Source: Ensifer adhaerens (GTDB taxonomy: Bacteria; Pseudomonadota; Alphaproteobacteria; Rhizobiales; Rhizobiaceae). Taken from it: DNA of 64,000 nt. A program made the position numbers and the translations under genes. The stretch is from positions 1 through 64,000 of the forward strand of contig NZ_LGAP01000010.1 of assembly GCF_001270265.1 (NCBI RefSeq). The letters run 5' to 3'. The number at the start of each line of letters is the position of its first letter. The first letter of the stretch is position 1. Positions 1 through 64,000 of the stretch are shown here, piece by piece. Below the pieces are notes generated by a model. The model saw nothing but the letters and a program-made list of their open reading frames with translations, was not told the origin of the DNA and made no database searches.

Positions 1-90
1 CACTTTGTGACCGGCCTTGTACAACCGGACCACCTGCCGGCGAAGCTCATAAAGCGCTGATTTGCTCAGTTTCCGTGCGTCTGTCTCCAT
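1..90 (-). CDS. IS630-family transposase, N-terminal end only (runs off window)
   Basis: The reverse strand from position 90 reads METDARKLSKSALYELRRQ and continues to the window edge without a stop. This is the usual opening of IS630-family (DDE) transposases: a short polar leader, then a helix-turn-helix domain that binds the element ends. Only about 30 residues are visible, so I cannot tell whether the copy is intact. Seen: the opening peptide and the open frame. Known: IS630-type transposases commonly begin with a DARKL-like motif. It marks the left edge as a mobile-element boundary. Confidence 0.6.
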   Translation of the reverse strand, partial: METDARKLSKSALYELRRQVVRLYKAGHKV

Positions 91-616
91 GCCCAAATTA
101 TACTATTTCGCGCTCGCTAACTCAATATATATTCGTGCCTGGTCTATAGTGAAGTGATGCATGGCTGATCTCCTCTCCCAGGGGTAAATCTGCCGGTCGA
201 GACAGTCTACGCGCTTTTGAAGAGCGCGCGAGCGGCAATCATTCACGGGCCCGTTTGGATCGAGAATGTGATCGGGTCGTTCTCGGCAAACCTACCTTGC
301 TGCCGATGGATGCCCTCGTCGCGCGGCTCGAGATCGCGGCGTGCAGACCCCAGATGGCTTCGATCTCTATGTTGGTGATTGGTCTTTCGTCGATCGACGG
401 TCGGTCGGCGTTACGCCGATCCCCTTTAGGATCGACGTCAAGCGTTCGCAGGTCACCTGTCTCTGTGCGTAATCTTGCGAACCGACAACGCTACTGGCAA
501 CTTCATCAAGATACCGCAGCGGATTTCAGTCCGTTCAAAATCGATCCGGGTCAGCCCAATCAGGCAAGCTTGAGTCCTGGCATGTCAGTCATCGCGTACG
601 TTGAAACTTCGGGCAC
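91..616. other. Intergenic stretch with no convincing gene
   Basis: Several short frames are open but none has a ribosome site and a recognisable product. One plus-strand frame (341-472) reads as if once coding (QTPDGFDLYVGDWSFVDRR) and ends in TAA. It could be a decayed gene tail next to the IS630 element, but I do not recognise it. Confidence 0.4.
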
Positions 617-1537
617 CTAGGGTGATAGGCGATCGTTATCGTCTTGCTCAAGTAGGTCGGCGACTTTGCCGAGCCTGTCTCGAAGAGCCGTGATGAATGT
701 CCGAACCTTGGGACGAACTAGCCGTGTCGTGGGGTAAACAGCCCAGATTCCGATCGTTTCCGGCCTGGCTCCGCCAAGTGGCAGGGGGACGAGACAGCCC
801 TGTCGGATGTCGTCTGCGACATTCCATAAGGAGAGGAGTGCTATTCCCCCACCGGCAAGGCAGGTGGCATGGCAGCCTTCGATATTGCTGGACGTGAACC
901 TAAAACTCAGGCGCACGTGACGCTCAACGCCGTCAACCTGAAAGGTCCAATGAGTTGCTCCACGAAGTGGGAGGCAATCGTGATTGACCAACTCGTCGGG
1001 AGTTGCCGGTGTGCCGCGTTCCTCAAGGTAATTCGGGGCGGCCACGACGACACGTGGGTTGTCCGCAAGCTTCTGCGCGATAAGGCTGCTATCGCGGAGG
1101 CGTGCAATCCTGATCGCCAGATCGGTTCCGGTCGCGACCAGATCAGGCAAGGCATCCGTAAGCTCCAGGGCGATACGCAAATCGGGATTGGCGCTTAGAA
1201 GCCCCGGGACCAGCGGTGTGACGAACTTTGTGCCGAACGCCACCGGAACCGATACGCGTAGAAGACCAGCGGCGCCGCGGGTTTCCGATCGGAGGCGGGC
1301 CATTGCCTCCGCCTGGTTCTCGACGAGGGCGTGCGCGAAGGGAAGAAAAGTCTCGCCTTCCGGAGTGAGGGACAGGGACCGCGTGGTCCGATGGAGAAGG
1401 CGCACGCCGAGCGTGGCTTCCAGCGAAGACAAACGTCGGCTTGTAAGCATCGGTGCCAGGCCGAGCCGCCTTCCGGCCTCTGCCAAGCTTCCAGCGCTCA
1501 CTGCGGTCGTGAAGACAAGCACGTCATCGGTGTTCAT
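617..1537 (-). CDS. LysR-family transcriptional regulator
   Basis: A 306-residue protein of normal LysR length. The N-terminal winged helix-turn-helix (about residues 3-60) contains GSLAEAGRRLGLAP and the recognition-helix run TSRRLSSLEATLG. From about residue 90 there is a periplasmic-binding-like effector domain (LLRVSVPVAFGTKFV, then LVPLPLGG). The gene is divergent from the MFS carrier at 1643, with 105 bp between the start codons, so regulation of that carrier and of itself is the simplest reading. The effector is unknown. It belongs to the large subgroup of LysR proteins beside MFS pumps in proteobacteria. Start: ATG at 1537, which allows the full HTH. Confidence 0.88.
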   Translation of the reverse strand: MNTDDVLVFTTAVSAGSLAEAGRRLGLAPMLTSRRLSSLEATLGVRLLHRTTRSLSLTPEGETFLPFAHALVENQAEAMARLRSETRGAAGLLRVSVPVAFGTKFVTPLVPGLLSANPDLRIALELTDALPDLVATGTDLAIRIARLRDSSLIAQKLADNPRVVVAAPNYLEERGTPATPDELVNHDCLPLRGATHWTFQVDGVERHVRLSFRFTSSNIEGCHATCLAGGGIALLSLWNVADDIRQGCLVPLPLGGARPETIGIWAVYPTTRLVRPKVRTFITALRDRLGKVADLLEQDDNDRLSP

Positions 1538-1556
1538 TATATCGGTTTCCGTTATA
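1538..1556. promoter_or_regulatory. Candidate LysR operator (imperfect palindrome)
   Basis: TATATCGG-TTT-CCGTTATA is an 8-bp inverted repeat with one mismatch around a 3-bp spacer, directly upstream of the lysR start codon and in the divergent promoter region. The shape fits an autoregulatory LysR site (T-N11-A type). Its role is inferred from position. Confidence 0.4.
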
Positions 1557-1642
1557 GAGGCGGAACGTCAAGGACCACTAAATCTATCCAAGATAAAAAG
1601 CTAGATACGTGCCGACATTCTCTAGCAACCTTGGTGAGCATC

Positions 1643-2836
1643 ATGGATATCCCTGAAAGTCATAGGACAACGTCCCATACCAACCTTGGAAAGACAGCGC
1701 TTTTCGCCATGGCCGCCGCGAGCGGCATCGCGGTGGCGAACATCTACTACAATCAGCCGATGCTCGGCATCATCGAGAGCGAGTTTGGTGACCAGTCCAT
1801 AACCGGCTTCATTCCCACCGCAACGCAGCTTGGTTACGCGTTGGGCCTGTTTTTCCTTCTTCCGCTCGGTGACATCGTGCATCGACGCAAACTTATCATC
1901 GTCCAGTTCATCATTCTCGCCGCTGCGCTGGTGCTGGCCGCGACGGCACCGTCGGCCTGGCTACTCGTGGCGGCCTCGCTGATCGTTGGCGCGAGCTCGA
2001 CCGTTGCGCAGCAAATCGTTCCTTTCGCGGCATCGTTGGCTCCGCCAGAGAAACGGGGGTCAACGATCGGCACGGTAATGGCGGGCGTGCTGTCGGGTAT
2101 CCTGTTTAGCCGAACCTTGTCCGGGTTTGTCGGCGAGCATTTCGGATGGCGCGAAATGTTCTGGCTCGGCGTGCCGATGGCGCTGCTTGCCTCGGCGCTG
2201 ATGTTCGTCACTCTCCCGTCACATGCACCCACCTCCCGCATGCCTTATGGCACCGCGTTGCGGTCGTTGGCCCATCTTTGGAAGAGGCAGCCCGCTCTTA
2301 GGTCGGCGGCCTTGATGCAGGCGGCGCTGTTCGGTTCGTTCACGGCGTTTTGGACGGTGCTCGCCTTTTATCTCGCGACACCGCGGTTTAACCTTGGCGC
2401 AGATGTCGCGGGCTTGTTCGGCATCGTGGGCGCGGTGGGCGTATTCGCGGCGCCACTCGCTGGCAAGGTGGCCGACCGAAAGGGCCCGCACTTCGTTGTC
2501 TGGCTTGGAACGCTGCTAACGCTGGTGGCATGGGGTGTTTTCGGAGTGTGGAGTTCGTTGATCGCCCTGATCATCGGCGTGATCGTTCTTGATTTCGGCA
2601 TTCAGAGCGCCCTGGTTTCGAACCAGCACATCGTCTACGCTCTTGACCACGAGGCTCGTAGCCGCCTCAACACCATCTTCATGACCGCCATGTTCCTTGG
2701 CGGCGCGGCGGGCGCGGCTCTCGCAACCTATGTCTGGTCGCATGTGGGATGGTTCGGCGTCAGCGTCCTTGGTGGAACCCTGGGCCTGGTCGCCTCAGTG
2801 ATACGCGCTGTCGATCGTGTCCGGTCCGCTCGGTGA
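1643..2836 (+). CDS. MFS transporter
   Basis: A 397-residue hydrophobic protein with about 12 membrane segments. The first helix carries AAASGIAVANIYYNQPML, typical of the drug-proton antiporter type group (YfcJ/YnfM-like) in which NIYYNQP is well conserved. The A-like motif PLGDIVHRRKL follows helix 2 and a second such motif, AGKVADRKGPH, lies between the halves. Role: secondary export or import at the inner membrane; substrate unknown. The ATG at 1643 is preferred; an in-frame GTG at 1634 would add three residues. Divergent LysR control is likely. A broken monooxygenase frame starts 10 bp downstream. Confidence 0.85.
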   Translation: MDIPESHRTTSHTNLGKTALFAMAAASGIAVANIYYNQPMLGIIESEFGDQSITGFIPTATQLGYALGLFFLLPLGDIVHRRKLIIVQFIILAAALVLAATAPSAWLLVAASLIVGASSTVAQQIVPFAASLAPPEKRGSTIGTVMAGVLSGILFSRTLSGFVGEHFGWREMFWLGVPMALLASALMFVTLPSHAPTSRMPYGTALRSLAHLWKRQPALRSAALMQAALFGSFTAFWTVLAFYLATPRFNLGADVAGLFGIVGAVGVFAAPLAGKVADRKGPHFVVWLGTLLTLVAWGVFGVWSSLIALIIGVIVLDFGIQSALVSNQHIVYALDHEARSRLNTIFMTAMFLGGAAGAALATYVWSHVGWFGVSVLGGTLGLVASVIRAVDRVRSAR

Positions 2837-2845
2837 GTCCTAGCC

Positions 2846-3119
2846 ATGAAACCTCTTCGCATCCGAATTGTGGGTGGCTCGTTAGCCGGGCATTCGCGGC
2901 GATCCTTCTCGGTCGTGATGGCCACGACGTGAAGATATACGAACGCTCCTCGTCCTGTTTCGCCAGGCGAGGAGCAGGCCTCGTTCCCCAGCCTATTTTT
3001 AGTCGGGAAATTTGTGCGATCTCGGACGCCGGCCCAATATCGTGGCCTACATCCAGCGGATCGCAGCGGCCCCTCCGTGGCCGCAGTTCACGCGCGTGAG
3101 GCAGAAATCCCGACCGTGA
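2846..3119 (+). pseudogene. Remnant of an FAD-dependent monooxygenase (frameshifted, internally deleted)
   Basis: ATG at 2846 opens MKPLRIRIVGGSLAG, an FAD-binding Rossmann start. One frame later it continues as FAAILLGRDGHDVKIYERS and RGAGLVPQP, the rest of the dinucleotide fold of PHBH-type aromatic or dihydroxypyridine monooxygenases. The +1 frame break lies near 2891. Farther on, a third frame (about 3030-3119) reads RPNIVAYIQRIAAAPP and ends in TGA, which could be the old C-terminus. About 300 residues of the middle are missing. The gene follows the MFS carrier, so carrier and hydroxylase were probably once one operon. Confidence 0.65.
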
Positions 3120-3253
3120 CTTGAGCGTTGCTGCATGACGGAGGCATGCAACGCCCGTGTCGCGAAATCCTGCTTTCTCACGTTGCAAAATTCTGCAATT
3201 CAATTGGTGCAGAAATCGGCAAGTTTGCGACGAAGTGAACCTTGGGATCAACA

Positions 3254-4072
3254 ATGTCATTGAGCTTTCAGAAGATGCACGCGAACGGGGACGACTTCGT
3301 TATTGTCGATCTACGTGGGCAAGCAAACATCATCAATCGGGATATCGCCAAACGGCTTGGAGATCGGAACCGGGGAATAGGCTTCAATCAGCTCGCGGTG
3401 CTGACGGATTGCGAGGACGCGGCGGCTCGGCTTACGTTCTGGAATCCGGACGGTTCGACGCTCAATGCTTGTGGTAGCGCCACACGAGGCGTTGCCTGGA
3501 AGCTACTGCGAGAAACCAGATCCTCATCCGTAGTAGTCCGAACCAATCGTGGGCTTCTTACTTGCTCTCACGAAACGGATGGCCTGATATCGGTTGATAT
3601 GGGCGAGCCGCTTGTAGATTGGCGGGATGTGCCGATCGCCCAACAGACAGACACTCTGCAGCTACCACTACCCGGCGCTCCATCTGCTTGCAGCATGGGA
3701 AATCCGCATTGCACTTTCTTTGTCGAAGACGCCGAGACTCTGGACGTGGGGACGCTTGGACCGGAGTTCGAATCCCACCCGTTGTTTCCGCTGAAAACCA
3801 ATGTCCATTTTGTTCAGGTAATAAGCCCGATGCGGATTCGTTTGCGTATTTGGGAACGCGGTGGCGGTATCCCACTTGGCTCGGGGTCATGTTCCTGCGG
3901 CGCAGTCGTAAATGGAATCCGGCGCGGTTTGTTGAACAGCTCTGTAGAAGTTGAATGCGATGGTGGAACGGTTACGGTCCGGTGGGACGGTGCCGGGAGT
4001 GTATTCCTTACCGGCCCCGTTGAACCGAATTTTAGCGGTGTCTGGTTCGACGATCTGTCGCATATCTCCTGA
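3254..4072 (+). CDS. DapF-family PLP-independent amino acid epimerase/racemase, orphan
   Basis: A 272-residue protein of the diaminopimelate epimerase family (two pseudo-symmetric alpha/beta lobes). The first catalytic motif is present: NPDGSTLNACGSATRG with Cys73, and SMGNPHCTFF follows near residue 148. The second motif is changed. Canonical ERGxGETxACGTGAC becomes ERGGGIPLGSGSCSC (residues 202-216). The usual second catalytic Cys is not at its place, though two Cys lie just downstream. It is not near lysine genes, and housekeeping DapF normally sits elsewhere. It may be a paralogue on another amino acid, as CntK (histidine racemase) is in staphylopine synthesis. ATG 3254 was chosen over TTG 3242 because it begins directly at the conserved strand. 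Confidence 0.75.
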   Translation: MSLSFQKMHANGDDFVIVDLRGQANIINRDIAKRLGDRNRGIGFNQLAVLTDCEDAAARLTFWNPDGSTLNACGSATRGVAWKLLRETRSSSVVVRTNRGLLTCSHETDGLISVDMGEPLVDWRDVPIAQQTDTLQLPLPGAPSACSMGNPHCTFFVEDAETLDVGTLGPEFESHPLFPLKTNVHFVQVISPMRIRLRIWERGGGIPLGSGSCSCGAVVNGIRRGLLNSSVEVECDGGTVTVRWDGAGSVFLTGPVEPNFSGVWFDDLSHIS

Positions 4073-4564
4073 CTTTTCAGCCCGTATTGTGGCGGGCTGA
4101 AATCGACGCAAAAGTTCGGATGTTGAAGGCGAATTTTACGAAGGTCATAGCGGGCGGGCGAGTGTTGCCGGGAGGCCGCCGCGCGCCGGCGAGCCGAGTT
4201 GCGGCTCGACGCGGGCGGCATTGAGCAGCAGCGGGCGCTGCTTTCCCTCCGCAATCAGGCGCTTATAGAGATCTTCCGGCCAATGGTTGAAGATCGTCAT
4301 GGCGCTGATCAGCGCGACAGATGGATCGCCCCGCCCCAGTCTCCCTATGCGGTCATTTTTACTCAATCCTGATCCTCATCAAGGATAGGCTGCCGCGCTC
4401 CCCCAGACCACCGAAGCGCAAGGTGACCGGCAGCGGCGCCATTCCAGGGCCGATCTTTGATGCGGTGCAGCAACGAACCTGTCTTGACTAGTCATACTTT
4501 TCGCGGCTCCATAGAAACTGATCTGCTGGACCAACCAGTGGGTCAGTTGGAGGTGATGTTGGCG
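4073..4564. other. Intergenic stretch, possible decayed gene on the minus strand
   Basis: The minus frame at 4145-4366 reads 73 residues with NHWPEDLYKRLIAEGKQRP. This loosely recalls the C-terminal tail of IS110-type transposases (YxRLxAxGK), but the rest does not fit. There is no ribosome site and no clear family. The last part carries the promoter and operator candidate of the GntR regulator. Confidence 0.3.
4485..4494. promoter_or_regulatory. Perfect palindrome TGACTAGTCA, candidate GntR operator
   Basis: A perfect 10-bp palindrome about 70 bp before the start of the GntR-family gene. FadR-type regulators bind short palindromes of this size near their own promoters. The assignment rests only on position and symmetry. 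Confidence 0.35.
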
Positions 4565-5341
4565 ATGGACGGCAGCCCGATACTCACGCAAATGCCAAAG
4601 GTCGGGCAGAGTCTCGACCGGCGCACGGCTCGTGACCTCATCGCCGACAAGCTGATGGTGCTAATCGCCACCAACATGCTGCGCCCCGGCGACGTCTTGC
4701 CGGGTGAACGGGAACTCGCCAATGTGCTTCATGTCAGCCGCGAGACTGTGCGCGGTGCCATCCAGACGCTCGCCGCGCGCGGAATCGTCGAGGTGTCTCA
4801 GGGCAGCCGCACACGGATCTGCAATGTCGATCTCAGCCATCTCACCGTTACCATCGCTTCGCCCAACGCCATCGACAGCTACGATCTCGACGATGTTCAT
4901 GCGGCCCGGCTGCATATCGAGCTGAAGGTCGTCGGCGATGCTGCCGATCGGCTTGATGAAGAGACGCTGGGCAAGCTCAAAAGCCTGCTCGAAGCGCAGA
5001 AGCTGTGTGGCGATGACGCCATGCGCTTCCTGATCTGCGACCGCGAATTCCACATGGGAATCTATCGGGCTTGCGGAAACCCGCTGCTGTCCGATTTCGT
5101 CACCGATCTCTACACCTACATGATGGACTACCGGCGCAGCGCGATGTCACGGCCGGGCGCTATCGATGCCAGCTATGACGATCACACCGAGATCGTGGAG
5201 GCACTGGAGCGGCGCGACCGGGACGCGGTGATCGCTGCATTTCGTCAGCATCTCACCCGGATCTACGACACGACGAAGGAACTGCTTGCGGGAAGCGGGC
5301 AGAAAAAACGGGAAAAGAACAAGAGCGGGAAAGCAGGCTGA
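4565..5341 (+). CDS. GntR-family (FadR/FCD subgroup) regulator of the four-carbon acid sugar operon
   Basis: A 258-residue regulator. A winged HTH covers about residues 15-85 (LRPGDVLPGERELANVLHVS, then RETVRGAIQTLAARGIVEV). An all-helical FCD effector domain starts near residue 105 (ARLHIELKVVGDAADRLDEE) and holds the metal-ligand positions DREFHMGIY and DDHTEIVEAL. FCD domains bind small carboxylates, consistent with a sugar acid such as erythronate. It is the first gene of a same-strand run (denD, SDR, ABC importer), 40 bp before denD. A GGAGG at 4549 suits ATG 4565; ATG 4556 would lie too close. Confidence 0.85.
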   Translation: MDGSPILTQMPKVGQSLDRRTARDLIADKLMVLIATNMLRPGDVLPGERELANVLHVSRETVRGAIQTLAARGIVEVSQGSRTRICNVDLSHLTVTIASPNAIDSYDLDDVHAARLHIELKVVGDAADRLDEETLGKLKSLLEAQKLCGDDAMRFLICDREFHMGIYRACGNPLLSDFVTDLYTYMMDYRRSAMSRPGAIDASYDDHTEIVEALERRDRDAVIAAFRQHLTRIYDTTKELLAGSGQKKREKNKSGKAG

Positions 5342-5381
5342 TCCGGCTGAGCCGGACGGCAGACGGGGAGGTTCGCCGGAA

Positions 5382-6365
5382 ATGCATGTCATGGTGATTG
5401 GAGCGGCCGGGATGGTCGGCCGCAAGCTGGTGGAGAAGCTCGCCTCAGAGGAAGGCGCGCTTGGCTACGATATTTCCAGGCTGACGCTGGTGGATGTGAT
5501 CGAGCCGCCTGTGCCTCAAGGGCTGTCGCCGGTCGCGAAGGCACTCGCGCTTGATCTTTCAACCGAAGACGCCGCCGGGAAACTGGTCGCTTTGCGCCCC
5601 GACGTGATCTTCCATCTCGCGGCGATCGTTTCCGGTGAGGCCGAGGCTGATTTCGACAAGGGCTACAAGGTCAATCTTGACGGAACGCGGGCGCTCTTCG
5701 AGGCGATCCGCCATGAGGGTTTGCGGGAGCGCTACGTTCCGCGGGTCATCTTCGCCTCGTCGATCGCCGTTTTCGGAAAGCCTTTCCCGGAAAAGATCGG
5801 CGACGAGTTCTTTACCACGCCACTGACGAGCTACGGTACGCAGAAGGCAATCTGCGAACTGCTTCTCGCCGACTATTCGAGGCGCGGCATTTTCGATGGC
5901 GTCGGCATCCGCCTGCCGACGATCTGCATCCGCCCCGGCAAACCCAATAAGGCGGCGTCCGGCTTCTTTTCCAATATTCTCCGCGAGCCGCTGGCAGGTC
6001 AGGAGGCGGTGTTGCCGGTGGACGAGAACTTGCGCCACTGGTTTGCAAGCCCGCGTTCGGCGGTCGGTTTCTTCATTCATGCCGCGCGGATGGATACGTC
6101 CGCGATCGGCCCGAGACGCAACCTGACCATGCCTGGCCTTTCCGCCCTCGTTGGTGAAGAGATCGAGGCGCTTCGGCGTGTGGCCGGTGAGAATGCCGTC
6201 AAGCTCATCCGCCGTGAGCCCGACCCGGTTATCCAGTCGATTGTTTCAGGCTGGGCGACCGATTTCGACGCGCGGCGTGCTTCCCAACTGGGTTTCAAAG
6301 CCGAAACCAACTTCGACGAGATCATCAGGATCCATATCGAAGACGAACTCGGAGGACATATCTGA
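5382..6365 (+). CDS. denD: D-erythronate dehydrogenase (NAD-dependent epimerase fold)
   Basis: A 327-residue extended-SDR protein. The NAD-binding loop is [10 protein letters not shown] at residues 6-15, and the catalytic pair is in [12 protein letters not shown] (Tyr-x3-Lys) after [13 protein letters not shown]. DenD oxidises D-erythronate to 3-oxo-tetronate using NAD+. The assignment is strengthened by the locus, which also encodes OtnK, OtnC, OtnI and LtnD, the rest of the published acid-sugar pathway. It sits between the FCD regulator and an SDR gene that begins one base after its stop. Start ATG 5382 opens directly with the Rossmann strand ([10 protein letters not shown]). The homologous NAD epimerases are similar in size. 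Function is by homology plus context. Confidence 0.82.
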
Positions 6366-6366
6366 G

Positions 6367-7143
6367 ATGGTCCGCGCTTTGAAATCCGGCGAAGGCAAGA
6401 TCGCATTGGTGACGGGCGGCGGCACGGGCGTCGGACGCGGCATCGCCGGGGCCTTGAGCGCGGAGGGTTATACCGTCGTCATCACCGGCCGGCGCGCCGA
6501 CGTGCTAGATAAAGCCGCTGGCGACATAGCGGTGCAAACGGGAGGAACCGTGCGGGCGATCGTTGCAGATATCGGCGACCCGGCTGCGGTCGCTCGCCTT
6601 TTCGAGGCGATCCGCACGGAGTTCGGCCGGCTCGACTTGCTGGTCAACAATGCTGGTTCCACCGTGCCGCCAGTGTCGCTGGAAGATGTGACCTTCGAGC
6701 AATGGAGCGGTATTCTCGCCGCAAACCTCACGGGTGCCTTTCTCTGCACACAGCAGGCGTTCCGGCTGATGAAGGCGCAGGCGCCGCGCGGCGGGAGGAT
6801 CATCAACAACGGCTCGATTTCGGCCCAGACGCCGCGGCCGAACTCCGCGCCTTATACGGCAACCAAGCATGCGATCACGGGGTTGACCAAGTCGACCGCG
6901 CTCGACGGGCGCAAATATGACATCGCCTGCGGCCAGATCGATATCGGCAATGCCGCGACCGACATGACGTCGAAGATGAATGCCGGGGTGTTGCAAGCGA
7001 ATGGCGAGACCGCCAGTGAGCCGACGATCCCGGTCGCGCATATCGCGGAGGCCGTTGTCTACATGGCAAGCCTGCCGCTGGAGGCGAATGTGCTGACGAT
7101 GACGGTCATGGCGACGAAGATGCCGCTGGTGGGCCGAGGGTAA
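6367..7143 (+). CDS. SDR-family oxidoreductase in the erythronate operon
   Basis: A 258-residue classical short-chain dehydrogenase. Motifs in order: cofactor loop [13 protein letters not shown] (about residues 16-28), [11 protein letters not shown], catalytic Ser in NNGSISAQ, and YTATKHA with the Tyr-x3-Lys pair. The residues after the cofactor strand ([10 protein letters not shown]) favour NADP(H). It starts one base after denD ends, so it is co-transcribed and probably translationally coupled. The canonical D-erythronate/L-threonate route does not need it. It may oxidise another stereoisomer or a sugar precursor (for example a tetrose or tetritol). The substrate cannot be read from the sequence. 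Confidence 0.8.
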
Positions 7144-7241
7144 GGGCAGTCGAGAGGGAACCGGACGGGGTCCGAGAACGGCATGAGGAGGCCGCCGGAC
7201 AATCCGCCGATGTCAGATGAAATTCACAGGGAGGAAAGCAT

Positions 7242-8309
7242 ATGGCAGGCGTTGACTTCGTCGATGTCAGAAAATCATTCGGAGCCTTTCCCGTCATCAA
7301 GGGCGTGAACATCGAAATCGAGGATGGCGAATTCGTCATCCTTGTCGGCCCGTCGGGCTGCGGGAAATCGACGCTTCTGCGAATGCTGGCCGGGCTTGAA
7401 AACATTTCAGCGGGCGAGATCCGCATCGGCGACAAGGTGGTCAACGCCCTGCCGCCCAAGGATCGGGATATCGCCATGGTGTTCCAGAACTATGCGCTCT
7501 ACCCGCATATGACGGTCGCCGACAATATGGCTTTCTCCCTTATGCTGAACGGCTCGCCGAAATCCGAGATCGAGAAGCGCGTCGGCACCGCGGCCGGAAT
7601 TTTGGGACTTACCAAGCTGCTCGACCGCTATCCGCGCCAGCTCTCCGGCGGCCAGCGCCAGCGCGTGGCCATGGGCAGGGCGATCGTGCGCGATCCGCAG
7701 GTGTTTCTCTTCGACGAACCGCTGTCCAACCTCGATGCGAAACTGCGGGTAGCAATGCGCGCCGAGATCAAGGAACTGCACCAGCGGCTGAAGACGACCA
7801 CCGTCTATGTCACGCATGACCAGATCGAGGCGATGACCATGGCCGACAAAATCGTCGTCATGCATGACGGCATTGTCGAACAGATCGGCGCGCCGCTTGA
7901 CCTCTACGACAGTCCCGCCAATCTTTTCGTCGCGGGTTTTATCGGTTCGCCGGCGATGAACATGATCAAGGGCAGGCTCGACCCGCAAAATCCGAATAGC
8001 TTTATCGCAACCGATGGCATGGCGCTGCCCGTCGCGCGGCCGCCATCGGCGGCCAGAGGGCGTGATCTGATCTACGGCTTGCGGCCGGAATATATGTCGC
8101 TCGACCCGAACGGGTTTCCCGTGACCGTCGCGGTTATCGAGCCCACCGGCTACGAGACGCAGTTGATCGTGCGCTTCGGGGGCACGGACGTCACCTGCGT
8201 TTTCCGTGAGCGCGTGACCGCCCGGCCGGGCGAGGCAATCCACCTATCGATCGATGCCGATCATGTGCACCTGTTCGACGCCGAAACCGGCGTGCGGCTG
8301 ACCGACTGA
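7242..8309 (+). CDS. ABC importer ATPase, MalK/UgpC type (acid-sugar uptake)
   Basis: A 355-residue nucleotide-binding subunit of a CUT1 carbohydrate importer. Walker A is GPSGCGKST (residues 36-44), the Q loop is in VFQNYALYPHMTV, the signature is LSGGQRQRVAMGRAIVRDP, and Walker B with the D-loop is VFLFDEPLSNLDAKLR. The switch His is in YVTHDQIEAM. The C-terminal 100 residues form the OB-like regulatory (TOBE) domain (YGLRPEYMSL). A strong GGGAGG site precedes ATG 7242. It lies between the SDR and the binding-protein gene, an order that makes this a dedicated importer for the operon's substrate, probably a four-carbon sugar acid or its precursor. Confidence 0.9.
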   Translation: MAGVDFVDVRKSFGAFPVIKGVNIEIEDGEFVILVGPSGCGKSTLLRMLAGLENISAGEIRIGDKVVNALPPKDRDIAMVFQNYALYPHMTVADNMAFSLMLNGSPKSEIEKRVGTAAGILGLTKLLDRYPRQLSGGQRQRVAMGRAIVRDPQVFLFDEPLSNLDAKLRVAMRAEIKELHQRLKTTTVYVTHDQIEAMTMADKIVVMHDGIVEQIGAPLDLYDSPANLFVAGFIGSPAMNMIKGRLDPQNPNSFIATDGMALPVARPPSAARGRDLIYGLRPEYMSLDPNGFPVTVAVIEPTGYETQLIVRFGGTDVTCVFRERVTARPGEAIHLSIDADHVHLFDAETGVRLTD

Positions 8310-8311
8310 TA

Positions 8312-8414
8312 CCGTCCCGTTTTGCGTTGCGTGAGGGAAGAGGAGCCCTGACGCATCGGCCGGCATTCCGGCATTTCCGGAAGCCATTAACTCAGCATTC
8401 GCCAAACGGGACGG
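8312..8414. repeat. Long-range inverted repeat between ATPase and binding-protein genes
   Basis: CCGTCCCGTTT at 8312-8322 and AAACGGGACGG at 8404-8414 are perfect 11-bp arms. Between them lies a GC-rich stretch able to fold on its own (GGCCGG and CCGG blocks). In the transcript this would form a branched hairpin between the ATPase stop and the binding-protein ribosome site. A processing or expression-ratio element is plausible. Confidence 0.5.
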
Positions 8415-8459
8415 CGGGTGCCGGAAAGGATGATGTCCCGTGTCACCAGGAGGAGCACT

Positions 8460-9776
8460 ATGACTTTCAAGAGACGTGATTTTCTTGCCGCATCCGCCGC
8501 GGTCGCGGGCATGGCCGGCCTTTCGCCTTTCGGCATCCGCTCGTCTTTCGCCCAAGGGGCGGAGCCGGCCTACAAGCCGGAGGACGGTGCAAACCTGAGG
8601 CTGTTGCGCTGGACACCCTTCGTCAAGGGTGACGAGGATGCATGGCTTGCCAACACCGCGAAGTTCACCCAAGCGACCGGTGTCGAGGTCCGCATCGACA
8701 AGGAAAGCTGGGAAGACATCCGCCCGAAAGCGGCCGTCGCTGCCAATGTCGGCTCCGGGCCGGATATGGTGATGTGCTGGTTCGACGATGCCCATCAATA
8801 TCCGGACAAGCTCGTCGATCTGACCGAACTCGCCAACTACCTCGGCGGCAAATACGGCGGCTGGTACGATGGCGTTAAGGGTTATGCTTCGCGCGGCGAC
8901 AAGTTCATCGCCATGCCGCTGGCGGCCATCGGCAATGCGATCTGCTACCGGGATAGTCACATGAAGGCGGCCGGCTTCAGCGAATTTCCGAAGGAAACCG
9001 ACGGATTCCTCGAACTCTGCAAAGCCATGAAGGCCAAGGGCACGCCAGCCGGCTTCCCGCACGGCAAGGCCGTCGGCGACGGCAACAACTATGCCCATTG
9101 GCTGCTCTGGAGCCATGGCGGCAAGATGGTCGATGAAGGTGGCAAGGTCGTCATCAACAGCCCCGAGACGCTCAAAGCGGTCAACTATGCCAAGGCGCTT
9201 TACGAGACCTTCATTCCGGGCACCGAGAGCTGGCTCGACATCAACAACAACCGGGCTTTCCTGGCGGGCCAGGTGTCGCTGACGGCGAACGGCGTCTCGC
9301 TCTATTATGCGTCGAAGAAGGACCCGGCGATGGCGGAACTTTCAGCCGACATCCGCACCACGAACTTCCCTGTCGGTCCGGTCGGCCAGAGCGTCGAGCT
9401 GCATCAGACGAGTTCGCTGCTGCTCTTCAGCCATACGAAATATCCGGAAGCGGCCAAGGCCTATATCAAGTTCATGATGGAGGCCGACCAGATGAATGCC
9501 TGGATCACGGGCTCCAGCGCGTATTGCTGCCAGCCGCTCAAGGCTTTCGCCGACAATCCCGTCTGGACGTCCGATCCGATCCACGCGCCTTATGCGCGCG
9601 CCTCCGAAACGCTGCGCCCGAACGGTTATGCCGGCCCGCTCGGCTATGCGTCCGCCGGCGTCATGGCCGACTACGTGCTGGTCGACATGTTCGCCACCGC
9701 GGTTACGGGGCAGATGACGCCGGAAGAGGCAATTGTAGAGGCTGAGCGCCGGGCAAACCGCTACTACCGGGTCTAA
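8460..9776 (+). CDS. Periplasmic solute-binding protein of the CUT1 importer, Tat leader
   Basis: A 438-residue family-1 (MalE/UgpB-like) binding protein. The N-terminus carries a twin-arginine leader: KRRDFLAASAAVAG, then a hydrophobic run and a likely cleavage after SSFAQG near residue 36. The mature part has typical hinge and ligand-lobe segments (VGSGPDMVMCWFDDAHQYPD, GNAICYRDS, AFLAGQVSLTANG). AGGAG at 8451 places the start at ATG 8460. It would capture the acid sugar or a related polyol in the periplasm and hand it to the two permeases downstream. Ligand identity is inferred only from the neighbouring catabolic genes. Confidence 0.88.
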   Translation: MTFKRRDFLAASAAVAGMAGLSPFGIRSSFAQGAEPAYKPEDGANLRLLRWTPFVKGDEDAWLANTAKFTQATGVEVRIDKESWEDIRPKAAVAANVGSGPDMVMCWFDDAHQYPDKLVDLTELANYLGGKYGGWYDGVKGYASRGDKFIAMPLAAIGNAICYRDSHMKAAGFSEFPKETDGFLELCKAMKAKGTPAGFPHGKAVGDGNNYAHWLLWSHGGKMVDEGGKVVINSPETLKAVNYAKALYETFIPGTESWLDINNNRAFLAGQVSLTANGVSLYYASKKDPAMAELSADIRTTNFPVGPVGQSVELHQTSSLLLFSHTKYPEAAKAYIKFMMEADQMNAWITGSSAYCCQPLKAFADNPVWTSDPIHAPYARASETLRPNGYAGPLGYASAGVMADYVLVDMFATAVTGQMTPEEAIVEAERRANRYYRV

Positions 9777-9810
9777 ATCCCAACGTGGCCTGCATAGGCC
9801 GCTGAGACAA

Positions 9811-9839
9811 GGTATCGGCGGAAATGCCCCGCCGATACC
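9811..9839 (+). terminator. Perfect hairpin after the binding-protein gene (stabiliser or attenuator)
   Basis: GGTATCGGCGG and CCGCCGATACC are perfect 11-bp arms with a 7-base loop, between the binding-protein stop and the first permease. No T-run follows. Such hairpins commonly protect the 3' end of an abundant binding-protein transcript, so partial termination or mRNA stabilisation is more likely than full termination. Confidence 0.6.
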
Positions 9840-9871
9840 CGTTCCCCAATCCGCTATACGGGAGATGTCCG

Positions 9872-10804
9872 ATGTCCACAGCGTCATCCAGGAAGCCGCC
9901 ATCCGCGATGGCCTCGCTCATGCAGAACAGGAACATGATTGGTTTCCTCTTCATGCTTCCGGCCGCCGTCTTCCTTGTCTGCTTCCTCACCTATCCACTC
10001 GGTCTCGGCGTCTGGCTTGGCTTTACCGACACGCGCATCGGTCGTGACGGGGTGTTCATCGGGCTCGAAAACTACATCTTCCTTGCCGAGGACTCGGTCT
10101 TCTGGCTCTCGGTCTTCAACACGCTGCTCTACACGATTGTGGCGTCGATCCTGAAATTCGTCTTCGGGCTCTGGCTGGCGCTGCTGCTGAATGAAAATTT
10201 GCCATTCAAGTCCTTCTTCCGGGCAATCGTACTCTTGCCCTGGGTCGTTCCCACCGTGCTCTCGGCGCTGGCCTTCTGGTGGATCTACGATGCGCAGTTC
10301 TCGATCATTTCATGGTCGCTGATGCAGCTCGGCGTGATCGACAGTCCGATTAACTTCCTGGGCGATCCGGAAAATGCCCGAGCCTCGGTGATCGCAGCCA
10401 ATGTCTGGCGCGGCATTCCTTTTGTCGCCATTTCGTTGCTGGCTGGCCTGCAGACCATTCCGGCTTCGCTGCAGGAGGCGGCGTCGCTGGACGGTGCAAC
10501 GAGCTGGCAACGCTTCCGCTATGTGACGTTGCCGATGCTGACGCCGATCATTGCCGTCGTCATGACCTTCTCGGTGCTGTTCACCTTCACCGATTTCCAG
10601 CTCATCTATGTGCTCACCAAGGGTGGGCCGGTGAATGCGACGCATCTGATGGCGACGCTGTCTTTCCAGCGCGGCATTCCCGGCGGACAGTTGGGCGAGG
10701 GGGCGGCGATCGCTGTGGCGATGATCCCCTTCCTGCTTGCCGCCATCATGTTCAGCTTCTTCGGTCTGCAACGCCGTAAATGGCAGCAGGGCGGCCAGGA
10801 TTGA
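9872..10804 (+). CDS. ABC importer permease, MalF/UgpA type
   Basis: A 310-residue inner-membrane protein with about six membrane segments (first at FLFMLPAAVFLVCFL). The permease coupling (EAA) loop is visible as LQEAASLDGATSWQRFRYVT followed by LPMLTPI. GGGAG seven bases upstream supports ATG 9872. It pairs with the MalG-type permease downstream to form the membrane channel of the CUT1 importer. The N-terminal 25 residues are polar and variable, as is usual. Confidence 0.88.
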   Translation: MSTASSRKPPSAMASLMQNRNMIGFLFMLPAAVFLVCFLTYPLGLGVWLGFTDTRIGRDGVFIGLENYIFLAEDSVFWLSVFNTLLYTIVASILKFVFGLWLALLLNENLPFKSFFRAIVLLPWVVPTVLSALAFWWIYDAQFSIISWSLMQLGVIDSPINFLGDPENARASVIAANVWRGIPFVAISLLAGLQTIPASLQEAASLDGATSWQRFRYVTLPMLTPIIAVVMTFSVLFTFTDFQLIYVLTKGGPVNATHLMATLSFQRGIPGGQLGEGAAIAVAMIPFLLAAIMFSFFGLQRRKWQQGGQD

Positions 10805-10820
10805 TTGGGGGAGAATGACG

Positions 10821-11720
10821 ATGACAACGACCGTGAAATCCGAAGATGCCGTTCTGACAGATGATGTACAGGGAATGAGCTATCTCAACCGCCTGCCACG
10901 CAGGATCGTGATGGTTTATCTTCCGATGGCGGTGTTCGTCTTCGTGCTGCTCTTTCCGTTCTACTGGATGGCGATCACTGCAGTGAAGCCGAATTCGCAG
11001 CTGACGGATTACAACAATTACAGCCCCTTCTGGGTGGTCGGGCCGACGCTTGACCATATCAAGTACCTGCTGCTCGAAACCTCCTATCCAGGCTGGCTGT
11101 GGAACACGATGCTGGTGGCGACCTGCGCGACGTTTCTGTCGCTTGCGGCTTCGGTCTTTGCGGCCTACGCGATCGAGCGGGTGCGGTTCTCGGGCTCGCG
11201 GCCGGTGGGCCTGATGATCTTTCTCGCCTATCTCGTGCCGCCCTCGATCCTGTTCATTCCGCTGGCATTCATCGTCTTCAAGTTCGGCATCTACGATTCC
11301 AGGCTGGCGCTGATCTTTACCTATCCGACCTTCCTCATTCCCTTCTGCACCTGGCTGTTGATGGGCTATTTCAGGTCGATCCCGTTCGAGCTCGAGGAGA
11401 GCGCGCTGGTGGATGGTGCGACGCGCTGGCAGATCCTGATCAAGATTATCCTGCCGCTTGCCGTCCCCGGCCTTATCTCGGCTGGTATCTTTGCCTTCAC
11501 GCTTTCCTGGAACGAGTTCATCTATGCGCTCACTTTCATCCAGTCTTCGGAGAACAAGACCGTGCCCGTGGGCGTGCTGACGGAGCTGGTCCGCGGCGAC
11601 GTGTTCGAATGGGGAGCGCTGATGGCGGGCGCGCTGTTCGGCTCGCTGCCGGTGGTGATCCTCTATTCCTTCTTCGTCGATTATTACGTGTCGTCCATGA
11701 CCGGGGCGGTGAAGGAATGA
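10821..11720 (+). CDS. ABC importer permease, MalG/UgpE type
   Basis: A 299-residue inner-membrane protein with six predicted membrane helices (first at MVYLPMAVFVFVLLFPF). Its coupling loop reads FELEESALVDGATRWQILIK. It starts 16 bp after the partner permease. The purine-rich GGGGGAG (10807-10813) favours ATG 10821 over ATG 10815, which would be only one base away. It is the last gene of the plus-strand erythronate operon and converges on otnC with 24 bp between stops. Confidence 0.88.
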   Translation: MTTTVKSEDAVLTDDVQGMSYLNRLPRRIVMVYLPMAVFVFVLLFPFYWMAITAVKPNSQLTDYNNYSPFWVVGPTLDHIKYLLLETSYPGWLWNTMLVATCATFLSLAASVFAAYAIERVRFSGSRPVGLMIFLAYLVPPSILFIPLAFIVFKFGIYDSRLALIFTYPTFLIPFCTWLLMGYFRSIPFELEESALVDGATRWQILIKIILPLAVPGLISAGIFAFTLSWNEFIYALTFIQSSENKTVPVGVLTELVRGDVFEWGALMAGALFGSLPVVILYSFFVDYYVSSMTGAVKE

Positions 11721-11744
11721 GTGCCTGCTTCAGGCGATAGCGCA

Positions 11745-12413
11745 TCAATCGTGGTCGTGGTCGTGATGCGACGGCAGGTCGAGGCCGAAGGTCTCGGTGA
11801 GATCTGCCACCTGCGCCGGGCTGAGGTAACGGGGGTTGAGGTTGCGCAGCAGCAGATAGAGCTTCGCCGTCTCCTCCAATTCCTCGGTGGCGAAAACGGC
11901 CGCCTCCAGGCTGTCGCCGGCGACGACTGGTCCGTGATTGGCCAGAAGGACCGACGAATATTTGCCCGCCAGCCCGCGGATCGCGTCGGCCACCGCCGGA
12001 TCGCCGGGACGGTAATAGGGGACCAGTGCGGTCTCGCCGGCGCGCATGAGATAATAGGGCGTCATCGGCGGCAGGGCGGCGCGCGGATCGATCTCCGGCA
12101 GCATGGTCAGCGCAACCGCGTGGGTGGAATGAAGATGGACGATGGCGCGGGCGCTGCCGCGCGTTTCGTAGAGGGCCGTGTGAAGCGGAATTTCCTTGGT
12201 CGGCTTGTCGCCGGACACGAGACGCCCGGCGGCATCGAGCCTTGAGATACGGGCCGGGTCGAGGAAACCGAGCGAGGCGTTGGTCGGCGTGACCAGCCAG
12301 CCGCCATCCTCCAGCCGCAGCGATATATTGCCCGACGACCCGGGCGTCAGCCCGCGTTCGAACAGCGAGCGGCCGTAGCGGCAGATTTCCTCACGCAGGC
12401 GCGCCTCGGACAT
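11745..12413 (-). CDS. otnC: 3-oxo-tetronate 4-phosphate decarboxylase (class II aldolase family)
   Basis: A 222-residue class II aldolase/adducin-fold enzyme. It has the phosphate loop GSSGNISLRLEDG (about residues 23-35), zinc-ligand histidines in IVHLHSTHAVAL and a third in LLANHGPVVAG. OtnC decarboxylates 3-oxo-tetronate 4-phosphate to dihydroxyacetone phosphate and CO2, the last step of both the D-erythronate and L-threonate branches. It is transcribed with the LacI gene (16 bp apart, same strand) and faces the ABC operon. GGAGG lies eight bases before ATG 12413. The tail SHHDHDHD is a His/Asp-rich extension of unknown use. Confidence 0.82.
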   Translation of the reverse strand: MSEARLREEICRYGRSLFERGLTPGSSGNISLRLEDGGWLVTPTNASLGFLDPARISRLDAAGRLVSGDKPTKEIPLHTALYETRGSARAIVHLHSTHAVALTMLPEIDPRAALPPMTPYYLMRAGETALVPYYRPGDPAVADAIRGLAGKYSSVLLANHGPVVAGDSLEAAVFATEELEETAKLYLLLRNLNPRYLSPAQVADLTETFGLDLPSHHDHDHD

Positions 12414-12429
12414 GATTGTTCCTCCAGTA

Positions 12430-13428
12430 TTAGGCGGTTGCCCCTTCGATCAGCTCGAAACCGAGATCGACGACCTGGGGTGGCGAATTGGTGACGACAA
12501 GTTGTGCAGCCACCTGTCCGGTCGCAACGCGGGGCGTGCGGATGGTCGAGAGCGGCTGCGGCGTTGCCCGGCCGATATCGAGGCCGTTATAGCCGAAAAT
12601 GGCAAGCTGCGAGGGGATCGCAATCCCCCGCGCCAGACAGTGAAAATAGCCGCCCAGCGCCATGTCGTCGTTGGAGAAATAGACCGCGTCGAGATCGGGC
12701 ATCCGGGCGAGCAGCCGCTCCAGTCCCAGCCTGCCGTTTTCCACCGACGATGCCCCGGCGAGAATTTCGCGATCGGCGAGGGGGGCGTCATGCGCGCCCA
12801 GCGTTTCGCAAAAAGCGGAAAACCGCTTGCCGGCGCGGGTATCGCGGTCGAGGTCGTGGCCGACATACCCGATCCGGCGATAGCCTCGCTTGAGCAGGAA
12901 AGCCGCGCTTTCGCGCCCGGCTGTGCGGTTGGAGAAACCGACCGCCAGATCAAGCGCATCGCCGTCCAGATCGAGCAGCTCGACGATCCGGCAGCCGCTT
13001 GCGCGCAGCATCTTCACCGTGCCCTCCGTGTGCTCGTACCCCGCCAGCATCACCGCCGCGGGCCGCCAGGCGAGCATCGCGGCGGCAAGCGCTTCTTCCT
13101 TCCCCGGGTCATAGTCGGTGACGGAGAAGACCGCCTGATACCGGTTTTCCTCCAGAACGGCGCTGGCGCCGCGCAGTACATCGGGAAAGACGATGTTGGA
13201 TAGCGAGGGAATGACGAAGGCGACAAGGCGCGAAGCGGTGGAGGCGAGCGTTCCTGCGATCCGGTTCGGCACATAGCCGAGCCGCTCGACCGCAGCCATC
13301 ACCCGGTCCCGCGTCTTGCCGGAAAACGAGCCGTGGTTGCGCAGCACCCGCGAGACCGTGCTCTCGCCGACGCCGGCCGCTTCCGCGACCTCGGCAAGCG
13401 TCACTGTCGCCTGGTGTTTGAACTCCAT
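12430..13428 (-). CDS. LacI-family transcriptional regulator
   Basis: A 332-residue LacI/GalR repressor. The N-terminal HTH is TLAEVAEAAGVGESTVSRVL followed by the hinge YVPNRIAGTLAS. The effector core starts at LVAFVIPSLSNIVFPDVLRG and contains the ligand-contact segment YFSNDDMALGGYF. ATG 13428 is preferred over the upstream GTG at 13434. It is divergent from the MFS-ltnD-otnI-otnK operon, with three matching palindromic operators in the 242-bp gap. It should repress both directions until an acid-sugar inducer binds. GntR-type gluconate repressors of this family respond to sugar acids, which agrees with the context. Confidence 0.9.
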   Translation of the reverse strand: MEFKHQATVTLAEVAEAAGVGESTVSRVLRNHGSFSGKTRDRVMAAVERLGYVPNRIAGTLASTASRLVAFVIPSLSNIVFPDVLRGASAVLEENRYQAVFSVTDYDPGKEEALAAAMLAWRPAAVMLAGYEHTEGTVKMLRASGCRIVELLDLDGDALDLAVGFSNRTAGRESAAFLLKRGYRRIGYVGHDLDRDTRAGKRFSAFCETLGAHDAPLADREILAGASSVENGRLGLERLLARMPDLDAVYFSNDDMALGGYFHCLARGIAIPSQLAIFGYNGLDIGRATPQPLSTIRTPRVATGQVAAQLVVTNSPPQVVDLGFELIEGATA

Positions 13429-13546
13429 AGTCACTTTCGAACCCGGCCTTGGGTGGGCGCTTCAGCCGCTAAGGCGTCATCCCTCCGGTGTCGCCCACCA
13501 TGCAGTCCTCATTTTTCACCACTCTCTTCAAGAAGCAAGATTTTTT

Positions 13547-13560
13547 TGGCAGCGCTACCA
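13547..13560. promoter_or_regulatory. LacI-type operator 1 (TGGCAGCGCTACCA)
   Basis: A 14-bp palindrome with one mismatched pair against the other two copies, in the divergent promoter region. The centre lies 23 bp from operator 2, close to two helical turns. Confidence 0.75.
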
Positions 13561-13569
13561 ATTTTGCGT

Positions 13570-13583
13570 TGGCAGCGCTGCCA
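13570..13583. promoter_or_regulatory. LacI-type operator 2 (TGGCAGCGCTGCCA, perfect)
   Basis: A perfect 14-bp palindrome with the central GCGC symmetry used by many LacI-family repressors of Rhizobiales. It is the middle of three copies. Confidence 0.8.
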
Positions 13584-13600
13584 AAATGGATTAAAGAAAA

Positions 13601-13614
13601 TGGCAGCGCTGCCA
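13601..13614. promoter_or_regulatory. LacI-type operator 3 (TGGCAGCGCTGCCA, perfect)
   Basis: A third copy, identical to operator 2, with its centre 31 bp away (about three helical turns). It lies 57 bp before the MFS start codon and so probably overlaps or follows that promoter. Its helical phasing suits repressor tetramers or cooperative dimers. Confidence 0.8.
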
Positions 13615-13670
13615 TTATTGGCTCGGCGTGCCGCGGAAGGAGACCGCGGCAACAATTGGAGGAGAAAATC

Positions 13671-14987
13671 ATGACGCTGCAAACGCAGGCGCAAGTCGAT
13701 GGCGCGTACGCCGCACAGACGGTGGAAGACCGGGCCTATGGCAAGGTATTCTGGAGAATCGTTCCCTTTTTGATGCTGTGCTACGTGGTCGCCTATCTCG
13801 ACCGCGTCAATGTCGGCTTCGCGAAGCTGCAGATGTCGAGTGAGCTCGGCCTCTCGGAAGCGGCCTATGGCATCGGCGCAGGTATTTTCTTCATCGGCTA
13901 TTTTCTGTTTGAAGTGCCGAGCAACATTATCATGAACAAGGTCGGCGCGCGGGTGTGGATTGCCCGCATCATGGTCACCTGGGGCGTCATTTCCGCCGCC
14001 TTCATGTTCACCTCGTCGGAAGCCGTCTTCTATGTCCTACGTTTCCTGCTGGGCGTTGCCGAAGCGGGATTTTTCCCCGGCATCATTCTCTATCTGACCG
14101 CTTGGTATCCGGCCCATCGCCGCGGCAGAATCATCACCACCTTCATGTCCGCAATCCCGATATCCGCCATTTTCGGTAATCCGCTTTCGGGTCTCTTGAT
14201 GGACAGCTTCCACGGCACGCATGGCCTTTCCGGCTGGCAGTGGATGTTCCTGATCGAAGCCATCCCGGCCATCCTTTTCGGCGTCGCCACGTTCTTCTAC
14301 CTTGATGATACGATCCGTGACGCGAAATGGCTGAACGAAGACGAAAAGCGTGTGCTGGCGGCCAATATCGAGGCGGAGAACCGGGCCAAGGCCTCGAGCC
14401 CGCACAGCATTACCGGAACGCTGACGGACCGCCGCGTCTGGCTGATGTGCCTCATCTATTTCTGCTTCGTGCTTGGGCAATACGGCCTGAATTTCTGGAT
14501 GCCCTCCATAGTCAAGGCCTCCGGCGTCAGCGGGAACCTGAATATCGGCCTGATTTCCGCTATCCCCTATATCTGCACGTTCGTTGCCATGCTGGTGCTC
14601 GGACGCTCCGCCGACAGGCTGCGTGAACGCCGGTGGCACCTGGTCATTCCCGCCCTCATCGCCGCCGGTGGTTTTGTCGCGGCAACGACGGCAACAAGCA
14701 CGACGGTCTCAATCGTCTGCCTCTCGCTGGCCGCTGCGGGCGCCATCAGTTGCGCGCCGCTCTTCTGGTCGCTTCCGACCGCTTTTCTCGCCGGCACGGG
14801 CGCGGCCGCCGGCATCGCCTGGATCAATTCGGTCGGCAATCTCGCCGGGTTCCTCGGGCCGTTTCTGGTGGGCTATCTGAAGGATCTTACGGGCAGCAAT
14901 AGCGCGGGCATGTATCTTCTCGCCGCAGCCCTGGTCATCGGTTCGCTGGCGGTGTTGACGGTTCCGGCGAAAACCGTCAACCGGTAA
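13671..14987 (+). CDS. MFS transporter, anion:cation symporter (ACS) type, acid-sugar uptake
   Basis: A 438-residue, 12-helix carrier. The opening AYGKVFWRIVPFLMLCYVVA and YLDRVNVGFAKLQM are hallmark ACS-family sequence (tartrate, phthalate, glucarate and hexuronate carriers). Further landmarks are AEAGFFPGIILYLTAWYP and RRGRIITTFMS. GGAGGAG precedes ATG 13671 by about seven bases. It is the first gene of the LacI-controlled operon with ltnD, otnI and otnK, so it most likely imports L-threonate or a related tetronate by proton symport. This gives the locus a second import route beside the ABC system. Confidence 0.88.
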   Translation: MTLQTQAQVDGAYAAQTVEDRAYGKVFWRIVPFLMLCYVVAYLDRVNVGFAKLQMSSELGLSEAAYGIGAGIFFIGYFLFEVPSNIIMNKVGARVWIARIMVTWGVISAAFMFTSSEAVFYVLRFLLGVAEAGFFPGIILYLTAWYPAHRRGRIITTFMSAIPISAIFGNPLSGLLMDSFHGTHGLSGWQWMFLIEAIPAILFGVATFFYLDDTIRDAKWLNEDEKRVLAANIEAENRAKASSPHSITGTLTDRRVWLMCLIYFCFVLGQYGLNFWMPSIVKASGVSGNLNIGLISAIPYICTFVAMLVLGRSADRLRERRWHLVIPALIAAGGFVAATTATSTTVSIVCLSLAAAGAISCAPLFWSLPTAFLAGTGAAAGIAWINSVGNLAGFLGPFLVGYLKDLTGSNSAGMYLLAAALVIGSLAVLTVPAKTVNR

Positions 14988-14993
14988 ACACCG

Positions 14994-15023
14994 GCCCCTC
15001 CGGGTGGCAGCATCCGGAGGGGC
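14994..15023 (+). terminator. Perfect hairpin between MFS and ltnD genes
   Basis: GCCCCTCCGG and CCGGAGGGGC are 10-bp arms with a 10-base loop. The following bases (AGCTCTTCCTTTAC) are only weakly T-rich, and the operon continues, so this is probably an attenuator or stabiliser. Confidence 0.55.
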
Positions 15024-15055
15024 AGCTCTTCCTTTACAAGACTGGAGAACTCGTG

Positions 15056-16000
15056 ATGTCACCGCTTGCTGAAAACTCAGGCCCCGCAGTTGTCGCGGCC
15101 GTCATCGGCCTTGGCTCCATGGGGCTCGGAATGGCCCGGTCGATGAAGCGCGCAGGCCTCGACGTCGTTGGGTATGACATCACTCCTGCGGCGGTGGACC
15201 GCTTCACCACCGAGGGCGGACGCGGCGCGGCCACGCCCGCCGGTGCGGCAAAGGATGCCGACATTGTCGTCTCCGTCGTCGTCAACGGTGCGCAGACCGA
15301 GGCTGTGCTGTTCGGCGTCGAGGGTGTCGCGAGGACGATGAAGCCCGGAGCAGTCTTCATTTCGTCGGCGACCATGGATCCCGCCGTCGCGCGCGATCTG
15401 GCACAACGGGTGGAGGCTCTTGGTCTGCATTATCTCGACGCACCGATTTCGGGTGGCGCCGCCAAGGCGGCAAACGGCGAACTGACGATCATGGCATCCG
15501 GCTCCAGGCAGGCGTTCGACACGGCCCGCCCGGGTCTCGACGCCATGGCGGGCAAGGTCTACGAGCTCGGCGACGCGGCCGGAACCGGTGCTGCCTTCAA
15601 GATGATCAACCAGCTTCTCGCCGGCGTGCACATCGCGGCGGCCTGCGAGGCCATAGCCTTCGCCGCCAAGCAGGGCCTCGACCTCGACAAGGTCTATGAG
15701 GTGATCACGGCCTCGGCTGGCAATTCGTGGATGTTCGAAAACCGCGTGCCGCATGTGCTGGCCGGAGACTATACTCCGCTGAGCAGCATCGAGATTTTCG
15801 TCAAGGACCTCGGCATCGTCCAGGATATGGCTCGCTGCGAGCGCTATCCGGTACCGCTCGCAGCTGCGGCCCTGCAGATGTATTTGGGTGCGTCCGGAGC
15901 CGGCATGGGCCGCGACGACGATTCCTCGCTCGCGCGGCTCTACGCCCAGCTGTCGGGTGCAACATTGCCCGGTGCGACCAAAGAGCCTCAGAAGCCGTAA
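15056..16000 (+). CDS. ltnD: L-threonate dehydrogenase (3-hydroxyisobutyrate dehydrogenase family)
   Basis: A 314-residue beta-hydroxyacid dehydrogenase. The NAD loop is VIGLGSMGLGMARSMKRAG near residue 15, the substrate loop is DAPISGGAAKAANGELTIMA, and the catalytic Lys is in AAFKMINQLLAGVHIA. LtnD oxidises L-threonate at C2 to 2-oxo-tetronate, which OtnI then isomerises. The family also includes 2-hydroxy-3-oxopropionate reductase. Adjacency to otnI and otnK is what favours LtnD. GGAG at 15044 suits ATG 15056 over the in-frame GTG 15053. The next gene starts 11 bp downstream. Confidence 0.82.
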   Translation: MSPLAENSGPAVVAAVIGLGSMGLGMARSMKRAGLDVVGYDITPAAVDRFTTEGGRGAATPAGAAKDADIVVSVVVNGAQTEAVLFGVEGVARTMKPGAVFISSATMDPAVARDLAQRVEALGLHYLDAPISGGAAKAANGELTIMASGSRQAFDTARPGLDAMAGKVYELGDAAGTGAAFKMINQLLAGVHIAAACEAIAFAAKQGLDLDKVYEVITASAGNSWMFENRVPHVLAGDYTPLSSIEIFVKDLGIVQDMARCERYPVPLAAAALQMYLGASGAGMGRDDDSSLARLYAQLSGATLPGATKEPQKP

Positions 16001-16011
16001 GGAACGCCACC

Positions 16012-16788
16012 ATGCCGGTTTTCGCCGCCAACCTGACGATGATGTTCAACGAATGGCCGTTCCTCGACCGCTTCGACGCCGCGGCCGATGCCGGGTTTGC
16101 CGCCGTCGAATATCTCTTTCCCTATGAAGCCGCACCGGAGGCAATCGCCGAACGGCTCGCCCGCAACAATCTGCAGCAGGCCTTGTTCAACCTGCCGCCG
16201 GGCGATTGGGCCGCCGGCGAGAGGGGTATCGCGGCGCTTCCCGGACGGTTCGATGCGCTGAAAGCGGGCGTCGAGCGGGCGCTGGACTATGCGGCGGCGA
16301 CGGGTGTCGGGCGGCTGCACCTGATGGCCGGCCTTGCTGATCCCCACGACGAAGACGCAGCCTCATCTTACCGGCGCTCCGTCGCCTACGTTGCGGGGCG
16401 GCTTTCAGAGGAGGGCATCGACCTGTTGCTCGAGCCGATCAACGGGCGAAACATGCCGGGCTACTTCCTCAATGACTTCGGCGCGGCCGAAAAGCTGATC
16501 GCGGAACTCGGTATGCCGAACCTGAAACTGCAGTTCGACATCTATCACCGCCAGATCCTGCATGGCGACGTGGTCATGGCCTTGCGCCGCCTGCTGCCGA
16601 TCACCGGCCATATCCAGATCGCCAGCGTGCCGTCGCGCAACGAGCCGGACGGGGAGGAGTTGAACTATCCCTATCTGTTCGTGGAAATCGACCGACTCGG
16701 TTACGGCGGCTTTGTCGGCTGCGAATACATCCCCCGTGGTCGTACGCTGGACGGCCTCGACTGGTTCAGACCTTTTGCACGGAGCTAG
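16012..16788 (+). CDS. otnI: 2-oxo-tetronate isomerase (hydroxypyruvate isomerase family)
   Basis: A 258-residue TIM-barrel isomerase of the xylose-isomerase-like superfamily. Metal-site acids and family landmarks are visible: FAANLTMMFNEWPFLDRFDA at the start, LLEPINGRNMPGYFLND (Glu), LKLQFDIYHRQIL (Asp/His), HIQIASVPSRNEPDGEE and GCEYIPRG (Glu). OtnI converts 2-oxo-tetronate to 3-oxo-tetronate, linking the L-threonate branch to the shared kinase step. The gene lies between ltnD (11 bp) and otnK (3 bp), a tight operon. Confidence 0.85.
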   Translation: MPVFAANLTMMFNEWPFLDRFDAAADAGFAAVEYLFPYEAAPEAIAERLARNNLQQALFNLPPGDWAAGERGIAALPGRFDALKAGVERALDYAAATGVGRLHLMAGLADPHDEDAASSYRRSVAYVAGRLSEEGIDLLLEPINGRNMPGYFLNDFGAAEKLIAELGMPNLKLQFDIYHRQILHGDVVMALRRLLPITGHIQIASVPSRNEPDGEELNYPYLFVEIDRLGYGGFVGCEYIPRGRTLDGLDWFRPFARS

Positions 16789-16791
16789 CTG

Positions 16792-18072
16792 ATGACCATC
16801 CTGCTTGGATCGATCGCCGACGATTACACCGGCGCGTCAGACCTTGCCAACACACTGACGAAAAACGGCCTGCGCACCGTGCAGACGGTCGGTATTCCCG
16901 ATCCGTCCCTGGCGCTGCCGGATGTCGACGCGGTCGTCGTATCGCTGAAAATCCGCTCGGTCGCGGCCGCTAACGCCGTGGCTGCAGCGACGCAAGCCGA
17001 ACGATGGCTGCGCGAGCGCGGAGCGGCCCATGTGCTTTACAAGATCTGCTCGACCTTCGATTCCACCGACGCCGGCAATATCGGTCCGGTGACGGAGGCC
17101 CTGAGCGCCGCTGCCGGCGGCGGGTTGGTGCTGGTTACGCCCGCCTTTCCGGAAACGGGACGCACCGTCTATTTCGGCCACCTCTTCGTTAACGGAGAGC
17201 CGTTGAATGAAAGCCCGCTCAAGGATCATCCCCTCAACCCGATGCACGACGCCAATCTTGTGCGCGTCATGACCAGACAGTCGCGTGGCGCCGTCGGCCT
17301 CATCGATCTGCCGGCAATCGCTGCGGGACCTGATACGGTAAGAGCCCGGCTCGAGGCTCTGCAGGTCACCGGCGTCAAGACGGCGATAGCGGACGCGGTC
17401 TTCGAACGCGATCTTGAAACGCTCGGCGAGATCGCCCTCGAAACGCCGGTGTCCACCGGCGCGTCGGGGCTCGGCCTCGGCCTTGCCCGCGCACTCGTCC
17501 GCTCCGGCCGGGTATCGTCCGGGGGGACGACGACAGCGGATGCCATTCGCCCGGTGGGCGGGCCTGCCGTGGTCGTTGCCGGCAGTTGCTCCAAGGCGAC
17601 GCTGCGGCAACTCGATGTCGCCGAACGGTCGATGCCCGTCCTGCGGCTCGACCCGGAGCGGCTGCTTGCCGGCCCGGACGAGATTGCCGCTGCGATTTCC
17701 TGGGCTGGAGACCGCATTGCCGCCGGTCCGGTCGTCATCGCGGCGAGCGCATCGCCTGAAACCGTTTTGCAGCTGCAGTCGCAATACGGACGGGAGGCCT
17801 CCGGCCACGCGATCGAAACCGCGACTTCGATCATCGCCGCCGAGCTGGTAGCAAGAGGCGTGCGGCGCTTGGTCGTCGCAGGCGGAGAAACCTCGGGTGC
17901 CGCGGTCGACAGGCTGGCCATTCCAGCCTTCCTGATCGGCCCGGAGATCGCGCCCGGCGTGCCGGTGCTGCGAACGGTCGGCAATGCGCAGGGCGATATG
18001 CTACTGGCGCTGAAATCGGGAAACTTCGGAGGCGAGGATTTCTTCACGGCCGCGCTGGCGATGATGCGCTGA
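16792..18072 (+). CDS. otnK: 3-oxo-tetronate 4-kinase (four-carbon acid sugar kinase family)
   Basis: A 426-residue kinase of the family formerly called DUF1537. The N-terminal substrate domain opens GSIADDYTGASDLANTLTKN. The middle has YKICSTFDSTDAGNIGPVTE and PAFPETGRTVYFGHLFVNG. The C-terminal ATP-binding domain contains VVAGSCSKAT and VVAGGETSGAAVDRL. OtnK phosphorylates 3-oxo-tetronate at C4, giving the OtnC substrate. It ends the LacI-controlled operon. Full length; the active-site glycine-rich segments are intact. Confidence 0.88.
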   Translation: MTILLGSIADDYTGASDLANTLTKNGLRTVQTVGIPDPSLALPDVDAVVVSLKIRSVAAANAVAAATQAERWLRERGAAHVLYKICSTFDSTDAGNIGPVTEALSAAAGGGLVLVTPAFPETGRTVYFGHLFVNGEPLNESPLKDHPLNPMHDANLVRVMTRQSRGAVGLIDLPAIAAGPDTVRARLEALQVTGVKTAIADAVFERDLETLGEIALETPVSTGASGLGLGLARALVRSGRVSSGGTTTADAIRPVGGPAVVVAGSCSKATLRQLDVAERSMPVLRLDPERLLAGPDEIAAAISWAGDRIAAGPVVIAASASPETVLQLQSQYGREASGHAIETATSIIAAELVARGVRRLVVAGGETSGAAVDRLAIPAFLIGPEIAPGVPVLRTVGNAQGDMLLALKSGNFGGEDFFTAALAMMR

Positions 18073-18381
18073 GGGCGGATTCCATTTTCAAATGCAACAG
18101 AGACAAATTGGCCATGGTTTCAGGAGGATGGCTGTTCGAAGCACTCCAGCAGACACGAAGGGTCTCTGACTTGGCTCTCGTCTACAACGAGGCATGGGCA
18201 CGCGGCCAGGCTTGGCAGGAGGGCCTCCGCGCCGGCCGCCCGCATCACATTAAAGGTCAAGGCCGCCGATGGCGGCGCGGCCGTTCTGTTCTCGATCTCG
18301 TTGCAAGGCGTTGCGACGGCACTCGATCGAGCCGGGGTGCGCGCGCATTGAGGTTTTGAAGCTTGTTCTCGTCCAGTTCGT
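18073..18381. other. Convergent intergenic gap, nothing recognised
   Basis: About 310 bp between the stop of otnK and the stop of the amidohydrolase gene on the other strand. A minus frame stays open here but has no family resemblance, and no clear hairpin with a T-run was seen. Confidence 0.4.
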
Positions 18382-19674
18382 TCAACGCGCTTGCGGTGGC
18401 ACGACGTGGCGGCGGTTGATGGTCGCCGGACGGCCCTTGATGGACAGGGCCGTATCGCGCTTCTCGCGTTCAGCCACGACCTTGCCCTTCGCGACGACAC
18501 AAAGCCGCTCGGCGCGCAGGCGCACCGCCTCGATGGGGTTGCCCGCATCGAGCACGACGAGGCTTGCCGATTTGCCGATGGCTAGGCCGAGATGATCGAG
18601 TCCCATGATCTCGGCATTGACCTTGGTGACCATGTCGAAGCAGGTGCGCATGTCCGCGGGCGAGGACATCTGGGCGACGTGCAGTCCCATGAAGGCGACG
18701 TCGAGCATATCGGCTGTGCCGAGGGAGTACCAGGGATCGAGCACGCAATCCTGACCCCAGCCGGTGCGGATGCCGGCCTTCAGCATCTCGGGCACTCGCG
18801 TCAGGCCACGGCGCTTGGGATAGGTGTCGTGCCGCCCCTGCAGCATGATGTTGATGAGCGGATTGGGGATCGCCGAGACACCAGCTTCCGCAATCAGCGG
18901 CAGCAGCTTCGAGACGTAGTAGTTGTCCATCGAATGCATCGAGGTGAGGTGCGAGCCAGTCACCCGGCCTTGCAGGCCGAGCCTCTGGGTCTCATAGGCA
19001 AGCTGCTCGATATGTCGCGACAGCGGGTCGTCGGTCTCGTCGCAATGCAGGTCGACCATCAGCCCGCGCTTGGCCGCGATCTCGCAAAGTTCGGTAACGG
19101 AACGCGTGCCGTCGGACATGGTCCGCTCGAAATGCGGGATGCCGCCGACGATGTCGACGCCCATGTCGAGGGCGCGGATGGTGTTCTCGCGCGCATTCGG
19201 CGAGCGATAGAGCCCGTCCTGCGGGAAGGCGACGAGCTGGAGATCGATATAGGGCGCGATCTCCTTCTTCACTTCGAGCAGCGCTTCCACCGCAAGAAGG
19301 CGGTCGTCGCAGGTATCGACATGGGTGCGGATGGCGAGGAGGCCCATCGAGACCGCCCAGTCGCAATAGGCCAGCGCGCGTTCCTTGACGGCCTCGTGGG
19401 TCAGGAGCGGCTTGAGTTCGCCCCACAGCGCGATGCCTTCGAGCAGCGTGCCCGAGGCATTGATACGCGGCAGGCCGTAGGACAGCGTTGCGTCCATATG
19501 GAAATGCGGATCGACAAAGGGCTGGCTGACGAGGTTGCCCGAGGAATCGACGACACGACCGGCCTCGGCATCGATGCTTGGCTCGATCGCAGCGATCCTG
19601 TCGCCCTTGATGCCGATATCGGCGACGGTTCCATCGGGCAGCGTGCCGCCCTTTACGATCAGGTCGAAACTCAT
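18382..19674 (-). CDS. Cytosine-deaminase-like amidohydrolase (CodA family, altered active site)
   Basis: A 430-residue metal-dependent amidohydrolase close to CodA in layout. Metal and catalytic positions are present: DPHFHMD (His57, His59), VDLHCDETDDP (His210, Glu213) and GSHLTSMHSMD (His242). The substrate segment QGRHDTYPKRRGLTRV matches CodA closely. The last motif, FGHDDVFDPWY in CodA, reads WGQDCVLDPWY here, so metal-ligand Asp309 is kept but the next Asp (CodA Asp314) is Cys310. Probable role: hydrolytic deamination of a pyrimidine, purine or related heterocycle. Its start codon overlaps the stop of the upstream permease (ATGA). It belongs to the BMP-type ABC operon and may process the imported base. 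Confidence 0.8.
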   Translation of the reverse strand: MSFDLIVKGGTLPDGTVADIGIKGDRIAAIEPSIDAEAGRVVDSSGNLVSQPFVDPHFHMDATLSYGLPRINASGTLLEGIALWGELKPLLTHEAVKERALAYCDWAVSMGLLAIRTHVDTCDDRLLAVEALLEVKKEIAPYIDLQLVAFPQDGLYRSPNARENTIRALDMGVDIVGGIPHFERTMSDGTRSVTELCEIAAKRGLMVDLHCDETDDPLSRHIEQLAYETQRLGLQGRVTGSHLTSMHSMDNYYVSKLLPLIAEAGVSAIPNPLINIMLQGRHDTYPKRRGLTRVPEMLKAGIRTGWGQDCVLDPWYSLGTADMLDVAFMGLHVAQMSSPADMRTCFDMVTKVNAEIMGLDHLGLAIGKSASLVVLDAGNPIEAVRLRAERLCVVAKGKVVAEREKRDTALSIKGRPATINRRHVVPPQAR

Positions 19675-20612
19675 CTTTCGCCTTTCTGGTACGGGATCAT
19701 CAAAGCTTTGGGATAGGTGGCGCGGCGTGCGACCAGGATCAGCGCCAGGATCGAGAGCGCATAGGGCATCATCAGGAAGACCTGATAGGGCACGATGCCG
19801 CCCGATATCTGCTGCAGGCGAACCTGATAGGCATCGAAGGCGGCAAACAGGATTGCGCCGATCAGCGCCTTACCCGGCCGCCAGGAACCGAAGACGACCA
19901 GCGCGATGCAGATCCAGCCGCGGCCATTGATCATCTGGAAGAAGAAGGAATTGAAGGCCGAGATGGTGAGGAAGGCGCCACCGACCGCCATCAGCGCGCT
20001 GCCGACGGCCACGGCGCCCATGCGGATCCCGGTGACCGAAATGCCCTGCGCCTCGACCGCCGACGGGTTTTCGCCGGCGGCGCGAACGGCGAGGCCGACG
20101 GGCGTGCGATAGAGGATCCAGGCGACGGCTGCGACCGATACGAATGCGAGATAGGTGAGCGGCGTCTGGGTAAACAGCGCCTCACCAACGACGGGAATGC
20201 TGGACAGGCCCGGGATCGGCAGGGGCTGGAACGGCTCGATCTTTGGCGGCGAGGTCACCTCGGGCAGTGCAAGCCGATAGGTGAAATAGGTAAGGCTCGT
20301 GGCAAGCAGCGTAACGCCGATACCGACGACGTGCTGTGACAGGCCGAGCGGTACCGTGAGCGTGGCGTGCAAAAGCCCGAACATGGCGCCGACAAGGGCG
20401 GCTACCAGCACGCCGGCCCAAAGATCGCCACCAGAATATACGGTGAACCAGCCCGCGAACGCGCCTGCCGTCATGATCCCCTCGATGCCGAGGTTGAGAA
20501 CGCCCGCGCGCTCGCAGATCAACTCGCCCATGGTCGCGAAGATCAGCGGCGATGCTATTCGGATTGCGGCAACCCAGAAGGAGGCGGTGAAGAGGATATC
20601 GAGAGCGTCCAT
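19671..20612 (-). CDS. BMP-type ABC importer permease 2 (nucleoside/base uptake)
   Basis: A 313-residue membrane protein with eight to ten hydrophobic segments. It belongs to the branched-chain-permease superfamily subset used by BMP-type nucleoside importers (YufQ/NupQ-like). Typical pieces are FATMGELICERAGVLNLGIE near the start and VRAAGENPSAVEAQGISVTG, the coupling loop. It begins one base after the upstream permease ends and overlaps the amidohydrolase start by four bases. It forms the channel together with the 20614-21663 product. Confidence 0.87.
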   Translation of the reverse strand: MDALDILFTASFWVAAIRIASPLIFATMGELICERAGVLNLGIEGIMTAGAFAGWFTVYSGGDLWAGVLVAALVGAMFGLLHATLTVPLGLSQHVVGIGVTLLATSLTYFTYRLALPEVTSPPKIEPFQPLPIPGLSSIPVVGEALFTQTPLTYLAFVSVAAVAWILYRTPVGLAVRAAGENPSAVEAQGISVTGIRMGAVAVGSALMAVGGAFLTISAFNSFFFQMINGRGWICIALVVFGSWRPGKALIGAILFAAFDAYQVRLQQISGGIVPYQVFLMMPYALSILALILVARRATYPKALMIPYQKGER

Positions 20613-20613
20613 G

Positions 20614-21663
20614 TCACCTCCACCTGATCCGGAATCGCGTCAGAAGGATCGCGACAACCATCGTCAGAAGCGAGGTGGCGACCATGACGTCCGCTATGTA
20701 ACTCGGCACCTTGGCTGCACGGCTCATGGCATCGGCGCCGACGAAGATGCCGGCGACGAAGACGGCCGATGCGATGACGCCGAGCGGATTGAGCATGGCG
20801 AGCATCGCGACGACGATGCCGGTGTAGCCGTAACCCGGCGACAGGTCGAGCGTCAGGTTGCCCTTGAGCCCCGAGACTTCGGAAAAGCCAGCAAGCGCGG
20901 CTAAACCGCCCGAAAGCAACGCCGTCTTCATCAGCGTCCGGTTGACCAGAATGCCGACAAACCGTGCGCCCTCAGAATTGTGGCCGACAGCGCGCATTTC
21001 GTAGCCGAGAACCGTCTTTTTCATGACGACCCAGACGAGAACGGCCGAAGCAAGGGCGATGACGAAGCCGTAGTGCAGGCGCTTGCCCTGGATGAGGCGC
21101 GGCAGTTGCGCTTCGGCGATGACCTTCTGCGATTGTGGCCAGCCGAGCCCCATCGGATCCTTGAGCACACCTTGAAGCAGCATCGACACGAACAGCAGGA
21201 CGATGAAATTGAGCAGCAGCGTGGTGACCACCTCGTCGACGCCGAAGCGGGTCTTCAGCACGGCCGGGCCGAGCAGAAGCAGCGCGCCTGCGGCCATGAC
21301 GGCGACCATGATCACCGGGATCAGAATGACGGAAGGTAGCGGCAGTGCGCCGGTTCCCAGCAGCACGGTGACGACGCCACCGATGTAGAGTTGGGCTTCT
21401 GCGCCGATGTTCCAGAGTTTGGCCCGAAAGGCGACGGCGATCGCCAAGCCCGTGAAGATCAGCGGCGTCGCGCGGGTCAAGGTTTCCAGCAGCGCGAACT
21501 GTGAGCCGGCCGCGCCCTTGGCCACGAGATAGAAGACGGACAGTGGCGAAGCACCAGCGGCGAGAACCAGTAACGACGTCAGCATCAGCGTTGTGGCGAT
21601 GGCTGCCAGCGGAAACAGCAAGGTGACCGCCAAGGACGGTGCGGGCTTCGGCTCAAGCCGCAT
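20614..21663 (-). CDS. BMP-type ABC importer permease 1 (nucleoside/base uptake)
   Basis: A 349-residue membrane protein of the YufP/NupP type. After an N-terminal helix (VTLLFPLAAIATTLMLTSLL) it shows the family segment ATPLIFTGLAIAVAFRAKLW with NIGAEAQLYIGG. The coupling loop is YEMRAVGHNSEGARFVGI. It overlaps the ATPase gene by 11 bases and is followed at once by the second permease. The gene order ATPase-permease-permease is usual for these importers. Confidence 0.87.
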   Translation of the reverse strand: MRLEPKPAPSLAVTLLFPLAAIATTLMLTSLLVLAAGASPLSVFYLVAKGAAGSQFALLETLTRATPLIFTGLAIAVAFRAKLWNIGAEAQLYIGGVVTVLLGTGALPLPSVILIPVIMVAVMAAGALLLLGPAVLKTRFGVDEVVTTLLLNFIVLLFVSMLLQGVLKDPMGLGWPQSQKVIAEAQLPRLIQGKRLHYGFVIALASAVLVWVVMKKTVLGYEMRAVGHNSEGARFVGILVNRTLMKTALLSGGLAALAGFSEVSGLKGNLTLDLSPGYGYTGIVVAMLAMLNPLGVIASAVFVAGIFVGADAMSRAAKVPSYIADVMVATSLLTMVVAILLTRFRIRWR

Positions 21664-23296
21664 GATCGCTGCGCTCCGCGCTGTGGCCTGCCATCAGCTC
21701 CCCCAGTTCCCGAATGCTGCGCTCGCCGCGCGAAGACGGCGTCGAAAAGCGTCCCTTGGACATGACGATGATACGGTCGGACAATGCCAGGACTTCCTCG
21801 AGGTCTTCCGAAATCAGCAATATCGCCGCGCCCCTGTCTCGCGCTTCAAGCAGCATGCGATGAACATAGGCGACGGCGCCGACATCGAGGCCGCGGGTCG
21901 GCTGGCTTGCAAGGATGACCGCCGGGTCGGGATCGAGGGCCCGGCCGAGGATGAGCTTCTGCATGTTGCCGCCCGAGAGCAGGCGTATGCGGGCCTCGGG
22001 CGAGGGGCATTTGACGTCGTAGTCGGCAATGAGTTTCTCGGCGAAGCGGCCGGCGGCCTTCCAGTTCAGGAAGCCCATGCGGCTGAACCGCGGGCTCCGG
22101 TAGCGTTCGGCGATGACATTCTCCGTCACGCTCATGTCGCCGATGCTGCCGATAGCGTGGCGGTCTTCCGGAATGCGGGCCACGCCATGGGCGAGCGCGG
22201 CGCGCGGCGACCAGTCGGCGACTTCCCGCCCGGCGATGGAAATGCTGCCGCCGGTTGGACGCCGGATGCCGGCGATGAGGGCAGCAAGGACAGCCTGGCC
22301 ATTGCCGGCAACGCCGGCAAGCCCGGTGATTTCACCGGCTGTGAGCGTGAGCGACACTTTATCGAGACCGGCCCCGTTATACGGTGTCGTGGAGACGCGT
22401 TCGAGCGCCAGCAACGGTGCGCCCAGTTTCACCGGGCTGACCTCCGCCGGCTTGACCTCCTGGCCAACCATGAGGGCCGCGAGTTCTTTGCGATCGGTCG
22501 AGCCTGTTTCGCGCTCGCCGACGAGCTGGCCGGAGCGCAGAACCAGCACACGATCGCTGACAGCCATCACTTCGTGCAATTTGTGGGAGATGAAGATGAT
22601 CGACAGGCCTTTGGCGACGAGCAGCTTCAGCGTCCGGAACAGCGCATCGGTCTCGGCGGGTGTCAGAACGGCCGTCGGCTCGTCCAGGATCAGGATGCGG
22701 GCTTCGCGATAAAGGGCCTTCAGGATCTCGACGCGCTGGCGTTCGCCGACCGAAAGGGTGGAGACGGTGGCCGCGGGATCGACGGCGAGGCCGAAATCGG
22801 CGGACAGTTGCTCGATGCGCCGCCGCGCTGCGGCCCGGTCGAGCCGCATGCGCCAGAGGCTCTGCGTGCCAAGTGCGATGTTTTCCTGCACCGTCATGTT
22901 GTCGGCAAGGGTGAAGTGCTGGTGGACCATGCCGATGCCGGCATCAAGGGCCGCGCGTGGATCTCCCGGCGGAAGCGGCTTGCCAAAGGCCTCGACGGTT
23001 CCCTCGTCGGCGACGTAGTGGCCGAAGAGAATGTTCATCAGCGTCGTCTTGCCGGCACCGTTCTCCCCGAGAAGCGCGACGACTTCGCCCCGCTTCAGGT
23101 CGAAGGAAATGGCGTCGTTGGCCCTGAGCGGGCCGAAACGCTTGCTGATGCGGGAAAGACGAAGGGCGGGATTGCTTGACACGTCGGTGACCGGAAGTGG
23201 CGTTACGGGGGAGGCTTCCTTTCCCGTCCAGGGAGAGAATGGTCGCTGCAGGCGAAGGGCAATCCTTCGTCCGGCACTGCCAACCACCTTTCCCAT
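21653..23296 (-). CDS. BMP-type ABC importer ATPase (duplicated NBD, YufO/NupO type)
   Basis: A 547-residue protein with two fused nucleotide-binding domains. Domain 1 (about residues 45-280) has Walker A GENGAGKTT, signature LSVGERQRVEILKALYR and ILILDEPTAVL. Domain 2 (about 300-530) has a degenerate Walker A, GVAGNGQAVLAALI, signature LSGGNMQKLILGRAL and VILASQPTRGLD, in which the usual Glu of Walker B is Gln. Such asymmetry is known in sugar/nucleoside ATPases of this group. The first 40 residues before ALRLSRISKRFG look non-conserved and ATG 23296 has no good ribosome site, so the true start may be an internal GTG. Confidence 0.87.
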   Translation of the reverse strand: MGKVVGSAGRRIALRLQRPFSPWTGKEASPVTPLPVTDVSSNPALRLSRISKRFGPLRANDAISFDLKRGEVVALLGENGAGKTTLMNILFGHYVADEGTVEAFGKPLPPGDPRAALDAGIGMVHQHFTLADNMTVQENIALGTQSLWRMRLDRAAARRRIEQLSADFGLAVDPAATVSTLSVGERQRVEILKALYREARILILDEPTAVLTPAETDALFRTLKLLVAKGLSIIFISHKLHEVMAVSDRVLVLRSGQLVGERETGSTDRKELAALMVGQEVKPAEVSPVKLGAPLLALERVSTTPYNGAGLDKVSLTLTAGEITGLAGVAGNGQAVLAALIAGIRRPTGGSISIAGREVADWSPRAALAHGVARIPEDRHAIGSIGDMSVTENVIAERYRSPRFSRMGFLNWKAAGRFAEKLIADYDVKCPSPEARIRLLSGGNMQKLILGRALDPDPAVILASQPTRGLDVGAVAYVHRMLLEARDRGAAILLISEDLEEVLALSDRIIVMSKGRFSTPSSRGERSIRELGELMAGHSAERSDHAA

Positions 23297-23315
23297 GAAC
23301 GGGAGGAAGGGAGGG

Positions 23316-24341
23316 CTAGCTCGACTTCGGCTCGGCGTCGTTGATCTCGACGGTGAACGAGCCGTCCTTGATCATCTTTTCCTTCTCCGCGACCTTGGCC
23401 TTGATGTCGTCCGGAACCTTGCTGTCGAAGGTGCCGAGAGGCGCGAGCGAACAGCCGCCGTTCTTCATGAAGGAATAGACGCCGTAGTCGTCGGCCTTGA
23501 AAGTGCCGGCCTTCACTTCGGCGATCGCCTTGTCGAGCGTCGGTTCGAAATGCCACAGCGCGGAGGCGACAACGGTGTCCGGATAGTCCGCCTGGGTATC
23601 GATAACATTGCCGATGGCCAGGATCTTCTTCTCCTTGGCGGCGTCGGACACGCCGAACCGCTCGGCATACAGAAGGTCCGCACCGCCATCGATCTGGGCG
23701 AATGCGGTCTCCTTGGCCTTGGGCGGATCGAACCACGAGCCGATGAAGGCGACTTGGAACTTGGTGTCCGGGGCCACTTCCTTTACGCCGGTCATGAATG
23801 CGTTCATCAGCCGGTTGACCTCCGGGATCGGATAGCCTCCCACCATGCCGATGTTCTTGGACTTGGTCATCGCGCCGGCGACGAGGCCGGACAGATAGGA
23901 TGCGTCCTGGATATAGTTGTCGAAAACCGAGAAGTTCGGTACGGCGGCATCTGGCTTGAAGCTCGAGCCCATCAGGAAGGCGACGTCCGGATAGTCCTTG
24001 GCGACGGCGCGGGCGGCATCCTCGACGCCGAAGACCTCGCCCAGGATCAGCTTGTGGCCGGCCTCGCAATATTCGCGCATGACGCGCTCGTAATCGTTGT
24101 TCGCGGTGTTTTCCGAATAGACATATTCGATGTCGCCGCGCTCCTTGGCGGCATTAGCCGCCTTGTGGATACGGCTGACCCACTGCTGCTCGACCGGGAC
24201 GGTATAGATGGCCGCCACCTTTATCGGGTCCGCAGCGAACAGACGACCCGGCAGACCCGCCGCGGCCACCACGGCGGAGGCGCCGGCAGCTTTGATCAGG
24301 GTTCTTCTGGAAATGGCCAAATTGAAGGAATTGCTATGCAT
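23316..24341 (-). CDS. BMP-family periplasmic binding protein, Tat leader
   Basis: A 341-residue binding protein of the basic membrane protein (Med/PnrA-like) family. The leader SRRTLIKAAGASAVVAAAG holds a twin-arginine motif and ends near LFAADP. The mature start DPIKVAAIYTVPVEQQWVS and later segments (GEVFGVEDAARAVAKDYPD, NIGMVGGYPIPEVNRLMNAF) are typical of purine-nucleoside-binding lipoprotein relatives, but no lipobox Cys is present. AGAGGGGAA lies six bases before ATG 24341. It feeds the downstream ATPase and permeases. The adjacent cytosine-deaminase-like enzyme suggests a nucleobase-type ligand. Confidence 0.88.
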   Translation of the reverse strand: MHSNSFNLAISRRTLIKAAGASAVVAAAGLPGRLFAADPIKVAAIYTVPVEQQWVSRIHKAANAAKERGDIEYVYSENTANNDYERVMREYCEAGHKLILGEVFGVEDAARAVAKDYPDVAFLMGSSFKPDAAVPNFSVFDNYIQDASYLSGLVAGAMTKSKNIGMVGGYPIPEVNRLMNAFMTGVKEVAPDTKFQVAFIGSWFDPPKAKETAFAQIDGGADLLYAERFGVSDAAKEKKILAIGNVIDTQADYPDTVVASALWHFEPTLDKAIAEVKAGTFKADDYGVYSFMKNGGCSLAPLGTFDSKVPDDIKAKVAEKEKMIKDGSFTVEINDAEPKSS

Positions 24342-24587
24342 TAAATTCCCCTCTGATTGATTGCGCGTTTTGGAACGCGTCTTTTTTACCACTTGGTCAA
24401 TGTAGGTGAAGTTGGGGGTTGCAGCAATTGGGTGCGGTGGGAAGTTCACCGCGCTTTCAGGCAATGGAAGCAAAACGCGGGACCACAAAGGCCGCTCGAT
24501 CGTGAATGCCGGGCGTGAGCCCACCGTAAGCGCGGTGTGATGGCCGTCATTGGACGCGACTGTCGGGGTGCCAACACTCCGGCCGCA
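24342..24587. other. Promoter side of the BMP operon
   Basis: About 245 bp upstream of the BMP binding-protein gene. It includes AT-richer sequence near 24360-24410 and then an open minus frame with no family resemblance, leading into the helicase remnant. No clear operator palindrome was found. Confidence 0.3.
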
Positions 24588-24806
24588 GGTTTTGTGGTTG
24601 TCATGCAGAGCCGCGATCTTGAGATAGGGCAAATCGAAACCCTCTCCCAACATATCGACGCACACAACCATCCGCGATCCCTTCGATCCCCGGTCGAACA
24701 GCTTGGCCATCGCCTCTCTGTTCGCCGTCACATGTCCGGGCCCGGAATGAACAACCACGGGCTTTAGGTCTGATGCGAGCATAGCGTAGAGGACGCCAAG
24801 TCGCAT
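24588..24806 (-). pseudogene. Remnant of a superfamily-2 (DEAD/DEAH) helicase C-terminal domain
   Basis: About 73 residues on the minus strand read like helicase motifs IV-V: PVVVHSGPGHVTANREAM, LFDRGSKGSRMVVCVDM, then LGEGFDLPYLKIAALHD. The sequence CVDMLGEGFDLP is characteristic of SF2 helicases of restriction/DNA-defence type. The frame is closed by a stop just upstream of 24806 and loses all similarity after HNHKT, before the expected motif VI arginines. Nothing before or after supplies the rest. It is a small gene relic, perhaps from a defence island. Confidence 0.65.
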
Positions 24807-24880
24807 ATTCTACCTTGCCTTGCAGGACTACCCGCATGGTGAGAAGCTCCCGTCGGCATTATTCCCCGGAGGAGGTAACG

Positions 24881-26560
24881 ATGAGGAAGAAGGGCAGTCG
24901 CAACGGTCTCACGGCACTCGCGGTGGCGGGCACCAATGTCGTTGTTCTCGGTTGGGACATGAGCGAGAACGATATCCGCACGCGCGGTATCCTTGGTTTT
25001 GCCATCCAACGCACCCGACATGAGGATGACGAGAAAATATGGCTGCCAGGTCTGAAAACGTTTGAGAGCGTTGACCCGCATCCGGATCCGGGCGTTCCGG
25101 TGTCGTCGTTCCGGCATCCGTTGCAAACGTTTCAGTGGTCCGACTACACCCCGTCACCTGGGAGGAAATACACGTATAGAATCGTAGCAATGGCTGGGCA
25201 GCCTGGTGTCCTGGTCGAGGACGTGGATGTGTCCCTCACGGTGACGACGGAGCGCATTGATCAAGGCAAGCATGCGATCTTCTTTAACCGCGGGGCAATC
25301 GCTTCGCAGGAATATGCCCGGCGCTTTCAAAACCTCCCGCCAGATGAGGTGGGGCAGGCAGCCTACGATTGGTTGTCGCGTGGCCTAGTCGAGGGCCTCG
25401 AGACCTTCCTGAGCCGGGCAGGTCAGGGAGATGAACTGTATGGCGCCATCTTTGAATTCGAGAACAAGCGAATTCATGCAGCGATCAGGGCAGCGCATGA
25501 TCGTGGCGCCAAGATCAAAGTCCTTTACGACGGCGATAGCCAGCGTGAGGGCAACGAAAATGCACTGAAAGGCTCCGGGATCGCGGGTCTCACCAAAGCT
25601 CGCACTCGGTCCGGGCAATTCGCGCACAATAAGTTCTTCGTCCTCCGGCGAGCGGGAACATTCTCCGAAGTGTGGACCGGCTCGACCAACCTCAGCGACA
25701 ATGGAATTTTTGGTCATTCGAACAATGCACACATCGTTCGAGACCGAAAGATTGCAGAAGCCTATTTTGCCTACTGGGAAGTCCTAAATAAGGACCAGAC
25801 GGTTCGGCCGACAGCTATAGCCGCCACGGCGATTTCGCCAACCCCACCGCAGCAGATAAACACGTCAGGCGATACCGTCGCCGTCTTCTCCCCACGGACA
25901 GACCTCACCGCTCTCGACTGGTATGCGCAGCTTGCAGGAAATGCGGAGCGGGCTATCTTCACCACCTTCGCATTCGGCATGAACAGTCGGTTCGTGACCG
26001 TCTATGACCAGACAGACGACGTATTACGCTTCGCCCTCATGGAGAAGAAAGGCAATGGCAGGAGCTATAAGGTGCAAGCGGCCGAGGTCGATCGGATCCG
26101 GAAGCGACCGAACACAACCGTTGCCGTCGGCAACTACATCACAATCAACGCATTCGATCGCTGGTTAAAAGAAATCGACCGAATCCAGGAGGATGTAAAC
26201 GTTCGGTTCGTTCATACGAAATACATGCTGATCGACCCGCTTGGATCCAAGCCGATTGTCATTGTTGGATCCGCGAACTTTTCGCAGGCATCGACCGACA
26301 CAAATGATGAGAACATGCTGGTCATTGAAAACAACGACGCGGTCTCCGACATCTACCTCGGTGAGTTCATGCGACTGTTTTCACACTACGCGTTCCGCGA
26401 GTCTCTTACGTTCAAGAAATCGAACAAGCCGGCCGACATACTGCGGCGAAAACATCTGAAGGAAGACCCCTCCTGGATTGACGGAGATGGAGGCAATTCA
26501 GGCTATTTCGTTCAGGGCTTCGATCGTGCCCTTCGACGCCTCTATTTTTCAGGCCAGTGA
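24881..26560 (+). CDS. Phospholipase-D-superfamily protein (two HxK domains)
   Basis: A 559-residue protein. Residues 15-120 look like a beta-rich, fibronectin-like N-domain (VVVLGWDMSENDIRTRG). Then come two PLD-type catalytic halves: FAHNKFFVLRRAG with GSTNLSDNG (about residues 245-275), and FVHTKYMLID with IVGSANFSQAS and DENMLVI (about 445-485). Each has the His-x-Lys and Gly-Ser-x-Asn core but a loosened HKD spacing. No signal peptide is seen, so a cytoplasmic nuclease or phosphodiesterase is possible. A strong GGAGGAGGT precedes ATG 24881. It sits beside a helicase relic; PLD nucleases and SF2 helicases co-occur in defence systems, but the link here is inference. Confidence 0.78.
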   Translation: MRKKGSRNGLTALAVAGTNVVVLGWDMSENDIRTRGILGFAIQRTRHEDDEKIWLPGLKTFESVDPHPDPGVPVSSFRHPLQTFQWSDYTPSPGRKYTYRIVAMAGQPGVLVEDVDVSLTVTTERIDQGKHAIFFNRGAIASQEYARRFQNLPPDEVGQAAYDWLSRGLVEGLETFLSRAGQGDELYGAIFEFENKRIHAAIRAAHDRGAKIKVLYDGDSQREGNENALKGSGIAGLTKARTRSGQFAHNKFFVLRRAGTFSEVWTGSTNLSDNGIFGHSNNAHIVRDRKIAEAYFAYWEVLNKDQTVRPTAIAATAISPTPPQQINTSGDTVAVFSPRTDLTALDWYAQLAGNAERAIFTTFAFGMNSRFVTVYDQTDDVLRFALMEKKGNGRSYKVQAAEVDRIRKRPNTTVAVGNYITINAFDRWLKEIDRIQEDVNVRFVHTKYMLIDPLGSKPIVIVGSANFSQASTDTNDENMLVIENNDAVSDIYLGEFMRLFSHYAFRESLTFKKSNKPADILRRKHLKEDPSWIDGDGGNSGYFVQGFDRALRRLYFSGQ

Positions 26561-26736
26561 AGCGGAAGGAATGCGAGGCTATCGACAAAGTGGGGCGCAG
26601 TCCTGGTCGCGCTCCTTTGGACAGGTATCTAAGCGCGGTCGCTTGGAAATGCGGCGGTTTGAAGCGCACTCTGCCGGACCTTCGTATCCTTCTGGCCCCT
26701 GAGAGCAACCAGCTTCCAAGCTAGATTGGGAAGCTG

Positions 26737-28116
26737 TCAGGCCAACTCAAGATGAGAGTCTTCCGCCCCTTGCGCGATCAACGGCGCGGGAGACTTCCAT
26801 TGCAGGTGGGAAGCGTTAAGTCGGCGCGCCACGATATCGTGGTTGAGCCACTGGATAGGACCGGAGGGATCTGAGGACTCGCCAAAAATTAGCTGCCCGG
26901 TCGCCTCCACCACGAGAGCACTCAGGAGGTCGCTGATCATCGCCTTGCTGTCCCGATGCATCTGCGTGATCTCATTGGACGTGCCGATGGTCAGATCGGA
27001 CTGTGCTTGGCTGTTTGCCATGGGCCACGCCGAGAAGTCGTAAAACGGACGCATGACCTCGTTGGCCTGCATATCGGTAATTTTTTGGAACACATCCTTC
27101 ATCGTGAAGCCGTCTGCCAGAAGCTGCTGGCATGCCTGCCATTGGTCCTCTGCCCATTGGCCACCGTTCTCTTTCTTCAAGGCGAGTAGCAGCGGTATCA
27201 GGGGAAGCTCGATACCCGTAAATACGTCGGAAGAATTGGTCCGGATTTCGGGACAGTTATAGACGGTTGCCTTGACACCCGCTGCCCAGGCTTCCTGCGC
27301 GATGCATTCGAGCCGCATCTTGGCGTAACCTTGGGTGTAATTGGTGTAGGTCTGCCAACGATAACTCCCGTCAATCAGGACTGCCGTTCCATGGTAACCG
27401 TAGGCCGTATACCGGACCTGACCACCCGATGCCTCTACGCGCTCACGGATCGCCGCGCTGGAGTCGATAAGATGTCGAAAGGTGATTGCGGAGACTTCGT
27501 CGAAATTCTGCAGGATGAGCTTGCCCATATCGCTGTCGACCAGGGCTTGCGACGACATGTGGCGGGGACCACGCCCCTTGTAGATTCGATTGGCGACGAC
27601 CAGGAATACCTTCGCTTTTGGGATGCCTCCGGCCATTGTATGGGCGAAGAAGACATTGCGGCCGTCGGCAATCATACCGTCGAGAACGGTCATGACCTGT
27701 GAAAGTGAATTCGTGAACCGCGAGGTGGCGATGTCCCGGCACTGCTCAACGTAGTCCCAGTCGAGCGTGTCATGTTCCCAGCTCTCCAGCGTCATACTCG
27801 CGAGGAGATCAGTCGGAGTCGGGCCTCCTGCCGGAGCGTCGAGATCGAAGCCAGCCATAACAGGTATGTTGATAATCCTGCCGCCCAATCGCCCCTCGGC
27901 GGCAGAGAGTTCCTCGGCGTCCAGAGGCCGCAGTGCGTTGTTCTCGTCGCGCCGCCCGACCGTGATGCCCACGATCTCCATTCCAGCCCGCCGGGCTTCA
28001 TCGAGCAAGCCAGTCGCATATCCGCGACCGAATAGTTCGCCGAAGAGGACGAAAACATCACCTTTACGAAAGACGGTGTTTTCGGCGATGCGATTCAATG
28101 CGACCGGGTTTTCCAT
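26737..28116 (-). CDS. FabMG-like protein (putative enoyl-ACP reductase family), orphan
   Basis: A 459-residue soluble protein. The opening half has an alternating strand/helix pattern (KGDVFVLFGELFGRGYATG, MEIVGITVGRRDENNALRPL) that suggests a nucleotide-binding fold with a GxxxGRGxA-like loop. Later conserved-looking blocks are NVFFAHTMAGGIPKAKVF, NRIYKGRGPRHMSS, and GYHGTAVLIDGSYRWQTYTN. I recall this pattern from proteins annotated as the enoyl-ACP reductase FabMG family, but cannot confirm it here. It stands alone between a PLD gene and prc with no fatty-acid genes nearby. No transmembrane segment or export signal. Start ATG 28116. Confidence 0.45.
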   Translation of the reverse strand: MENPVALNRIAENTVFRKGDVFVLFGELFGRGYATGLLDEARRAGMEIVGITVGRRDENNALRPLDAEELSAAEGRLGGRIINIPVMAGFDLDAPAGGPTPTDLLASMTLESWEHDTLDWDYVEQCRDIATSRFTNSLSQVMTVLDGMIADGRNVFFAHTMAGGIPKAKVFLVVANRIYKGRGPRHMSSQALVDSDMGKLILQNFDEVSAITFRHLIDSSAAIRERVEASGGQVRYTAYGYHGTAVLIDGSYRWQTYTNYTQGYAKMRLECIAQEAWAAGVKATVYNCPEIRTNSSDVFTGIELPLIPLLLALKKENGGQWAEDQWQACQQLLADGFTMKDVFQKITDMQANEVMRPFYDFSAWPMANSQAQSDLTIGTSNEITQMHRDSKAMISDLLSALVVEATGQLIFGESSDPSGPIQWLNHDIVARRLNASHLQWKSPAPLIAQGAEDSHLELA

Positions 28117-28547
28117 GTAGTCAGCTCTTTGGTCCGTTAGTCGTCGAGCAGTGGCTCAGACGAGTTTCAATACTCACATGACCGCACTGACCCGGAATAG
28201 GAAGTCATTTTAAGTGACCGTTCATTTCAAAGCGTGAACTCCCGGGGGGATTTCCTGCTATCCAAGCCGCACAAAACAGGCAGGCGGGCGTGCGAAGATT
28301 CGGGAAAATTCGGCCTAGCGTTCGCAAGCCGATTTCGGACTCTAAGTCTTCGCCGACATGCGGCCTGGCGCTGTAGCAGCCCGCATCGGTCGCCTTGCGC
28401 TCCTTGGCCGCTCGCAGGTTTGCGTCAACCTCCTTGAGCCGAAGGGTCGTTGGATGCGCGCACGATCCACCCGGTTGCCAAAAAACCATAATTGCGTCAC
28501 CTAGATCGCGGATCGACACTCGGCACTAAGAATTGGATCAACGCTGA
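28117..28547. other. Divergent intergenic region between FabMG-like gene and prc
   Basis: About 430 bp holding the promoters of two divergent genes. Open frames on both strands show no family resemblance. No palindrome longer than about 7 bp was noticed. Confidence 0.35.
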
Positions 28548-30641
28548 ATGCGCATATCACACGTTTTCCTTGGTGCATTTCTTGCAATCGTACAGCCCGC
28601 CTATGCGGAAGTCGCTTCACCGCCTGTTTTGGAGCCGGTTAAGCAACAGGCACAGGCCGCTCAGTTGAGTGCAAAATTTCTGACGCGTTTCAGTTACAAG
28701 CCCGTTCCACTCGACGACGCCTTGTCGGCCAGGATCATGGATCGGTTCATCAAATCACTTGATCCGGACCGCGTGCTCTTCCTGCAAGCGGACATCGACG
28801 GCTTCATGTCGGACCGCAGCGAGATCGACGACGCCATCGAACGGAAGGACTTGAAGATCCCGTTTGCAATCTTCAACGTCTATGGGAAGCGCGTTGTCGA
28901 CCGCATGAACTACGCGCGCAACCTGCTTAAGCAGGACTTCGATTTCGGCGCGCAGGAAAACTTTTCCGTGCTGCGCGATAAGGCGCCTTGGCCGCAGTCG
29001 GAAGCCGAGAGCAATGAGTTGTGGCGCAAGCGCGTGAAAAGCGACTGGTTGCGGTTGAAGCTGGGCGGCAAGACCGACGTGGCTATTCGAGAAACGCTCG
29101 ACAAGCGATATGCAAATGCTCTCGAGCGAGCTTACAAGTATAAAAGCGATGACGTTTTCCAGTCGTTCATGAACGCCTACACAACGTCGACCGACCCGCA
29201 CACGGACTACTTCGGCGCGAACGCTTCGGCCGATTTCAATATCGCGATGAAGCTTTCGCTGGTTGGTATCGGTGCGGTACTGCAGGAACGCGACGACTAC
29301 ACGACGATCCGTGAGCTCGTGCCCGGTGGGCCGGCGCAATTGTCCGGCAAGCTCTCGGTCGGAGACCGCATTACCGGCGTTGGCCAAGGCAAGGACGGCG
29401 CGATAATAGAAGTGGTTGGCACGCGCCTTGATGAAGTCGTGCAAATGATACGAGGGAAAAAAGGGTCCGTCGTGCGCCTGGACATCCTGCCGGCGGATGC
29501 CGGAGCAGATGCCACCCATCGGGTTGTCAGCCTGGTGCGCGATAAAATCAGCCTCGAAAAGCAGGCTGCCCGGAAGGCTGTGCTGTCCGTGAAAGTGGGC
29601 GAAGCCACGCGTAAAATCGGGGTGATTACTCTGCCGGCATTCTACGAGGATTTTGAAGCCCGACGCAAAGGAGACAAGGACTATAGAAGTGCTAGCCGGG
29701 ATGTCGGAAAGCTTCTCGGCGAACTGAAGCAAGAGAAAGTCGACAGCGTTCTCATCGACGTGCGCAACAATGGCGGCGGTTCACTGGACGAGGCGATTGA
29801 TTTGACCGGCCTGTTCATCGGCAATGGCCCGGTTGTTCAGCAACGCGATAGTGACGGTAAGGTCGCGATAAGAAGCGCTGATTTTCCAGCGCCTGTCTGG
29901 ACAGGCCCTGTGGGTGTCCTGATCAATCGCGGCTCGGCGTCGGCTTCGGAGATTTTTGCCGCGGCAATTCAGGATTACGGTCGAGGCGTGATCGTCGGCG
30001 AACCCAGTTTCGGCAAGGGCACCGTTCAAACGGTCGTCAGTCTTGACCAGATGGTTCGCAACAGCAAACCCGAATTCGGTGAGCTGAAAGTGACGATTGC
30101 GCAGTTTTTCCGGATCAACGGCGGGACGACGCAGCTGCGCGGCGTGACGCCTGATATCAACTTGCCGGGACTTTATGACCCGACAAGCTTTGGCGAGACC
30201 AGTTATGACAATGCCCTGCCGTGGGCGCAGATCAAGCCCGCGAACTACGCACCCGCCGACACTGTTAGGACGTTGCTGCCGACACTGCAAAGCCGCCATA
30301 ATGCGCGGGTTGAGAACAATCCGGATTTCCAAAGCCTGTTAAAAGACATTGCGGACCTGAAAGCGCAGCGAGAGAAAGGGGTTGTCTCCCTCAATGAAGC
30401 CGAACGTCGCAAAGAATTGACTGATCGAGAAAAACGGCTCAAGTCTCGAGCGCAAGCAAGCGACGGCGAAAATGCCGGTGAGGATGATGGCCTGCGTCCA
30501 AACGAGCGTAGCCTGAGTGCTGATATTGCCATTGAGAATGCCCGCAAGAATGCAAAAGACGTCTTGCTGGACGAGGCAGCCGCCATTCTTGCCGATGAGG
30601 CGGACCTGCAGGAAGGCGTGCTAAAGGCGGCCACAAAATAA
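28548..30641 (+). CDS. prc: Tail-specific (carboxy-terminal processing) protease
   Basis: A 697-residue periplasmic S41 protease, similar in length to E. coli Prc (682). A signal peptide covers about residues 1-20 (VFLGAFLAIVQPAYAE). An N-terminal helical domain is followed by a PDZ domain (GIGAVLQERDDYTTIRELV with PGGPAQLSGKLSVGDRITGV, about 235-280). The S41 core has VLIDVRNNGGGSLDEAI, the nucleophile Ser465 in RGSASASEIFAAAIQDYGRG and the general base Lys490 in SFGKGTVQ. The C-terminal part matches the Prc extension (LKAQREKGVVSLNEAERRKE). Prc degrades misfolded or tagged envelope proteins and trims lipoproteins and penicillin-binding proteins. It stands alone, with no obvious operon partner. 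Confidence 0.92.
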   Translation: MRISHVFLGAFLAIVQPAYAEVASPPVLEPVKQQAQAAQLSAKFLTRFSYKPVPLDDALSARIMDRFIKSLDPDRVLFLQADIDGFMSDRSEIDDAIERKDLKIPFAIFNVYGKRVVDRMNYARNLLKQDFDFGAQENFSVLRDKAPWPQSEAESNELWRKRVKSDWLRLKLGGKTDVAIRETLDKRYANALERAYKYKSDDVFQSFMNAYTTSTDPHTDYFGANASADFNIAMKLSLVGIGAVLQERDDYTTIRELVPGGPAQLSGKLSVGDRITGVGQGKDGAIIEVVGTRLDEVVQMIRGKKGSVVRLDILPADAGADATHRVVSLVRDKISLEKQAARKAVLSVKVGEATRKIGVITLPAFYEDFEARRKGDKDYRSASRDVGKLLGELKQEKVDSVLIDVRNNGGGSLDEAIDLTGLFIGNGPVVQQRDSDGKVAIRSADFPAPVWTGPVGVLINRGSASASEIFAAAIQDYGRGVIVGEPSFGKGTVQTVVSLDQMVRNSKPEFGELKVTIAQFFRINGGTTQLRGVTPDINLPGLYDPTSFGETSYDNALPWAQIKPANYAPADTVRTLLPTLQSRHNARVENNPDFQSLLKDIADLKAQREKGVVSLNEAERRKELTDREKRLKSRAQASDGENAGEDDGLRPNERSLSADIAIENARKNAKDVLLDEAAAILADEADLQEGVLKAATK

Positions 30642-31276
30642 ACGGGAAACACGGGCGGAAAATAATTATACTTGGCCGGCGCTACAGTCTGCGCAGCGTG
30701 CGATCATGTCTTTGCTCTTCGTAGCGGCATGATTACAGGGAAAGTGCAGCGTGCCACGCCATGGTCCAGCCACAAACTCGGCATGACGAGGCTGGGGTTC
30801 AGATCCCTTCAAGAGCGTCAGTTGGCACCCACTGTTTACGCCGTCGTTGGGTCGCGCGTCGGCGCCTTTGAGGTACAGCCAACGCCCACGAACGGCATTA
30901 CAATGGCTACCTGTGTGCATTGCTGCTCGAACGGGGCGGCGCCGGACCGGTCAGAACGCGCGAAGCTTGCCCACGCGAACCAGTCTTTGGCCTCCTCGCC
31001 CTCGGCAGGGACCTTTGCCCGGCAGCGAACTGCTGGGACGGTTCCACCAGCGTCTGATCGATCCTGATCGCGGCAAGCGCCACTTTCGCCTTGAAAGCCG
31101 GGCGTGGTCGTCTCGTCACGCCATCTCGATCGAGGTTACGCCCGACGAGACAGCCCAAGCGGATGTGCTCGTTTGGTGTCAAACGATCACATAATGTATC
31201 GAGCGGAACCCGTATCAGAATCACGCCACAGCTAGGCATTGCCGCGTCCGGTGCGCGTTGCTAGAAGCGGCCATTC
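30642..31276. other. Long intergenic stretch without a supported gene
   Basis: About 630 bp between prc and parD. Frames on both strands stay open for 80-130 codons because of base composition, but have no ribosome sites, no family motifs and unlikely residue composition. I see no hairpin terminator with a T-run directly after prc. Confidence 0.4.
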
Positions 31277-31293
31277 TTGCCAATTTTTGCCAA
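31277..31293. promoter_or_regulatory. Tandem TTGCCAA boxes, candidate ParD autoregulation site
   Basis: TTGCCAA occurs at 31277-31283 and again at 31287-31293, ten bases apart (one helical turn), 20 bp before the parD start. Ribbon-helix-helix antitoxins usually bind such closely repeated half-sites in their own promoter. Confidence 0.4.
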
Positions 31294-31312
31294 GCGGCGT
31301 ATGTTCGTTCAC

Positions 31313-31543
31313 ATGAGCACAATGAACATTTCCCTACCGGACTATTTGAAGAGCTTCGTCGATGAGCAAGTGGCCGGGCGGGGCTATGGGACAAGCAGCG
31401 AATATATCCGGGAGTTGATCCGCCGAGATCAGGACCGGCTCACATTACGCAGGCTGTTGCTTGACGGTGCCTCCTCTGCGCAGACTGAACCGGCCGACGC
31501 TGATTATTTCACCACGTTGCGTGATCGAGTTCGTGGTCGGTAG
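31313..31543 (+). CDS. parD: ParD-type ribbon-helix-helix antitoxin
   Basis: A 76-residue protein. MNISLPDYLKSFVDEQVAG forms the DNA-binding beta strand and first helix, and YGTSSEYIRELIRRDQDR the second helix, both classical ParD/CopG-like features. The C-terminal tail (YFTTLRDRVRGR) is the toxin-binding segment. ATG 31313 (MSTMNISLP) is the usual start for this family; ATG 31322 is the alternative. It is followed after five bases by the parE toxin gene, as expected for a type II toxin-antitoxin module with a shared transcript. Confidence 0.9.
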   Translation: MSTMNISLPDYLKSFVDEQVAGRGYGTSSEYIRELIRRDQDRLTLRRLLLDGASSAQTEPADADYFTTLRDRVRGR

Positions 31544-31548
31544 AGCAA

Positions 31549-31878
31549 GTGAGCAAGAAGCCGATTATTCCACGTGAATTGGCGCGCAGTGATGCCGAAG
31601 CGGCCGTCGACCATTACGTGCGCGAGGCGGGAACGGAAGTCGCTCTCGGCTTTATCGACGCCCTTCAAGCGGCTTATGATTTGATCGCGAGCCATCCGCA
31701 ATCCGGCTCGTTGAGGTATTCATACGAATTGGGATTACCTGACTTGCGGAGCGTCTATTTGAAGAGATACCCCTATCTCGTCTTCTATCGCGAGCAGGCC
31801 GACTATATCGACCTTTGGCGCGTGCTTCATGCCAAGCGGGATATCCCGCAATGGATGCAAGGGCCGGATAGTCACTGA
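31549..31878 (+). CDS. parE: ParE/RelE-family toxin
   Basis: A 109-residue RelE/ParE-fold protein. It opens with a GTG codon and SKKPIIPRELARSDAEAAVD, then shows the family core (ALGFIDALQAAYDLIASHPQ, SGSLRYSYELGLPDLRSVYL) and the closing strand YLVFYREQADYIDLWRVLHAKRDIPQ. ParE toxins generally poison DNA gyrase; related RelE proteins cut mRNA on the ribosome. Which applies cannot be read here. The module appears intact and sits in the accessory part of the window. Confidence 0.88.
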   Translation: MSKKPIIPRELARSDAEAAVDHYVREAGTEVALGFIDALQAAYDLIASHPQSGSLRYSYELGLPDLRSVYLKRYPYLVFYREQADYIDLWRVLHAKRDIPQWMQGPDSH

Positions 31879-32158
31879 TTGCTCGGAGATTTCCATCGTT
31901 GTAGATTATTGGTGGCCTTAGGTTCGCCCCCCATCAAGAGCTGTATTCCCGGCCGCTCGAAAGCAGGTGCCAACGGTTCAAATCCTATCAAGGCGAAGGG
32001 AGCGGCACCATAGTGCCGTGCGATGTGTCATGATCGGGGCCGGAAGGCTACAGCCCATGGCTCACCTGCTGCCCCGTGACTCAATTGCCATTTTGCACTC
32101 TGAGCCACGCCACCCTGGCAGGCTCAGTGGTCGCGAAAAGTCCTACTCGGCATGGTAC

Positions 32159-32173
32159 GGTTCTGTTGCAAAG
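32159..32173. mobile_element. Solitary IS6-family-like terminal sequence
   Basis: GGTTCTGTTGCAAAG matches the conserved outer end of IS6-family elements (GGxxCTGTTGCAAA). No transposase frame or second end was found nearby, so this is at most a relic end or a chance match. Confidence 0.4.
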
Positions 32174-32284
32174 CCGTCGATCTAATCCCTACTACAGAGG
32201 CGGCAAGCGCCTTTTGACCGATATCCCCTTGATGACGGCCGTACTGGTGACGGCATGTCAGTAAGCCGAGATCATCAGGACAAA

Positions 32285-32324
32285 TGTCGCAAAAATCAGT
32301 CGCATAAATCAAGCTTTTGCGACA
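32285..32324. repeat. Perfect 10-bp inverted repeat TGTCGCAAAA/TTTTGCGACA
   Basis: Arms at 32285-32294 and 32315-32324 flank 20 bases that contain a further GTCGCA copy. It lies two bases beyond the stop codon of the minus-strand isocitrate-lyase-family gene. It could act as that gene's terminator. Alternatively, the TGTCGCA-type arms resemble serine-resolvase subsites. Confidence 0.5.
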
Positions 32325-32326
32325 CG

Positions 32327-33151
32327 TCACGACTTGGTAACGCCAGTGAAAAAGCCTTCGATCTCGGCAAACCCCATGGCCTGCTGCGCGAACTCAAACG
32401 TCCCGCTTACGACCATTTCCCGTGCAGCGTTTGCAACCGCCCCGTAGGCGAGACGCGCCAGCGCTGAACCGACGCTGATCCTTTTGACTCCGACAGACGC
32501 CAGTTCTGCAACGCTGAATGTCGTTCCCGGTAGGCCCATGACAACGTTGACCGGTTTCGATACGGATTCGCAAACAAGGCGGATCGTATCCAAGTCCTTG
32601 AGACCTGGTGCGTAAAGCACGTCAGCGCCAGCCGCCTCGAACGCCTGAAGTCGCTCTATCGTATCGTCCAGGTTGGGCCGCCCCCACATGAAATTCTCAC
32701 ATCGCGCCGTCAGAACAAAATCATGGGAGAGGGCTGACCTAGCCTCCGCGGCCGCCTGGATGCGCTCGACGGCAAGGGAGAAATCGTAGATCGGTTCATT
32801 GGGGTTGCCCGTATGGTCTTCAAGTGAGCAGCCGGCAAGACCTATATCAGCGGCGGCGCGAATGGTTTGGGCTGAACTCTCCGGGCTATCCCCGAATCCT
32901 TTTTCGAGATCGGCCGAAACTGGAAGGGGAGTTGCCGATACAAGAGCACGGCAATGGTTCAAAGTATCCTCGCTAGACGTTTGTCCCTCGGCAACACCAT
33001 ATGAAAATGCCATGCCGGCGCTCGTTGTCGCCAAGGCCCGAAAGCCCAGCGCTGCAAGTATCCGCGCCGTTCCGATGTCCCAAGGGTTCGGAATGATGAA
33101 TGCCCCCGGCTCCTCATGCAACTGACGAAACGTTGTTCTTTTATCCCCCAT
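32327..33151 (-). CDS. Isocitrate lyase/PEP mutase superfamily protein
   Basis: A 274-residue TIM-barrel protein. Family landmarks are IIPNPWDIGTARILAALGFR, TTSAGMAFSYGVAEG, VSADLEKGFGDS (metal-binding region), GLAGCSLEDHTGN and VLTARCENFMWG. The KKCGH catalytic loop of true isocitrate lyase is absent. This is the widespread small carboxyvinyl-carboxyphosphonate phosphorylmutase-like subgroup, whose members cleave or rearrange 2-methylisocitrate, oxaloacetate or phosphonate-like substrates. The exact substrate is unknown. ATG 33151 is chosen because upstream codons give a non-conserved extension. It lies on the same strand as, and downstream of, a short alpha/beta hydrolase gene. Confidence 0.8.
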   Translation of the reverse strand: MGDKRTTFRQLHEEPGAFIIPNPWDIGTARILAALGFRALATTSAGMAFSYGVAEGQTSSEDTLNHCRALVSATPLPVSADLEKGFGDSPESSAQTIRAAADIGLAGCSLEDHTGNPNEPIYDFSLAVERIQAAAEARSALSHDFVLTARCENFMWGRPNLDDTIERLQAFEAAGADVLYAPGLKDLDTIRLVCESVSKPVNVVMGLPGTTFSVAELASVGVKRISVGSALARLAYGAVANAAREMVVSGTFEFAQQAMGFAEIEGFFTGVTKS

Positions 33152-33233
33152 GAGGCATCCCTTCCTATGGCCGGTCGTCGTCGTAGCCTGCCATGAAGAC
33201 TGGAACAAATAAAGAACAATGTGGCGGATCGGA

Positions 33234-33743
33234 TTATCGCGACAACTGAGATGCGAGGAAATCCGCTGCGCTCTGGTGAGCCGCCCTTGCATACCGTGTT
33301 CCCGACTTCAAAAAGAAGTCGTGTGCGCCGCCCTCATAGACATCGAGGGAGGCGGGCCGCCCAAGCCTCTCAGCCATTCGCTGCAAGTCCTGGCCGACCG
33401 ACAACGGAAAGGTTCGGTCGGCACTACCCCAGATCAGACGCAGGGGCGGTAGTGCGCGAACAGGCTGCGCGTAGCCGTTCGGGAAACCACCATCGACAAG
33501 CACCAGTGCATCAATATCGCTTTTCCCGACCGAAGCAGCCAAGGCGATCTGCGCGCCAAGGGAAATACCGAGGATCCCGACTTTGCCCCCGTGGTGCGGC
33601 TGCGCATCGAGGTGGGAAACAACGCCTTGAACAGCCGTGGTCCAGCCACTCAAACCTTTGAATGGTAGGTGCGCAATAAGCGGCCGACTTCCTCCGGCGC
33701 TAAACCACGGTTTGATTTCGCGCGGTGACAGGGATAGAGGCAC
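33234..33743 (-). CDS. Dienelactone-hydrolase-like alpha/beta hydrolase, apparently N-terminally truncated
   Basis: A 169-residue alpha/beta hydrolase part with the nucleophile elbow GILGISLGAQIALAAS, the acid in LIWGSADRTFP and the base in YEGGAHDFF, so the catalytic triad is complete. Members normally have 50-100 further N-terminal residues carrying the first strands and the oxyanion hole (PGSGG-type loop), which are missing. The only upstream in-frame start is a GTG at 33743. It may be a 5'-deleted gene and therefore inactive. It lies 82 bp from the isocitrate-lyase-family gene. Confidence 0.6.
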   Translation of the reverse strand: MPLSLSPREIKPWFSAGGSRPLIAHLPFKGLSGWTTAVQGVVSHLDAQPHHGGKVGILGISLGAQIALAASVGKSDIDALVLVDGGFPNGYAQPVRALPPLRLIWGSADRTFPLSVGQDLQRMAERLGRPASLDVYEGGAHDFFLKSGTRYARAAHQSAADFLASQLSR

Positions 33744-33819
33744 ATATGGGTCTAGCAGCTGATGCCGAGAGCATCACGGCGATCCGATAAAGACAAGCAG
33801 GTACTACAGCGGAGCGAAC

Positions 33820-34122
33820 ATGAGTGACCAGAGCGATGACTACGTTTACGACGAGACGACCGGCGAATGGCGGCCGGCTTCGGAAATCGCCGCGGAGGCC
33901 GCGAAAGCTGCGGAGGTTCGCGATGCGTCCGGTAATCTTCTTACCGACGGAGACTCCGTGGTCCTGATCAAAGACCTCAAGGTGAAGGGTGCCGGCCAGA
34001 CCCTCAAGCAGGGCACAGTCATCAGGTCGATCCGGCTCACCAACAACCCGGAAGAGATCGACTGCCGGCACGACGCGATCAAGGGACTGGTCCTGCGCAC
34101 CGAGTTCGTCCGCAAGCGGTGA
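33820..34122 (+). CDS. PhnA-domain protein (YjdM-like), short form
   Basis: A 100-residue acidic protein. From residue 35 it carries the complete PhnA C-terminal domain: VRDASGNLLTDGDSVVLIKD, LKVKGAGQTLKQGTVI and IDCRHDAIKGLVLRTEFVRK. E. coli PhnA/YjdM has an N-terminal zinc ribbon in front of this domain. Here that part is replaced by a short YDETTGEWRPAS leader without cysteines. The function of the domain is unknown; it is not a phosphonoacetate hydrolase. It is monocistronic, with ATG 33820. Confidence 0.85.
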   Translation: MSDQSDDYVYDETTGEWRPASEIAAEAAKAAEVRDASGNLLTDGDSVVLIKDLKVKGAGQTLKQGTVIRSIRLTNNPEEIDCRHDAIKGLVLRTEFVRKR

Positions 34123-34608
34123 CCGAGAACATCAGTTGGCCGCACTTGCAGTCCGTGCGCTGTGTCCGAATTACCTCAGTCTCCGGCGTTGGTTGCGCGG
34201 GCACGCCGATGGGCCGGCATCTAGATGGGCGTCTGCCCATCTAGATGCAGCTCAGAACGCTCTTCCACAGCCACCCGTGGCTGGCAGTGTATCCCTGGAG
34301 TACTTGCTGCTGCTTGGGGGGGGCGCAGTCGCCCCGTTTCGGTGGGGTGCGGCGGTCTTCATTACGACGATCACCACCGCCTCCCTTTGGCAATAAGGCG
34401 TTTGAGACGGCGGAGTGTCGATGTATGATTTGGCATCCGGTTCTCGACGCGGTGCAGTGCTACTGCTCCAGCTTCTTCATGACGCCGTTTCAAAACAGGG
34501 ACATCGTGAGCCGGCGGTGCGTGTAGCAATACTTTCTCCGACCTGTGAAACTCCGATGGCTTCCAACCAGGTTCGCAGTAAAATGCATTGTGAATGGAGG
34601 GTATCGTT
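34123..34608. other. Intergenic stretch with a strong hairpin
   Basis: About 490 bp before the small membrane-protein gene. Apart from the 14-bp palindrome at 34217-34248, nothing was recognised. A G-run (TTGGGGGGGGCGC) lies near 34315-34325. Confidence 0.35.
34217..34248. repeat. Perfect 14-bp inverted repeat with 4-base loop
   Basis: GCATCTAGATGGGC and GCCCATCTAGATGC flank GTCT. Each arm also contains the palindrome CATCTAGATG. No T-run follows on either strand, and the nearest gene (phnA-like) ended about 95 bp earlier. It is too perfect to be drift, and may be a protein-binding site, a mobile-element end or a bidirectional transcription barrier. Confidence 0.75.
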
Positions 34609-34731
34609 ATGCGGCGTGCTGACAAATTTAAGCGCCCGCACTATTGGCAAAATGTTGGAGTCGAAATGCTCCTCACCCTGTTGGTCGCGCTACCCATCGC
34701 GGCCTTGGTCTTTCTGATTCTGAGCGTGTAG
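34609..34731 (+). CDS. Small single-pass membrane protein (40 aa), uncharacterised
   Basis: ATG 34609 opens a 40-residue frame: a basic start (MRRADKFKRPHYWQNVG) and one hydrophobic helix (MLLTLLVALPIAALVFLILS) ending in TAG. GGAGGG lies seven bases upstream, an ideal ribosome site. The positive-inside rule predicts an N-in, C-out topology. No other gene is within 250 bp on this strand. Seen: start, ribosome site, charge pattern and helix. Function unknown; small regulatory membrane peptides and type I toxins share this shape. Confidence 0.6.
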   Translation: MRRADKFKRPHYWQNVGVEMLLTLLVALPIAALVFLILSV

Positions 34732-34996
34732 CGCGCCAGGCGTGATATCGCTTCAGCAGAAAATGAGGCGACGGCTGCAATTGAGCCTGCCACCGGATCG
34801 CATAATGTATCGTCGGGAACGTGCTCAATCCGGCCCCTTTGGATCGCTGGCGGCGCCAGCGCAAGGACTTGGTTCGAGTGATCTCTTTAGGTTCATCGCA
34901 GGCGGCAACAAACTTGCTGCCAGAGCGTTCCCGCCGCATCCTGGCGCGCGCGCACTTTGCGCGCCCGAAGAAGCGGTCCCCTTCGAGGGGACGACG

Positions 34997-35830
34997 TCAG
35001 CTCTTCGATTGGGCGCGGAGTGCGGATGCGGGATAACGCAGGGTCGGATCGAACGGATTGAGCTTGTTGCTGATCGCCCGCGCCTCCGACTTGAGCAGAT
35101 CGGTGATCGTGCTGCTGCGCATTTCAGTCAGCCGTGACGCCAGGGTACCGATGCTGAGCGAAGCGACGGCGATACCGTTTCGGTCCAGCACCGGCACGCC
35201 CAAGCCGGCCATTCCCTCGATCATCTCGAAATTCATCTGCGCGGCGCCGATGCGGCGCACTTCCTCGATCTTGATGCGCAGATCCACCTCATCGATCGCC
35301 GCACGATCCATGATGCGCGGCATGTTGAACTTGATGATGGCCTCGCGTTCCTCCTCTGGCAGGTAGGAGAGGATGGCGATGCTGCCCTGACCGATGCCCA
35401 GCGGCACCTTGCCCCCGATGTCACCGGTAAACGAGCGGATGGGGAATGGCCCCTCGACGCGATCGAGGCAGATCGCATCGAAGTTGCTGCGCACCAGCAG
35501 GAACACCGTGTCGTTGAATGTGGCTGATAGCCTTAGCAGCGATGGGCGGGCGATCTCGAGGATGCCTTCGCGCCGGCTCGCCTGCGAGGCGATCGAAAAG
35601 AATTCCAGGGACAGACGGTAGGATTTGCTGTCCGACATCTGCTCGACCATGCCCTCGGCGATCAGGGTCTTCAGCAGTCGATGCGCCGATGGCTGACTGA
35701 GATTCAACCTGCGCGCAAGATCGATCAACCGCACACCCTCGACCGAATGGGCCGCCAGATCTTTCAGGATGTGGACTGCCTTCGAAAGGCTCGAGCTTCC
35801 GCCTGCATCTGATTCCGAAATTTGCGCCAT
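34997..35830 (-). CDS. IclR-family transcriptional regulator
   Basis: A 277-residue regulator. The winged HTH covers about residues 15-75 (SLSKAVHILKDLAAHSVEGV, LIDLARRLNLSQPSAHRLLK). The IclR effector domain follows (RPSLLRLSATFNDTVFLLV, ICLDRVEGPFPIRSFTGDIG, KVPLGIGQGSIAILSYLP, MIEGMAGLGVPVLDRNGIAV). It is divergent from the ABC/amine-dehydrogenase operon and is its most likely regulator. IclR proteins of this kind control aromatic, amino acid and opine catabolism. Start ATG 35830 gives the full HTH. Confidence 0.9.
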   Translation of the reverse strand: MAQISESDAGGSSSLSKAVHILKDLAAHSVEGVRLIDLARRLNLSQPSAHRLLKTLIAEGMVEQMSDSKSYRLSLEFFSIASQASRREGILEIARPSLLRLSATFNDTVFLLVRSNFDAICLDRVEGPFPIRSFTGDIGGKVPLGIGQGSIAILSYLPEEEREAIIKFNMPRIMDRAAIDEVDLRIKIEEVRRIGAAQMNFEMIEGMAGLGVPVLDRNGIAVASLSIGTLASRLTEMRSSTITDLLKSEARAISNKLNPFDPTLRYPASALRAQSKS

Positions 35831-36157
35831 ATCGATATAATTTCCTATCTAGTATTCCGAATTATGGACTTTTTTTATAAAAAATTTCAACATAGAAAAT
35901 TTGGTTTGTGTTTTTTGTCAAATTCCGGAACTTAACCCTCAAGCCTTTCTCAGGTGATGGTTTGAATGCGTGCACGGACTTTCGTTCGTCCACGCCGGGA
36001 AAACTGTGTGCGCAAAACTAGCGATCACAGTTGCCGGCTTCGAGATCCGTCTGAGCAGGCCCGATGGATTTTGACGACGTTTCGTTGCCGCATGGGTCGC
36101 TGACAAGAAAATCAGGGCAGGCGATTTCTCCAGGCAATGAGTGACGGGAGAGCGAGC
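35831..36157. promoter_or_regulatory. Divergent promoter region with candidate IclR half-sites
   Basis: An AT-rich block (about 35840-35925) between the IclR gene and the ABC operon. Two TTCC-based symmetric sites stand out: TTCCGAATTATGGA at 35855-35868 and TTCCGGAA at 35923-35930, about 65 bp apart. Position makes them operator candidates. Confidence 0.4.
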
Positions 36158-37219
36158 ATGAGTTTCCTCAGCCTAGAGCAGGTTTCCAGATTCTACGGAC
36201 AAGTTGCTGCTGTTCACAATTTCAAGCTTGGTGTGGAGAAGGGCGAGTTCATCTCGCTTCTGGGGCCATCCGGGTGCGGCAAGACCACGACGCTGCAGAT
36301 GATCGCGGGCCTCGTGCGTCCCTCCTCCGGCACGATCATGATGGGCGGCCGCGATATTACCCACATGCCGCCGCCGCAACGGCAGCTCGGTGTGGTCTTC
36401 CAGAGCTACGCGCTGTTCCCGCATATGACGGTGGCGCAGAATGTCAGTTTCGGCCTAGAGATGCGCAAAATCGCGAAGGCCGAGCGCGAAACGCGGATCA
36501 AGGACATACTCGCCCTCGTCCATCTCTCGGCGCTTGCCGATCGATATCCGCGCGAGATGTCCGGCGGTCAGCGCCAGCGCGTGGCGATTGCCCGGGCGCT
36601 GGTCATCAATCCGCCGGTTCTCTTGCTGGATGAGCCGCTCTCCAACCTCGATGCCCAGCTTCGCGAAGAGATGCAGTTCGAGCTGCGTCGGATCCAGCAG
36701 GCCGTCGGCATCACCACGATCATGGTCACGCACGACCAGGCCGAAGCGCTCTCGATCAGCGATCGCGTGGTGGTCATGGAGAAAGGCAAGATCACTCAGG
36801 TCGACACGCCCTACGAACTCTACGAACATCCGCGCAACGATTTTATCTCCTCCTTTGTCGGAAAGTCGAACTTCATGCCGGCGACCGCGGTCGCAAACGG
36901 CGCGGGCGCGACCGTTTCCATCGGCAATACCGACATCGTGTTCGAGACGGGCAGCAAGCCGGCAAGCAAGGATGTTTCCGTGTTCATTCGCCCGGAAAAG
37001 CTGCGGCTGACGACGCCGTCCGACGGACAGCTTCAGGGAACCGTCACGACCCGCTACTTCATGGGCAGTCAGTGGCTGGTGAGCGCAACGACGCCGGCTG
37101 GCGTTCTGGCGGTTGCTGTTCCCAATCTGGGAGCACCACCACCGCTTGAAGGCGAAAATGTGGGGTTGTCCTGGCAGCATGGCGACTGTCGCGTTCTTGC
37201 TGCGGGAGCGGCCCAGTGA
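36158..37219 (+). CDS. ABC importer ATPase, PotA type
   Basis: A 353-residue ATPase: Walker A GPSGCGKTTT (about residues 37-46), VVFQSYALFPHMTVAQN, signature MSGGQRQRVAIARALV, Walker B LLLDEPLSNLDAQLRE and switch MVTHDQAEAL. The C-terminal TOBE domain (about 270-350) includes SVFIRPEKLRLTTP. GGGAGA seven bases upstream suits ATG 36158; ATG 36137 is the alternative. It is the first gene of an operon of two permeases, three dehydrogenase subunits and a binding protein. Its stop overlaps the next start (GTGA). Confidence 0.9.
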   Translation: MSFLSLEQVSRFYGQVAAVHNFKLGVEKGEFISLLGPSGCGKTTTLQMIAGLVRPSSGTIMMGGRDITHMPPPQRQLGVVFQSYALFPHMTVAQNVSFGLEMRKIAKAERETRIKDILALVHLSALADRYPREMSGGQRQRVAIARALVINPPVLLLDEPLSNLDAQLREEMQFELRRIQQAVGITTIMVTHDQAEALSISDRVVVMEKGKITQVDTPYELYEHPRNDFISSFVGKSNFMPATAVANGAGATVSIGNTDIVFETGSKPASKDVSVFIRPEKLRLTTPSDGQLQGTVTTRYFMGSQWLVSATTPAGVLAVAVPNLGAPPPLEGENVGLSWQHGDCRVLAAGAAQ

Positions 37220-38091
37220 CGGGCGCGGCGACCCCTGCGGCGACGCCGCGCGCCTTTGCCCCTTTGTTCCTTTCGGGCCCGGCGACACTGTTTTTCATCG
37301 GGTTGGTGCTGCTGCCGCTGGCGCTGACGATCATCCTGTCGTTCAACAGCTACGACTATACTGCCGGCATTCAGAACGACTTCTCGCTCGCCAACTATCT
37401 CACCGTGCTGCAGGACGAGTATTATCTCTCGACCTTCTGGCGCACGCTGCGCCTGGCGCTGCTGACCACCGTGCTCACCGTGCTGATCGGCGTTCCGGAA
37501 GCCTACATCCTCTCCAACATGCGCAAGCCCTGGCGGTCGATTTTCCTGCTCGTCATCATCGGCCCGTTGCTGGTCTCCGTGGTCGTGCGCACCTTCGGCT
37601 GGAGCATGCTGTTGGGCAAGAACGGGCTGGTGAACGGCGCGCTTGCCGCCGTCGGCCTTGAGCCGGTGCAACTGCTCTATACGGAAGCGGCGATCGTCAT
37701 CGGCCTCGTTCACATCATGCTGCCGTTCATGGTCATCCCGGTCTGGACGGTGTTGCAGAAGCTGGATCCGACCGTCGAAGCGGCAGCACTCACGCTCGGC
37801 GCATCCCGCTTCACCGCCCTGCGCCGGATCGTCTTTCCGCAGGCCGCCCTTGGCATTCTCTCCGGCAGCCTGATCGTCTTTGCACTGTCGGCAAGCTCCT
37901 TCGCGATCCCCGGCCTTCTCGGCGGGCGACGGCTGAAGATGGCGGCGACGCTGGTCTACGACGAGTTCCTGATCGAGCTCAATTGGCCGCTCGGCGCCAC
38001 TATCGCCATCATCGTCCTCGTCGCCAACCTCGTGATCATGCTCGCCTACAACAGGCTTATCGAGCAGCAGGCAAAACGGAAGTTGGGTTGA
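37216..38091 (+). CDS. ABC importer permease, PotB type
   Basis: A 291-residue permease with six predicted helices (first at ATLFFIGLVLLPLALTIILS). The coupling loop is KLDPTVEAAALTLGASRFTA followed by LRRIVFPQAA. It starts with GTG overlapping the ATPase stop by four bases, indicating translational coupling. It is the inner-membrane channel half of the spermidine/putrescine-type importer. Confidence 0.88.
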   Translation: MTGAATPAATPRAFAPLFLSGPATLFFIGLVLLPLALTIILSFNSYDYTAGIQNDFSLANYLTVLQDEYYLSTFWRTLRLALLTTVLTVLIGVPEAYILSNMRKPWRSIFLLVIIGPLLVSVVVRTFGWSMLLGKNGLVNGALAAVGLEPVQLLYTEAAIVIGLVHIMLPFMVIPVWTVLQKLDPTVEAAALTLGASRFTALRRIVFPQAALGILSGSLIVFALSASSFAIPGLLGGRRLKMAATLVYDEFLIELNWPLGATIAIIVLVANLVIMLAYNRLIEQQAKRKLG

Positions 38092-38095
38092 ATTC

Positions 38096-38890
38096 ATGCA
38101 GAGAAACGGTCCTGTCGCGCTGGGCTTTCACAGCCTCATTGTCGTGTTCATGCTGGCCCCCATGGTCGTGGTGTGCCTCGTGGCCTTCACTCCGGAGAAC
38201 ACGTTGGCGATGCCGTGGAACGGTCTGTCGCTGAGATGGTTCGAGGCGGTATTCCACCACAACGACTTCATGTCCTCGTTCGGCAACAGCATTCGATTGG
38301 CGCTTCTCGCGGCAACGATCTCAACGCTGCTGGCCGTGCCGGCTGCGCTTGCCATCACGCGCCACGAGTTTCGTGGTCGCGATGTGCTGAACGCGTTGTT
38401 CCTGTCGCCATTGATCATTCCGCATCTCGTTCTCGGCGTTGCCTTTCTCCGGCTGTTTTCGCTGATGGGCATGACCGGTTCCTTCACCTGGCTGGTGGCC
38501 ACGCATGCCATCATCGTCACGCCCTATACGCTGCGGCTTGTCCTGGCGTCGTTGACGAGCATGGATCGCAATGCCGAGAACGCTGCCCGAACTCTCGGGG
38601 CGGCGGAATGGACAGTGTTCAAGCGCATCACCTTGCCCTTGCTGCTGCCGGGGATCAGCGGCGGCTGGCTGCTCGCTTTCATCAACAGTTTCGATGAACT
38701 GACGATGTCGATCTTCGTCACGTCGCCTTCGACCGTGACCTTGCCCGTTCGCATGTACATGTATGCGAGCGAATCCATCGACCCGATGATGGCTGCGGTT
38801 TCCACGCTGACGATTGCGCTTGCGACCGTGACCATGATCGTTCTCGACCGGATGTTTGGGCTCGATCGTCTTCTTGTCGGTAAAGGCTGA
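38096..38890 (+). CDS. ABC importer permease, PotC type
   Basis: A 264-residue permease with six predicted helices (first at LGFHSLIVVFMLAPMVVVCL). Its coupling loop reads MDRNAENAARTLGAAEWTVF, then KRITLPLLLPG. It starts four bases after the partner permease stop. The two permeases and PotA-type ATPase form a standard polyamine/opine/amino-acid-derivative importer. Confidence 0.88.
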   Translation: MQRNGPVALGFHSLIVVFMLAPMVVVCLVAFTPENTLAMPWNGLSLRWFEAVFHHNDFMSSFGNSIRLALLAATISTLLAVPAALAITRHEFRGRDVLNALFLSPLIIPHLVLGVAFLRLFSLMGMTGSFTWLVATHAIIVTPYTLRLVLASLTSMDRNAENAARTLGAAEWTVFKRITLPLLLPGISGGWLLAFINSFDELTMSIFVTSPSTVTLPVRMYMYASESIDPMMAAVSTLTIALATVTMIVLDRMFGLDRLLVGKG

Positions 38891-38898
38891 GGGCGGCG

Positions 38899-39207
38899 AT
38901 GTCGAGACAAGCCCTGTTCAAGCGCCGGTACCGCCGGGATGAGGAGGCAATCCCGTTCCTGCTCAACGGCCTGCCGGAAGCCGGACGGCGCGGCGATACC
39001 GTCATGACGGCCATCCTTTCGCTGGAAACCAGCCTGCGCCGCACGGAATTTACCGGTGAGAGCCGCGCCGGCTTCTGCCTGATCGGAGCCTGCCAGGATT
39101 GCTTCGTGATGATGGCGGATGGCAGCCGCGTGCGTGCCTGCAGCACGGCGCTTGAGCCGGGCATGGCATTTCTCACGGATGCTGTGGAAGGTGTCGAGCA
39201 TGACTGA
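38899..39207 (+). CDS. (2Fe-2S) ferredoxin-like small subunit of an amine/opine-type dehydrogenase
   Basis: A 102-residue protein with a plant-ferredoxin-like cluster pattern: AGFCLIGACQDCFV provides three cysteines and RVRACSTAL the fourth. Size and spacing match HcnA, the opine oxidase small subunit and the gamma subunit of D-hydroxyproline dehydrogenase. It transfers electrons in the cytoplasm between the two flavin subunits encoded next. Its last codons overlap the following start by eight bases. Confidence 0.85.
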   Translation: MSRQALFKRRYRRDEEAIPFLLNGLPEAGRRGDTVMTAILSLETSLRRTEFTGESRAGFCLIGACQDCFVMMADGSRVRACSTALEPGMAFLTDAVEGVEHD

Positions 39208-40597
39208 AGCCTTGCCGATCGTCATCGTCGGCGCCGCCCCCGCCGGTATCCGCGCCGCGGAACGACTGGTCGAGGCGGGTGTTCGGCCGATCGTTCTCGA
39301 CGAAGGGCTTCGCGCCGGCGGGCAGATCTACCGGCGGCCGCTGGTCGACGACGGACGCTCTTATCGCAACCGGTATGGCTCGGAGGCGAAAAAGGCCGAG
39401 CGGCTGCACGCGGTTTTCGAGCGGCTGCGGCCATCGATCGATTATCGTCCGGAAACGCTTGTCTGGAATGTCAGCGGCTTGGAGCGCAGTGGGCATCTCG
39501 ATGTGCTGCGCGAGGGCGTGCATCGGCAGATCGCCTTTTCCAAGCTGCTCCTGTGCACCGGCGCTACCGATCGCGTGCTGCCGTTTCCAGATTGGACGAA
39601 GCCGGGCGTCTATACGCTCGGCGCTGCCCAGACGGCTTTGAAGGCGCAGGGTTGCACGGTCGGCGATCGGCTGGTCTTCATGGGGTCCGGCCCGCTGCTC
39701 TATCTCGTCGCCTGGCAATACATGAAGGCAGGCGCCAGGGTCGAAGCGGTGCTCGATACGGCGCCGTTCCGCTCGAAATTCCATCTGGTTTCGCTCTTTG
39801 TCCGGGCGCCACGCATCGTCGCGCTTGGCTTGTTCTACGGGGCTCAACTCCAGCTGTCGGGCGTCAAGGTTCGCTATGGCGTGCGGCCGCAGACCGTTCT
39901 CGGCGAAGAGCGGGTCGAGGGCATCCGATTTCGCGCAGGCGGCCGCACGGAAGCGCTCGCATGCGATGCAATCGGTTACGGGTTTGCGTTGCGTCCGGAA
40001 ACGCAGCTCGCCGATCTCGCGGGCTGTCGTTTCCGCTTTGAGGATCGCGACCGGGCGTGGTTGCCGGAACGCGATGCTCAGGGCCGCACGAGCCGGAAGG
40101 ACATCTACGTCTCCGGCGACGGCAGCGGCATTGCCGGTGCCGATGCGGCCGAAATCGACGGCGAGCTGGCGGCATTGGCGATCCTTCAGGATATCGGCAA
40201 CACGGTCGCTGGCGATCGTCCCCGGCAATTGACAGCTGCCCGGGCACGGATCCTGCGCCAGCGCGAAATCCTTGAAAGTGCGTTTCCCTTCCCGCGCGAC
40301 TGGTTCGAGACGGTACCGCCAGAGACGACGCTATGCCGGTGCGAGGAGATCCGCATCGGCGAGATCCACTGCGCAGTCGGTGCCGGGAGCATCGGTGAAA
40401 TCAACCGGATGAAGGCCTTGAGCCGTGTCGGCATGGGGCGTTGCCAGGGGCGGATGTGTTCTGCCGCGGCCGTTGAGGTGCTGAGCAGTATCCGAAAGGT
40501 CGAACCGAAAGAGACCGGTCGTCTGCGGGCACAGGCGCCGGTGAAGCCCATTCCGCTCGGCTTTGGCGGTCCGCTCGATACGGAGGAAAGCCGATGA
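39200..40597 (+). CDS. FAD/NAD-binding dehydrogenase subunit with BFD-like (2Fe-2S) domain (HcnB/OoxA type)
   Basis: A 465-residue protein. The FAD loop IVIVGAAPAGIRAAERLVEA sits at the N-terminus and a second dinucleotide fold reads VFMGSGPLLYLVAWQYMKAG (about residue 160). The FAD-closing motif is IYVSGDGSGIAGADAAEIDG. The last 90 residues form a bacterioferritin-associated-ferredoxin-like cluster domain with LCRCEEI and GMGRCQGRMC. This is the alpha subunit pattern of opine oxidase, hydrogen cyanide synthase and D-hydroxyproline dehydrogenase. ATG 39200 lies inside the end of the 2Fe-2S gene, and its stop overlaps the next start (ATGA). Confidence 0.87.
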   Translation: MTEALPIVIVGAAPAGIRAAERLVEAGVRPIVLDEGLRAGGQIYRRPLVDDGRSYRNRYGSEAKKAERLHAVFERLRPSIDYRPETLVWNVSGLERSGHLDVLREGVHRQIAFSKLLLCTGATDRVLPFPDWTKPGVYTLGAAQTALKAQGCTVGDRLVFMGSGPLLYLVAWQYMKAGARVEAVLDTAPFRSKFHLVSLFVRAPRIVALGLFYGAQLQLSGVKVRYGVRPQTVLGEERVEGIRFRAGGRTEALACDAIGYGFALRPETQLADLAGCRFRFEDRDRAWLPERDAQGRTSRKDIYVSGDGSGIAGADAAEIDGELAALAILQDIGNTVAGDRPRQLTAARARILRQREILESAFPFPRDWFETVPPETTLCRCEEIRIGEIHCAVGAGSIGEINRMKALSRVGMGRCQGRMCSAAAVEVLSSIRKVEPKETGRLRAQAPVKPIPLGFGGPLDTEESR

Positions 40598-41736
40598 TCC
40601 AGCGCATTTCAACAGATGTTACCATCATCGGCGGCGGGCTGGTCGGCAGTTCCGCAGCGCTGGCGATGCGCCAGGCGGGGCTTGACGTCGTGCTGCTCGA
40701 CAAGGGCTTTTGCGGTGCGCAGGCAAGCGGCGTCAACTATGGCGGCGTGCGGCGGCAAGGCAGGCCTGCCGAGCAATTGCCGCTTTCCCAGCGGGCACAC
40801 GGTATCTGGCCGCGGCTGAAGGCGCTGGTCGGCATCGACGGAGAATACGTGCCGTCCGGTCATCTCAAGCTTGCGCGCACAGAAAGGGATTTTGCCAAGC
40901 TTGAAGCCTATGCCGAGATGGCCAGGCCCTACGGGCTCGATCTGGAACTGGTCGGGGCGGAGGCTCTGAAGACAAGGTTCCCCTGGCTGTCGGCGGCAGG
41001 TGCGGGCGCATCGCTTTGCCCAGGAGACGGCCACGCCAATCCCAGACTGGTCTCGCCCGCCTTTGCCCGCGCAGCGGAACGGGCGGGTGTGAAGGTCTTC
41101 GAGCAGATGCCGGTCCGCGACGTGCGGGCGACCGGCAACGGATTCGCGGTGCTGGCTGGCGAAAATCTCGAAATCCGCAGCCGCCAGCTCGTCAACAGCG
41201 CCGGCGCCTGGTCCGATACGTTTGCCGCACAGTTCGGCGAAACCGTTCCACTGAAACGCATCTATCCCTCGATGGTGGTCACCGAACCACTGCCGTTGCG
41301 CTTGCCGGTCAGTATGGGCGAGCAGGGCGGCAGCTTTTATGGGCGCCAAGTGGCGCGCGGCAACTACGTGATGGGCGGCGGGCGCGGGGCAGCGCTTGCC
41401 GATCCGGATTTCTCGCGGCCGTCGGTCACTGCAGCATCATCGGTTATGCAGCGCGCAATCGCGCTCTTTCCGCATCTGGCGAATGCCCAAGTGATCCGGT
41501 TCTGGTCCGGCACGGAAGCGGACATGCCGGACGGTAACCCGGTGATCGGCCCAAGCCGGACAACGCCCGGCCTTTTCCACGCCTTCGGCTTTTGCGGCGC
41601 CGGTTTCCAGATCGCGCCTGCCGTCGGCGAAGTGCTTTCGGAACTCGTCACCAGCGGGCGCAGCACCACGCCCATCGACGCCTTTTCCATCGGTCGCTTC
41701 GCTCACGCAGCGGCTCAAACTGCAGACTCGTTGTAA
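40594..41736 (+). CDS. FAD-dependent D-amino-acid-oxidase-fold subunit (HcnC/OoxB type)
   Basis: A 380-residue DAO-fold flavoprotein. The FAD loop VTIIGGGLVGSSAALAMRQA is at residues 8-27, followed by GVNYGGVRRQGRPAEQLPLS. The C-terminal motif WSGTEADMPDGNPVIGPS and GLFHAFGFCGAGFQIAP close the FAD and substrate sites. As the beta subunit it should carry the amine-oxidising centre. Candidate substrates are D-hydroxyproline, opines or another N-alkylated amino acid. The substrate-specific downstream enzymes (deaminase, DapA-like, semialdehyde dehydrogenase) of the hydroxyproline route are not present here, so the substrate stays open. Confidence 0.87.
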   Translation: MIQRISTDVTIIGGGLVGSSAALAMRQAGLDVVLLDKGFCGAQASGVNYGGVRRQGRPAEQLPLSQRAHGIWPRLKALVGIDGEYVPSGHLKLARTERDFAKLEAYAEMARPYGLDLELVGAEALKTRFPWLSAAGAGASLCPGDGHANPRLVSPAFARAAERAGVKVFEQMPVRDVRATGNGFAVLAGENLEIRSRQLVNSAGAWSDTFAAQFGETVPLKRIYPSMVVTEPLPLRLPVSMGEQGGSFYGRQVARGNYVMGGGRGAALADPDFSRPSVTAASSVMQRAIALFPHLANAQVIRFWSGTEADMPDGNPVIGPSRTTPGLFHAFGFCGAGFQIAPAVGEVLSELVTSGRSTTPIDAFSIGRFAHAAAQTADSL

Positions 41737-41753
41737 ACAGAAAGGGGAATACC

Positions 41754-42809
41754 ATGATTGACCAACGCCTTATGAGAACTTCGGCCCTCGCGCTGCTTGC
41801 GCTCGCATTTCAGCAAACCACCGCCCAGGCGGAAACCAAGACGCTTTACATCGGCATGAACGGCGGCAACTTCGAGCGCGCCTATACCGAGCATGTGCTG
41901 CCGCCTTTCGAGAAGGCCAATGACGTCAAGGTCGTGATCGTTCCCGGTACCTCTGCCGACATTCTTGCCAAGGCGACCGCTGCCAAGGACAATCCGCAGA
42001 TGCACGTAATGCTCCTCGACGACGGCGTCATGGTGCGCGCGATCGGCGCCGGGCTTTGCCAGAAGATCGGCGACGATCCGGTGCTCGCCGATATCCAGCC
42101 GGCCGCCCGCCTCAAGGACGACATGGCCATCGGCGTCGACATGGGCATGACGGGCCTTGCCTACAACAAGAAGCTCTTCGACGAAAAGGGTTGGCCGGCA
42201 CCGAGCTCCTGGATGGACATGGCCGACCCGAAGTTCGAAAATGCCGTGGTGTTCCAGTCCGCTTCGGCCTCGAGTTTCGGCCTGCATGCCTTCCTGATGT
42301 TCAACCGCATCCAGGGCGGCGACGAGACCAATGTCGAGCCCGGTTTCGAGAAGTTCTCCGATACGGTCGGCAAGAACGTCATCGAGTTTATTCCGAGCTC
42401 CGCCAAGATCTCGGAGATGGTCCAGACCGGCGAAGCCGCGATCTTCCCGCTGACACCGACGGCGGTCAACAACCTGAAAGACAAGGGCATTCCGGTTGAA
42501 TACGCGCAGCCAAAGGAAGGCTCTGTCGTTCTCGCCGTAACCGAATGCGTGATCGCCAACAACAGCGAACCGGAGCTGAGCCAGAAGCTTGCGCATTATC
42601 TCCTGTCGGCAGAAGCGCAGAGCCTTGCGCTCGACCACGGCAACATCATCCCGTCCAACAAGAACGCCAAGGCCGGCACGGCCGAGGCCACCGAAAAGCT
42701 CGCCACCTTCAAGACGAACATGGAAACGGCGAAGGTTCTCGATTGGGATGCGATCAACAAGAACCGCCAGGAGTGGAACAAGCGCTGGAACCGCATGATC
42801 GAGCGGTAA
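41754..42809 (+). CDS. Periplasmic binding protein, PotD/spermidine-putrescine type
   Basis: A 351-residue binding protein with a Sec signal (LMRTSALALLALAFQQTTAQ, cleavage near AQAE). The mature protein begins TKTLYIGMNGGNFERAYTEH and contains MAIGVDMGMTGLAYNKKLFD and VEYAQPKEGSVVLAVTECVI, typical of family-1 extracellular polyamine-type receptors. AAAGGGGAAT precedes ATG 41754. It is the last gene of the operon and is followed by a hairpin. Its position after the dehydrogenase subunits ties the importer to that enzyme's substrate. Confidence 0.87.
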   Translation: MIDQRLMRTSALALLALAFQQTTAQAETKTLYIGMNGGNFERAYTEHVLPPFEKANDVKVVIVPGTSADILAKATAAKDNPQMHVMLLDDGVMVRAIGAGLCQKIGDDPVLADIQPAARLKDDMAIGVDMGMTGLAYNKKLFDEKGWPAPSSWMDMADPKFENAVVFQSASASSFGLHAFLMFNRIQGGDETNVEPGFEKFSDTVGKNVIEFIPSSAKISEMVQTGEAAIFPLTPTAVNNLKDKGIPVEYAQPKEGSVVLAVTECVIANNSEPELSQKLAHYLLSAEAQSLALDHGNIIPSNKNAKAGTAEATEKLATFKTNMETAKVLDWDAINKNRQEWNKRWNRMIER

Positions 42810-42836
42810 GCCTCTCCACCAGTCTTTTGTGCCTTG

Positions 42837-42863
42837 GCCCTCCGCACCCTATTGGCGGAGGGC
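42837..42863 (+). terminator. Hairpin after the PotD-type gene
   Basis: GCCCTCCGC and GCGGAGGGC form a 9-bp stem with a 9-base loop, 28 bp after the binding-protein stop. There is no strong T-run. It overlaps the end of the MFS remnant on the other strand. Confidence 0.5.
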
Positions 42864-43015
42864 TGATTGAATCGGACGCGCGGGCACGGAGGGCAGCGCT
42901 GCGCATACGATCAACGCAAAGAGGTTGGCCGCGATGCCGATCATTGTCTGCAGGTCGAACCACTCGGCCAGCAAACCGATCACGAAAGCGCCGAACGCCC
43001 GGCCGACGTGGTGCG
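42849..43015 (-). pseudogene. C-terminal remnant of an MFS transporter
   Basis: The minus strand reads about 55 residues without a start codon: HHVGRAFGAFVIGLLAEWFD, then LQTMIGIAANLFALIVCAAL, a short polar tail and TAG. This looks like the last one or two membrane helices and cytoplasmic tail of a major facilitator. The 5' part is missing and sequence before the HHVG codons belongs to unrelated DNA. A gene relic left by deletion or insertion. Confidence 0.6.
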
Positions 43016-43042
43016 GTCGATCGCGGCTTCATCATCTGCGGA

Positions 43043-43150
43043 TCAATCCAGCTTGATTGGCCATTGCTGGGCACCGTGGATGACGGTGACGATCTCGATC
43101 GCCCCAGATTTCACCCGGTAGGCGACGAAGTTGGTCTGGGGACGGGAGCA
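43043..43150 (-). pseudogene. C-terminal remnant of a ParE/RelE-family toxin
   Basis: The minus strand carries about 34 residues, SRPQTNFVAYRVKSGAIEI then VTVIHGAQQWPIKLD, followed by TGA. The strand pattern (FVAYRV, IEIVTVIHGAQ) is the closing half of ParE toxins. No start, no N-terminal helices and no antitoxin gene are attached. It lies between the MFS relic and the small-gene operon. Confidence 0.6.
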
Positions 43151-43155
43151 TATTG

Positions 43156-43401
43156 CTACTCCTTTGTCGTTGCGCTGCGATTGTCGGCGCCCGGCCAGTC
43201 GTTTACAGGCTCGCTCACATCTTTTTCCGCCGGATCGGGATCGCGCTTGTAGGCGTCCTGCCGCTTTGCCAGAACGTCCTGCAGGGTTTCGATAACGACT
43301 GCAGTTCCATGTCCCTGGCTCGCGAACTGGTCGATGATGTCAGCAACAACGGCATCGAGCTGCTGAAACAGTCGTTCGGTGCTTTCAGATCTCTCGGTCA
43401 T
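43156..43401 (-). CDS. Small protein of unknown function (81 aa)
   Basis: An 81-residue acidic, largely helical protein: RLFQQLDAVVADIIDQFASQ in the first half and a charged tail (DAYKRDPDPAEKDVSEPVND). An AGGAG lies about eight bases before ATG 43401. It begins 15 bp after the stop of the neighbouring 43417-43662 gene, so the two form an operon. I do not recognise the family; proteins of this style are common as hypothetical genes on rhizobial plasmids. Confidence 0.6.
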   Translation of the reverse strand: MTERSESTERLFQQLDAVVADIIDQFASQGHGTAVVIETLQDVLAKRQDAYKRDPDPAEKDVSEPVNDWPGADNRSATTKE

Positions 43402-43416
43402 AATACGGGCTCCTGC

Positions 43417-43662
43417 TCAAATATCGGTCCGATGCTGTTGCCAATCTTTGTAGGGCGCCAGAAGCTGGCCCGGGAACCGATCCTCGATGGCCGTCTCCAC
43501 CAAGGCGATTTTCGCGAACACATCGCTCGCGTCGCGTTTCTCGGAAGGAATATCTGCGCTTTCCTCTTCAAGCTTTTGCATGATCGCAAACAGTTCGTCG
43601 TTACTCATCGCTGCGAGACGGTCGGAGAAGTCCTCGGAATCAAAGTCTTGCTCAGCAGGCAT
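43417..43662 (-). CDS. Small acidic protein of unknown function (81 aa)
   Basis: An 81-residue acidic protein with two predicted helices (SDRLAAMSNDELFAIMQKLE and SDVFAKIALVETAIEDRF). AAGGAGTGAC lies upstream with seven bases to ATG 43662. It is the upstream partner of the 43156-43401 gene. No known motif and no membrane segment or signal peptide. Function not assigned. Confidence 0.6.
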   Translation of the reverse strand: MPAEQDFDSEDFSDRLAAMSNDELFAIMQKLEEESADIPSEKRDASDVFAKIALVETAIEDRFPGQLLAPYKDWQQHRTDI

Positions 43663-43711
43663 TGCGTCACTCCTTTGAAGTCTTGAAAACCTTAGCGCGG
43701 CGCATGCTGGT

Positions 43712-43903
43712 TCATGATTTCGAGTTTGTTGATTGGCGAATAACCTGCATCAACGTATCGGGTTTCGATCGCACCCGCCCGAACCGCTTATAAAGCTCCA
43801 GAGCACGGTTGGCGCTCAGGTCATAATCCGTCGCGAATTCCTCGAGGCAATAGATCTCGCGCTTCGGGGAGGATGGTCGTGTAGTGTGACGCTGGGTCTC
43901 CAT
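43712..43903 (-). CDS. Small protein of unknown function (63 aa)
   Basis: A 63-residue protein with a helical core (CLEEFATDYDLSANRALELY, KRFGRVRSKPDTLMQVIRQ). The segment LSANRALELYKRFG could be a recognition-like helix. No clear ribosome site is seen before ATG 43903, so the start is uncertain. It is on the same strand as, and 49 bp upstream of, the two other small genes and may be co-transcribed. Confidence 0.45.
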   Translation of the reverse strand: METQRHTTRPSSPKREIYCLEEFATDYDLSANRALELYKRFGRVRSKPDTLMQVIRQSTNSKS

Positions 43904-44404
43904 GCATGGGCAACGCCGGAGCTGCTTGACTGTTCCAGCAGGGTTGCGGATGTACCGTCGCGTTCGGTCGCTTTGAAAATCGCATAACGCCGAAAGGGCA
44001 ACGTCTTCCGTCCGCAGAGGTTAGCCTCGCGCCTTTGCTGCAATGACCACTTCTGCTTGAATTACGCACATCGCGATCTCGTGCTTAGTCATGCCGTTGG
44101 ACGCGTTTGCGAAACGCACGATGTAGGCCGCTAGCCGTGGGTCTATCACCGCAGGGCCGGCGGTCGGTCGCAGTTCTCGGCGCTGCTTGAACTCGACCCG
44201 AAATCGTACTGCATCCAGAAATCGGTCAACTACGCCAAGGCGAACCTGCGAAGCGTGCTGTCTGTAGTGGAACTGGCGGATGCGACGGGTCTGAGCACAC
44301 GCCAATTCAGCCGGGCCTTCCGGGCGGTGTTCGAGCCGATCGAGAATGCTGTCCTCCGGCGATCGCGCCCGACGTTGAACTTGAATACTTCCACGAGGCG
44401 GACG
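43904..44404. other. Intergenic mosaic before the thiolase gene end
   Basis: About 500 bp. The only recognisable content is the AraC/GlxA remnant at about 44141-44390. The rest has open frames without a family match. Confidence 0.35.
44141..44390 (+). pseudogene. Remnant of an AraC-type (GlxA-family) regulator
   Basis: The plus strand reads VYHRRAGGRSQFSALLELDP, then ANLRSVLSVVELADATGLST with RQFSRAFRAVFEPIENAVL. This is the linker and first half of the C-terminal AraC helix-turn-helix domain of GlxA-family regulators (canonical YHRRAGGQSQFS). An in-frame TAG lies just upstream (44132-44134), and the sequence stops resembling the family after ENAVLRR. Both the amidase-like N-domain and the second HTH are gone. 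Confidence 0.7.
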
Positions 44405-45607
44405 TCACGGCCGCGTCAGAAGCATCGAGATGCCCTGTCCGACGCCGATACACATGGTCGCAACCGCGCGCTTCGCGCCCTGAGCCTCAAGCTCCAATGC
44501 AGCCGTAAGCGCCAGGCGCGCGCCCGACATGCCAAGCGGATGGCCGAGTGCGATGGCGCCGCCATTGGGGTTGACGTGGGGCGCATCGTCGGCAAGCCCC
44601 AGTTGCCGCATGCAGGCGAGGGCCTGTGCTGCAAAAGCCTCGTTGAGTTCGACGATGTCGATGTCGCCGATGCCAAGGCCTAGGCGTTCCAGGAGCTTTC
44701 GGGTGGAAAAGACAGGACCCATGCCCATGATCCGCGGAGGAACGCCTGCCGTCGCCATCCCGTCGACCCGAGCAAGCGGCTTGAGGTCATAGCGCTCAAC
44801 CGCGCGGCCAGAGGCAAGAATGAGCGCGGCCGCGCCATCGTTGACGCCGGATGCATTGCCGGCCGTCACCGTCCCATCGGCGCGGAACGGCGTCGGCAGG
44901 CTGGCAAGTTTTTCGATGGTCGTCTCACGCGGGTGTTCGTCCTGCTCGATGCGTGTCGTCTCGCCCTTGCGCCCCTTGATCGCATAGGGGGCGATTTCAC
45001 GGGCGAAACGCTTGCTCTTTTGCGCAGCCGCTGCACGGGCCTGGCTGCGGAACGCAAAATCGTCTTGGTCTGCGCGCGAAACAGCAAACTCGGCCGCAAC
45101 ATTTTCGGCGGTCTCCGGCATCGACTCGATGCCATATCGCGCTTCCATAACGGGATTGACGAACCGCCAGCCGATCGTCGTGTCGTGGATATCAGTGTTG
45201 CGCTGGAAGGGGCTCTCGGCCTTTGGCATGACGAAGGGAGCGCGCGACATGCTTTCGACGCCGCCGGCAATCACGATTTCAGCCTCGCCCAGGCGGATCG
45301 CGCGCGCGGCGTAACCGACGGCATCCAGGCCTGAGCCGCAAAGCCTGTTGATCGTCGTTCCGGGTACCGTGTCCGGCAGTCCCGCAAGCAGAGAGGCCAT
45401 GCGGGCAACATTGCGATTGTCCTCGCCTGCCTGATTGGCGCAGCCGAGGACGACCTCATCGATCCCCTCGGCAGGCACGCGGGGAAAGCGTGCCAGCGCC
45501 TCGCGGATTGCGTGAGCAGCAAGATCGTCGGGCCGCACCGCCGACAAGGCGCCGCCGTAGCGACCGATTGGCGTGCGAACGCCGCCGATGACATAGGCCT
45601 CGCTCAT
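44405..45607 (-). CDS. Acetyl-CoA acyltransferase (beta-ketoadipyl/3-oxoacyl-CoA thiolase type)
   Basis: A 400-residue thiolase with all catalytic residues: Cys90 in [14 protein letters not shown], the histidines in [14 protein letters not shown] and [17 protein letters not shown], and the second Cys in [12 protein letters not shown]. It resembles PcaF/PaaJ beta-ketoadipyl-CoA thiolases. It is the last gene of the minus-strand aromatic-CoA operon, and its start overlaps the FadJ-like gene by four bases. Expected role: thiolytic cleavage of the 3-oxoacyl-CoA formed after ring opening, giving acetyl-CoA and a shorter acyl-CoA. Confidence 0.88.
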
Positions 45608-47583
45608 GATACCGGGTCCTTGCTTTGCTGGGCGGCGAACATTGGCCCACCCTTGTGTGGCGGAAAGCCGTAGCCGTTGATCATCACCAGATCGATGTCG
45701 CCGGGACGCGCGGCGATTTCCTCGGCAATCAGTGCCGTTCCTTCATCGACCATTGCCTTCAAAAGCCGGCTCATGATCTCCGAGGGGGTGAAACTGCGCG
45801 GCGTGATGTTCTTGGCTGCCCGCGCCGCCTCGATCGCTGCTGTCACTTCCGGATCAATGGTCCGCTCGCCATGGGGATAGGCATACCAGCCGCGACCGCT
45901 CTTGCGACCGAGGCGGCCCGCCTCGCAAAGCCTGTCGGCGATTTCGACATAACGTGCGGCAGGATCCCGCGTCGCGGCCTGGCGCTTCCGGCGTGCCCAG
46001 GCGATCTCCAGCCCGGCCATGTCGTTGACGGCGAAGATACCCATCGGAAAGCCATAGGCCTCGAGCGCGGCATCGATCTCCTGAGGGAGCGCCCCATCCT
46101 CCAGCATGAATTCCGCCTCGCGGCGATAGGCGGAGAAGATACGGTTGCCGATGAAACCTTCGGTGACGCCGCAGACGACGGGCAGCTTGCCGAGGCGTTT
46201 CACAAAAGCGAGGACACTGGCCAGGGCGTCTGGCGAGGTCTTGGTGCAATCGACGACTTCGACAAGCCGCATGACATTGGCGGGCGAGAAGAAGTGTAAC
46301 CCAACCACGCGCGACGGATCGGCCGTGGCCGCGGCAATCGCATCGGGATCGAGGTAACTCGTATTGGTCGCAAGGATGGCGCCGGGTGTGACGATGCCGT
46401 CGAGCCTGCGAAACAAATCTGTCTTGACCTCAAGGTCGTCGAAAACCGCTTCGATGACGAGGTCGGCTTTAGCGAGGTCCGCGGCTTGCGCGGTTGTCTG
46501 CAATCGAGCGAGGCAGTCGTCGCGTCCATCCGCGGTCAGCCGTCCGGAGCGCACGGTCCTGTCGAGGGTCTCGGCGATGCGGGCCCTCCCGCTGGCGGCT
46601 GCTTCCTGCGTCTGCTCCAGCGCGATCACGCGGTGGCCAGAGGTCAAGGCGGCGACTGCGATGCCGGATCCCATTAGCCCGGTGCCGACCACTGCGACGG
46701 TCACGATCTTGCGCGGCGAGACTTTGTCGAGGCCCTCGACCTTTCCCGCGGCGCGCTCGGCGAAGAATACGTGCCGCAGGGCAGCGGACTCACCGGAATC
46801 GCGCAAACGCAGGAAGGTGGCGCGCTCTTCGGCCAATCCTTGTCTCAGGTTGAGCTCACCTGCTGCCTTGACGAGGCGAACGGCCTCCGCGGGAGCGGAC
46901 TGGCCGCGCGCTCTTGCCAGCACTTTCGCTTCCGCCGCACTGACCGCTGCCGGGTCCGTGGGTGGAACGCGAATCATACCGGTCCGACGCAGCGGCTTTT
47001 CGGCACATTCGTGCACCAGCGCGATGGCCGCGACAACGGGATGGGTGGCGATGCCATCGGCAAGCCCAAGCGTCACAGCTTCGCCCGCCTTGACGGCACG
47101 CCCCGTGCCGATGAGGTCGATGGCCGCAACCTGGCCGATCAACCGTGGCAGACGCTGTGTCCCGCCGGCACCCGGAACGATCCCGAGTTTCACTTCGGGC
47201 AGCCCGAACGATGCTTTTTCGCCAGCGATGCGGCCATGGCAGCCCAGCACGATCTCGCAGCCACCGCCAAGGGCTGCGCCGTTGACGGCAGAGACGACCG
47301 GCTTGTCGAAGCTCTCGATGCGGTCGATCACTTCCGGAAGCATCGGTTCGACCGGCGGCTTCCCGAATTCCTTGATATCAGCTCCGCCGATGAATGTGCT
47401 GCCTGCACCGGTGAGGATAACGCCTGCAATCGCCGGGAGACTGGCAGCATGATCGAGCGCCGCCACCAGGCCGGACCGAACATGCGCAGAGAGTGCGTTG
47501 ACGGGCGGGTTGTCGATGGTGACGACGAGAACGCCGTCTTCAAGTCGGGCGGAAACGCTCTGCGAAAATCTGATCTCGGGCAT
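45604..47583 (-). CDS. Fused enoyl-CoA hydratase/3-hydroxyacyl-CoA dehydrogenase (FadJ/FadB-like)
   Basis: A 659-residue bifunctional enzyme. The N-terminal crotonase domain (about 1-190) has [13 protein letters not shown] and both catalytic glutamates, in [10 protein letters not shown] and [18 protein letters not shown]. The NAD domain starts near residue 290 ([20 protein letters not shown]), with catalytic His in [17 protein letters not shown]. The C-terminal helical domain holds [20 protein letters not shown] and [15 protein letters not shown]. It would hydrate and oxidise the acyl chain after ring opening. It lies between RidA (11 bp) and the thiolase (overlap). Confidence 0.9.
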
Positions 47584-47594
47584 GCTCGCAAGCC

Positions 47595-47990
47595 TCAATC
47601 GGGGATGACGGCGGTGGCCTGGATCTCGATTTTGGCGCGGTCCTCGACCAGTGCGACCACCTGCATCGCCGCCATTGCGGGGAAATGCTTGCCGATAATG
47701 TCGCGGTAGGCCTGGCCAATGCCGCGGAGGTTGCCGACATATTCGTGCTTGTCGGTGAAGTACCACGTCATCGAGGTGATGTGGTGAGGCTCGGCTCCCC
47801 CCGTGGCGAGAACGGCAACCACATTCTTCAGCGTCTGGCGCACTTGCTCGACGAAATCGTCGGTTTCGAACTCGGAACGTTCGTTCCAGCCGATCTGGCC
47901 GCCGACGAAAACAGTGCGACCGTTGGCAGCGACGCCGTTGGCGTAACCGATGGGCTTTGCCCAACCTTCAGGTTGCAGGATGGTGTGCAT
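47595..47990 (-). CDS. RidA/YjgF-family protein (enamine/imine hydrolase type)
   Basis: A 131-residue RidA-fold protein: WAKPIGYANGVAANGRTVFV with GGQIGW at the ligand cleft and RAKIEIQATAVIPD at the C-terminus. The classic Arg105-type motif CxRV in enamine deaminases is replaced by KIEIQATA with the Glu kept, so it is a divergent member. ATG 47990 lies inside the end of the thioesterase gene. RidA proteins hydrolyse reactive enamines/imines to ketone plus ammonia. In an aminobenzoyl-CoA operon this would fit release of the amino group. That role is inference. Confidence 0.8.
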   Translation of the reverse strand: MHTILQPEGWAKPIGYANGVAANGRTVFVGGQIGWNERSEFETDDFVEQVRQTLKNVVAVLATGGAEPHHITSMTWYFTDKHEYVGNLRGIGQAYRDIIGKHFPAMAAMQVVALVEDRAKIEIQATAVIPD

Positions 47991-48396
47991 TGGTCGTCTC
48001 CAGATGTTGTGACAGCGCGGCGCGGATGTCATCCGGCCAGGCTAGTGAAGCGTGATTGTCGAGCGAGGTGGCAACGACGCGCTGTTTCGCGGTCCAGAGC
48101 ACGGTGTCCCTTGCAGACACCGTATGCTCCATGTCGAGCGACGACCGGCCGATGCCATTGACCGCCAGCGCGAAGTCAAGCTCGTCGCCTTGAAAGCCCG
48201 GACAAACGAAGGTGAGATCGAGGCGCACCGTCGGTACGCCGATCCGCCGCTCGTCGACCATCGCCTTCCAGGGAAAGCCGAGCGACGCGAAGAAGTCTTC
48301 CGTCACCCCGACGAGGATGTTGAGGTAGGACGGGAAGTAGGCGATCCCTGAGGGGTCGCAGTCTCCGAACCGCAGCGGCCTCTTGGTCCTGTACAT
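47968..48396 (-). CDS. Hotdog-fold acyl-CoA thioesterase (4-hydroxybenzoyl-CoA thioesterase type)
   Basis: A 142-residue hotdog protein. The diagnostic motif is LRFGDCDPSGIAYFPSYLN, containing the catalytic Asp (DPSGIAYF). Then VPTVRLDLTFVCPGFQGDEL and the final strand MEHTVSARDTVLWTAKQRVV complete the fold. It would hydrolyse aromatic or alicyclic acyl-CoA, perhaps as a safety valve to recover CoA from dead-end intermediates. A similar thioesterase occurs in 2-aminobenzoyl-CoA clusters of other bacteria. It overlaps the RidA start by 23 bases. Confidence 0.85.
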   Translation of the reverse strand: MYRTKRPLRFGDCDPSGIAYFPSYLNILVGVTEDFFASLGFPWKAMVDERRIGVPTVRLDLTFVCPGFQGDELDFALAVNGIGRSSLDMEHTVSARDTVLWTAKQRVVATSLDNHASLAWPDDIRAALSQHLETTNAHHPAT

Positions 48397-48408
48397 GCGT
48401 GTCGGACC

Positions 48409-49596
48409 TCAGTTCGCGAAAGCGGCGATGCCGGTAATGGCACGGCCGAGGATGAGCGCATGGATGTCGTGCGTGCCCTCATAGGTGTTGACCACCTCGA
48501 GGTTTACGAGGTGTCGGGCCACCGGAAACTCGTCCGAGATCCCGTTTCCGCCGAGCATGTCGCGGGCGGTTCTGGCGATATCCAGCGCCTTGCCGCAGGA
48601 ATTGCGCTTGACGATCGAGGTCAGTTCGACCGGCGGGTTGCCTTCGTCCTTCATCCGTCCGAGGCGCAGGCAGCCCTGCAGGCCAAGGGCGATTTCCGTC
48701 GCCATGTCCGCCAGTTTCTTCTGGATCAGTTGGTTGGCGGCAAGCGGCCGGCCGAACTGCTTGCGGTCGATCACATATTGGCGCGCCGTCCCGTAGCAGG
48801 ATTCCGCCGCACCGAGCGCGCCCCAGGCGATACCGAAGCGCGCGGAGTTGAGGCAGGTGAAGGGGCCTTTCAGCCCCGTCACGTCAGGCAGCATGTTTTC
48901 TTCCGGCACGAAGACCTCGTCCATGACGATCTGGCCGGTGATCGACGCCCGCAGACCCACCTTGCCGTGGATCGCCGGCGCGCTCAGGCCCTTCCATCCC
49001 TTTTCAAGGATGAAGCCACGGATGACGCCATCGGAAGTCTTTGCCCAGACGACGAAGACATCAGCGATCGGCGCATTGGAGATCCAGGTCTTGGAGCCGG
49101 AGAGCAGATAGCCGCCGTCGACCTTGGCGGCGCGGGTGATCATTGAACCGGGGTCGGAGCCGTGATCGGGTTCCGTCAGGCCGAAGCAGCCGATCTTCGT
49201 TCCGGCAATCAGCCCCGGCAGGTACTTGCGTTTCTGCGCTTCGCTGCCGAAGGCATAGATTGGTACGATCACCAGGGAAGATTGCACGCTCATCATCGAG
49301 CGGTAGCCGCTGTCGATGCGTTCGATCTCGCGAGCGATCAGGCCGTAGGACACGTAGTTCAGTCCCGCGCCGCCATAGTCCTCGGAGACCATGGGGCCGA
49401 GCAGGCCGAGCTCGCCCATCTCGGCGAAGATCGAGGGATCGGTCTTTTCGTGACGAAATGCTTCCTGCACGCGAGGAGCAAGCCGGGCCTCGGCGTAGCC
49501 CTCGGCGGTGTGGCGCACCATGCGTTCTTCTTCCGTCAACTGTGCATCCAGGTTGAATGGATCCTGCCAGTCGAACGACGCCTTTGAGCCATGCAT
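48409..49596 (-). CDS. Acyl-CoA dehydrogenase, glutaryl-CoA dehydrogenase type
   Basis: A 395-residue flavin dehydrogenase close to GcdH. Landmarks: [20 protein letters not shown] at the start, [37 protein letters not shown] (substrate/FAD loop), [20 protein letters not shown], and the catalytic Glu in [20 protein letters not shown]. True GcdH enzymes oxidise and decarboxylate glutaryl-CoA to crotonyl-CoA, a step expected when a six- or seven-carbon dicarboxyl-CoA is shortened. GGGGAGGT eight bases upstream fixes ATG 49596 rather than the GTG three codons earlier. Confidence 0.88.
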
Positions 49597-49611
49597 GCTC
49601 GACACCTCCCC

Positions 49612-50808
49612 TTATCGTCCCGTGCTTTTCATCAGCTCGCGGCCGATGATGAGCTTTTGAACCTCGGTCGCGCCCTCGTAGATGCGCAGCGCACGGATTT
49701 CGCGATAGAGCCGCTCGGTGATCTCGCCGACGCGCACCCCCCGACCGCCGAAGAGCTGCAGCGCCTGGTCGATGACCCATTGCGCATTCTCGGTCGCCGT
49801 CATCTTGGCCATTGCCGCCTCGCGGGTCGTCGGCCGCTTCTGCACGTCGCGCTGCCATGCCGTGCGGCAGGTCAAGAGTGCAGCAGCGTCGATTGCGGTC
49901 GCCATCTCGCCGAGCGTGCTTTGTGCGGTCGGCAGATCGGCAAGCGTCGCGCCGAACATCTTGCGGTTTTTCGCGTGCCCCACCGCCTCGTCGAGTGCTC
50001 GTCGGGCAAAGCCGATGGCAGCCGCAGCGACGGACGGACGGAAGATGTCGAGCGTGCGCATGGCAATCTTGAAGCCTTCGCCCGGACTGCCGAGCAGCTG
50101 TGACGCCGGGATACGGCAATTGTCGAAACGAAGCCGGGCGAGCGGATGCGGCGCAATCGTCTCGATGCGCTCAGCGATCGTGAAGCCCGGTGTGTCGGCG
50201 AAGACCACGAAGGCGGAGATGCCGCGCGTGCCGGGCGCTTCACCGGTGCGGGCGAAGATGGTGTAGACATCGGCGATACCGCCGTTCGAGATCCAGGTCT
50301 TTTCGCCATCGAGCACGAAGTGCTCTCCGTCGCGCCGGGCAGCGCAGGCCATTGCCGCGACATCCGATCCCGCATCGGGCTCGGAAAGCGCAAAGGCGGA
50401 GATCCAATCGCCGCGGGCGACCTTGGGCAGAACGGCCTGCTTCAGCGCCTGCGAACCGGAAAGGCTGATCGCTCCGGTGCCGAGCCCCTGCATGGCGAAG
50501 GCAAAGTCTGCAAGGCCTTCGGTGTAGGCCAGTGTCTCGCGGATAAGGCAGAGCGACCGGCTGTCGATCTCTTCGCTCGCGCCGCCGAACGCCTTCGGCA
50601 CGCAATGGCGAAGCACGCCCGCAGCGCCGAGAGCGCTGACCAAATGCCGGCAGGCGGCATCGACATTTGCGCGATCGATTTCACCGAGACCGCCACGGGC
50701 TATGAGCGTGTCCAACTCCGTGGCAAGGGCGCGGTGGCTCTCCTCGAAGAACGGCCAGTCGAGATGATCGCGGGTCGGCTGCCCGGGGGTCGTCTTGAGG
50801 GAACTCAT
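49612..50808 (-). CDS. Acyl-CoA dehydrogenase (second paralogue of the operon)
   Basis: A 398-residue acyl-CoA dehydrogenase with all three domains: helical N-domain, beta domain ([39 protein letters not shown]) and C-domain ([20 protein letters not shown]). [20 protein letters not shown] has Glu where the catalytic base lies in the glutaryl- and short-chain types. It differs clearly from the GcdH-like neighbour 15 bp downstream, so the operon uses two oxidations. It may act on the alicyclic ring-CoA. ATG 50808 lies two bases after the crotonase stop. Confidence 0.87.
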
Positions 50809-50810
50809 AC

Positions 50811-51653
50811 TCAGTTTCCCCTGAACTCGGGCTTGGCCCTGGCGGCAAAAGCCTCGAAGGCGCGGCGGAAGTCGCCGGTCGCCATGCAGATCGCCTGGGC
50901 TTGTGCTTCCGACTCGATCAGCTGGTCGATGCCCATCGCCCATTCCTGATCGAGCATCTTCTTTGTCATCGCATGGGCGAACCATGGGCCATCGGCAATG
51001 GTGCGTGCGAATTTCTGCGCCTCGGAAAGCAGCGACGGACGCTCGTGCAGTGCATTGTAGAAGCCCCAGGCATGCCCTTCCGTTGCGGTCATCACCCGAC
51101 CGGTGAAGAGCAGTTCTGCGGCGCGTCCCTGGCCGATGATGCGGGGAAGAATGCCGCAGGCGCCCATGTCTGCTCCCGCCAGTCCGACGCGGGTAAAAAG
51201 AAACGCGGTCTTCGCTTCCGGTGTCGCCACGCGGAAATCGGAGGCCATCGCCAGGATTGCCCCGGCGCCGGCGCAGATGCCGTCGACGGCGGCGATGACG
51301 GGCTGGGGGCACGCGCGGATCTGGCGCACCAGTTCGCCGGTCATCCGGGTGAAATCGATGAGGTCGGGCATCGACATGTGTGTCAGAGGCTCGATGATCT
51401 CGAAGACGTCGCCGCCGGAGGAGAAGTTGTCACTGGCGCCGGTCAGCACCACGGTGCGCACGTCGCTGGCGCGGCCGAGTGCCCGGAAGAGATCGACAAG
51501 CTCTTCGTAGCTCTCGAAGGTCAGCGGATTTTTCTTTTCCGGACGGTTGAGGGTGATCGTGGCGACCCGGCCTTCGGCATCCGTTTCGAACAGGAAGTGC
51601 TTGGCCTTGTGGTCCTTGAACGGGCGCTTCTTGGCCTGCATCGGGTTTGTCAT
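50811..51653 (-). CDS. Crotonase-family protein lacking both hydratase glutamates
   Basis: A 280-residue enoyl-CoA hydratase/isomerase-fold protein. The oxyanion-hole segments are intact ([31 protein letters not shown]). By alignment to rat mitochondrial hydratase, Glu144 falls on Ile133 and Glu164 on Arg155 ([15 protein letters not shown]), so it cannot use the normal hydratase mechanism. Asp162 near the site may matter. It may instead be a ring-opening hydrolase, isomerase or other crotonase chemistry on an alicyclic CoA ester. It lies two bases downstream of the SDR gene and two bases upstream of the acyl-CoA dehydrogenase. Confidence 0.82.
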
Positions 51654-51655
51654 CT

Positions 51656-52432
51656 CTATCCTCCGAGAACTTCGCCACCGGCGACTGCGATGGCTTGGCC
51701 AGTGATCGCGGTCGCCTTCTCCGACACGAGCCAGGAGACGGTGTCGGCCACCTCGTCAGGCGTCACCAGGCGCCCTTGCGGATTGGCCCGCGCGAGGCTT
51801 GCACGTGCTTCCTCGCGCGAGCGGCCGGTCTTCTCACTGATCGTATCGAGCGCGCCGTCAATCAACGGTGTGTCCGTGAAACCAGGGCAGACGGCATTGA
51901 TCGTGACGTCGGTTCGCGCAAGCTCGAGTGCCAGCGCCCGCGTCAGGCCGATGACGCCGTGCTTCGATGCACAATAGGCCGAAACATAGGAATAGCCGGT
52001 GAGGCCCGCCGTGCTCGCGACGTTGACGATCCGGCCGTTTCCGGCACGGCGCACGGAGGCAAGTGCTGCCTGTGTCACCAGAAAGACCCCGGTCAGGTTG
52101 ATCGTGAGCACGCGTTGCCAGAGTGAGAGATCGGTTTTCTCGAACGGCGCCGAAGGGGCCTCGCCGGCGCAGTTGACGAGAACGGCAATCTCTCCGCTCG
52201 TCGCAATCGCAGCCGAAATGCCTTGTCCGACCGCTGCCGGGTCGGTCACATCGAACCCATGGTGGACATGGGCCTGGCCGCCTGATGACAGAATTTCCTC
52301 TCGCACGGCTTCGAGCGGCGCTGCGCGGCGCCCGGCAAGGCTGACGATATGGCCATCGGCTGCGAGCGCGATCGCGATCGCCTTGCCGATACCGCTTCCG
52401 GCACCTGTGACGAGAGCGTGCCTGCGGTTCAT
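51656..52432 (-). CDS. SDR-family oxidoreductase of the aromatic-CoA operon
   Basis: A 258-residue classical short-chain dehydrogenase: [20 protein letters not shown] at the N-terminus, [13 protein letters not shown] (NNAG variant), catalytic Ser in [13 protein letters not shown] and [11 protein letters not shown] (Tyr-x3-Lys). The cofactor strand ends [11 protein letters not shown], typical of NADP(H)-preferring members, and the C-terminal region [16 protein letters not shown] is standard. ATG 52432 overlaps the monooxygenase stop by four bases. Plausible role: reduction or oxidation of the ring ketone/alcohol after dearomatisation. Confidence 0.87.
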
Positions 52433-54750
52433 GGCTTGCCTGCCGTCGTTGCTGCGCGCGCCAGATTGTTCACATATTGCGCGCGGGCGGAGTGATACTG
52501 CTTCGGCCAGGGCTGGCCGTCATAACCGATTTTCGCTGCCTCGTGCATGACGAAGGACGGATCCGCCAGATGCGGGCGGGCAATCGCGCAGAGATCGGCA
52601 CGGCCGGCAGCGATGATCGAATTTGCGTGATCCGCTTCGGAAATCGCCCCGACGGCGATGGTCGGAACCTGGATTTCGTTGCGGATCTTGTCAGAAAAGG
52701 GTGTCTGGAACAGCCGGCCGTAGACCGGCTGTTCTTCCTTGACCACCTGGCCGGAGGAGCAGTCGATCATGTCGGCGCCAGCTTCCTTGAACAGGCGGGC
52801 GAAGACTGCTGCGTCTTCCGGCGTGTTGCCGCCCTCGTGCCAGTCGTGCGTCGACAGACGCACCGACATCGGCCTGTCTTCGGGCCAAACCTTGCGAACA
52901 GCGTGGAACACTTCGAGCGGGAAGCGGGCGCGGGCCGCGTGGTCGCCGCCATATTCGTCCGTGCGAAGGTTGGTGAGCGGTGACAGGAAGCTCGACAGCA
53001 GGTAGCCGTGCGCCACGTGCAGTTCGAGGATGTCGAAGCCGAGGTCGCGGGCCCGCTCGGCGGCCTGCACGAAGTCGGCAACGACGCGGTCCATATCCGC
53101 GCGGGTCATTTCGCGCGGCGTGTCCGAATGCTTGAGGTAGGGCAGGGCCGACGCCGAAATGAGCGGCCAGGCGCCTTCGCTCAAGGGCTGGTCGATCCCC
53201 TCCCAGGCCAGTTTGGTCGCTCCCTTGCGTCCGGCGTGGCCGAGCTGGATACCGATCTTGGCGGGGGTCTGCTGGTGCACAAAGTCGACGATGCGCCTGA
53301 AAGCCTGCGTCTGTTCGTCGTTCCACAGACCCAGGCATCCCGGCGTGATGCGGGCGTCGGCCGATACACAGGTCATTTCCGGGAAGACGAGTGCAGCGCC
53401 TCCCATGGCGCGCGCGCCCAGATGCACCAGATGAAAGTCGTTCGGTACGCCATCCGTCGCCGAATACATCGCCATCGGCGAAACCACGATACGGTTCCTG
53501 AGCGTCAGGCCGCGGAGCTTGAACGGCGTGAACATCGGCGGCGGGACGGCCCCGTTTGCCGCCGGCTCGACACCGGCGCGTTCGGCGAACCAGCGTTCGA
53601 AGCCTTCGAGCCAGTCCTTGTCGCGCAGGCGAAGGGTTTCGTGGCTGATGCGCTGCGAGCGGGTCAGCATCGAATACATGAACTGCTCGGGCTCCAGCGT
53701 ATCGGCATAGCGCGTGCCGACGACCTCGAACCACTCCATGGCATTGCGAGCCGCATTCTGGATGCGGGCGACATCGACCCGACGGACCTCTTCGTAAGCC
53801 GCCAGCACGTCGGGGATGTTGGCCTTGTCGTGGCCGAGCGTATCGAACTGGCGGGTAAGCTCGATGGCGTCGTCGATCGCAAGCTTGGTGCCCGAACCGA
53901 TGGCGAAATGCGCGGTGTGGGCGCTGTCGCCCATCAGCACGACGTGGCTATTGCCGTTGAAATGGCTCCAATTCTCGCAGATTAGCCGGCCGAAGTTCAG
54001 CCAGGCTGAGCCGCGCATATGGCGCGCATTGGTCATCAGCTTGTGACCGTCGAGCGTCTCGGCAAATAGCTTTTCGCAGAACGCGATCGACTGCTGCTGG
54101 TCCATCTGGTCGAGGCCATGGGCTTGGAAAACATCATCCGTGGTCTCGACGATGAAGGTCGAGGTGTCTTCGTCGAAACGATAGATATGCGCCTGGAACC
54201 AGCCGTGTTCGGTGCGCTGGAAGTCGAAGGTGAAGGCATCGAAGCGCTTGTCCGTGCCGAGCCAGACATAGCGGTTCGGACGTACGACCATGTCCGGCTG
54301 GAAGATATCGGCGTATCTGTTTCGGATTCTGGAGTTGACGCCGTCGGAGGCGATGATGAGGTCAGCATCGGCAAATTGCTCGTCGCTTTCCACGTCCTGC
54401 TCGAAAACGAGTTCGACACCGAGCTCGAGGCAACGATCCTGGAGGATGTTGAGCATCTTCTTGCGACCGATGCCGACGAAGCCGTGACCCGTCGTCCTGA
54501 TCTTGCGGCCCTTGAAGACCAGCTCGATATCGTCCCAATGATTGAAGGAGACCTCGATCGCCTCAGCTGTCTCCGGATCCCACTGGCGCATCGACTGCAT
54601 CGTCGCGTCCGAGAAGACCACCCCCCAGCCGAACGTGTCGAAGGCGCGGTTCCGCTCGACGACCGTTACGTGGTGTTGCGGGTGTTGGCGCTTCATGAGC
54701 AGCGCAAAATAAAGGCCGGCTGGCCCGCCACCGATACAGACGATCCGCAT
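52429..54750 (-). CDS. Fused flavin monooxygenase/old-yellow-enzyme: 2-aminobenzoyl-CoA monooxygenase/reductase or salicylyl-CoA 5-hydroxylase type
   Basis: A 773-residue two-domain enzyme. Domain 1 (about 1-385) is an FAD aromatic hydroxylase: [47 protein letters not shown], and [20 protein letters not shown]. Domain 2 (about 400-760) is an FMN old-yellow-enzyme barrel: [54 protein letters not shown], and [20 protein letters not shown]. This fusion is known from Azoarcus evansii, where it hydroxylates and dearomatises 2-aminobenzoyl-CoA, and from salicylyl-CoA 5-hydroxylase. Downstream beta-oxidation genes and the kynureninase nearby favour aminobenzoyl-CoA. GGAGGAG six bases upstream fixes ATG 54750. 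First gene of the operon. Confidence 0.88.
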
Positions 54751-54849
54751 GTCGTTCTCCTCCCGAGCTCCGGCCGCGCGCGTCGCCGTCGAGATGTCGT
54801 TGGCCGTCATCCCGAACTGCTGGAGGCAGGGTGGACTCGTTCAGAAGAA

Positions 54850-54865
54850 ATTTCAAGCTTAAAAT
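54850..54865. promoter_or_regulatory. Candidate MarR operator upstream of the aromatic-CoA operon
   Basis: ATTTCAAGCTTAAAAT is a near-perfect 16-bp palindrome (one mismatched pair) centred on AAGCTT, 100 bp before the monooxygenase start and 108 bp beyond the MarR gene's stop. Size, AT-richness and position fit a MarR-family site over the operon promoter. Confidence 0.5.
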
Positions 54866-54973
54866 TGTTTTGCGTGAATGCGCCTTCCGCAAGCGCGGAT
54901 GTGCCGCACGGACCGCTGGCGGCGGGCCGTTTCTCAGACGTCAAGAAAAGTGGTGGGCGAAGCCGGAAGCGTC

Positions 54974-55498
54974 TTAGGTGTTTCTTGCCAGCGCGGAGAT
55001 AACGGAGCGCTTGAGCTTGGCGAGTTCATCCATCAGCACGCCGCCTTCCTTGGGCGAAACGCCCGCGAATAGCTCGGAGATCCAGTCCGCATGCGTTGCC
55101 GCCATCTTCTCGAACTCGGCGCGGCCGAAGGGTGTCAGCGCGATGACTTGCACGCGCCGATCCGTCGGCAGGGTGGTGCGGCTGATGTGGCCGCTCTCGG
55201 TGAGGCGCTCCACCAGAACCGTTATGTTGCCTGGCGAGACCATCATGCGTTTGGAAACTTCACCAAGCACCATACCATCAGGGGCGCGCTCGAGTTGGGC
55301 CATCAGGTCGAAACGCGGCAGCGTCGAATCGAATTCCTCCCGGAGCCGCCGACGGATCTCGCTCTCGACCAGCGTCGAACAGGTCAGCAAGCGCAGCCAT
55401 AGCCTGAGCTCGGCGCGGTGATCGCCCGGAGCCTCGAGCGCCTTGGTCTCGCCATCCACCCATTCCGGCGAAGTGTCGAACTTGTCTTCACCCATCAT
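54974..55498 (-). CDS. MarR-family transcriptional regulator
   Basis: A 174-residue MarR protein. The N-terminal helices (HRAELRLWLRLLTCSTLVES) lead to the winged HTH (DLMAQLERAPDGMVLGEVSK, MMVSPGNITVLVERLTESGH, RTTLPTDRRVQVIALTPFGR). Such proteins near aromatic-CoA genes (BadR, HcaR and relatives) often sense the acyl-CoA intermediate and repress until it binds. It is on the same strand as, and just upstream of, the 773-aa enzyme gene. Start ATG 55498 is preferred; a GTG at 55528 would add ten weakly conserved residues. Confidence 0.88.
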   Translation of the reverse strand: MMGEDKFDTSPEWVDGETKALEAPGDHRAELRLWLRLLTCSTLVESEIRRRLREEFDSTLPRFDLMAQLERAPDGMVLGEVSKRMMVSPGNITVLVERLTESGHISRTTLPTDRRVQVIALTPFGRAEFEKMAATHADWISELFAGVSPKEGGVLMDELAKLKRSVISALARNT

Positions 55499-55601
55499 AG
55501 CAAACGTCCGCTTCTTATCCTGCCGCACACATCGGCAGGCACTTCCCTGTCCTTTTGCTTTTAGAGACGTTTCCGGCTCTTGGACAGGCTGTCACGCGCC
55601 G

Positions 55602-56375
55602 TCATTTGGACGCATGCCGCGGCAACGATTGGCGCCCGGCCGGAGAGGAGCGGCCGCCATCCTCGGATTGGACATAGACATTGACCGTAAAGCCGATGTG
55701 GTCGGTCATCAGCCTGCGGGCGCGTTCGACGTTGCGGTCGAGTGCTGCCTCCATCAGTTCGGTATGATGTTCGATCGCCATGGCGTCCTGCAAGGCGGCA
55801 ACCGCTTCTTCGTAGCCCTCGCTCATCCCTGCCGCCGCCCTTAATGTCGGGGCGAGACTGAGGAAGCGATGGTGGCGGCGAAGCTGGTCGGAAATCGTCG
55901 CCTGAAAACGGGAAAGCCAGCTCGAGCTTGCCGCGCCGATCAAGGCAGCGTGGAAAGCGGCGTGCTTCTCGTCCCACTCGTCGATCTCGCTTTCGGAGAC
56001 GTTTTCGACGGCAATCTTGCAGCGGGACAGCCGGTAGTGCGCAGTGACGACGGCAGACTCCCATGCGCTGTCGCCCTTTTCGATCGACTCGATGAGCAGC
56101 GGTATTTCGACGACCGAGCGTGCTCGGGTGAGGTCGTCGAGCTCCTCGCGTGAAACCGGTGCAACGGCGAAGCCGCGGTTGCTGATCGCCGTGACCAGCC
56201 CTTCGGCTTCCAGTCGCGACAAGGCCTCCCTAAGAGGCGTCCAGCCGATACCGTAGCTTTCGCGCAACGCACTCAGCTTCATCGGCGCACCCGGCCTGAG
56301 CCGTGTCGCCAGGATGTCGCGGCGTAGCAACCGGTAGGCCGATTCTGTTTTGGTCGACTGTTCGTGGTCTTGCAT
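55602..56375 (-). CDS. GntR-family (FCD subgroup) regulator of the divergent importer/kynureninase operon
   Basis: A 257-residue regulator. The winged HTH (about residues 12-75) has YRLLRRDILATRLRPGAPM, LSALRESYGIGWTPLREALS and EAEGLVTAISNRGFAVAPVS. The FCD domain follows from about residue 85 (ARSVVEIPLLIESIEKGDSA), with metal-site residues in EKHAAFHAALIGAASSSWLS and IEHHTELMEAALDRN. It is divergent from the ABC importer and kynureninase genes, with 160 bp between starts and AT-rich palindromes in the gap. Kynurenine or anthranilate are plausible effectors. Start ATG 56375; the preceding TTG is less likely. Confidence 0.87.
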   Translation of the reverse strand: MQDHEQSTKTESAYRLLRRDILATRLRPGAPMKLSALRESYGIGWTPLREALSRLEAEGLVTAISNRGFAVAPVSREELDDLTRARSVVEIPLLIESIEKGDSAWESAVVTAHYRLSRCKIAVENVSESEIDEWDEKHAAFHAALIGAASSSWLSRFQATISDQLRRHHRFLSLAPTLRAAAGMSEGYEEAVAALQDAMAIEHHTELMEAALDRNVERARRLMTDHIGFTVNVYVQSEDGGRSSPAGRQSLPRHASK

Positions 56376-56408
56376 CAAGTTCCCTTAACGCCCGCATCGC
56401 ATCGACAC

Positions 56409-56452
56409 AAATATATATAGTTTTGGGGGCATTGTTGAAAATATATATATTT
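56409..56452. promoter_or_regulatory. Paired ATATAT palindromes, candidate FCD-GntR operators
   Basis: AAATATATATA at 56409-56419 and the perfect palindrome AAATATATATATTT at 56439-56452 lie about 30 bp apart (roughly three helical turns) in the divergent promoter region. They stand out against the surrounding GC-rich DNA. The second overlaps the likely importer promoter. Confidence 0.5.
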
Positions 56453-56537
56453 ATTTGACAAGAAGTCAGACCGTCTCCATCATCCACGCACGCCGCCGAG
56501 GAGGGCGGTAACGCTCGTCAGATTCTGGGAGGGATGT

Positions 56538-57518
56538 ATGAGCAAGAGGACTTGGCTTTCGGGATTGGTTGTCGCCGGCGCGCTGGCATGGGGAGCGGGA
56601 ACGGCCGCTGCTGATCCGATCCGTATTGGCATCGCCAATTTCGGCGAACATCCGCAATTGAGCGCATCGATTGCCGGCTTCAAGAAGGCGCTGGCTGAAA
56701 ACGGCTTCGTGGAAGGCACCGATGTCGTCTACACCGAAAGCCACACAAACTTCGACGCCTCGCTCGTGCCGCAGATGATTGCCAAGCTGCAGGCAGAACA
56801 GCCGAAACTGATCTATACGATCACCACGCCCGTCTCGCAGATCGCCAAGAAGGCGCTCGCCGGATCCGGGATCCCGGTCATCTTTTCCGCCGTCACCGAT
56901 CCGGTGGCCGCGAAGCTGGTTCCCTCCTGGGAGGCGGGCGATGACGGCATGACCGGCGCGACTGACCTTCAGGATGTGGCTGCCGTGATGGCCTTCACCC
57001 GCAAGCTCCTGCCGGAAGCCAAGCGTTTTGGCGTGCCCTACAATCCGGGCGAGGCGAATGACACGGCGCTGCTCGACAAGATCAAGGAGGCCGCACCTGC
57101 CGCTGGCTTCGAGGTCGTGGCTGTTGGCGTCGACAACGTCAACGACATCCAGCAGCGTATCGCCTCCTTCGCCGGCAAGGCCGACGTGATCTACACCCCC
57201 GCATCCAATCTGCTCCAGCCGGCTATCGGCGCCGTCTCGGCGGCTGCGCGCCAGGCGCAGATCCCAATCGTCAATTCCGACGACGGTGCCGTCCGCAACG
57301 GCGTCGTGCCGGCGAGCTTTGCCGTGAACTACGAGCAGGTCGGCGTCAATGCCGGCAAGATTGCCGCGGAGATCCTCAAGGGCAAGGATCCGAAGACGAT
57401 CGCGCCGTCGCGCCCGAGCTATGAAGATCATGCGCCTTTGGTCTCAAAGAAGGCAATGGCCGCCTTTGGCATCGAGGCGCCCGCATCGCTCGCCGACTGC
57501 GGTTGCGTGGTCGACTGA
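56538..57518 (+). CDS. ABC importer binding protein, TrpX-like family (probable kynurenine/aromatic amino acid uptake)
   Basis: A 326-residue periplasmic binding protein. A Sec signal spans about residues 1-25 (TWLSGLVVAGALAWGAGTAA). The mature part begins DPIRIGIANFGEHPQLSASI and shows the ABC_sub_bind (PF04392-type) pattern: YTITTPVSQIAKKALAGSGI, PVIFSAVTDPVAAKLVPS, RFGVPYNPGEANDTALLDKI, and VNYEQVGVNAGKIAAEILKG. Members in Firmicutes (TrpX) are linked to tryptophan uptake. It is the first gene of an operon ending in kynureninase, so kynurenine or tryptophan-derived ligands are inferred. GGGAGGG lies five bases before ATG 56538. Confidence 0.85.
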   Translation: MSKRTWLSGLVVAGALAWGAGTAAADPIRIGIANFGEHPQLSASIAGFKKALAENGFVEGTDVVYTESHTNFDASLVPQMIAKLQAEQPKLIYTITTPVSQIAKKALAGSGIPVIFSAVTDPVAAKLVPSWEAGDDGMTGATDLQDVAAVMAFTRKLLPEAKRFGVPYNPGEANDTALLDKIKEAAPAAGFEVVAVGVDNVNDIQQRIASFAGKADVIYTPASNLLQPAIGAVSAAARQAQIPIVNSDDGAVRNGVVPASFAVNYEQVGVNAGKIAAEILKGKDPKTIAPSRPSYEDHAPLVSKKAMAAFGIEAPASLADCGCVVD

Positions 57519-57537
57519 CCTTCGACCGAACTGACTC

Positions 57538-57665
57538 CTGCATGTTTCCCTAAATCGTCTCCGATTTAAGGATAAAAACATGCAGCATTCAAAGTGTTAC
57601 AGCGACCTTTGCGCGCCTTAAAAGACGCGCGGCGCTGTAGGTGACAGCGCAGGGAGCGCTGTCAC
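57538..57665. repeat. Mosaic of three adjacent palindromes (RIME/ABC-like rhizobial intergenic element)
   Basis: Three hairpins lie in a row between the binding-protein and ATPase genes. First, CTGCATGTTT/AAACATGCAG (57538-57547 and 57576-57585) with inner TAAATCG/CGATTTA. Second, TACAGCG/CGCTGTA (57598-57604 and 57633-57639) with inner GCGCG/CGCGC. Third, a perfect GTGACAGCGC/GCGCTGTCAC (57641-57650 and 57656-57665). The first two units resemble palindromic elements repeated in Rhizobium, Sinorhizobium and Agrobacterium genomes. In mRNA the array would separate binding-protein from ATPase expression. Confidence 0.75.
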
Positions 57666-57688
57666 TTCATGGGTTAAGGGGGGAGCCA

Positions 57689-58468
57689 ATGCTGGAAATC
57701 AGATCGGCCCGCAAGGTATTCTACAAGGGGCAGGCAGACGAAAAGGTCGCGCTCGACGGCCTCAACCTGCGCCTTGCAACAGGCGAGTTCGGCGTGGTCA
57801 TCGGTTCGAACGGCGCCGGCAAGAGCAGCATGCTCAACGCCATCTCCGGTGCACTCGTGCTCGATACGGGACACGTCGTCATCAATGGCGATGACGTGAC
57901 GGCGATGCCCGTCCACAAACGCGCCATGCGGCTGGCGCGCGTATTCCAGGACCCGATGCGCGGTACCGCCGCAAGCATGACGGTGGCGGAAAACATGTTG
58001 CTCGCCGACCTGCGCAGCAACAGGCGCACCCTGCGCCGCGGCCTGAACGCGACGCGGCTCGCGTCCTACAAAGAGCGGCTGTCTCTGCTTGGGCTCGGCC
58101 TGGAAAACCGTCTCGACACCCGGGTGGAATTGCTGTCAGGGGGCCAGCGGCAATCCCTGTCGTTGATCATGGCGGTCGGCGGTTCGCCGGAACTGCTGCT
58201 ACTTGACGAACACACCGCGGCCCTCGACCCGCGCACTGCCGATATCGTCATGCAGGCGACGATCCGAGCGGTCGAAGCCTTGAAGCTGACCACGCTCATG
58301 GTGACGCACAACATGCAGCACGCCGTGGATTTCGGCCACAAGGTCGTCATGCTCGATGCCGGCCGCGTTCGCCTGGAAATCGACGGCAAGGACAAGGCCC
58401 AGACGACGGTGCCGGACCTGATCGGCCACTTCTCCGTCAAAACCGACCGCATGTTCCTGGCGAGCTGA
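57689..58468 (+). CDS. ABC importer ATPase, TrpZ-like
   Basis: A 259-residue ATPase. Walker A is GSNGAGKSSM (about residues 39-48), VFQDPMRGTAASMTVAENML carries the Q loop, signature LSGGQRQSLSLIMAVGG, Walker B LLLLDEHTAALDPRTADIVM with His in place of the usual Pro after Glu, and switch MVTHNMQHAVDFG. This DEHTAALDP form is typical of the TrpXYZ-like group. GGGGGGAG five bases upstream gives ATG 57689. It starts just after the palindrome array and six bases before the permease gene. Confidence 0.87.
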   Translation: MLEIRSARKVFYKGQADEKVALDGLNLRLATGEFGVVIGSNGAGKSSMLNAISGALVLDTGHVVINGDDVTAMPVHKRAMRLARVFQDPMRGTAASMTVAENMLLADLRSNRRTLRRGLNATRLASYKERLSLLGLGLENRLDTRVELLSGGQRQSLSLIMAVGGSPELLLLDEHTAALDPRTADIVMQATIRAVEALKLTTLMVTHNMQHAVDFGHKVVMLDAGRVRLEIDGKDKAQTTVPDLIGHFSVKTDRMFLAS

Positions 58469-58473
58469 CGATC

Positions 58474-59397
58474 ATGGATATCATTCAAAACATCATCTCG
58501 AGCTTCGTCTCGCTCGTTCCCGTCACCCTGGCGCAAAGCCTGATCCTCGCCTTTGTGGTGCTGGGGATCATGATCCCGTTCCGCATGCTGAGTTTCCCGG
58601 ATCTGACAAGCGAAGGCGCGTTCCCCCTCGGCGGCTGCGTCTGCGGCGTTCTGATGGCGGCCGGCATGTCGCCATTGGCTGCAATCGCCATTGCCTTGGT
58701 GGCCGGCTTCGTCGCCGGTTGCTGCACGGCGTTCATTCACCTGCGCTTCCGGATCCACACTCTGCTCGCCGGCATCCTGATGATGACGATGCTCTATTCG
58801 ATCAATCTGCGCATCATGGGTCGCTCGAACCTCTCGGTCTTCGGAGCGCCGACGGTCTTCGACTGGGTGCCAGGGCTGCAACCGGGTTTCCCGCCAAGCA
58901 AGATCGTTGTGGCAGGCCTCATCGCGCTCGTCGTCTTCTTCCTGCTCTATCATTTCTTCAGGACGGAGAAGGGAACAGCGGTCCGCGCCGTCGGCGCCAA
59001 TCCCGACATGGCGGAGGCCCAGGGCATCAATGTGTGGATGGCGACAATTGGCGGCGTGGGGCTCGCGGGCGCGTTTTCGGCGGGCGGCGGCGCGCTCATG
59101 GTGCAGTCGCAAGGGTTTGCCGACGTCAACATGGGGCTCGGCATCCTGATCAACGGCCTCGCGGCGCTGATGATCGGCGAAGCGATCGTCGGCAAGCAAA
59201 GCGTGCTGCGCCAACTCGCCGCCCCATTCGTCGGTGCGGTCGTCTACTATCAGCTCGTCTCCCTCTGCCTGGCGGCCGGCATGCCGCCGCCGGATCTGAA
59301 ACTTGCGACCGGCCTGTTCGTTCTGGCCATGCTGGCTCTTCCGAGCCTCAAGCGAAGTCGCGGGCCGGCGCCCGCCCGCGAAACCGTTCGCGAATAA
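58474..59397 (+). CDS. ABC importer permease, TrpY-like
   Basis: A 307-residue membrane protein of the branched-chain-permease superfamily with eight or nine hydrophobic segments (VTLAQSLILAFVVLGIMI; MSPLAAIAIALVAGFVAG). The segment LSFPDLTSEGAFPLGGCVCG and the coupling loop VRAVGANPDMAEAQGINVWM match single-permease TrpY-like importers, so a homodimer channel is expected. It is followed 15 bp later by kynU. Confidence 0.87.
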   Translation: MDIIQNIISSFVSLVPVTLAQSLILAFVVLGIMIPFRMLSFPDLTSEGAFPLGGCVCGVLMAAGMSPLAAIAIALVAGFVAGCCTAFIHLRFRIHTLLAGILMMTMLYSINLRIMGRSNLSVFGAPTVFDWVPGLQPGFPPSKIVVAGLIALVVFFLLYHFFRTEKGTAVRAVGANPDMAEAQGINVWMATIGGVGLAGAFSAGGGALMVQSQGFADVNMGLGILINGLAALMIGEAIVGKQSVLRQLAAPFVGAVVYYQLVSLCLAAGMPPPDLKLATGLFVLAMLALPSLKRSRGPAPARETVRE

Positions 59398-59412
59398 ATG
59401 AGGACCAAATTT

Positions 59413-60660
59413 ATGAGTGCAGTTCCTGATTTTGCAGCGATCGAGGCCATGGATGCGGCCGACGTGCTGCGCCCGATGCGCGAACGTTTTATCCTGCCGC
59501 CGGGCCTCATCTATCTCGACGGCAACTCGCTCGGAGTTGCTTCGACCGCTGCCTTCGACGAGCTCCGCAAGGCCGCAACCGAGGAATGGGGTCAGGATCT
59601 CATTCGCAGCTGGAACACCGCCGGCTGGTTCGACATGCCGCTTGCGCTCGGTGACCGGGTCGGGCGGCTGATCGGGGCGGCTGCCGGCCAGACCGCCGTT
59701 TGCGACACCACGTCGATTAACATCTACAAGGCCCTGCATGCGGCCATGGCCTTGAGACCGGATCGTTCGGTGATCGTTAGCGAAGGCGGAAGTTTCCCTA
59801 CCGATCTCTACATGGCCGAAGGCGTGGTTTCGACGCGCCCTGGCGCCTCGCTGCGTCTCGAAGGGGTCGATGCGCCCGATATCGAGGACCTGATCGACGG
59901 CGACGTTGCCGTGGTTCTGGTCAACCATGTCAACTACAAGTCCGGCGAACTGCGCGATATGGCGGCGCTGACGCGCAAGGCGCACGAGCACGGCGCGCTG
60001 GTCATCTGGGATCTCTGCCATACGGCCGGCGCCCTGCCGGTCGATCTTGACGGCGCTGATGCCGATTTTGCCGTCGGCTGCACCTACAAGTACCTGAACG
60101 GCGGCCCCGGAGCCCCTGCCTTCATCTACGCCGCCACGCGTCACCACGGCGATATCCGCCAGCCGCTCAGCGGCTGGTGGGGGCATGCTCGCCCCTTTGC
60201 CTTCGAGAAGCACTATGCCGCCGGCGAGGGGATCCGCCGCTTCCTCTGCGGAACGCAGCCGATCCTGTCGCTCCGTGCGCTCAAGGGCGCGCTCGACATC
60301 TGGGACGTGGTCGACATGACCCAGCTGCGCGAGAAGAGCATCCGGCTCACGAACCTCTTCATCACGCTCGTCGAAGCGAAATGCGGCGCCTACGGCCTCG
60401 AGCTCGAAAGTCCGCGCGACGGGACCAAGCGCGGAAGCCAGGTTTCGTTCAGCCATCCGAACAGCTACGAGATCATGCAGGCGCTCATTGCCCGCGGCGT
60501 CATCGGCGATTTCCGTGCACCCACGACGATGCGGTTCGGCTTCACGCCGCTCTATGTGAGCTACGCCGACGTATGGCAGGCGGTTGCCGTCCTCGAAGAG
60601 ATCTTGCGCACCGGGGCATGGCAGGACGCGCGCTTTGCCGTCCGGGCGGCCGTGACCTGA
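59413..60660 (+). CDS. kynU: Kynureninase
   Basis: A 415-residue fold-type I PLP enzyme. Landmarks are LIYLDGNSLGVASTAAFDEL, DTTSINIYKALHAAM, SEGGSFPTDLYMAEG, VNHVNYKSGELRDM, the PLP aspartate region VIWDLCHTAGALPVDLDGAD, and the Schiff-base Lys226 in GCTYKYLNGGPGAPAF. KynU hydrolyses L-kynurenine to anthranilate and L-alanine. It closes the importer operon and is followed by a strong hairpin. It stands about 5 kb upstream of the divergent 2-aminobenzoyl-CoA-type operon, which could consume the anthranilate. GAGG nine bases upstream supports ATG 59413 over 59398. Confidence 0.93.
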   Translation: MSAVPDFAAIEAMDAADVLRPMRERFILPPGLIYLDGNSLGVASTAAFDELRKAATEEWGQDLIRSWNTAGWFDMPLALGDRVGRLIGAAAGQTAVCDTTSINIYKALHAAMALRPDRSVIVSEGGSFPTDLYMAEGVVSTRPGASLRLEGVDAPDIEDLIDGDVAVVLVNHVNYKSGELRDMAALTRKAHEHGALVIWDLCHTAGALPVDLDGADADFAVGCTYKYLNGGPGAPAFIYAATRHHGDIRQPLSGWWGHARPFAFEKHYAAGEGIRRFLCGTQPILSLRALKGALDIWDVVDMTQLREKSIRLTNLFITLVEAKCGAYGLELESPRDGTKRGSQVSFSHPNSYEIMQALIARGVIGDFRAPTTMRFGFTPLYVSYADVWQAVAVLEEILRTGAWQDARFAVRAAVT

Positions 60661-60673
60661 TCTCGATGTTCTC

Positions 60674-60707
60674 AAAGACTGCGGGCGGCCTGCCGCCTGC
60701 AGTCTTT
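60674..60707 (+). terminator. Terminator-like hairpin after kynU
   Basis: AAAGACTGC pairs with GCAGTCTTT, and inside them GGCGGC pairs with GCCGCC. The result is a 15-bp stem with a single bulge and short loop, 13 bp after the kynU stop. It ends in TTT and separates kynU from the next gene. Confidence 0.7.
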
Positions 60708-60772
60708 AACCGGTTCATACGTCGCAATCGGCGTGCCTGAACGTGGGAGAGCCGTAACAGGGGACTTTCACA

Positions 60773-61741
60773 ATGATCGCGCCACACCGCCCGACACTGG
60801 ACGAAATCGCGGAAGCTCGTAAGCGTATCGCACCCTATTTTGCGCGCACGCCGCTGGTCAGGCTCGACCTTGGGTTTACGGACCGGCAGATATTCCTGAA
60901 ACTGGAGACCCTTTCTCCGATCGGCGCTTTCAAGCTTCGCCCGGCACTGAACGCCGTGCTTTCGCGTGATCCCACGGCTTTGCGGAATGGCGTAGCGGTT
61001 ACAAGCTCCGGCAACATGGCCTACGGCATGGCCTGGGCCGCGCGCTTGGCCGGCGTGCCGATGGTTGCCTACATGTATCGGGGAGCGCCGCAGAGGAAGA
61101 TCGACGGAGTGCGTGACCTTGGCGGCGAGGTGCGTTTGGTGAGCGCGGAGACCTGGTGGGACTACATTGTCGGCGCGGACCGGCCGGATGCGCCGGAATT
61201 GCTGATCAATCCGGTGACCGATCAGGCGGTGCTGGCCGGCAACGGCTCCATCGGCCTGGAAATCATCGAGGATCTGCCGGAAGTCGATCTGGTGCTCACC
61301 CCGTATGGTGGCGGCAGCATGACCACCGGGGTCGCCTGCGCCGTCAAGGCCGGCCCGCGACAATTGCGCGTCTTTGCGGTCGAGGATAATAGCGCCGCCC
61401 CGGTTTGCGCGGCCCTTGAGGCAGGGCGGATCGTGACGGTGGAAACCCGCCCGTCGTTTATCAAGAGCATCGGCGCTCCATCGCTGGTGCCGCAGCTTTG
61501 GCCGGTCGCACGGGAGCTGATTGACGGGGCCGTCGCCGTCAGCCCTGCCCAGGTGGCCGATGCGATGCGGCTGCTGTTCAGGAAGGCCAAGATCGTCGCC
61601 GAGGGAGCGGGCGCCGCCTCGCTCGCAGCCGCGATCTCGCGGCCCGACCTTAAAGGAAACATCGTCTGCGTGATCTCGGGCGGCAACATCGACGCTGCGG
61701 CCTATTCCGTGGTGCTTGGCGGTGGTGTTCCCGCCGCCTGA
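60773..61741 (+). CDS. Fold-type II PLP enzyme, serine/threonine dehydratase-like
   Basis: A 322-residue protein of the threonine dehydratase/serine racemase group. The PLP lysine is Lys54 in ETLSPIGAFKLRPALNAV, where the family norm is S-x-K-x-RGA. VTSSGNMAYGMAWAARLAG is the asparagine loop, and the phosphate-binding glycine loop is GGGSMTTG, usually GGGGLxxG. There is no regulatory ACT domain. It would deaminate a small amino acid; alanine, the other kynureninase product, is not a normal substrate of this family. It is separated from kynU by a terminator but lies on the same strand, and converges on livF. Confidence 0.8.
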   Translation: MIAPHRPTLDEIAEARKRIAPYFARTPLVRLDLGFTDRQIFLKLETLSPIGAFKLRPALNAVLSRDPTALRNGVAVTSSGNMAYGMAWAARLAGVPMVAYMYRGAPQRKIDGVRDLGGEVRLVSAETWWDYIVGADRPDAPELLINPVTDQAVLAGNGSIGLEIIEDLPEVDLVLTPYGGGSMTTGVACAVKAGPRQLRVFAVEDNSAAPVCAALEAGRIVTVETRPSFIKSIGAPSLVPQLWPVARELIDGAVAVSPAQVADAMRLLFRKAKIVAEGAGAASLAAAISRPDLKGNIVCVISGGNIDAAAYSVVLGGGVPAA

Positions 61742-61749
61742 ACGACCGG

Positions 61750-62436
61750 TTAGACGCCGAGATAGCGGTCCTGAAGCGCCGGCGTCAGCGCTGCCGGCGG
61801 CCCCTTGAACACCGTCGCGCCCTTCTCAAGCACGAAGCAGCGGTCGGCGACGGGCAGCAATTCCGAAAGCGTCTTGTCGACGACGAGGATCGATTGGCCC
61901 GCCGCCTTCAACGTGCGGATCGCCGACCAGATGTCCTGCCGGATGACCGGCGCCAGCCCCTCGGTTGCCTCGTCGAGAATGAGCAGGCTGGGATTGGTCA
62001 TCAGCGCGCGGCCGATGGCAAGCATCTGCTGCTCGCCGCCTGAGAGCGTGTTGGCGTATTGGTCGCGACGCTCTCCGAGGCGGGGGAAAAGCGCGACGAC
62101 CTTCTCCAAGGTCCACTCGTTGCCGCGGGCGGTGGCAACGAGGTTCTCCAAGACCGTGAGGTTCGGGAAGCAGCGCCGTCCCTCGGGAACGAGGCCCAGG
62201 CCGAGCCTGGCGATCCGGTGCGGCCGCATGCCGAAGATTGCCTTGCCCGCGAAACTGATCGCGCCGGCGCGCGGGCGCACGAGGCCGAGGATCGAGTTGA
62301 TGGTCGTCGTCTTGCCCATGCCGTTGCGGCCCATGAGGGCGACCACCTCGCCCTCCCGCACATCGAGGTTGACGCCGAAGAGCGCCTGGGAAGCGCCATA
62401 GAAGGTTTCGAGGTTTTTCAATTCGAGGAGGCTCAC
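61750..62436 (-). CDS. livF: Branched-chain amino acid type ABC importer ATPase LivF
   Basis: A 228-residue ATPase: LKNLETFYGASQALFGVNLD, Walker A GRNGMGKTTTINSILG, RPHRIARLGLGLVPEGRRCF (LivF hallmark), signature LSGGEQQMLAIGRALM, and Walker B LLILDEATEGLAP. LivF and LivG form the cytoplasmic ATPase pair of LIV/HAAT importers, which also carry aromatic acids in many soil bacteria. Its start overlaps the livG stop by four bases. Confidence 0.9.
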   Translation of the reverse strand: MSLLELKNLETFYGASQALFGVNLDVREGEVVALMGRNGMGKTTTINSILGLVRPRAGAISFAGKAIFGMRPHRIARLGLGLVPEGRRCFPNLTVLENLVATARGNEWTLEKVVALFPRLGERRDQYANTLSGGEQQMLAIGRALMTNPSLLILDEATEGLAPVIRQDIWSAIRTLKAAGQSILVVDKTLSELLPVADRCFVLEKGATVFKGPPAALTPALQDRYLGV

Positions 62437-63182
62437 GCGGCTTCTCCGAGATAGGCCCGGCGAACGTCGGGATCGCTGCGTATTTCGTCGACCGTGCCGG
62501 TTGCGATGATGCGGCCGTAGACGAGCACGGATATGCGGTCCGCGAGCGCAAAGACCGCGTCCATGTCGTGCTCCACGAGCAGCATCGGCGCTTCGTGGCG
62601 CAAGCCGTCGAGGAACGACGTCAGCCGCTTGGAGCCCTCCGGTCCCATGCCGGCCATCGGTTCGTCGAACAGGAAAGCCTTTGGCGAAAGCGCCAGCGCG
62701 ATAGCGATTTCGAGCTGCCGGCGTTCGCCATGGGACAGTTCCGCCGCCGGTATATGGGCGCGCGCGGCGAGGCCCACACGCTCCAGCATCGCCATCGCCG
62801 GTTCGGTCAGCTCCTTGTCATCAACCACCTGGCGGAAGAAGCGAAAGCTGCTGCCGTGGCTTGCCTGCACCGCCAGCATGACGTTGCGAAGGGCTGAGAA
62901 CTCCTGCGCGAGCGAGGAGATCTGGAAGCTGCGTGCGAGACCGAGCCTGGCGCGGGCCGCCATGTCGAGCCCACCGATGTCCTGGCCGAGAAACCGGATC
63001 GTGCCGCTGTCGGCTTTGAGCGAACCGGCGATCTGGTGGATAAGGGTGCTCTTCCCGGCGCCATTCGGGCCGATCAGCGCATGGATTTGTCCCGGCCGAA
63101 GCTCGAGGCTGACCCCGTCCGTAGCCTTGAGTGCGCCGAAGGATTTTCTGAGATCGCGGATTTCGAGGACTGGCTCAGACAT
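62433..63182 (-). CDS. livG: Branched-chain amino acid type ABC importer ATPase LivG
   Basis: A 249-residue ATPase: LEIRDLRKSFGALKATDGVS, Walker A GPNGAGKSTLIHQIAG, the LivG segment ARLGLARSFQISSLAQEFSA, signature LSHGERRQLEIAIALA, and Walker B FLFDEPMAGMGPEG. The C-terminus has the LIV-specific DAVFALADRISVLVYGRIIA and DPDVRRAYLGE. ATG 63182 lies inside the end of livM, showing coupling. Confidence 0.9.
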   Translation of the reverse strand: MSEPVLEIRDLRKSFGALKATDGVSLELRPGQIHALIGPNGAGKSTLIHQIAGSLKADSGTIRFLGQDIGGLDMAARARLGLARSFQISSLAQEFSALRNVMLAVQASHGSSFRFFRQVVDDKELTEPAMAMLERVGLAARAHIPAAELSHGERRQLEIAIALALSPKAFLFDEPMAGMGPEGSKRLTSFLDGLRHEAPMLLVEHDMDAVFALADRISVLVYGRIIATGTVDEIRSDPDVRRAYLGEAA

Positions 63183-64000
63183 GGCGCGGCTTTCCTGACA
63201 GGAGGCCCAGCAGCCCGCCGCGTGCAAAGAGCACGATGCCGAGCAGGATAAGGCCGAGGAAGAATTGCCAGCGCTCGGTGATGCCGCCGAGCACGTATTC
63301 GAAGAAGACGAAGATCATCGCGCCGGCGACGGGCCCGAAGAGCCGTCCCTTTCCGCCGAGGATGATGAGCACGATCAGTTCGCCTGACATGTGCCAGGAC
63401 AGCATCGAGGGGCCGACGAAGCGATTGAGATCGGCATAGAGGGCTCCGGCAAATCCGGTGATCATCGCCGAGACGGCGAAGGCGACGAGCCGGATGTTGA
63501 ACGGCTCGATGCCGACTGCGGCAAGGCGCGTTCCGTTCTGTCTCGCCGCCTGCAGGGCGCTGCCGAAGCGCGAGCCCTCGACGACGCGGAACAGGAGAAG
63601 CGTTGCCATGAGCGCGGCATAGCAGATCAGGAAATAGGGCAGGGGCTTGGCGGTGTTGACGCCGGGGAAGGCGTTGCGCATCGACATCGACAGGCCGTCT
63701 TCGCCGCCATAGGCCGGCCAGGAGATCGCGAAATAGTAGATCATCTGCGCGAAGGCGAGCGTGATCATGATGAAATAGACGCCGGTCGTGCGCAGGCTGA
63801 TCGCGCCGATCGGCAGCGCAACGAACCCGGCGACCACTACGGCCGTTATCCAGATGAGCGGCATCGACGTCGTGGCCGGAATACCGGCAACGAGCGGCTC
63901 GGCATTGAAGGCGTGGGTCGCGAGGATGCCTGCGACATAGCCGCCGAGACCGAAGAACGCCGCATGTCCGAAGGAAAGCAGTCCACCAAGCCCAAGCGCG
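63175..64000 (-). CDS. livM: Branched-chain amino acid type ABC importer permease LivM, 5' end outside window
   Basis: About 275 residues are visible and the frame is open to the window end. It contains LGLGGLLSFGHAAFFGLGGY (LivM signature near the N-terminus), TGVYFIMITLAFAQMIYYFA, VRLVAFAVSAMITGFAGALY and the closing LGGKGRLFGPVAGAMIFVFF. Membrane subunit of the HAAT-type importer; livH and the binding protein should lie beyond position 64000. The ligand is unknown. Because the system sits beside kynureninase and aromatic-CoA genes, aromatic acid uptake is possible. Confidence 0.9.
   Translation of the reverse strand, partial: ALGLGGLLSFGHAAFFGLGGYVAGILATHAFNAEPLVAGIPATTSMPLIWITAVVVAGFVALPIGAISLRTTGVYFIMITLAFAQMIYYFAISWPAYGGEDGLSMSMRNAFPGVNTAKPLPYFLICYAALMATLLLFRVVEGSRFGSALQAARQNGTRLAAVGIEPFNIRLVAFAVSAMITGFAGALYADLNRFVGPSMLSWHMSGELIVLIILGGKGRLFGPVAGAMIFVFFEYVLGGITERWQFFLGLILLGIVLFARGGLLGLLSGKPRHV

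Follow-up and report, generated by a model that had tools for sequence, protein, structure and literature searches.

A predicted locus for tryptophan and kynurenine catabolism via 2-aminobenzoyl-CoA in Ensifer adhaerens, with a Rid-family gene in its operon

We analysed a DNA stretch of 64,000 nucleotides from Ensifer adhaerens (hereafter the window) and the sequence that follows it. The genes found there (Table 1) very probably form a complete catabolic locus for tryptophan and kynurenine that proceeds via 2-aminobenzoyl-CoA, including a predicted step by a Rid-family protein. The route is complete as predicted because a CoA ligase, a tryptophan 2,3-dioxygenase (TDO), and a candidate formamidase are encoded just past the window end. 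Gene content and family identities were read directly from the sequence and its profile matches.

Table 1 Genes of the predicted locus. Two bit scores give the match and the family cut-off.
Feature	Position	Strand	Evidence
3-oxoadipyl-CoA-type thiolase (PcaF)	44405..45607	-	NCBIfam TIGR02430 pcaF, 654 vs 597 bits
Enoyl-CoA hydratase/3-hydroxyacyl-CoA dehydrogenase fusion	45604..47583	-	Pfam ECH_1, 3HCDH_N, 3HCDH
Rid-family protein, 131 aa	47595..47990	-	TIGR00004 2.2e-14, below cut-off (54 vs 106 bits); PDB Rid matches
4HBT-type thioesterase	47968..48396	-	Pfam 4HBT_2 7.5e-14
Acyl-CoA dehydrogenase 1	48409..49605	-	Pfam; passes no NCBIfam cut-off
Acyl-CoA dehydrogenase 2	49612..50808	-	Pfam; frame and start examined
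Enoyl-CoA hydratase family protein	50811..51653	-	NF006107, 466 vs 330 bits
Short-chain dehydrogenase (SDR)	51656..52432	-	Pfam adh_short 1.7e-55
2-Aminobenzoyl-CoA monooxygenase/reductase-type fusion (ABMR)	52429..54750	-	NCBIfam NF006101, 1358 vs 1078 bits
MarR-family regulator	54974..55528	-	Pfam; synteny
GntR-family regulator	55602..56378	-	Pfam
ABC_sub_bind (TrpX-like) substrate-binding protein	56538..57518	+	Pfam PF04392 6.2e-55
ABC transporter ATPase	57641..58468	+	Pfam ABC_tran
ABC transporter permease (BPD_transp_2)	58474..59397	+	Pfam
Kynureninase	59398..60660	+	TIGR01814, 356 vs 246 bits; PDB 1qz9, 477 bits
PLP-dependent dehydratase-like protein (PALP)	60773..61741	+	Pfam PALP
LivF-type ATPase, second importer	61750..62436	-	NCBIfam similarity, cut-offs of listed families missed
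LivG-type ATPase, second importer	62433..63227	-	NCBIfam similarity, cut-offs of listed families missed
LivM-type permease, cut by window end	63175..64000	-	
Tryptophan 2,3-dioxygenase (TDO)	C2:66350-67186		TIGR03036, 427 vs 391 bits
AMP-forming CoA ligase	C2:67190-68854	-	TIGR02262 benzoate-CoA ligase family, 383 vs 375 bits
Alpha/beta hydrolase, candidate formamidase	C2:69092-69952	divergent	62 bits, 5e-16 to kynurenine formamidase 4e11 (distant)

Methods

Recurrence was scored in 121 genomes of the family and 249 of the phylum; several are split into many contigs, and genes on different contigs count as far apart. Presence thresholds were E<=1e-150 for ABMR and E<=1e-18 for Rid, and at most 8 (family) or 4 (phylum) first-look candidates per genome were scored for ABMR. 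Fisher values for the co-occurrence of ABMR with TDO and with Rid ignore kinship. As named loci we took the best 80 of 585 matches with flanks of up to 10 kb, genes farther away counting as absent; matches covering less than 40% of the query or overlapping a better match were dropped. The hydratase is undercounted in these loci, since the query frame used for acyl-CoA dehydrogenase extended across it, and frame picking gave long overlapping frames in the Aromatoleum locus (L084). An 11-row Rid alignment (approximate frames, one row at 25%) was left out of every count.

Results and discussion

The sequence-only reading had proposed an operon led by the ABMR fusion and continued by a beta-oxidation set, which we could confirm with intact frames. 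On the minus strand, the order of transcription is ABMR, SDR, enoyl-CoA hydratase, two acyl-CoA dehydrogenases, thioesterase, Rid protein, hydratase/3-hydroxyacyl-CoA dehydrogenase fusion, and thiolase, with intergenic gaps of -23 to +12 bases. ABMR, the thiolase, and the hydratase pass equivalog cut-offs; the SDR, the thioesterase, the acyl-CoA dehydrogenases, and the hydratase/dehydrogenase fusion are assigned at the level of the Pfam family only. The best start of ABMR is at 54750, and that of the hydratase/dehydrogenase fusion is the Met codon at 47583, in agreement with a 656-aa gene annotated in a relative. The enoyl-CoA hydratase family protein is a candidate for the ring-opening or a hydratase step.

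ABMR combines an FAD monooxygenase domain (Pfam FAD_binding_3, residues 134-347) with an old-yellow-enzyme (OYE) domain (Oxidored_FMN, 426-755), in which His-x-x-His-x-Tyr is retained in alignment with solved ene-reductases. A reading frame of Aromatoleum buckelii is 73% identical to it over residues 1-772. NCBIfam names the family NF006101 “bifunctional salicylyl-CoA 5-hydroxylase/oxidoreductase”, and a 62% identical fusion of Cupriavidus taiwanensis adjoins a cupin and a fumarylacetoacetate-hydrolase (FAH)-family gene, which are gentisate-like neighbours. On these grounds the fusion could be a salicylyl-CoA 5-hydroxylase in an operon that degrades salicylate via gentisate, with the kynureninase as a bystander. 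We consider this highly improbable and rejected it as the main reading, since neither gentisate dioxygenase nor fumarylpyruvate hydrolase was found among the scanned locus proteins or among the annotated genes of two related loci (L092 and L093), and since the OYE domain, which aligns over its full length with solved ene-reductases, would be pointless ahead of aromatic ring cleavage. The beta-oxidation genes that come after the fusion in the operon, a locus ligase resembling anthranilate-CoA ligase, and the frequent proximity of TDO and KynU to ABMR across the family likewise speak against the salicylate reading.

The locus had been described as being without its CoA ligase, with the guess that the gene might lie past position 64000. 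The description is true of the window but false of the locus: a search of the flank revealed the ligase gene 3.2 kb beyond the window end, and we rejected the notion that it is missing. The truncated LivM gene is followed there by LivH, LivK, TDO, and CoA ligase genes, and by the divergent alpha/beta hydrolase gene. The best PDB match of the ligase is the anthranilate-CoA ligase 4wv3 (311 bits; 268 bits for the benzoate-CoA ligase 2v7b), and by this similarity it looks like the predicted anthranilate-CoA ligase of the pathway. TDO, of which the genome has one copy at E<=1e-30, is encoded 3 bases downstream of the ligase gene. The hydrolase is a candidate formamidase by distant sequence resemblance. 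Against this assignment, it also stands beside ABMR in stretches lacking TDO (L127, L129, L131, L132, and L151), and the genome encodes elsewhere two further members of the cyclase family (PF04199) that exceed the Pfam cut-off. Anthranilate dioxygenase, KynB, and 3-hydroxyanthranilate dioxygenase did not exceed their cut-offs anywhere in the genome (KynB TIGR03035, 46 vs cut-off 223 bits).

The MarR- and GntR-type regulator genes stand between the two arms of the locus. Relatives of the MarR gene recur next to ABMR, as judged by synteny, and the GntR gene recurs with the importer and kynureninase genes, at 74% in an ABMR-free module of Rhizobium tropici. A TrpX-type importer and a kynureninase had been read as divergent from the operon; the genes are indeed present on the plus strand, but the binding protein, a member of the Pfam family of TrpX (PF04392), scores below the equivalog cut-off for TrpX (174 vs 390 bits). 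A minus-strand frame at 56466-57431 was rejected as a gene, as it has no family match and the plus-strand frame there encodes the binding protein. None of 17 listed NCBIfam families passes its cut-off with the PALP protein. The kynureninase is closest to PDB 1qz9 and, in alignments inspected by eye, carries Trp and Thr where 1qz9 has Trp64 and Thr282; the human enzyme 3e9k has His and Asn there. These positions are linked to kynurenine preference; 7s3v, an engineered kynureninase, is otherwise like 3e9k and also has Trp and Thr there (by eye).

The locus thus encodes two importers, one of the ABC_sub_bind and one of the Liv type. The coupling of the former to kynureninase, proposed from the sequence alone, gained support: importer and kynureninase genes occur in exactly the same 14 of the 80 named loci (best 80 of 585 matches), and a plasmid of R. 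tropici carries a module of importer, kynureninase, and hydrolase genes with neither ABMR nor TDO in 18 kb. Judged by this context, the plus-strand importer may carry kynurenine. That it carries tryptophan or anthranilate instead, with the Liv-type importer taking up a different one of these compounds, is a possibility we take seriously without favouring it; the Pfam family of the binding protein includes TrpX, and Liv genes accompany ABMR and the ligase in stretches lacking kynureninase (e.g., L036, L037, and L057, among the best 80 of 585 matches), yet the shared 14 loci and the R. tropici module are better matched by kynurenine.

Between the thioesterase and hydratase/dehydrogenase fusion genes lies a Rid gene that had been overlooked in the earlier reading of the window. 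Its product matches 38 distinct PDB sequences of the Rid superfamily at E<=0.001 (best 1.2e-9), named YjgF, TdcF, UK114, YabJ, and 2-iminobutanoate/2-iminopropanoate deaminase among others; a single-sequence structure prediction was poor (mean pLDDT 51.9). The catalytic Arg105 of RidA (FPAR) is absent and replaced by Met. Of 118 aligned copies, near-duplicates included, 111 have Met at this position, 4 have Ile, and 3 have a gap. In the family sample, Rid was present in 71 of 72 genomes with ABMR and in none of the 49 without, and the phylum genomes with Rid and those with ABMR are the identical set of 34. Both genes lie within 20 kb of each other in 59 of 71 family and 29 of 34 phylum genomes. 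Among the best 80 of 585 matches, a coordinate filter placed Rid downstream of ABMR on the same strand in 73; three further loci with ABMR nearer the locus start (L056, L067, and L080) also have it by eye, giving 76 of 80, and the stretches without it (L025, L073, L082, and L084) belong to genomes that carry Rid elsewhere. Rid also lies close to ABMR in one Deinococcus and one Arthrobacter plasmid. Since Rid was found only where ABMR was found in the sampled genomes, it may perform the ammonia-removing step, and we propose that it deaminates the enamine CoA thioester which ABMR would form. Arginine would be dispensable in this step because the substrate carboxyl is held as a CoA thioester, leaving no carboxylate for it to bind.

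We see an even chance that, throughout Pseudomonadota, the aerobic 2-aminobenzoyl-CoA pathway obligately uses this Arg-less Rid subfamily to deaminate the cyclic beta-enamino thioester formed by ABMR. Known members of the Rid family point both ways. As excerpted, the literature describes Rid4-7 proteins as lacking Arg105, with deaminase activity in none of those tested as of 2021 (PMC8113886), and a 2015 survey called their functions completely unknown (PMC4433059, in excerpt); the ABMR product is reported, in a passage of PMC3534580, to be unstable below pH 5. The Rid protein could therefore be a damage-control or other accessory protein, or act on another imine, with the ring ammonia lost spontaneously, which is quite conceivable although we lean the other way. 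The near-perfect co-occurrence with ABMR and the closeness of the two genes fit a fixed pathway step, and enzymes for pathway-specific enamine deamination exist in the Rid family, namely RutC and the 2-aminomuconate deaminase AmnE (passages of PMC8113886 and PMC6742747); 3-aminoacrylate may be seen as the open-chain counterpart of the enamine in the ABMR product. In contrast to the Met-bearing Rid copies, RutC requires Arg104, its R104A variant being inactive (PMC8113886, in excerpt). COG251 enamine deaminases have also been predicted in aromatic degradation within the BoxR and CatM/BenM regulons of Betaproteobacteria, but these concern benzoate and catechol, and the excerpted text does not mention the 2-aminobenzoyl-CoA pathway (PMC6449761).

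Taken together, we infer the following route, including its substrates, the order of steps beyond ABMR, the part played by Rid, and what the importers carry. TDO would open the indole ring of tryptophan, and the alpha/beta hydrolase, as candidate formamidase, would yield kynurenine, which might also be imported. Kynureninase would release anthranilate and alanine, and the AMP-forming ligase would produce 2-aminobenzoyl-CoA. ABMR would then hydroxylate and reduce the ring to 2-amino-5-oxocyclohex-1-ene-1-carbonyl-CoA, whose enamine the Rid protein would hydrolyse to ammonia and dioxo-cyclohexane-carbonyl-CoA. Ring opening and beta-oxidation would fall to the hydratase, the SDR, and the dehydrogenases, with the PcaF-type thiolase acting last. 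The route from kynurenine through anthranilate and 2-aminobenzoyl-CoA to beta-oxidation, as read from the window, is well supported now that a ligase resembling anthranilate-CoA ligase has been found. Import of kynurenine is a possible entry but not the sole one; because TDO is encoded next to the ligase, the locus can start at tryptophan.

The locus is not peculiar to this genome. In Ensifer sp. PDNC004 (L092) every gene of the set recurs in unchanged order; Aminobacter SR38 (L093) also has the set, with PALP at another place and one of the acyl-CoA dehydrogenases missing. Among the 121 family genomes, ABMR is present in 54 of 56 with TDO compared to 18 of 65 without, and of the 54 genomes that hold ABMR, TDO, and KynU together, 26 have the three genes no more than 20 kb apart. 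Ligase, KynU, and TDO genes are consecutive on the ABMR strand in 13 of 73 family neighbourhoods. The three genes also occur apart, which we count against the proposed reading: TDO is absent from 18 of 72 family genomes with ABMR, KynU occurs without ABMR in 9, and among the 16 ABMR copies of the family that show 70-79% identity, just 2 have TDO or KynU in their 20-kb surroundings.

In bacterial tryptophan catabolism, the anthranilate branch proceeds from TDO via formamidase to kynureninase. The present locus resembles it in TDO and kynureninase, both over their NCBIfam cut-offs, and differs in that the genome has no KynB or anthranilate dioxygenase over cut-off and anthranilate would be converted to its CoA thioester. 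The abm pathway was reportedly described in 2001 by Schuehle for Azoarcus evansii, which is now placed in Aromatoleum, the genus of the 73% identical frame noted above. Compared with this aerobic hybrid pathway as summarised in PMC4539516 (in excerpt), the abm genes here are joined to TDO, kynureninase, candidate formamidase, a kynureninase-linked importer, and an operon Rid gene. The biochemistry of each single step is already known, and kyn and abm genes have been listed together for Cupriavidus: the reconstruction of Cupriavidus metallidurans CH34 has abm, abmG, kynU, and kyn genes in one genome, but neither a common locus for them nor an importer or Rid protein is described in its excerpts (PMC8879955). 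Among the publications listed in our searches, which we screened by title, opening of the abstract, and number of matching terms, none combines kynureninase with 2-aminobenzoyl-CoA or ties a Rid gene to the ABMR pathway. According to a passage of PMC2842291, Cupriavidus necator JMP134, which has abm genes, grows on all proteinogenic amino acids except glycine, methionine, arginine, and lysine; it therefore uses tryptophan, which we count in favour of the route. Against it, C. metallidurans, for which both abm and kyn genes are listed, is reported not to grow on anthranilate (PMC8879955) or on tryptophan (PMC2842291), both in excerpt.

Overall, the locus shows a possible catechol-free path of free tryptophan and kynurenine to central metabolism. 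The Rid link joins two questions, namely how ammonia leaves the ring and what Arg-less Rid proteins do. If true, it would for the first time give an activity to a Rid protein that lacks the catalytic arginine, and it would fill the unassigned deamination step of the hybrid anthranilate pathway.

The Rid-family gene and its association with ABMR

Downstream of ABMR, the 2-aminobenzoyl-CoA monooxygenase/reductase-type fusion gene, we found a gene for a Rid-family protein that was missing from the gene list of the sequence-only reading (see table). Its counterparts in four relatives are annotated as "RidA family protein". Among the best 80 of 585 ABMR matches, for which genes beyond flanks of at most 10 kb were counted as absent, the Rid gene lies downstream of ABMR on the same strand in 76 loci; the SDR gene is present in 69 of these 80, below the 76 for Rid, as counted by a blast filter, a different method from that used for Rid. 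All four genomes whose loci lack Rid in the stretch, including that of Aromatoleum buckelii, carry it elsewhere. A Rid gene also accompanies ABMR, at a distance of no more than 10 kb, in Deinococcus psychrotolerans (57% identity) and, on the opposite strand, in Arthrobacter sp. ERGS1:01 (40%). The counter-case is a Cupriavidus taiwanensis plasmid, the only part of that genome considered, in which Rid is absent within 12 kb of ABMR.

The association extends to whole genomes. In a family sample of 121 genomes, 71 of the 72 that have ABMR also have Rid, as against 0 of the 49 that lack ABMR; the single ABMR genome lacking Rid (G056) carries ABMR on a 12.5 kb contig. The two genes are at most 20 kb apart in 59 of the 71 genomes, while in 11 they are separated by more than 30 kb or lie on different contigs, and in 6 of these 11 Rid is located within 12 kb of the gene for tryptophan 2,3-dioxygenase. 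The sets of ABMR and Rid genomes were identical in a phylum sample of 249 genomes (34 and 34, with 215 having neither), of whose 34 positives two are common to the family sample, and the distance was at most 20 kb in 29 of the 34. The poorest top Rid match among the positives of both samples was 1.1e-36, so the co-occurrence does not depend on the cut-off of 1e-18. Kinship alone is insufficient to explain it, since in the phylum sample the genera g112, g123, and g124 each comprise species with both genes alongside species with neither.

A proposed deamination step

The product of ABMR is 2-amino-5-oxocyclohex-1-ene-1-carbonyl-CoA (PMC4539516). Arthrobacter grown on anthranilate contained the CoA ester of a C7H8O4 acid, which may be cyclohexanedione-carboxyl-CoA (PMC3534580); its presence implies deamination, and the accessible text of that paper names no enzyme for this step. 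Rid proteins hydrolyse enamines and imines, and Arg105 touches the carboxylate of bound acids (PMC4433059). Methionine occupies the place of RidA Arg105 in 111 of 118 aligned Rid copies. This speaks against standard RidA activity, as the Arg-less members described as tested so far had no deaminase activity and RutC R104A was inactive (PMC8113886). We propose that the Rid protein would hydrolyse the enamine of the ABMR product and release ammonia. The substrate would be a CoA thioester, which has no free carboxylate, and the catalytic arginine would therefore be dispensable. That the Arg-less Rid protein deaminates the ABMR product is, in our judgement, an evenly balanced proposition. The later steps would comprise ring opening by a crotonase-family enzyme, the SDR, two acyl-CoA dehydrogenases, a hydratase/dehydrogenase fusion, and a PcaF-type thiolase, in an order taken from the chemistry.

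The locus in the window and beyond its edge

Profile searches and reading frames recovered every kynurenine/ABMR-locus gene listed in the sequence-only reading with its frame intact; the locus is real, and the proposed route from kynurenine via anthranilate to 2-aminobenzoyl-CoA is sound. The minus-strand genes from ABMR through the thiolase are separated by -23 to +12 bases, and this tight packing argues for a single transcript. Genes for a MarR and a GntR regulator stand between ABMR and the divergent TrpX-like importer.

The genome comprises 7.46 Mb in 99 contigs. A search for the AMP-binding family gave 21 matches, one of them at C2:67619-68668 on the contig of the window, and the flank search placed a benzoate-CoA-ligase-family gene there, as had been suggested for the ligase absent from the window. 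Its top-scoring solved relative is an anthranilate-CoA ligase. From the LivM gene at the window end outwards, the minus strand carries LivH, then a gene for a binding protein of LivK type, and finally tryptophan 2,3-dioxygenase and the ligase, with a gap of 3 bases between these two. The alpha/beta hydrolase divergent from the ligase scored 257 bits against the putative esterase 2pbl and 62 bits against the kynurenine formamidase 4e11. As no KynB match exceeded the cut-off in the whole genome, in which two other cyclase-family proteins are present, this hydrolase is the best formamidase candidate.

Features of the locus and of related loci (C2, contig NZ_LGAP01000010.1; no prefix, window; L, loci in other genomes)
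Feature	Coordinates	Strand	Remarks
Rid-family protein, 131 aa	47595-47990	-	23-base overlap with thioesterase gene
ABMR	52429-54750	-	first gene of operon
TrpX-like importer	56538-59397	+	
PALP (PLP-dependent dehydratase-like)	60773-61741	+	beside kynureninase
Tryptophan 2,3-dioxygenase	C2:66350-67186	-	TIGR03036, 427 bits (cut-off 391)
Benzoate-CoA-ligase-family protein	C2:67190-68854	-	TIGR02262, 383 bits (cut-off 375)
Alpha/beta hydrolase	C2:69092-69952	divergent from ligase	HGGFW and GHSAG in alignment
Rhizobium tropici CIAT 899 plasmid	L177:5993-11900		GntR-importer-kynureninase-hydrolase module
Sinorhizobium meliloti AK21	L095:13997-27467		ABMR operon and ligase on 152 kb plasmid typed conjugative; insertion-sequence genes on both sides
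C. taiwanensis plasmid	L186:12001-16533		ABMR-like gene (62%) adjoining cupin and fumarylacetoacetate-hydrolase-family gene
D. psychrotolerans	L185:19360-22210		cyclase-family and thiamine-pyrophosphate-binding protein genes between ligase and Rid gene

No match to the anthranilate 1,2-dioxygenase large subunit exceeded the cut-off in the genome (462 versus 672 bits for the top match, perhaps a benzoate-type dioxygenase), nor did any to 3-hydroxyanthranilate dioxygenase (23 versus 146 bits).

Relatives and coupling to tryptophan breakdown

Among the best 80 of 585 matches, the closest loci are from Sinorhizobium/Ensifer, with ABMR protein identity of up to 96%. Ensifer sp. PDNC004 has the full set, including ligase, dioxygenase, and hydrolase, in identical order. 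Aminobacter sp. SR38 also has the set, but there the PALP gene lies elsewhere, one of the acyl-CoA dehydrogenases is missing, and a few genes are inserted. Two Mesorhizobium loci (L026 and L052) show a different layout, with ABMR, importer, dioxygenase, kynureninase (53%), ligase, and hydrolase inside 22 kb. The anthranilate part can exist separately: no kynureninase or dioxygenase is annotated in 38 kb around the ABMR operon and ligase of S. meliloti AK21, where a class-V-aminotransferase-fold gene is truncated at the edge, or in 30 kb of M. amorphae with ABMR, ligase, and hydrolase. The C. taiwanensis cluster may represent a genuine variant leading from salicylyl-CoA to gentisate, and the additional D. 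psychrotolerans genes may encode a formamidase or another ring-opening route.

Searching the 121 family genomes, we found ABMR in 72, the dioxygenase in 56, and kynureninase in 66. ABMR is present in 54 of the 56 dioxygenase genomes and missing from 9 of the 66 with kynureninase. Distances of at most 20 kb were observed for ABMR and dioxygenase in 33 of 54 genomes, for ABMR and kynureninase in 27 of 57, and for the full trio in 26 of 54. When ABMR copies are grouped by identity, a dioxygenase or kynureninase gene is no more than 20 kb away in 7/10 (at least 80%), 2/16 (70-79%), 22/41 (50-69%), and 4/8 cases (below 50%); the coupling to tryptophan breakdown is thus widespread but not universal. 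Ligase, kynureninase, and dioxygenase are consecutive on the strand of ABMR in 13 of 73 fetched family neighbourhoods, and Thalassospira marina provides a named, annotated example, in which a RidA-family gene follows two genes later.

Among the best 80 of 585 loci, 14 contain the TrpX-like importer, and the same 14 contain kynureninase. The R. tropici module, with neither ABMR nor a tryptophan dioxygenase gene across the 18 kb retrieved, suggests uptake of ready-made kynurenine. The importer would carry kynurenine or formylkynurenine, with tryptophan also possible. Among the same 80 loci, the Liv-type importer adjoins ABMR and ligase in stretches lacking kynureninase (e.g. L036, L037, and L057), which suggests anthranilate or tryptophan as its cargo. 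PALP is found in 10 of these 80, all with kynureninase, in two positions.

Significance of the locus

Since abm and kyn genes are listed jointly in a Cupriavidus reconstruction (PMC8879955), coupling of the pathways as such is no novelty, and the locus is a fuller version of already known biochemistry. Rid genes have been noted in other aromatic regulons (PMC6449761). Among the papers listed in the literature searches (judged by titles, abstract starts, and term counts, with subscription papers outside their range), none describes the locus as one unit or connects the 2-aminobenzoyl-CoA pathway with a Rid protein. It is the association of Rid with ABMR that is the part of this locus deserving experiment.
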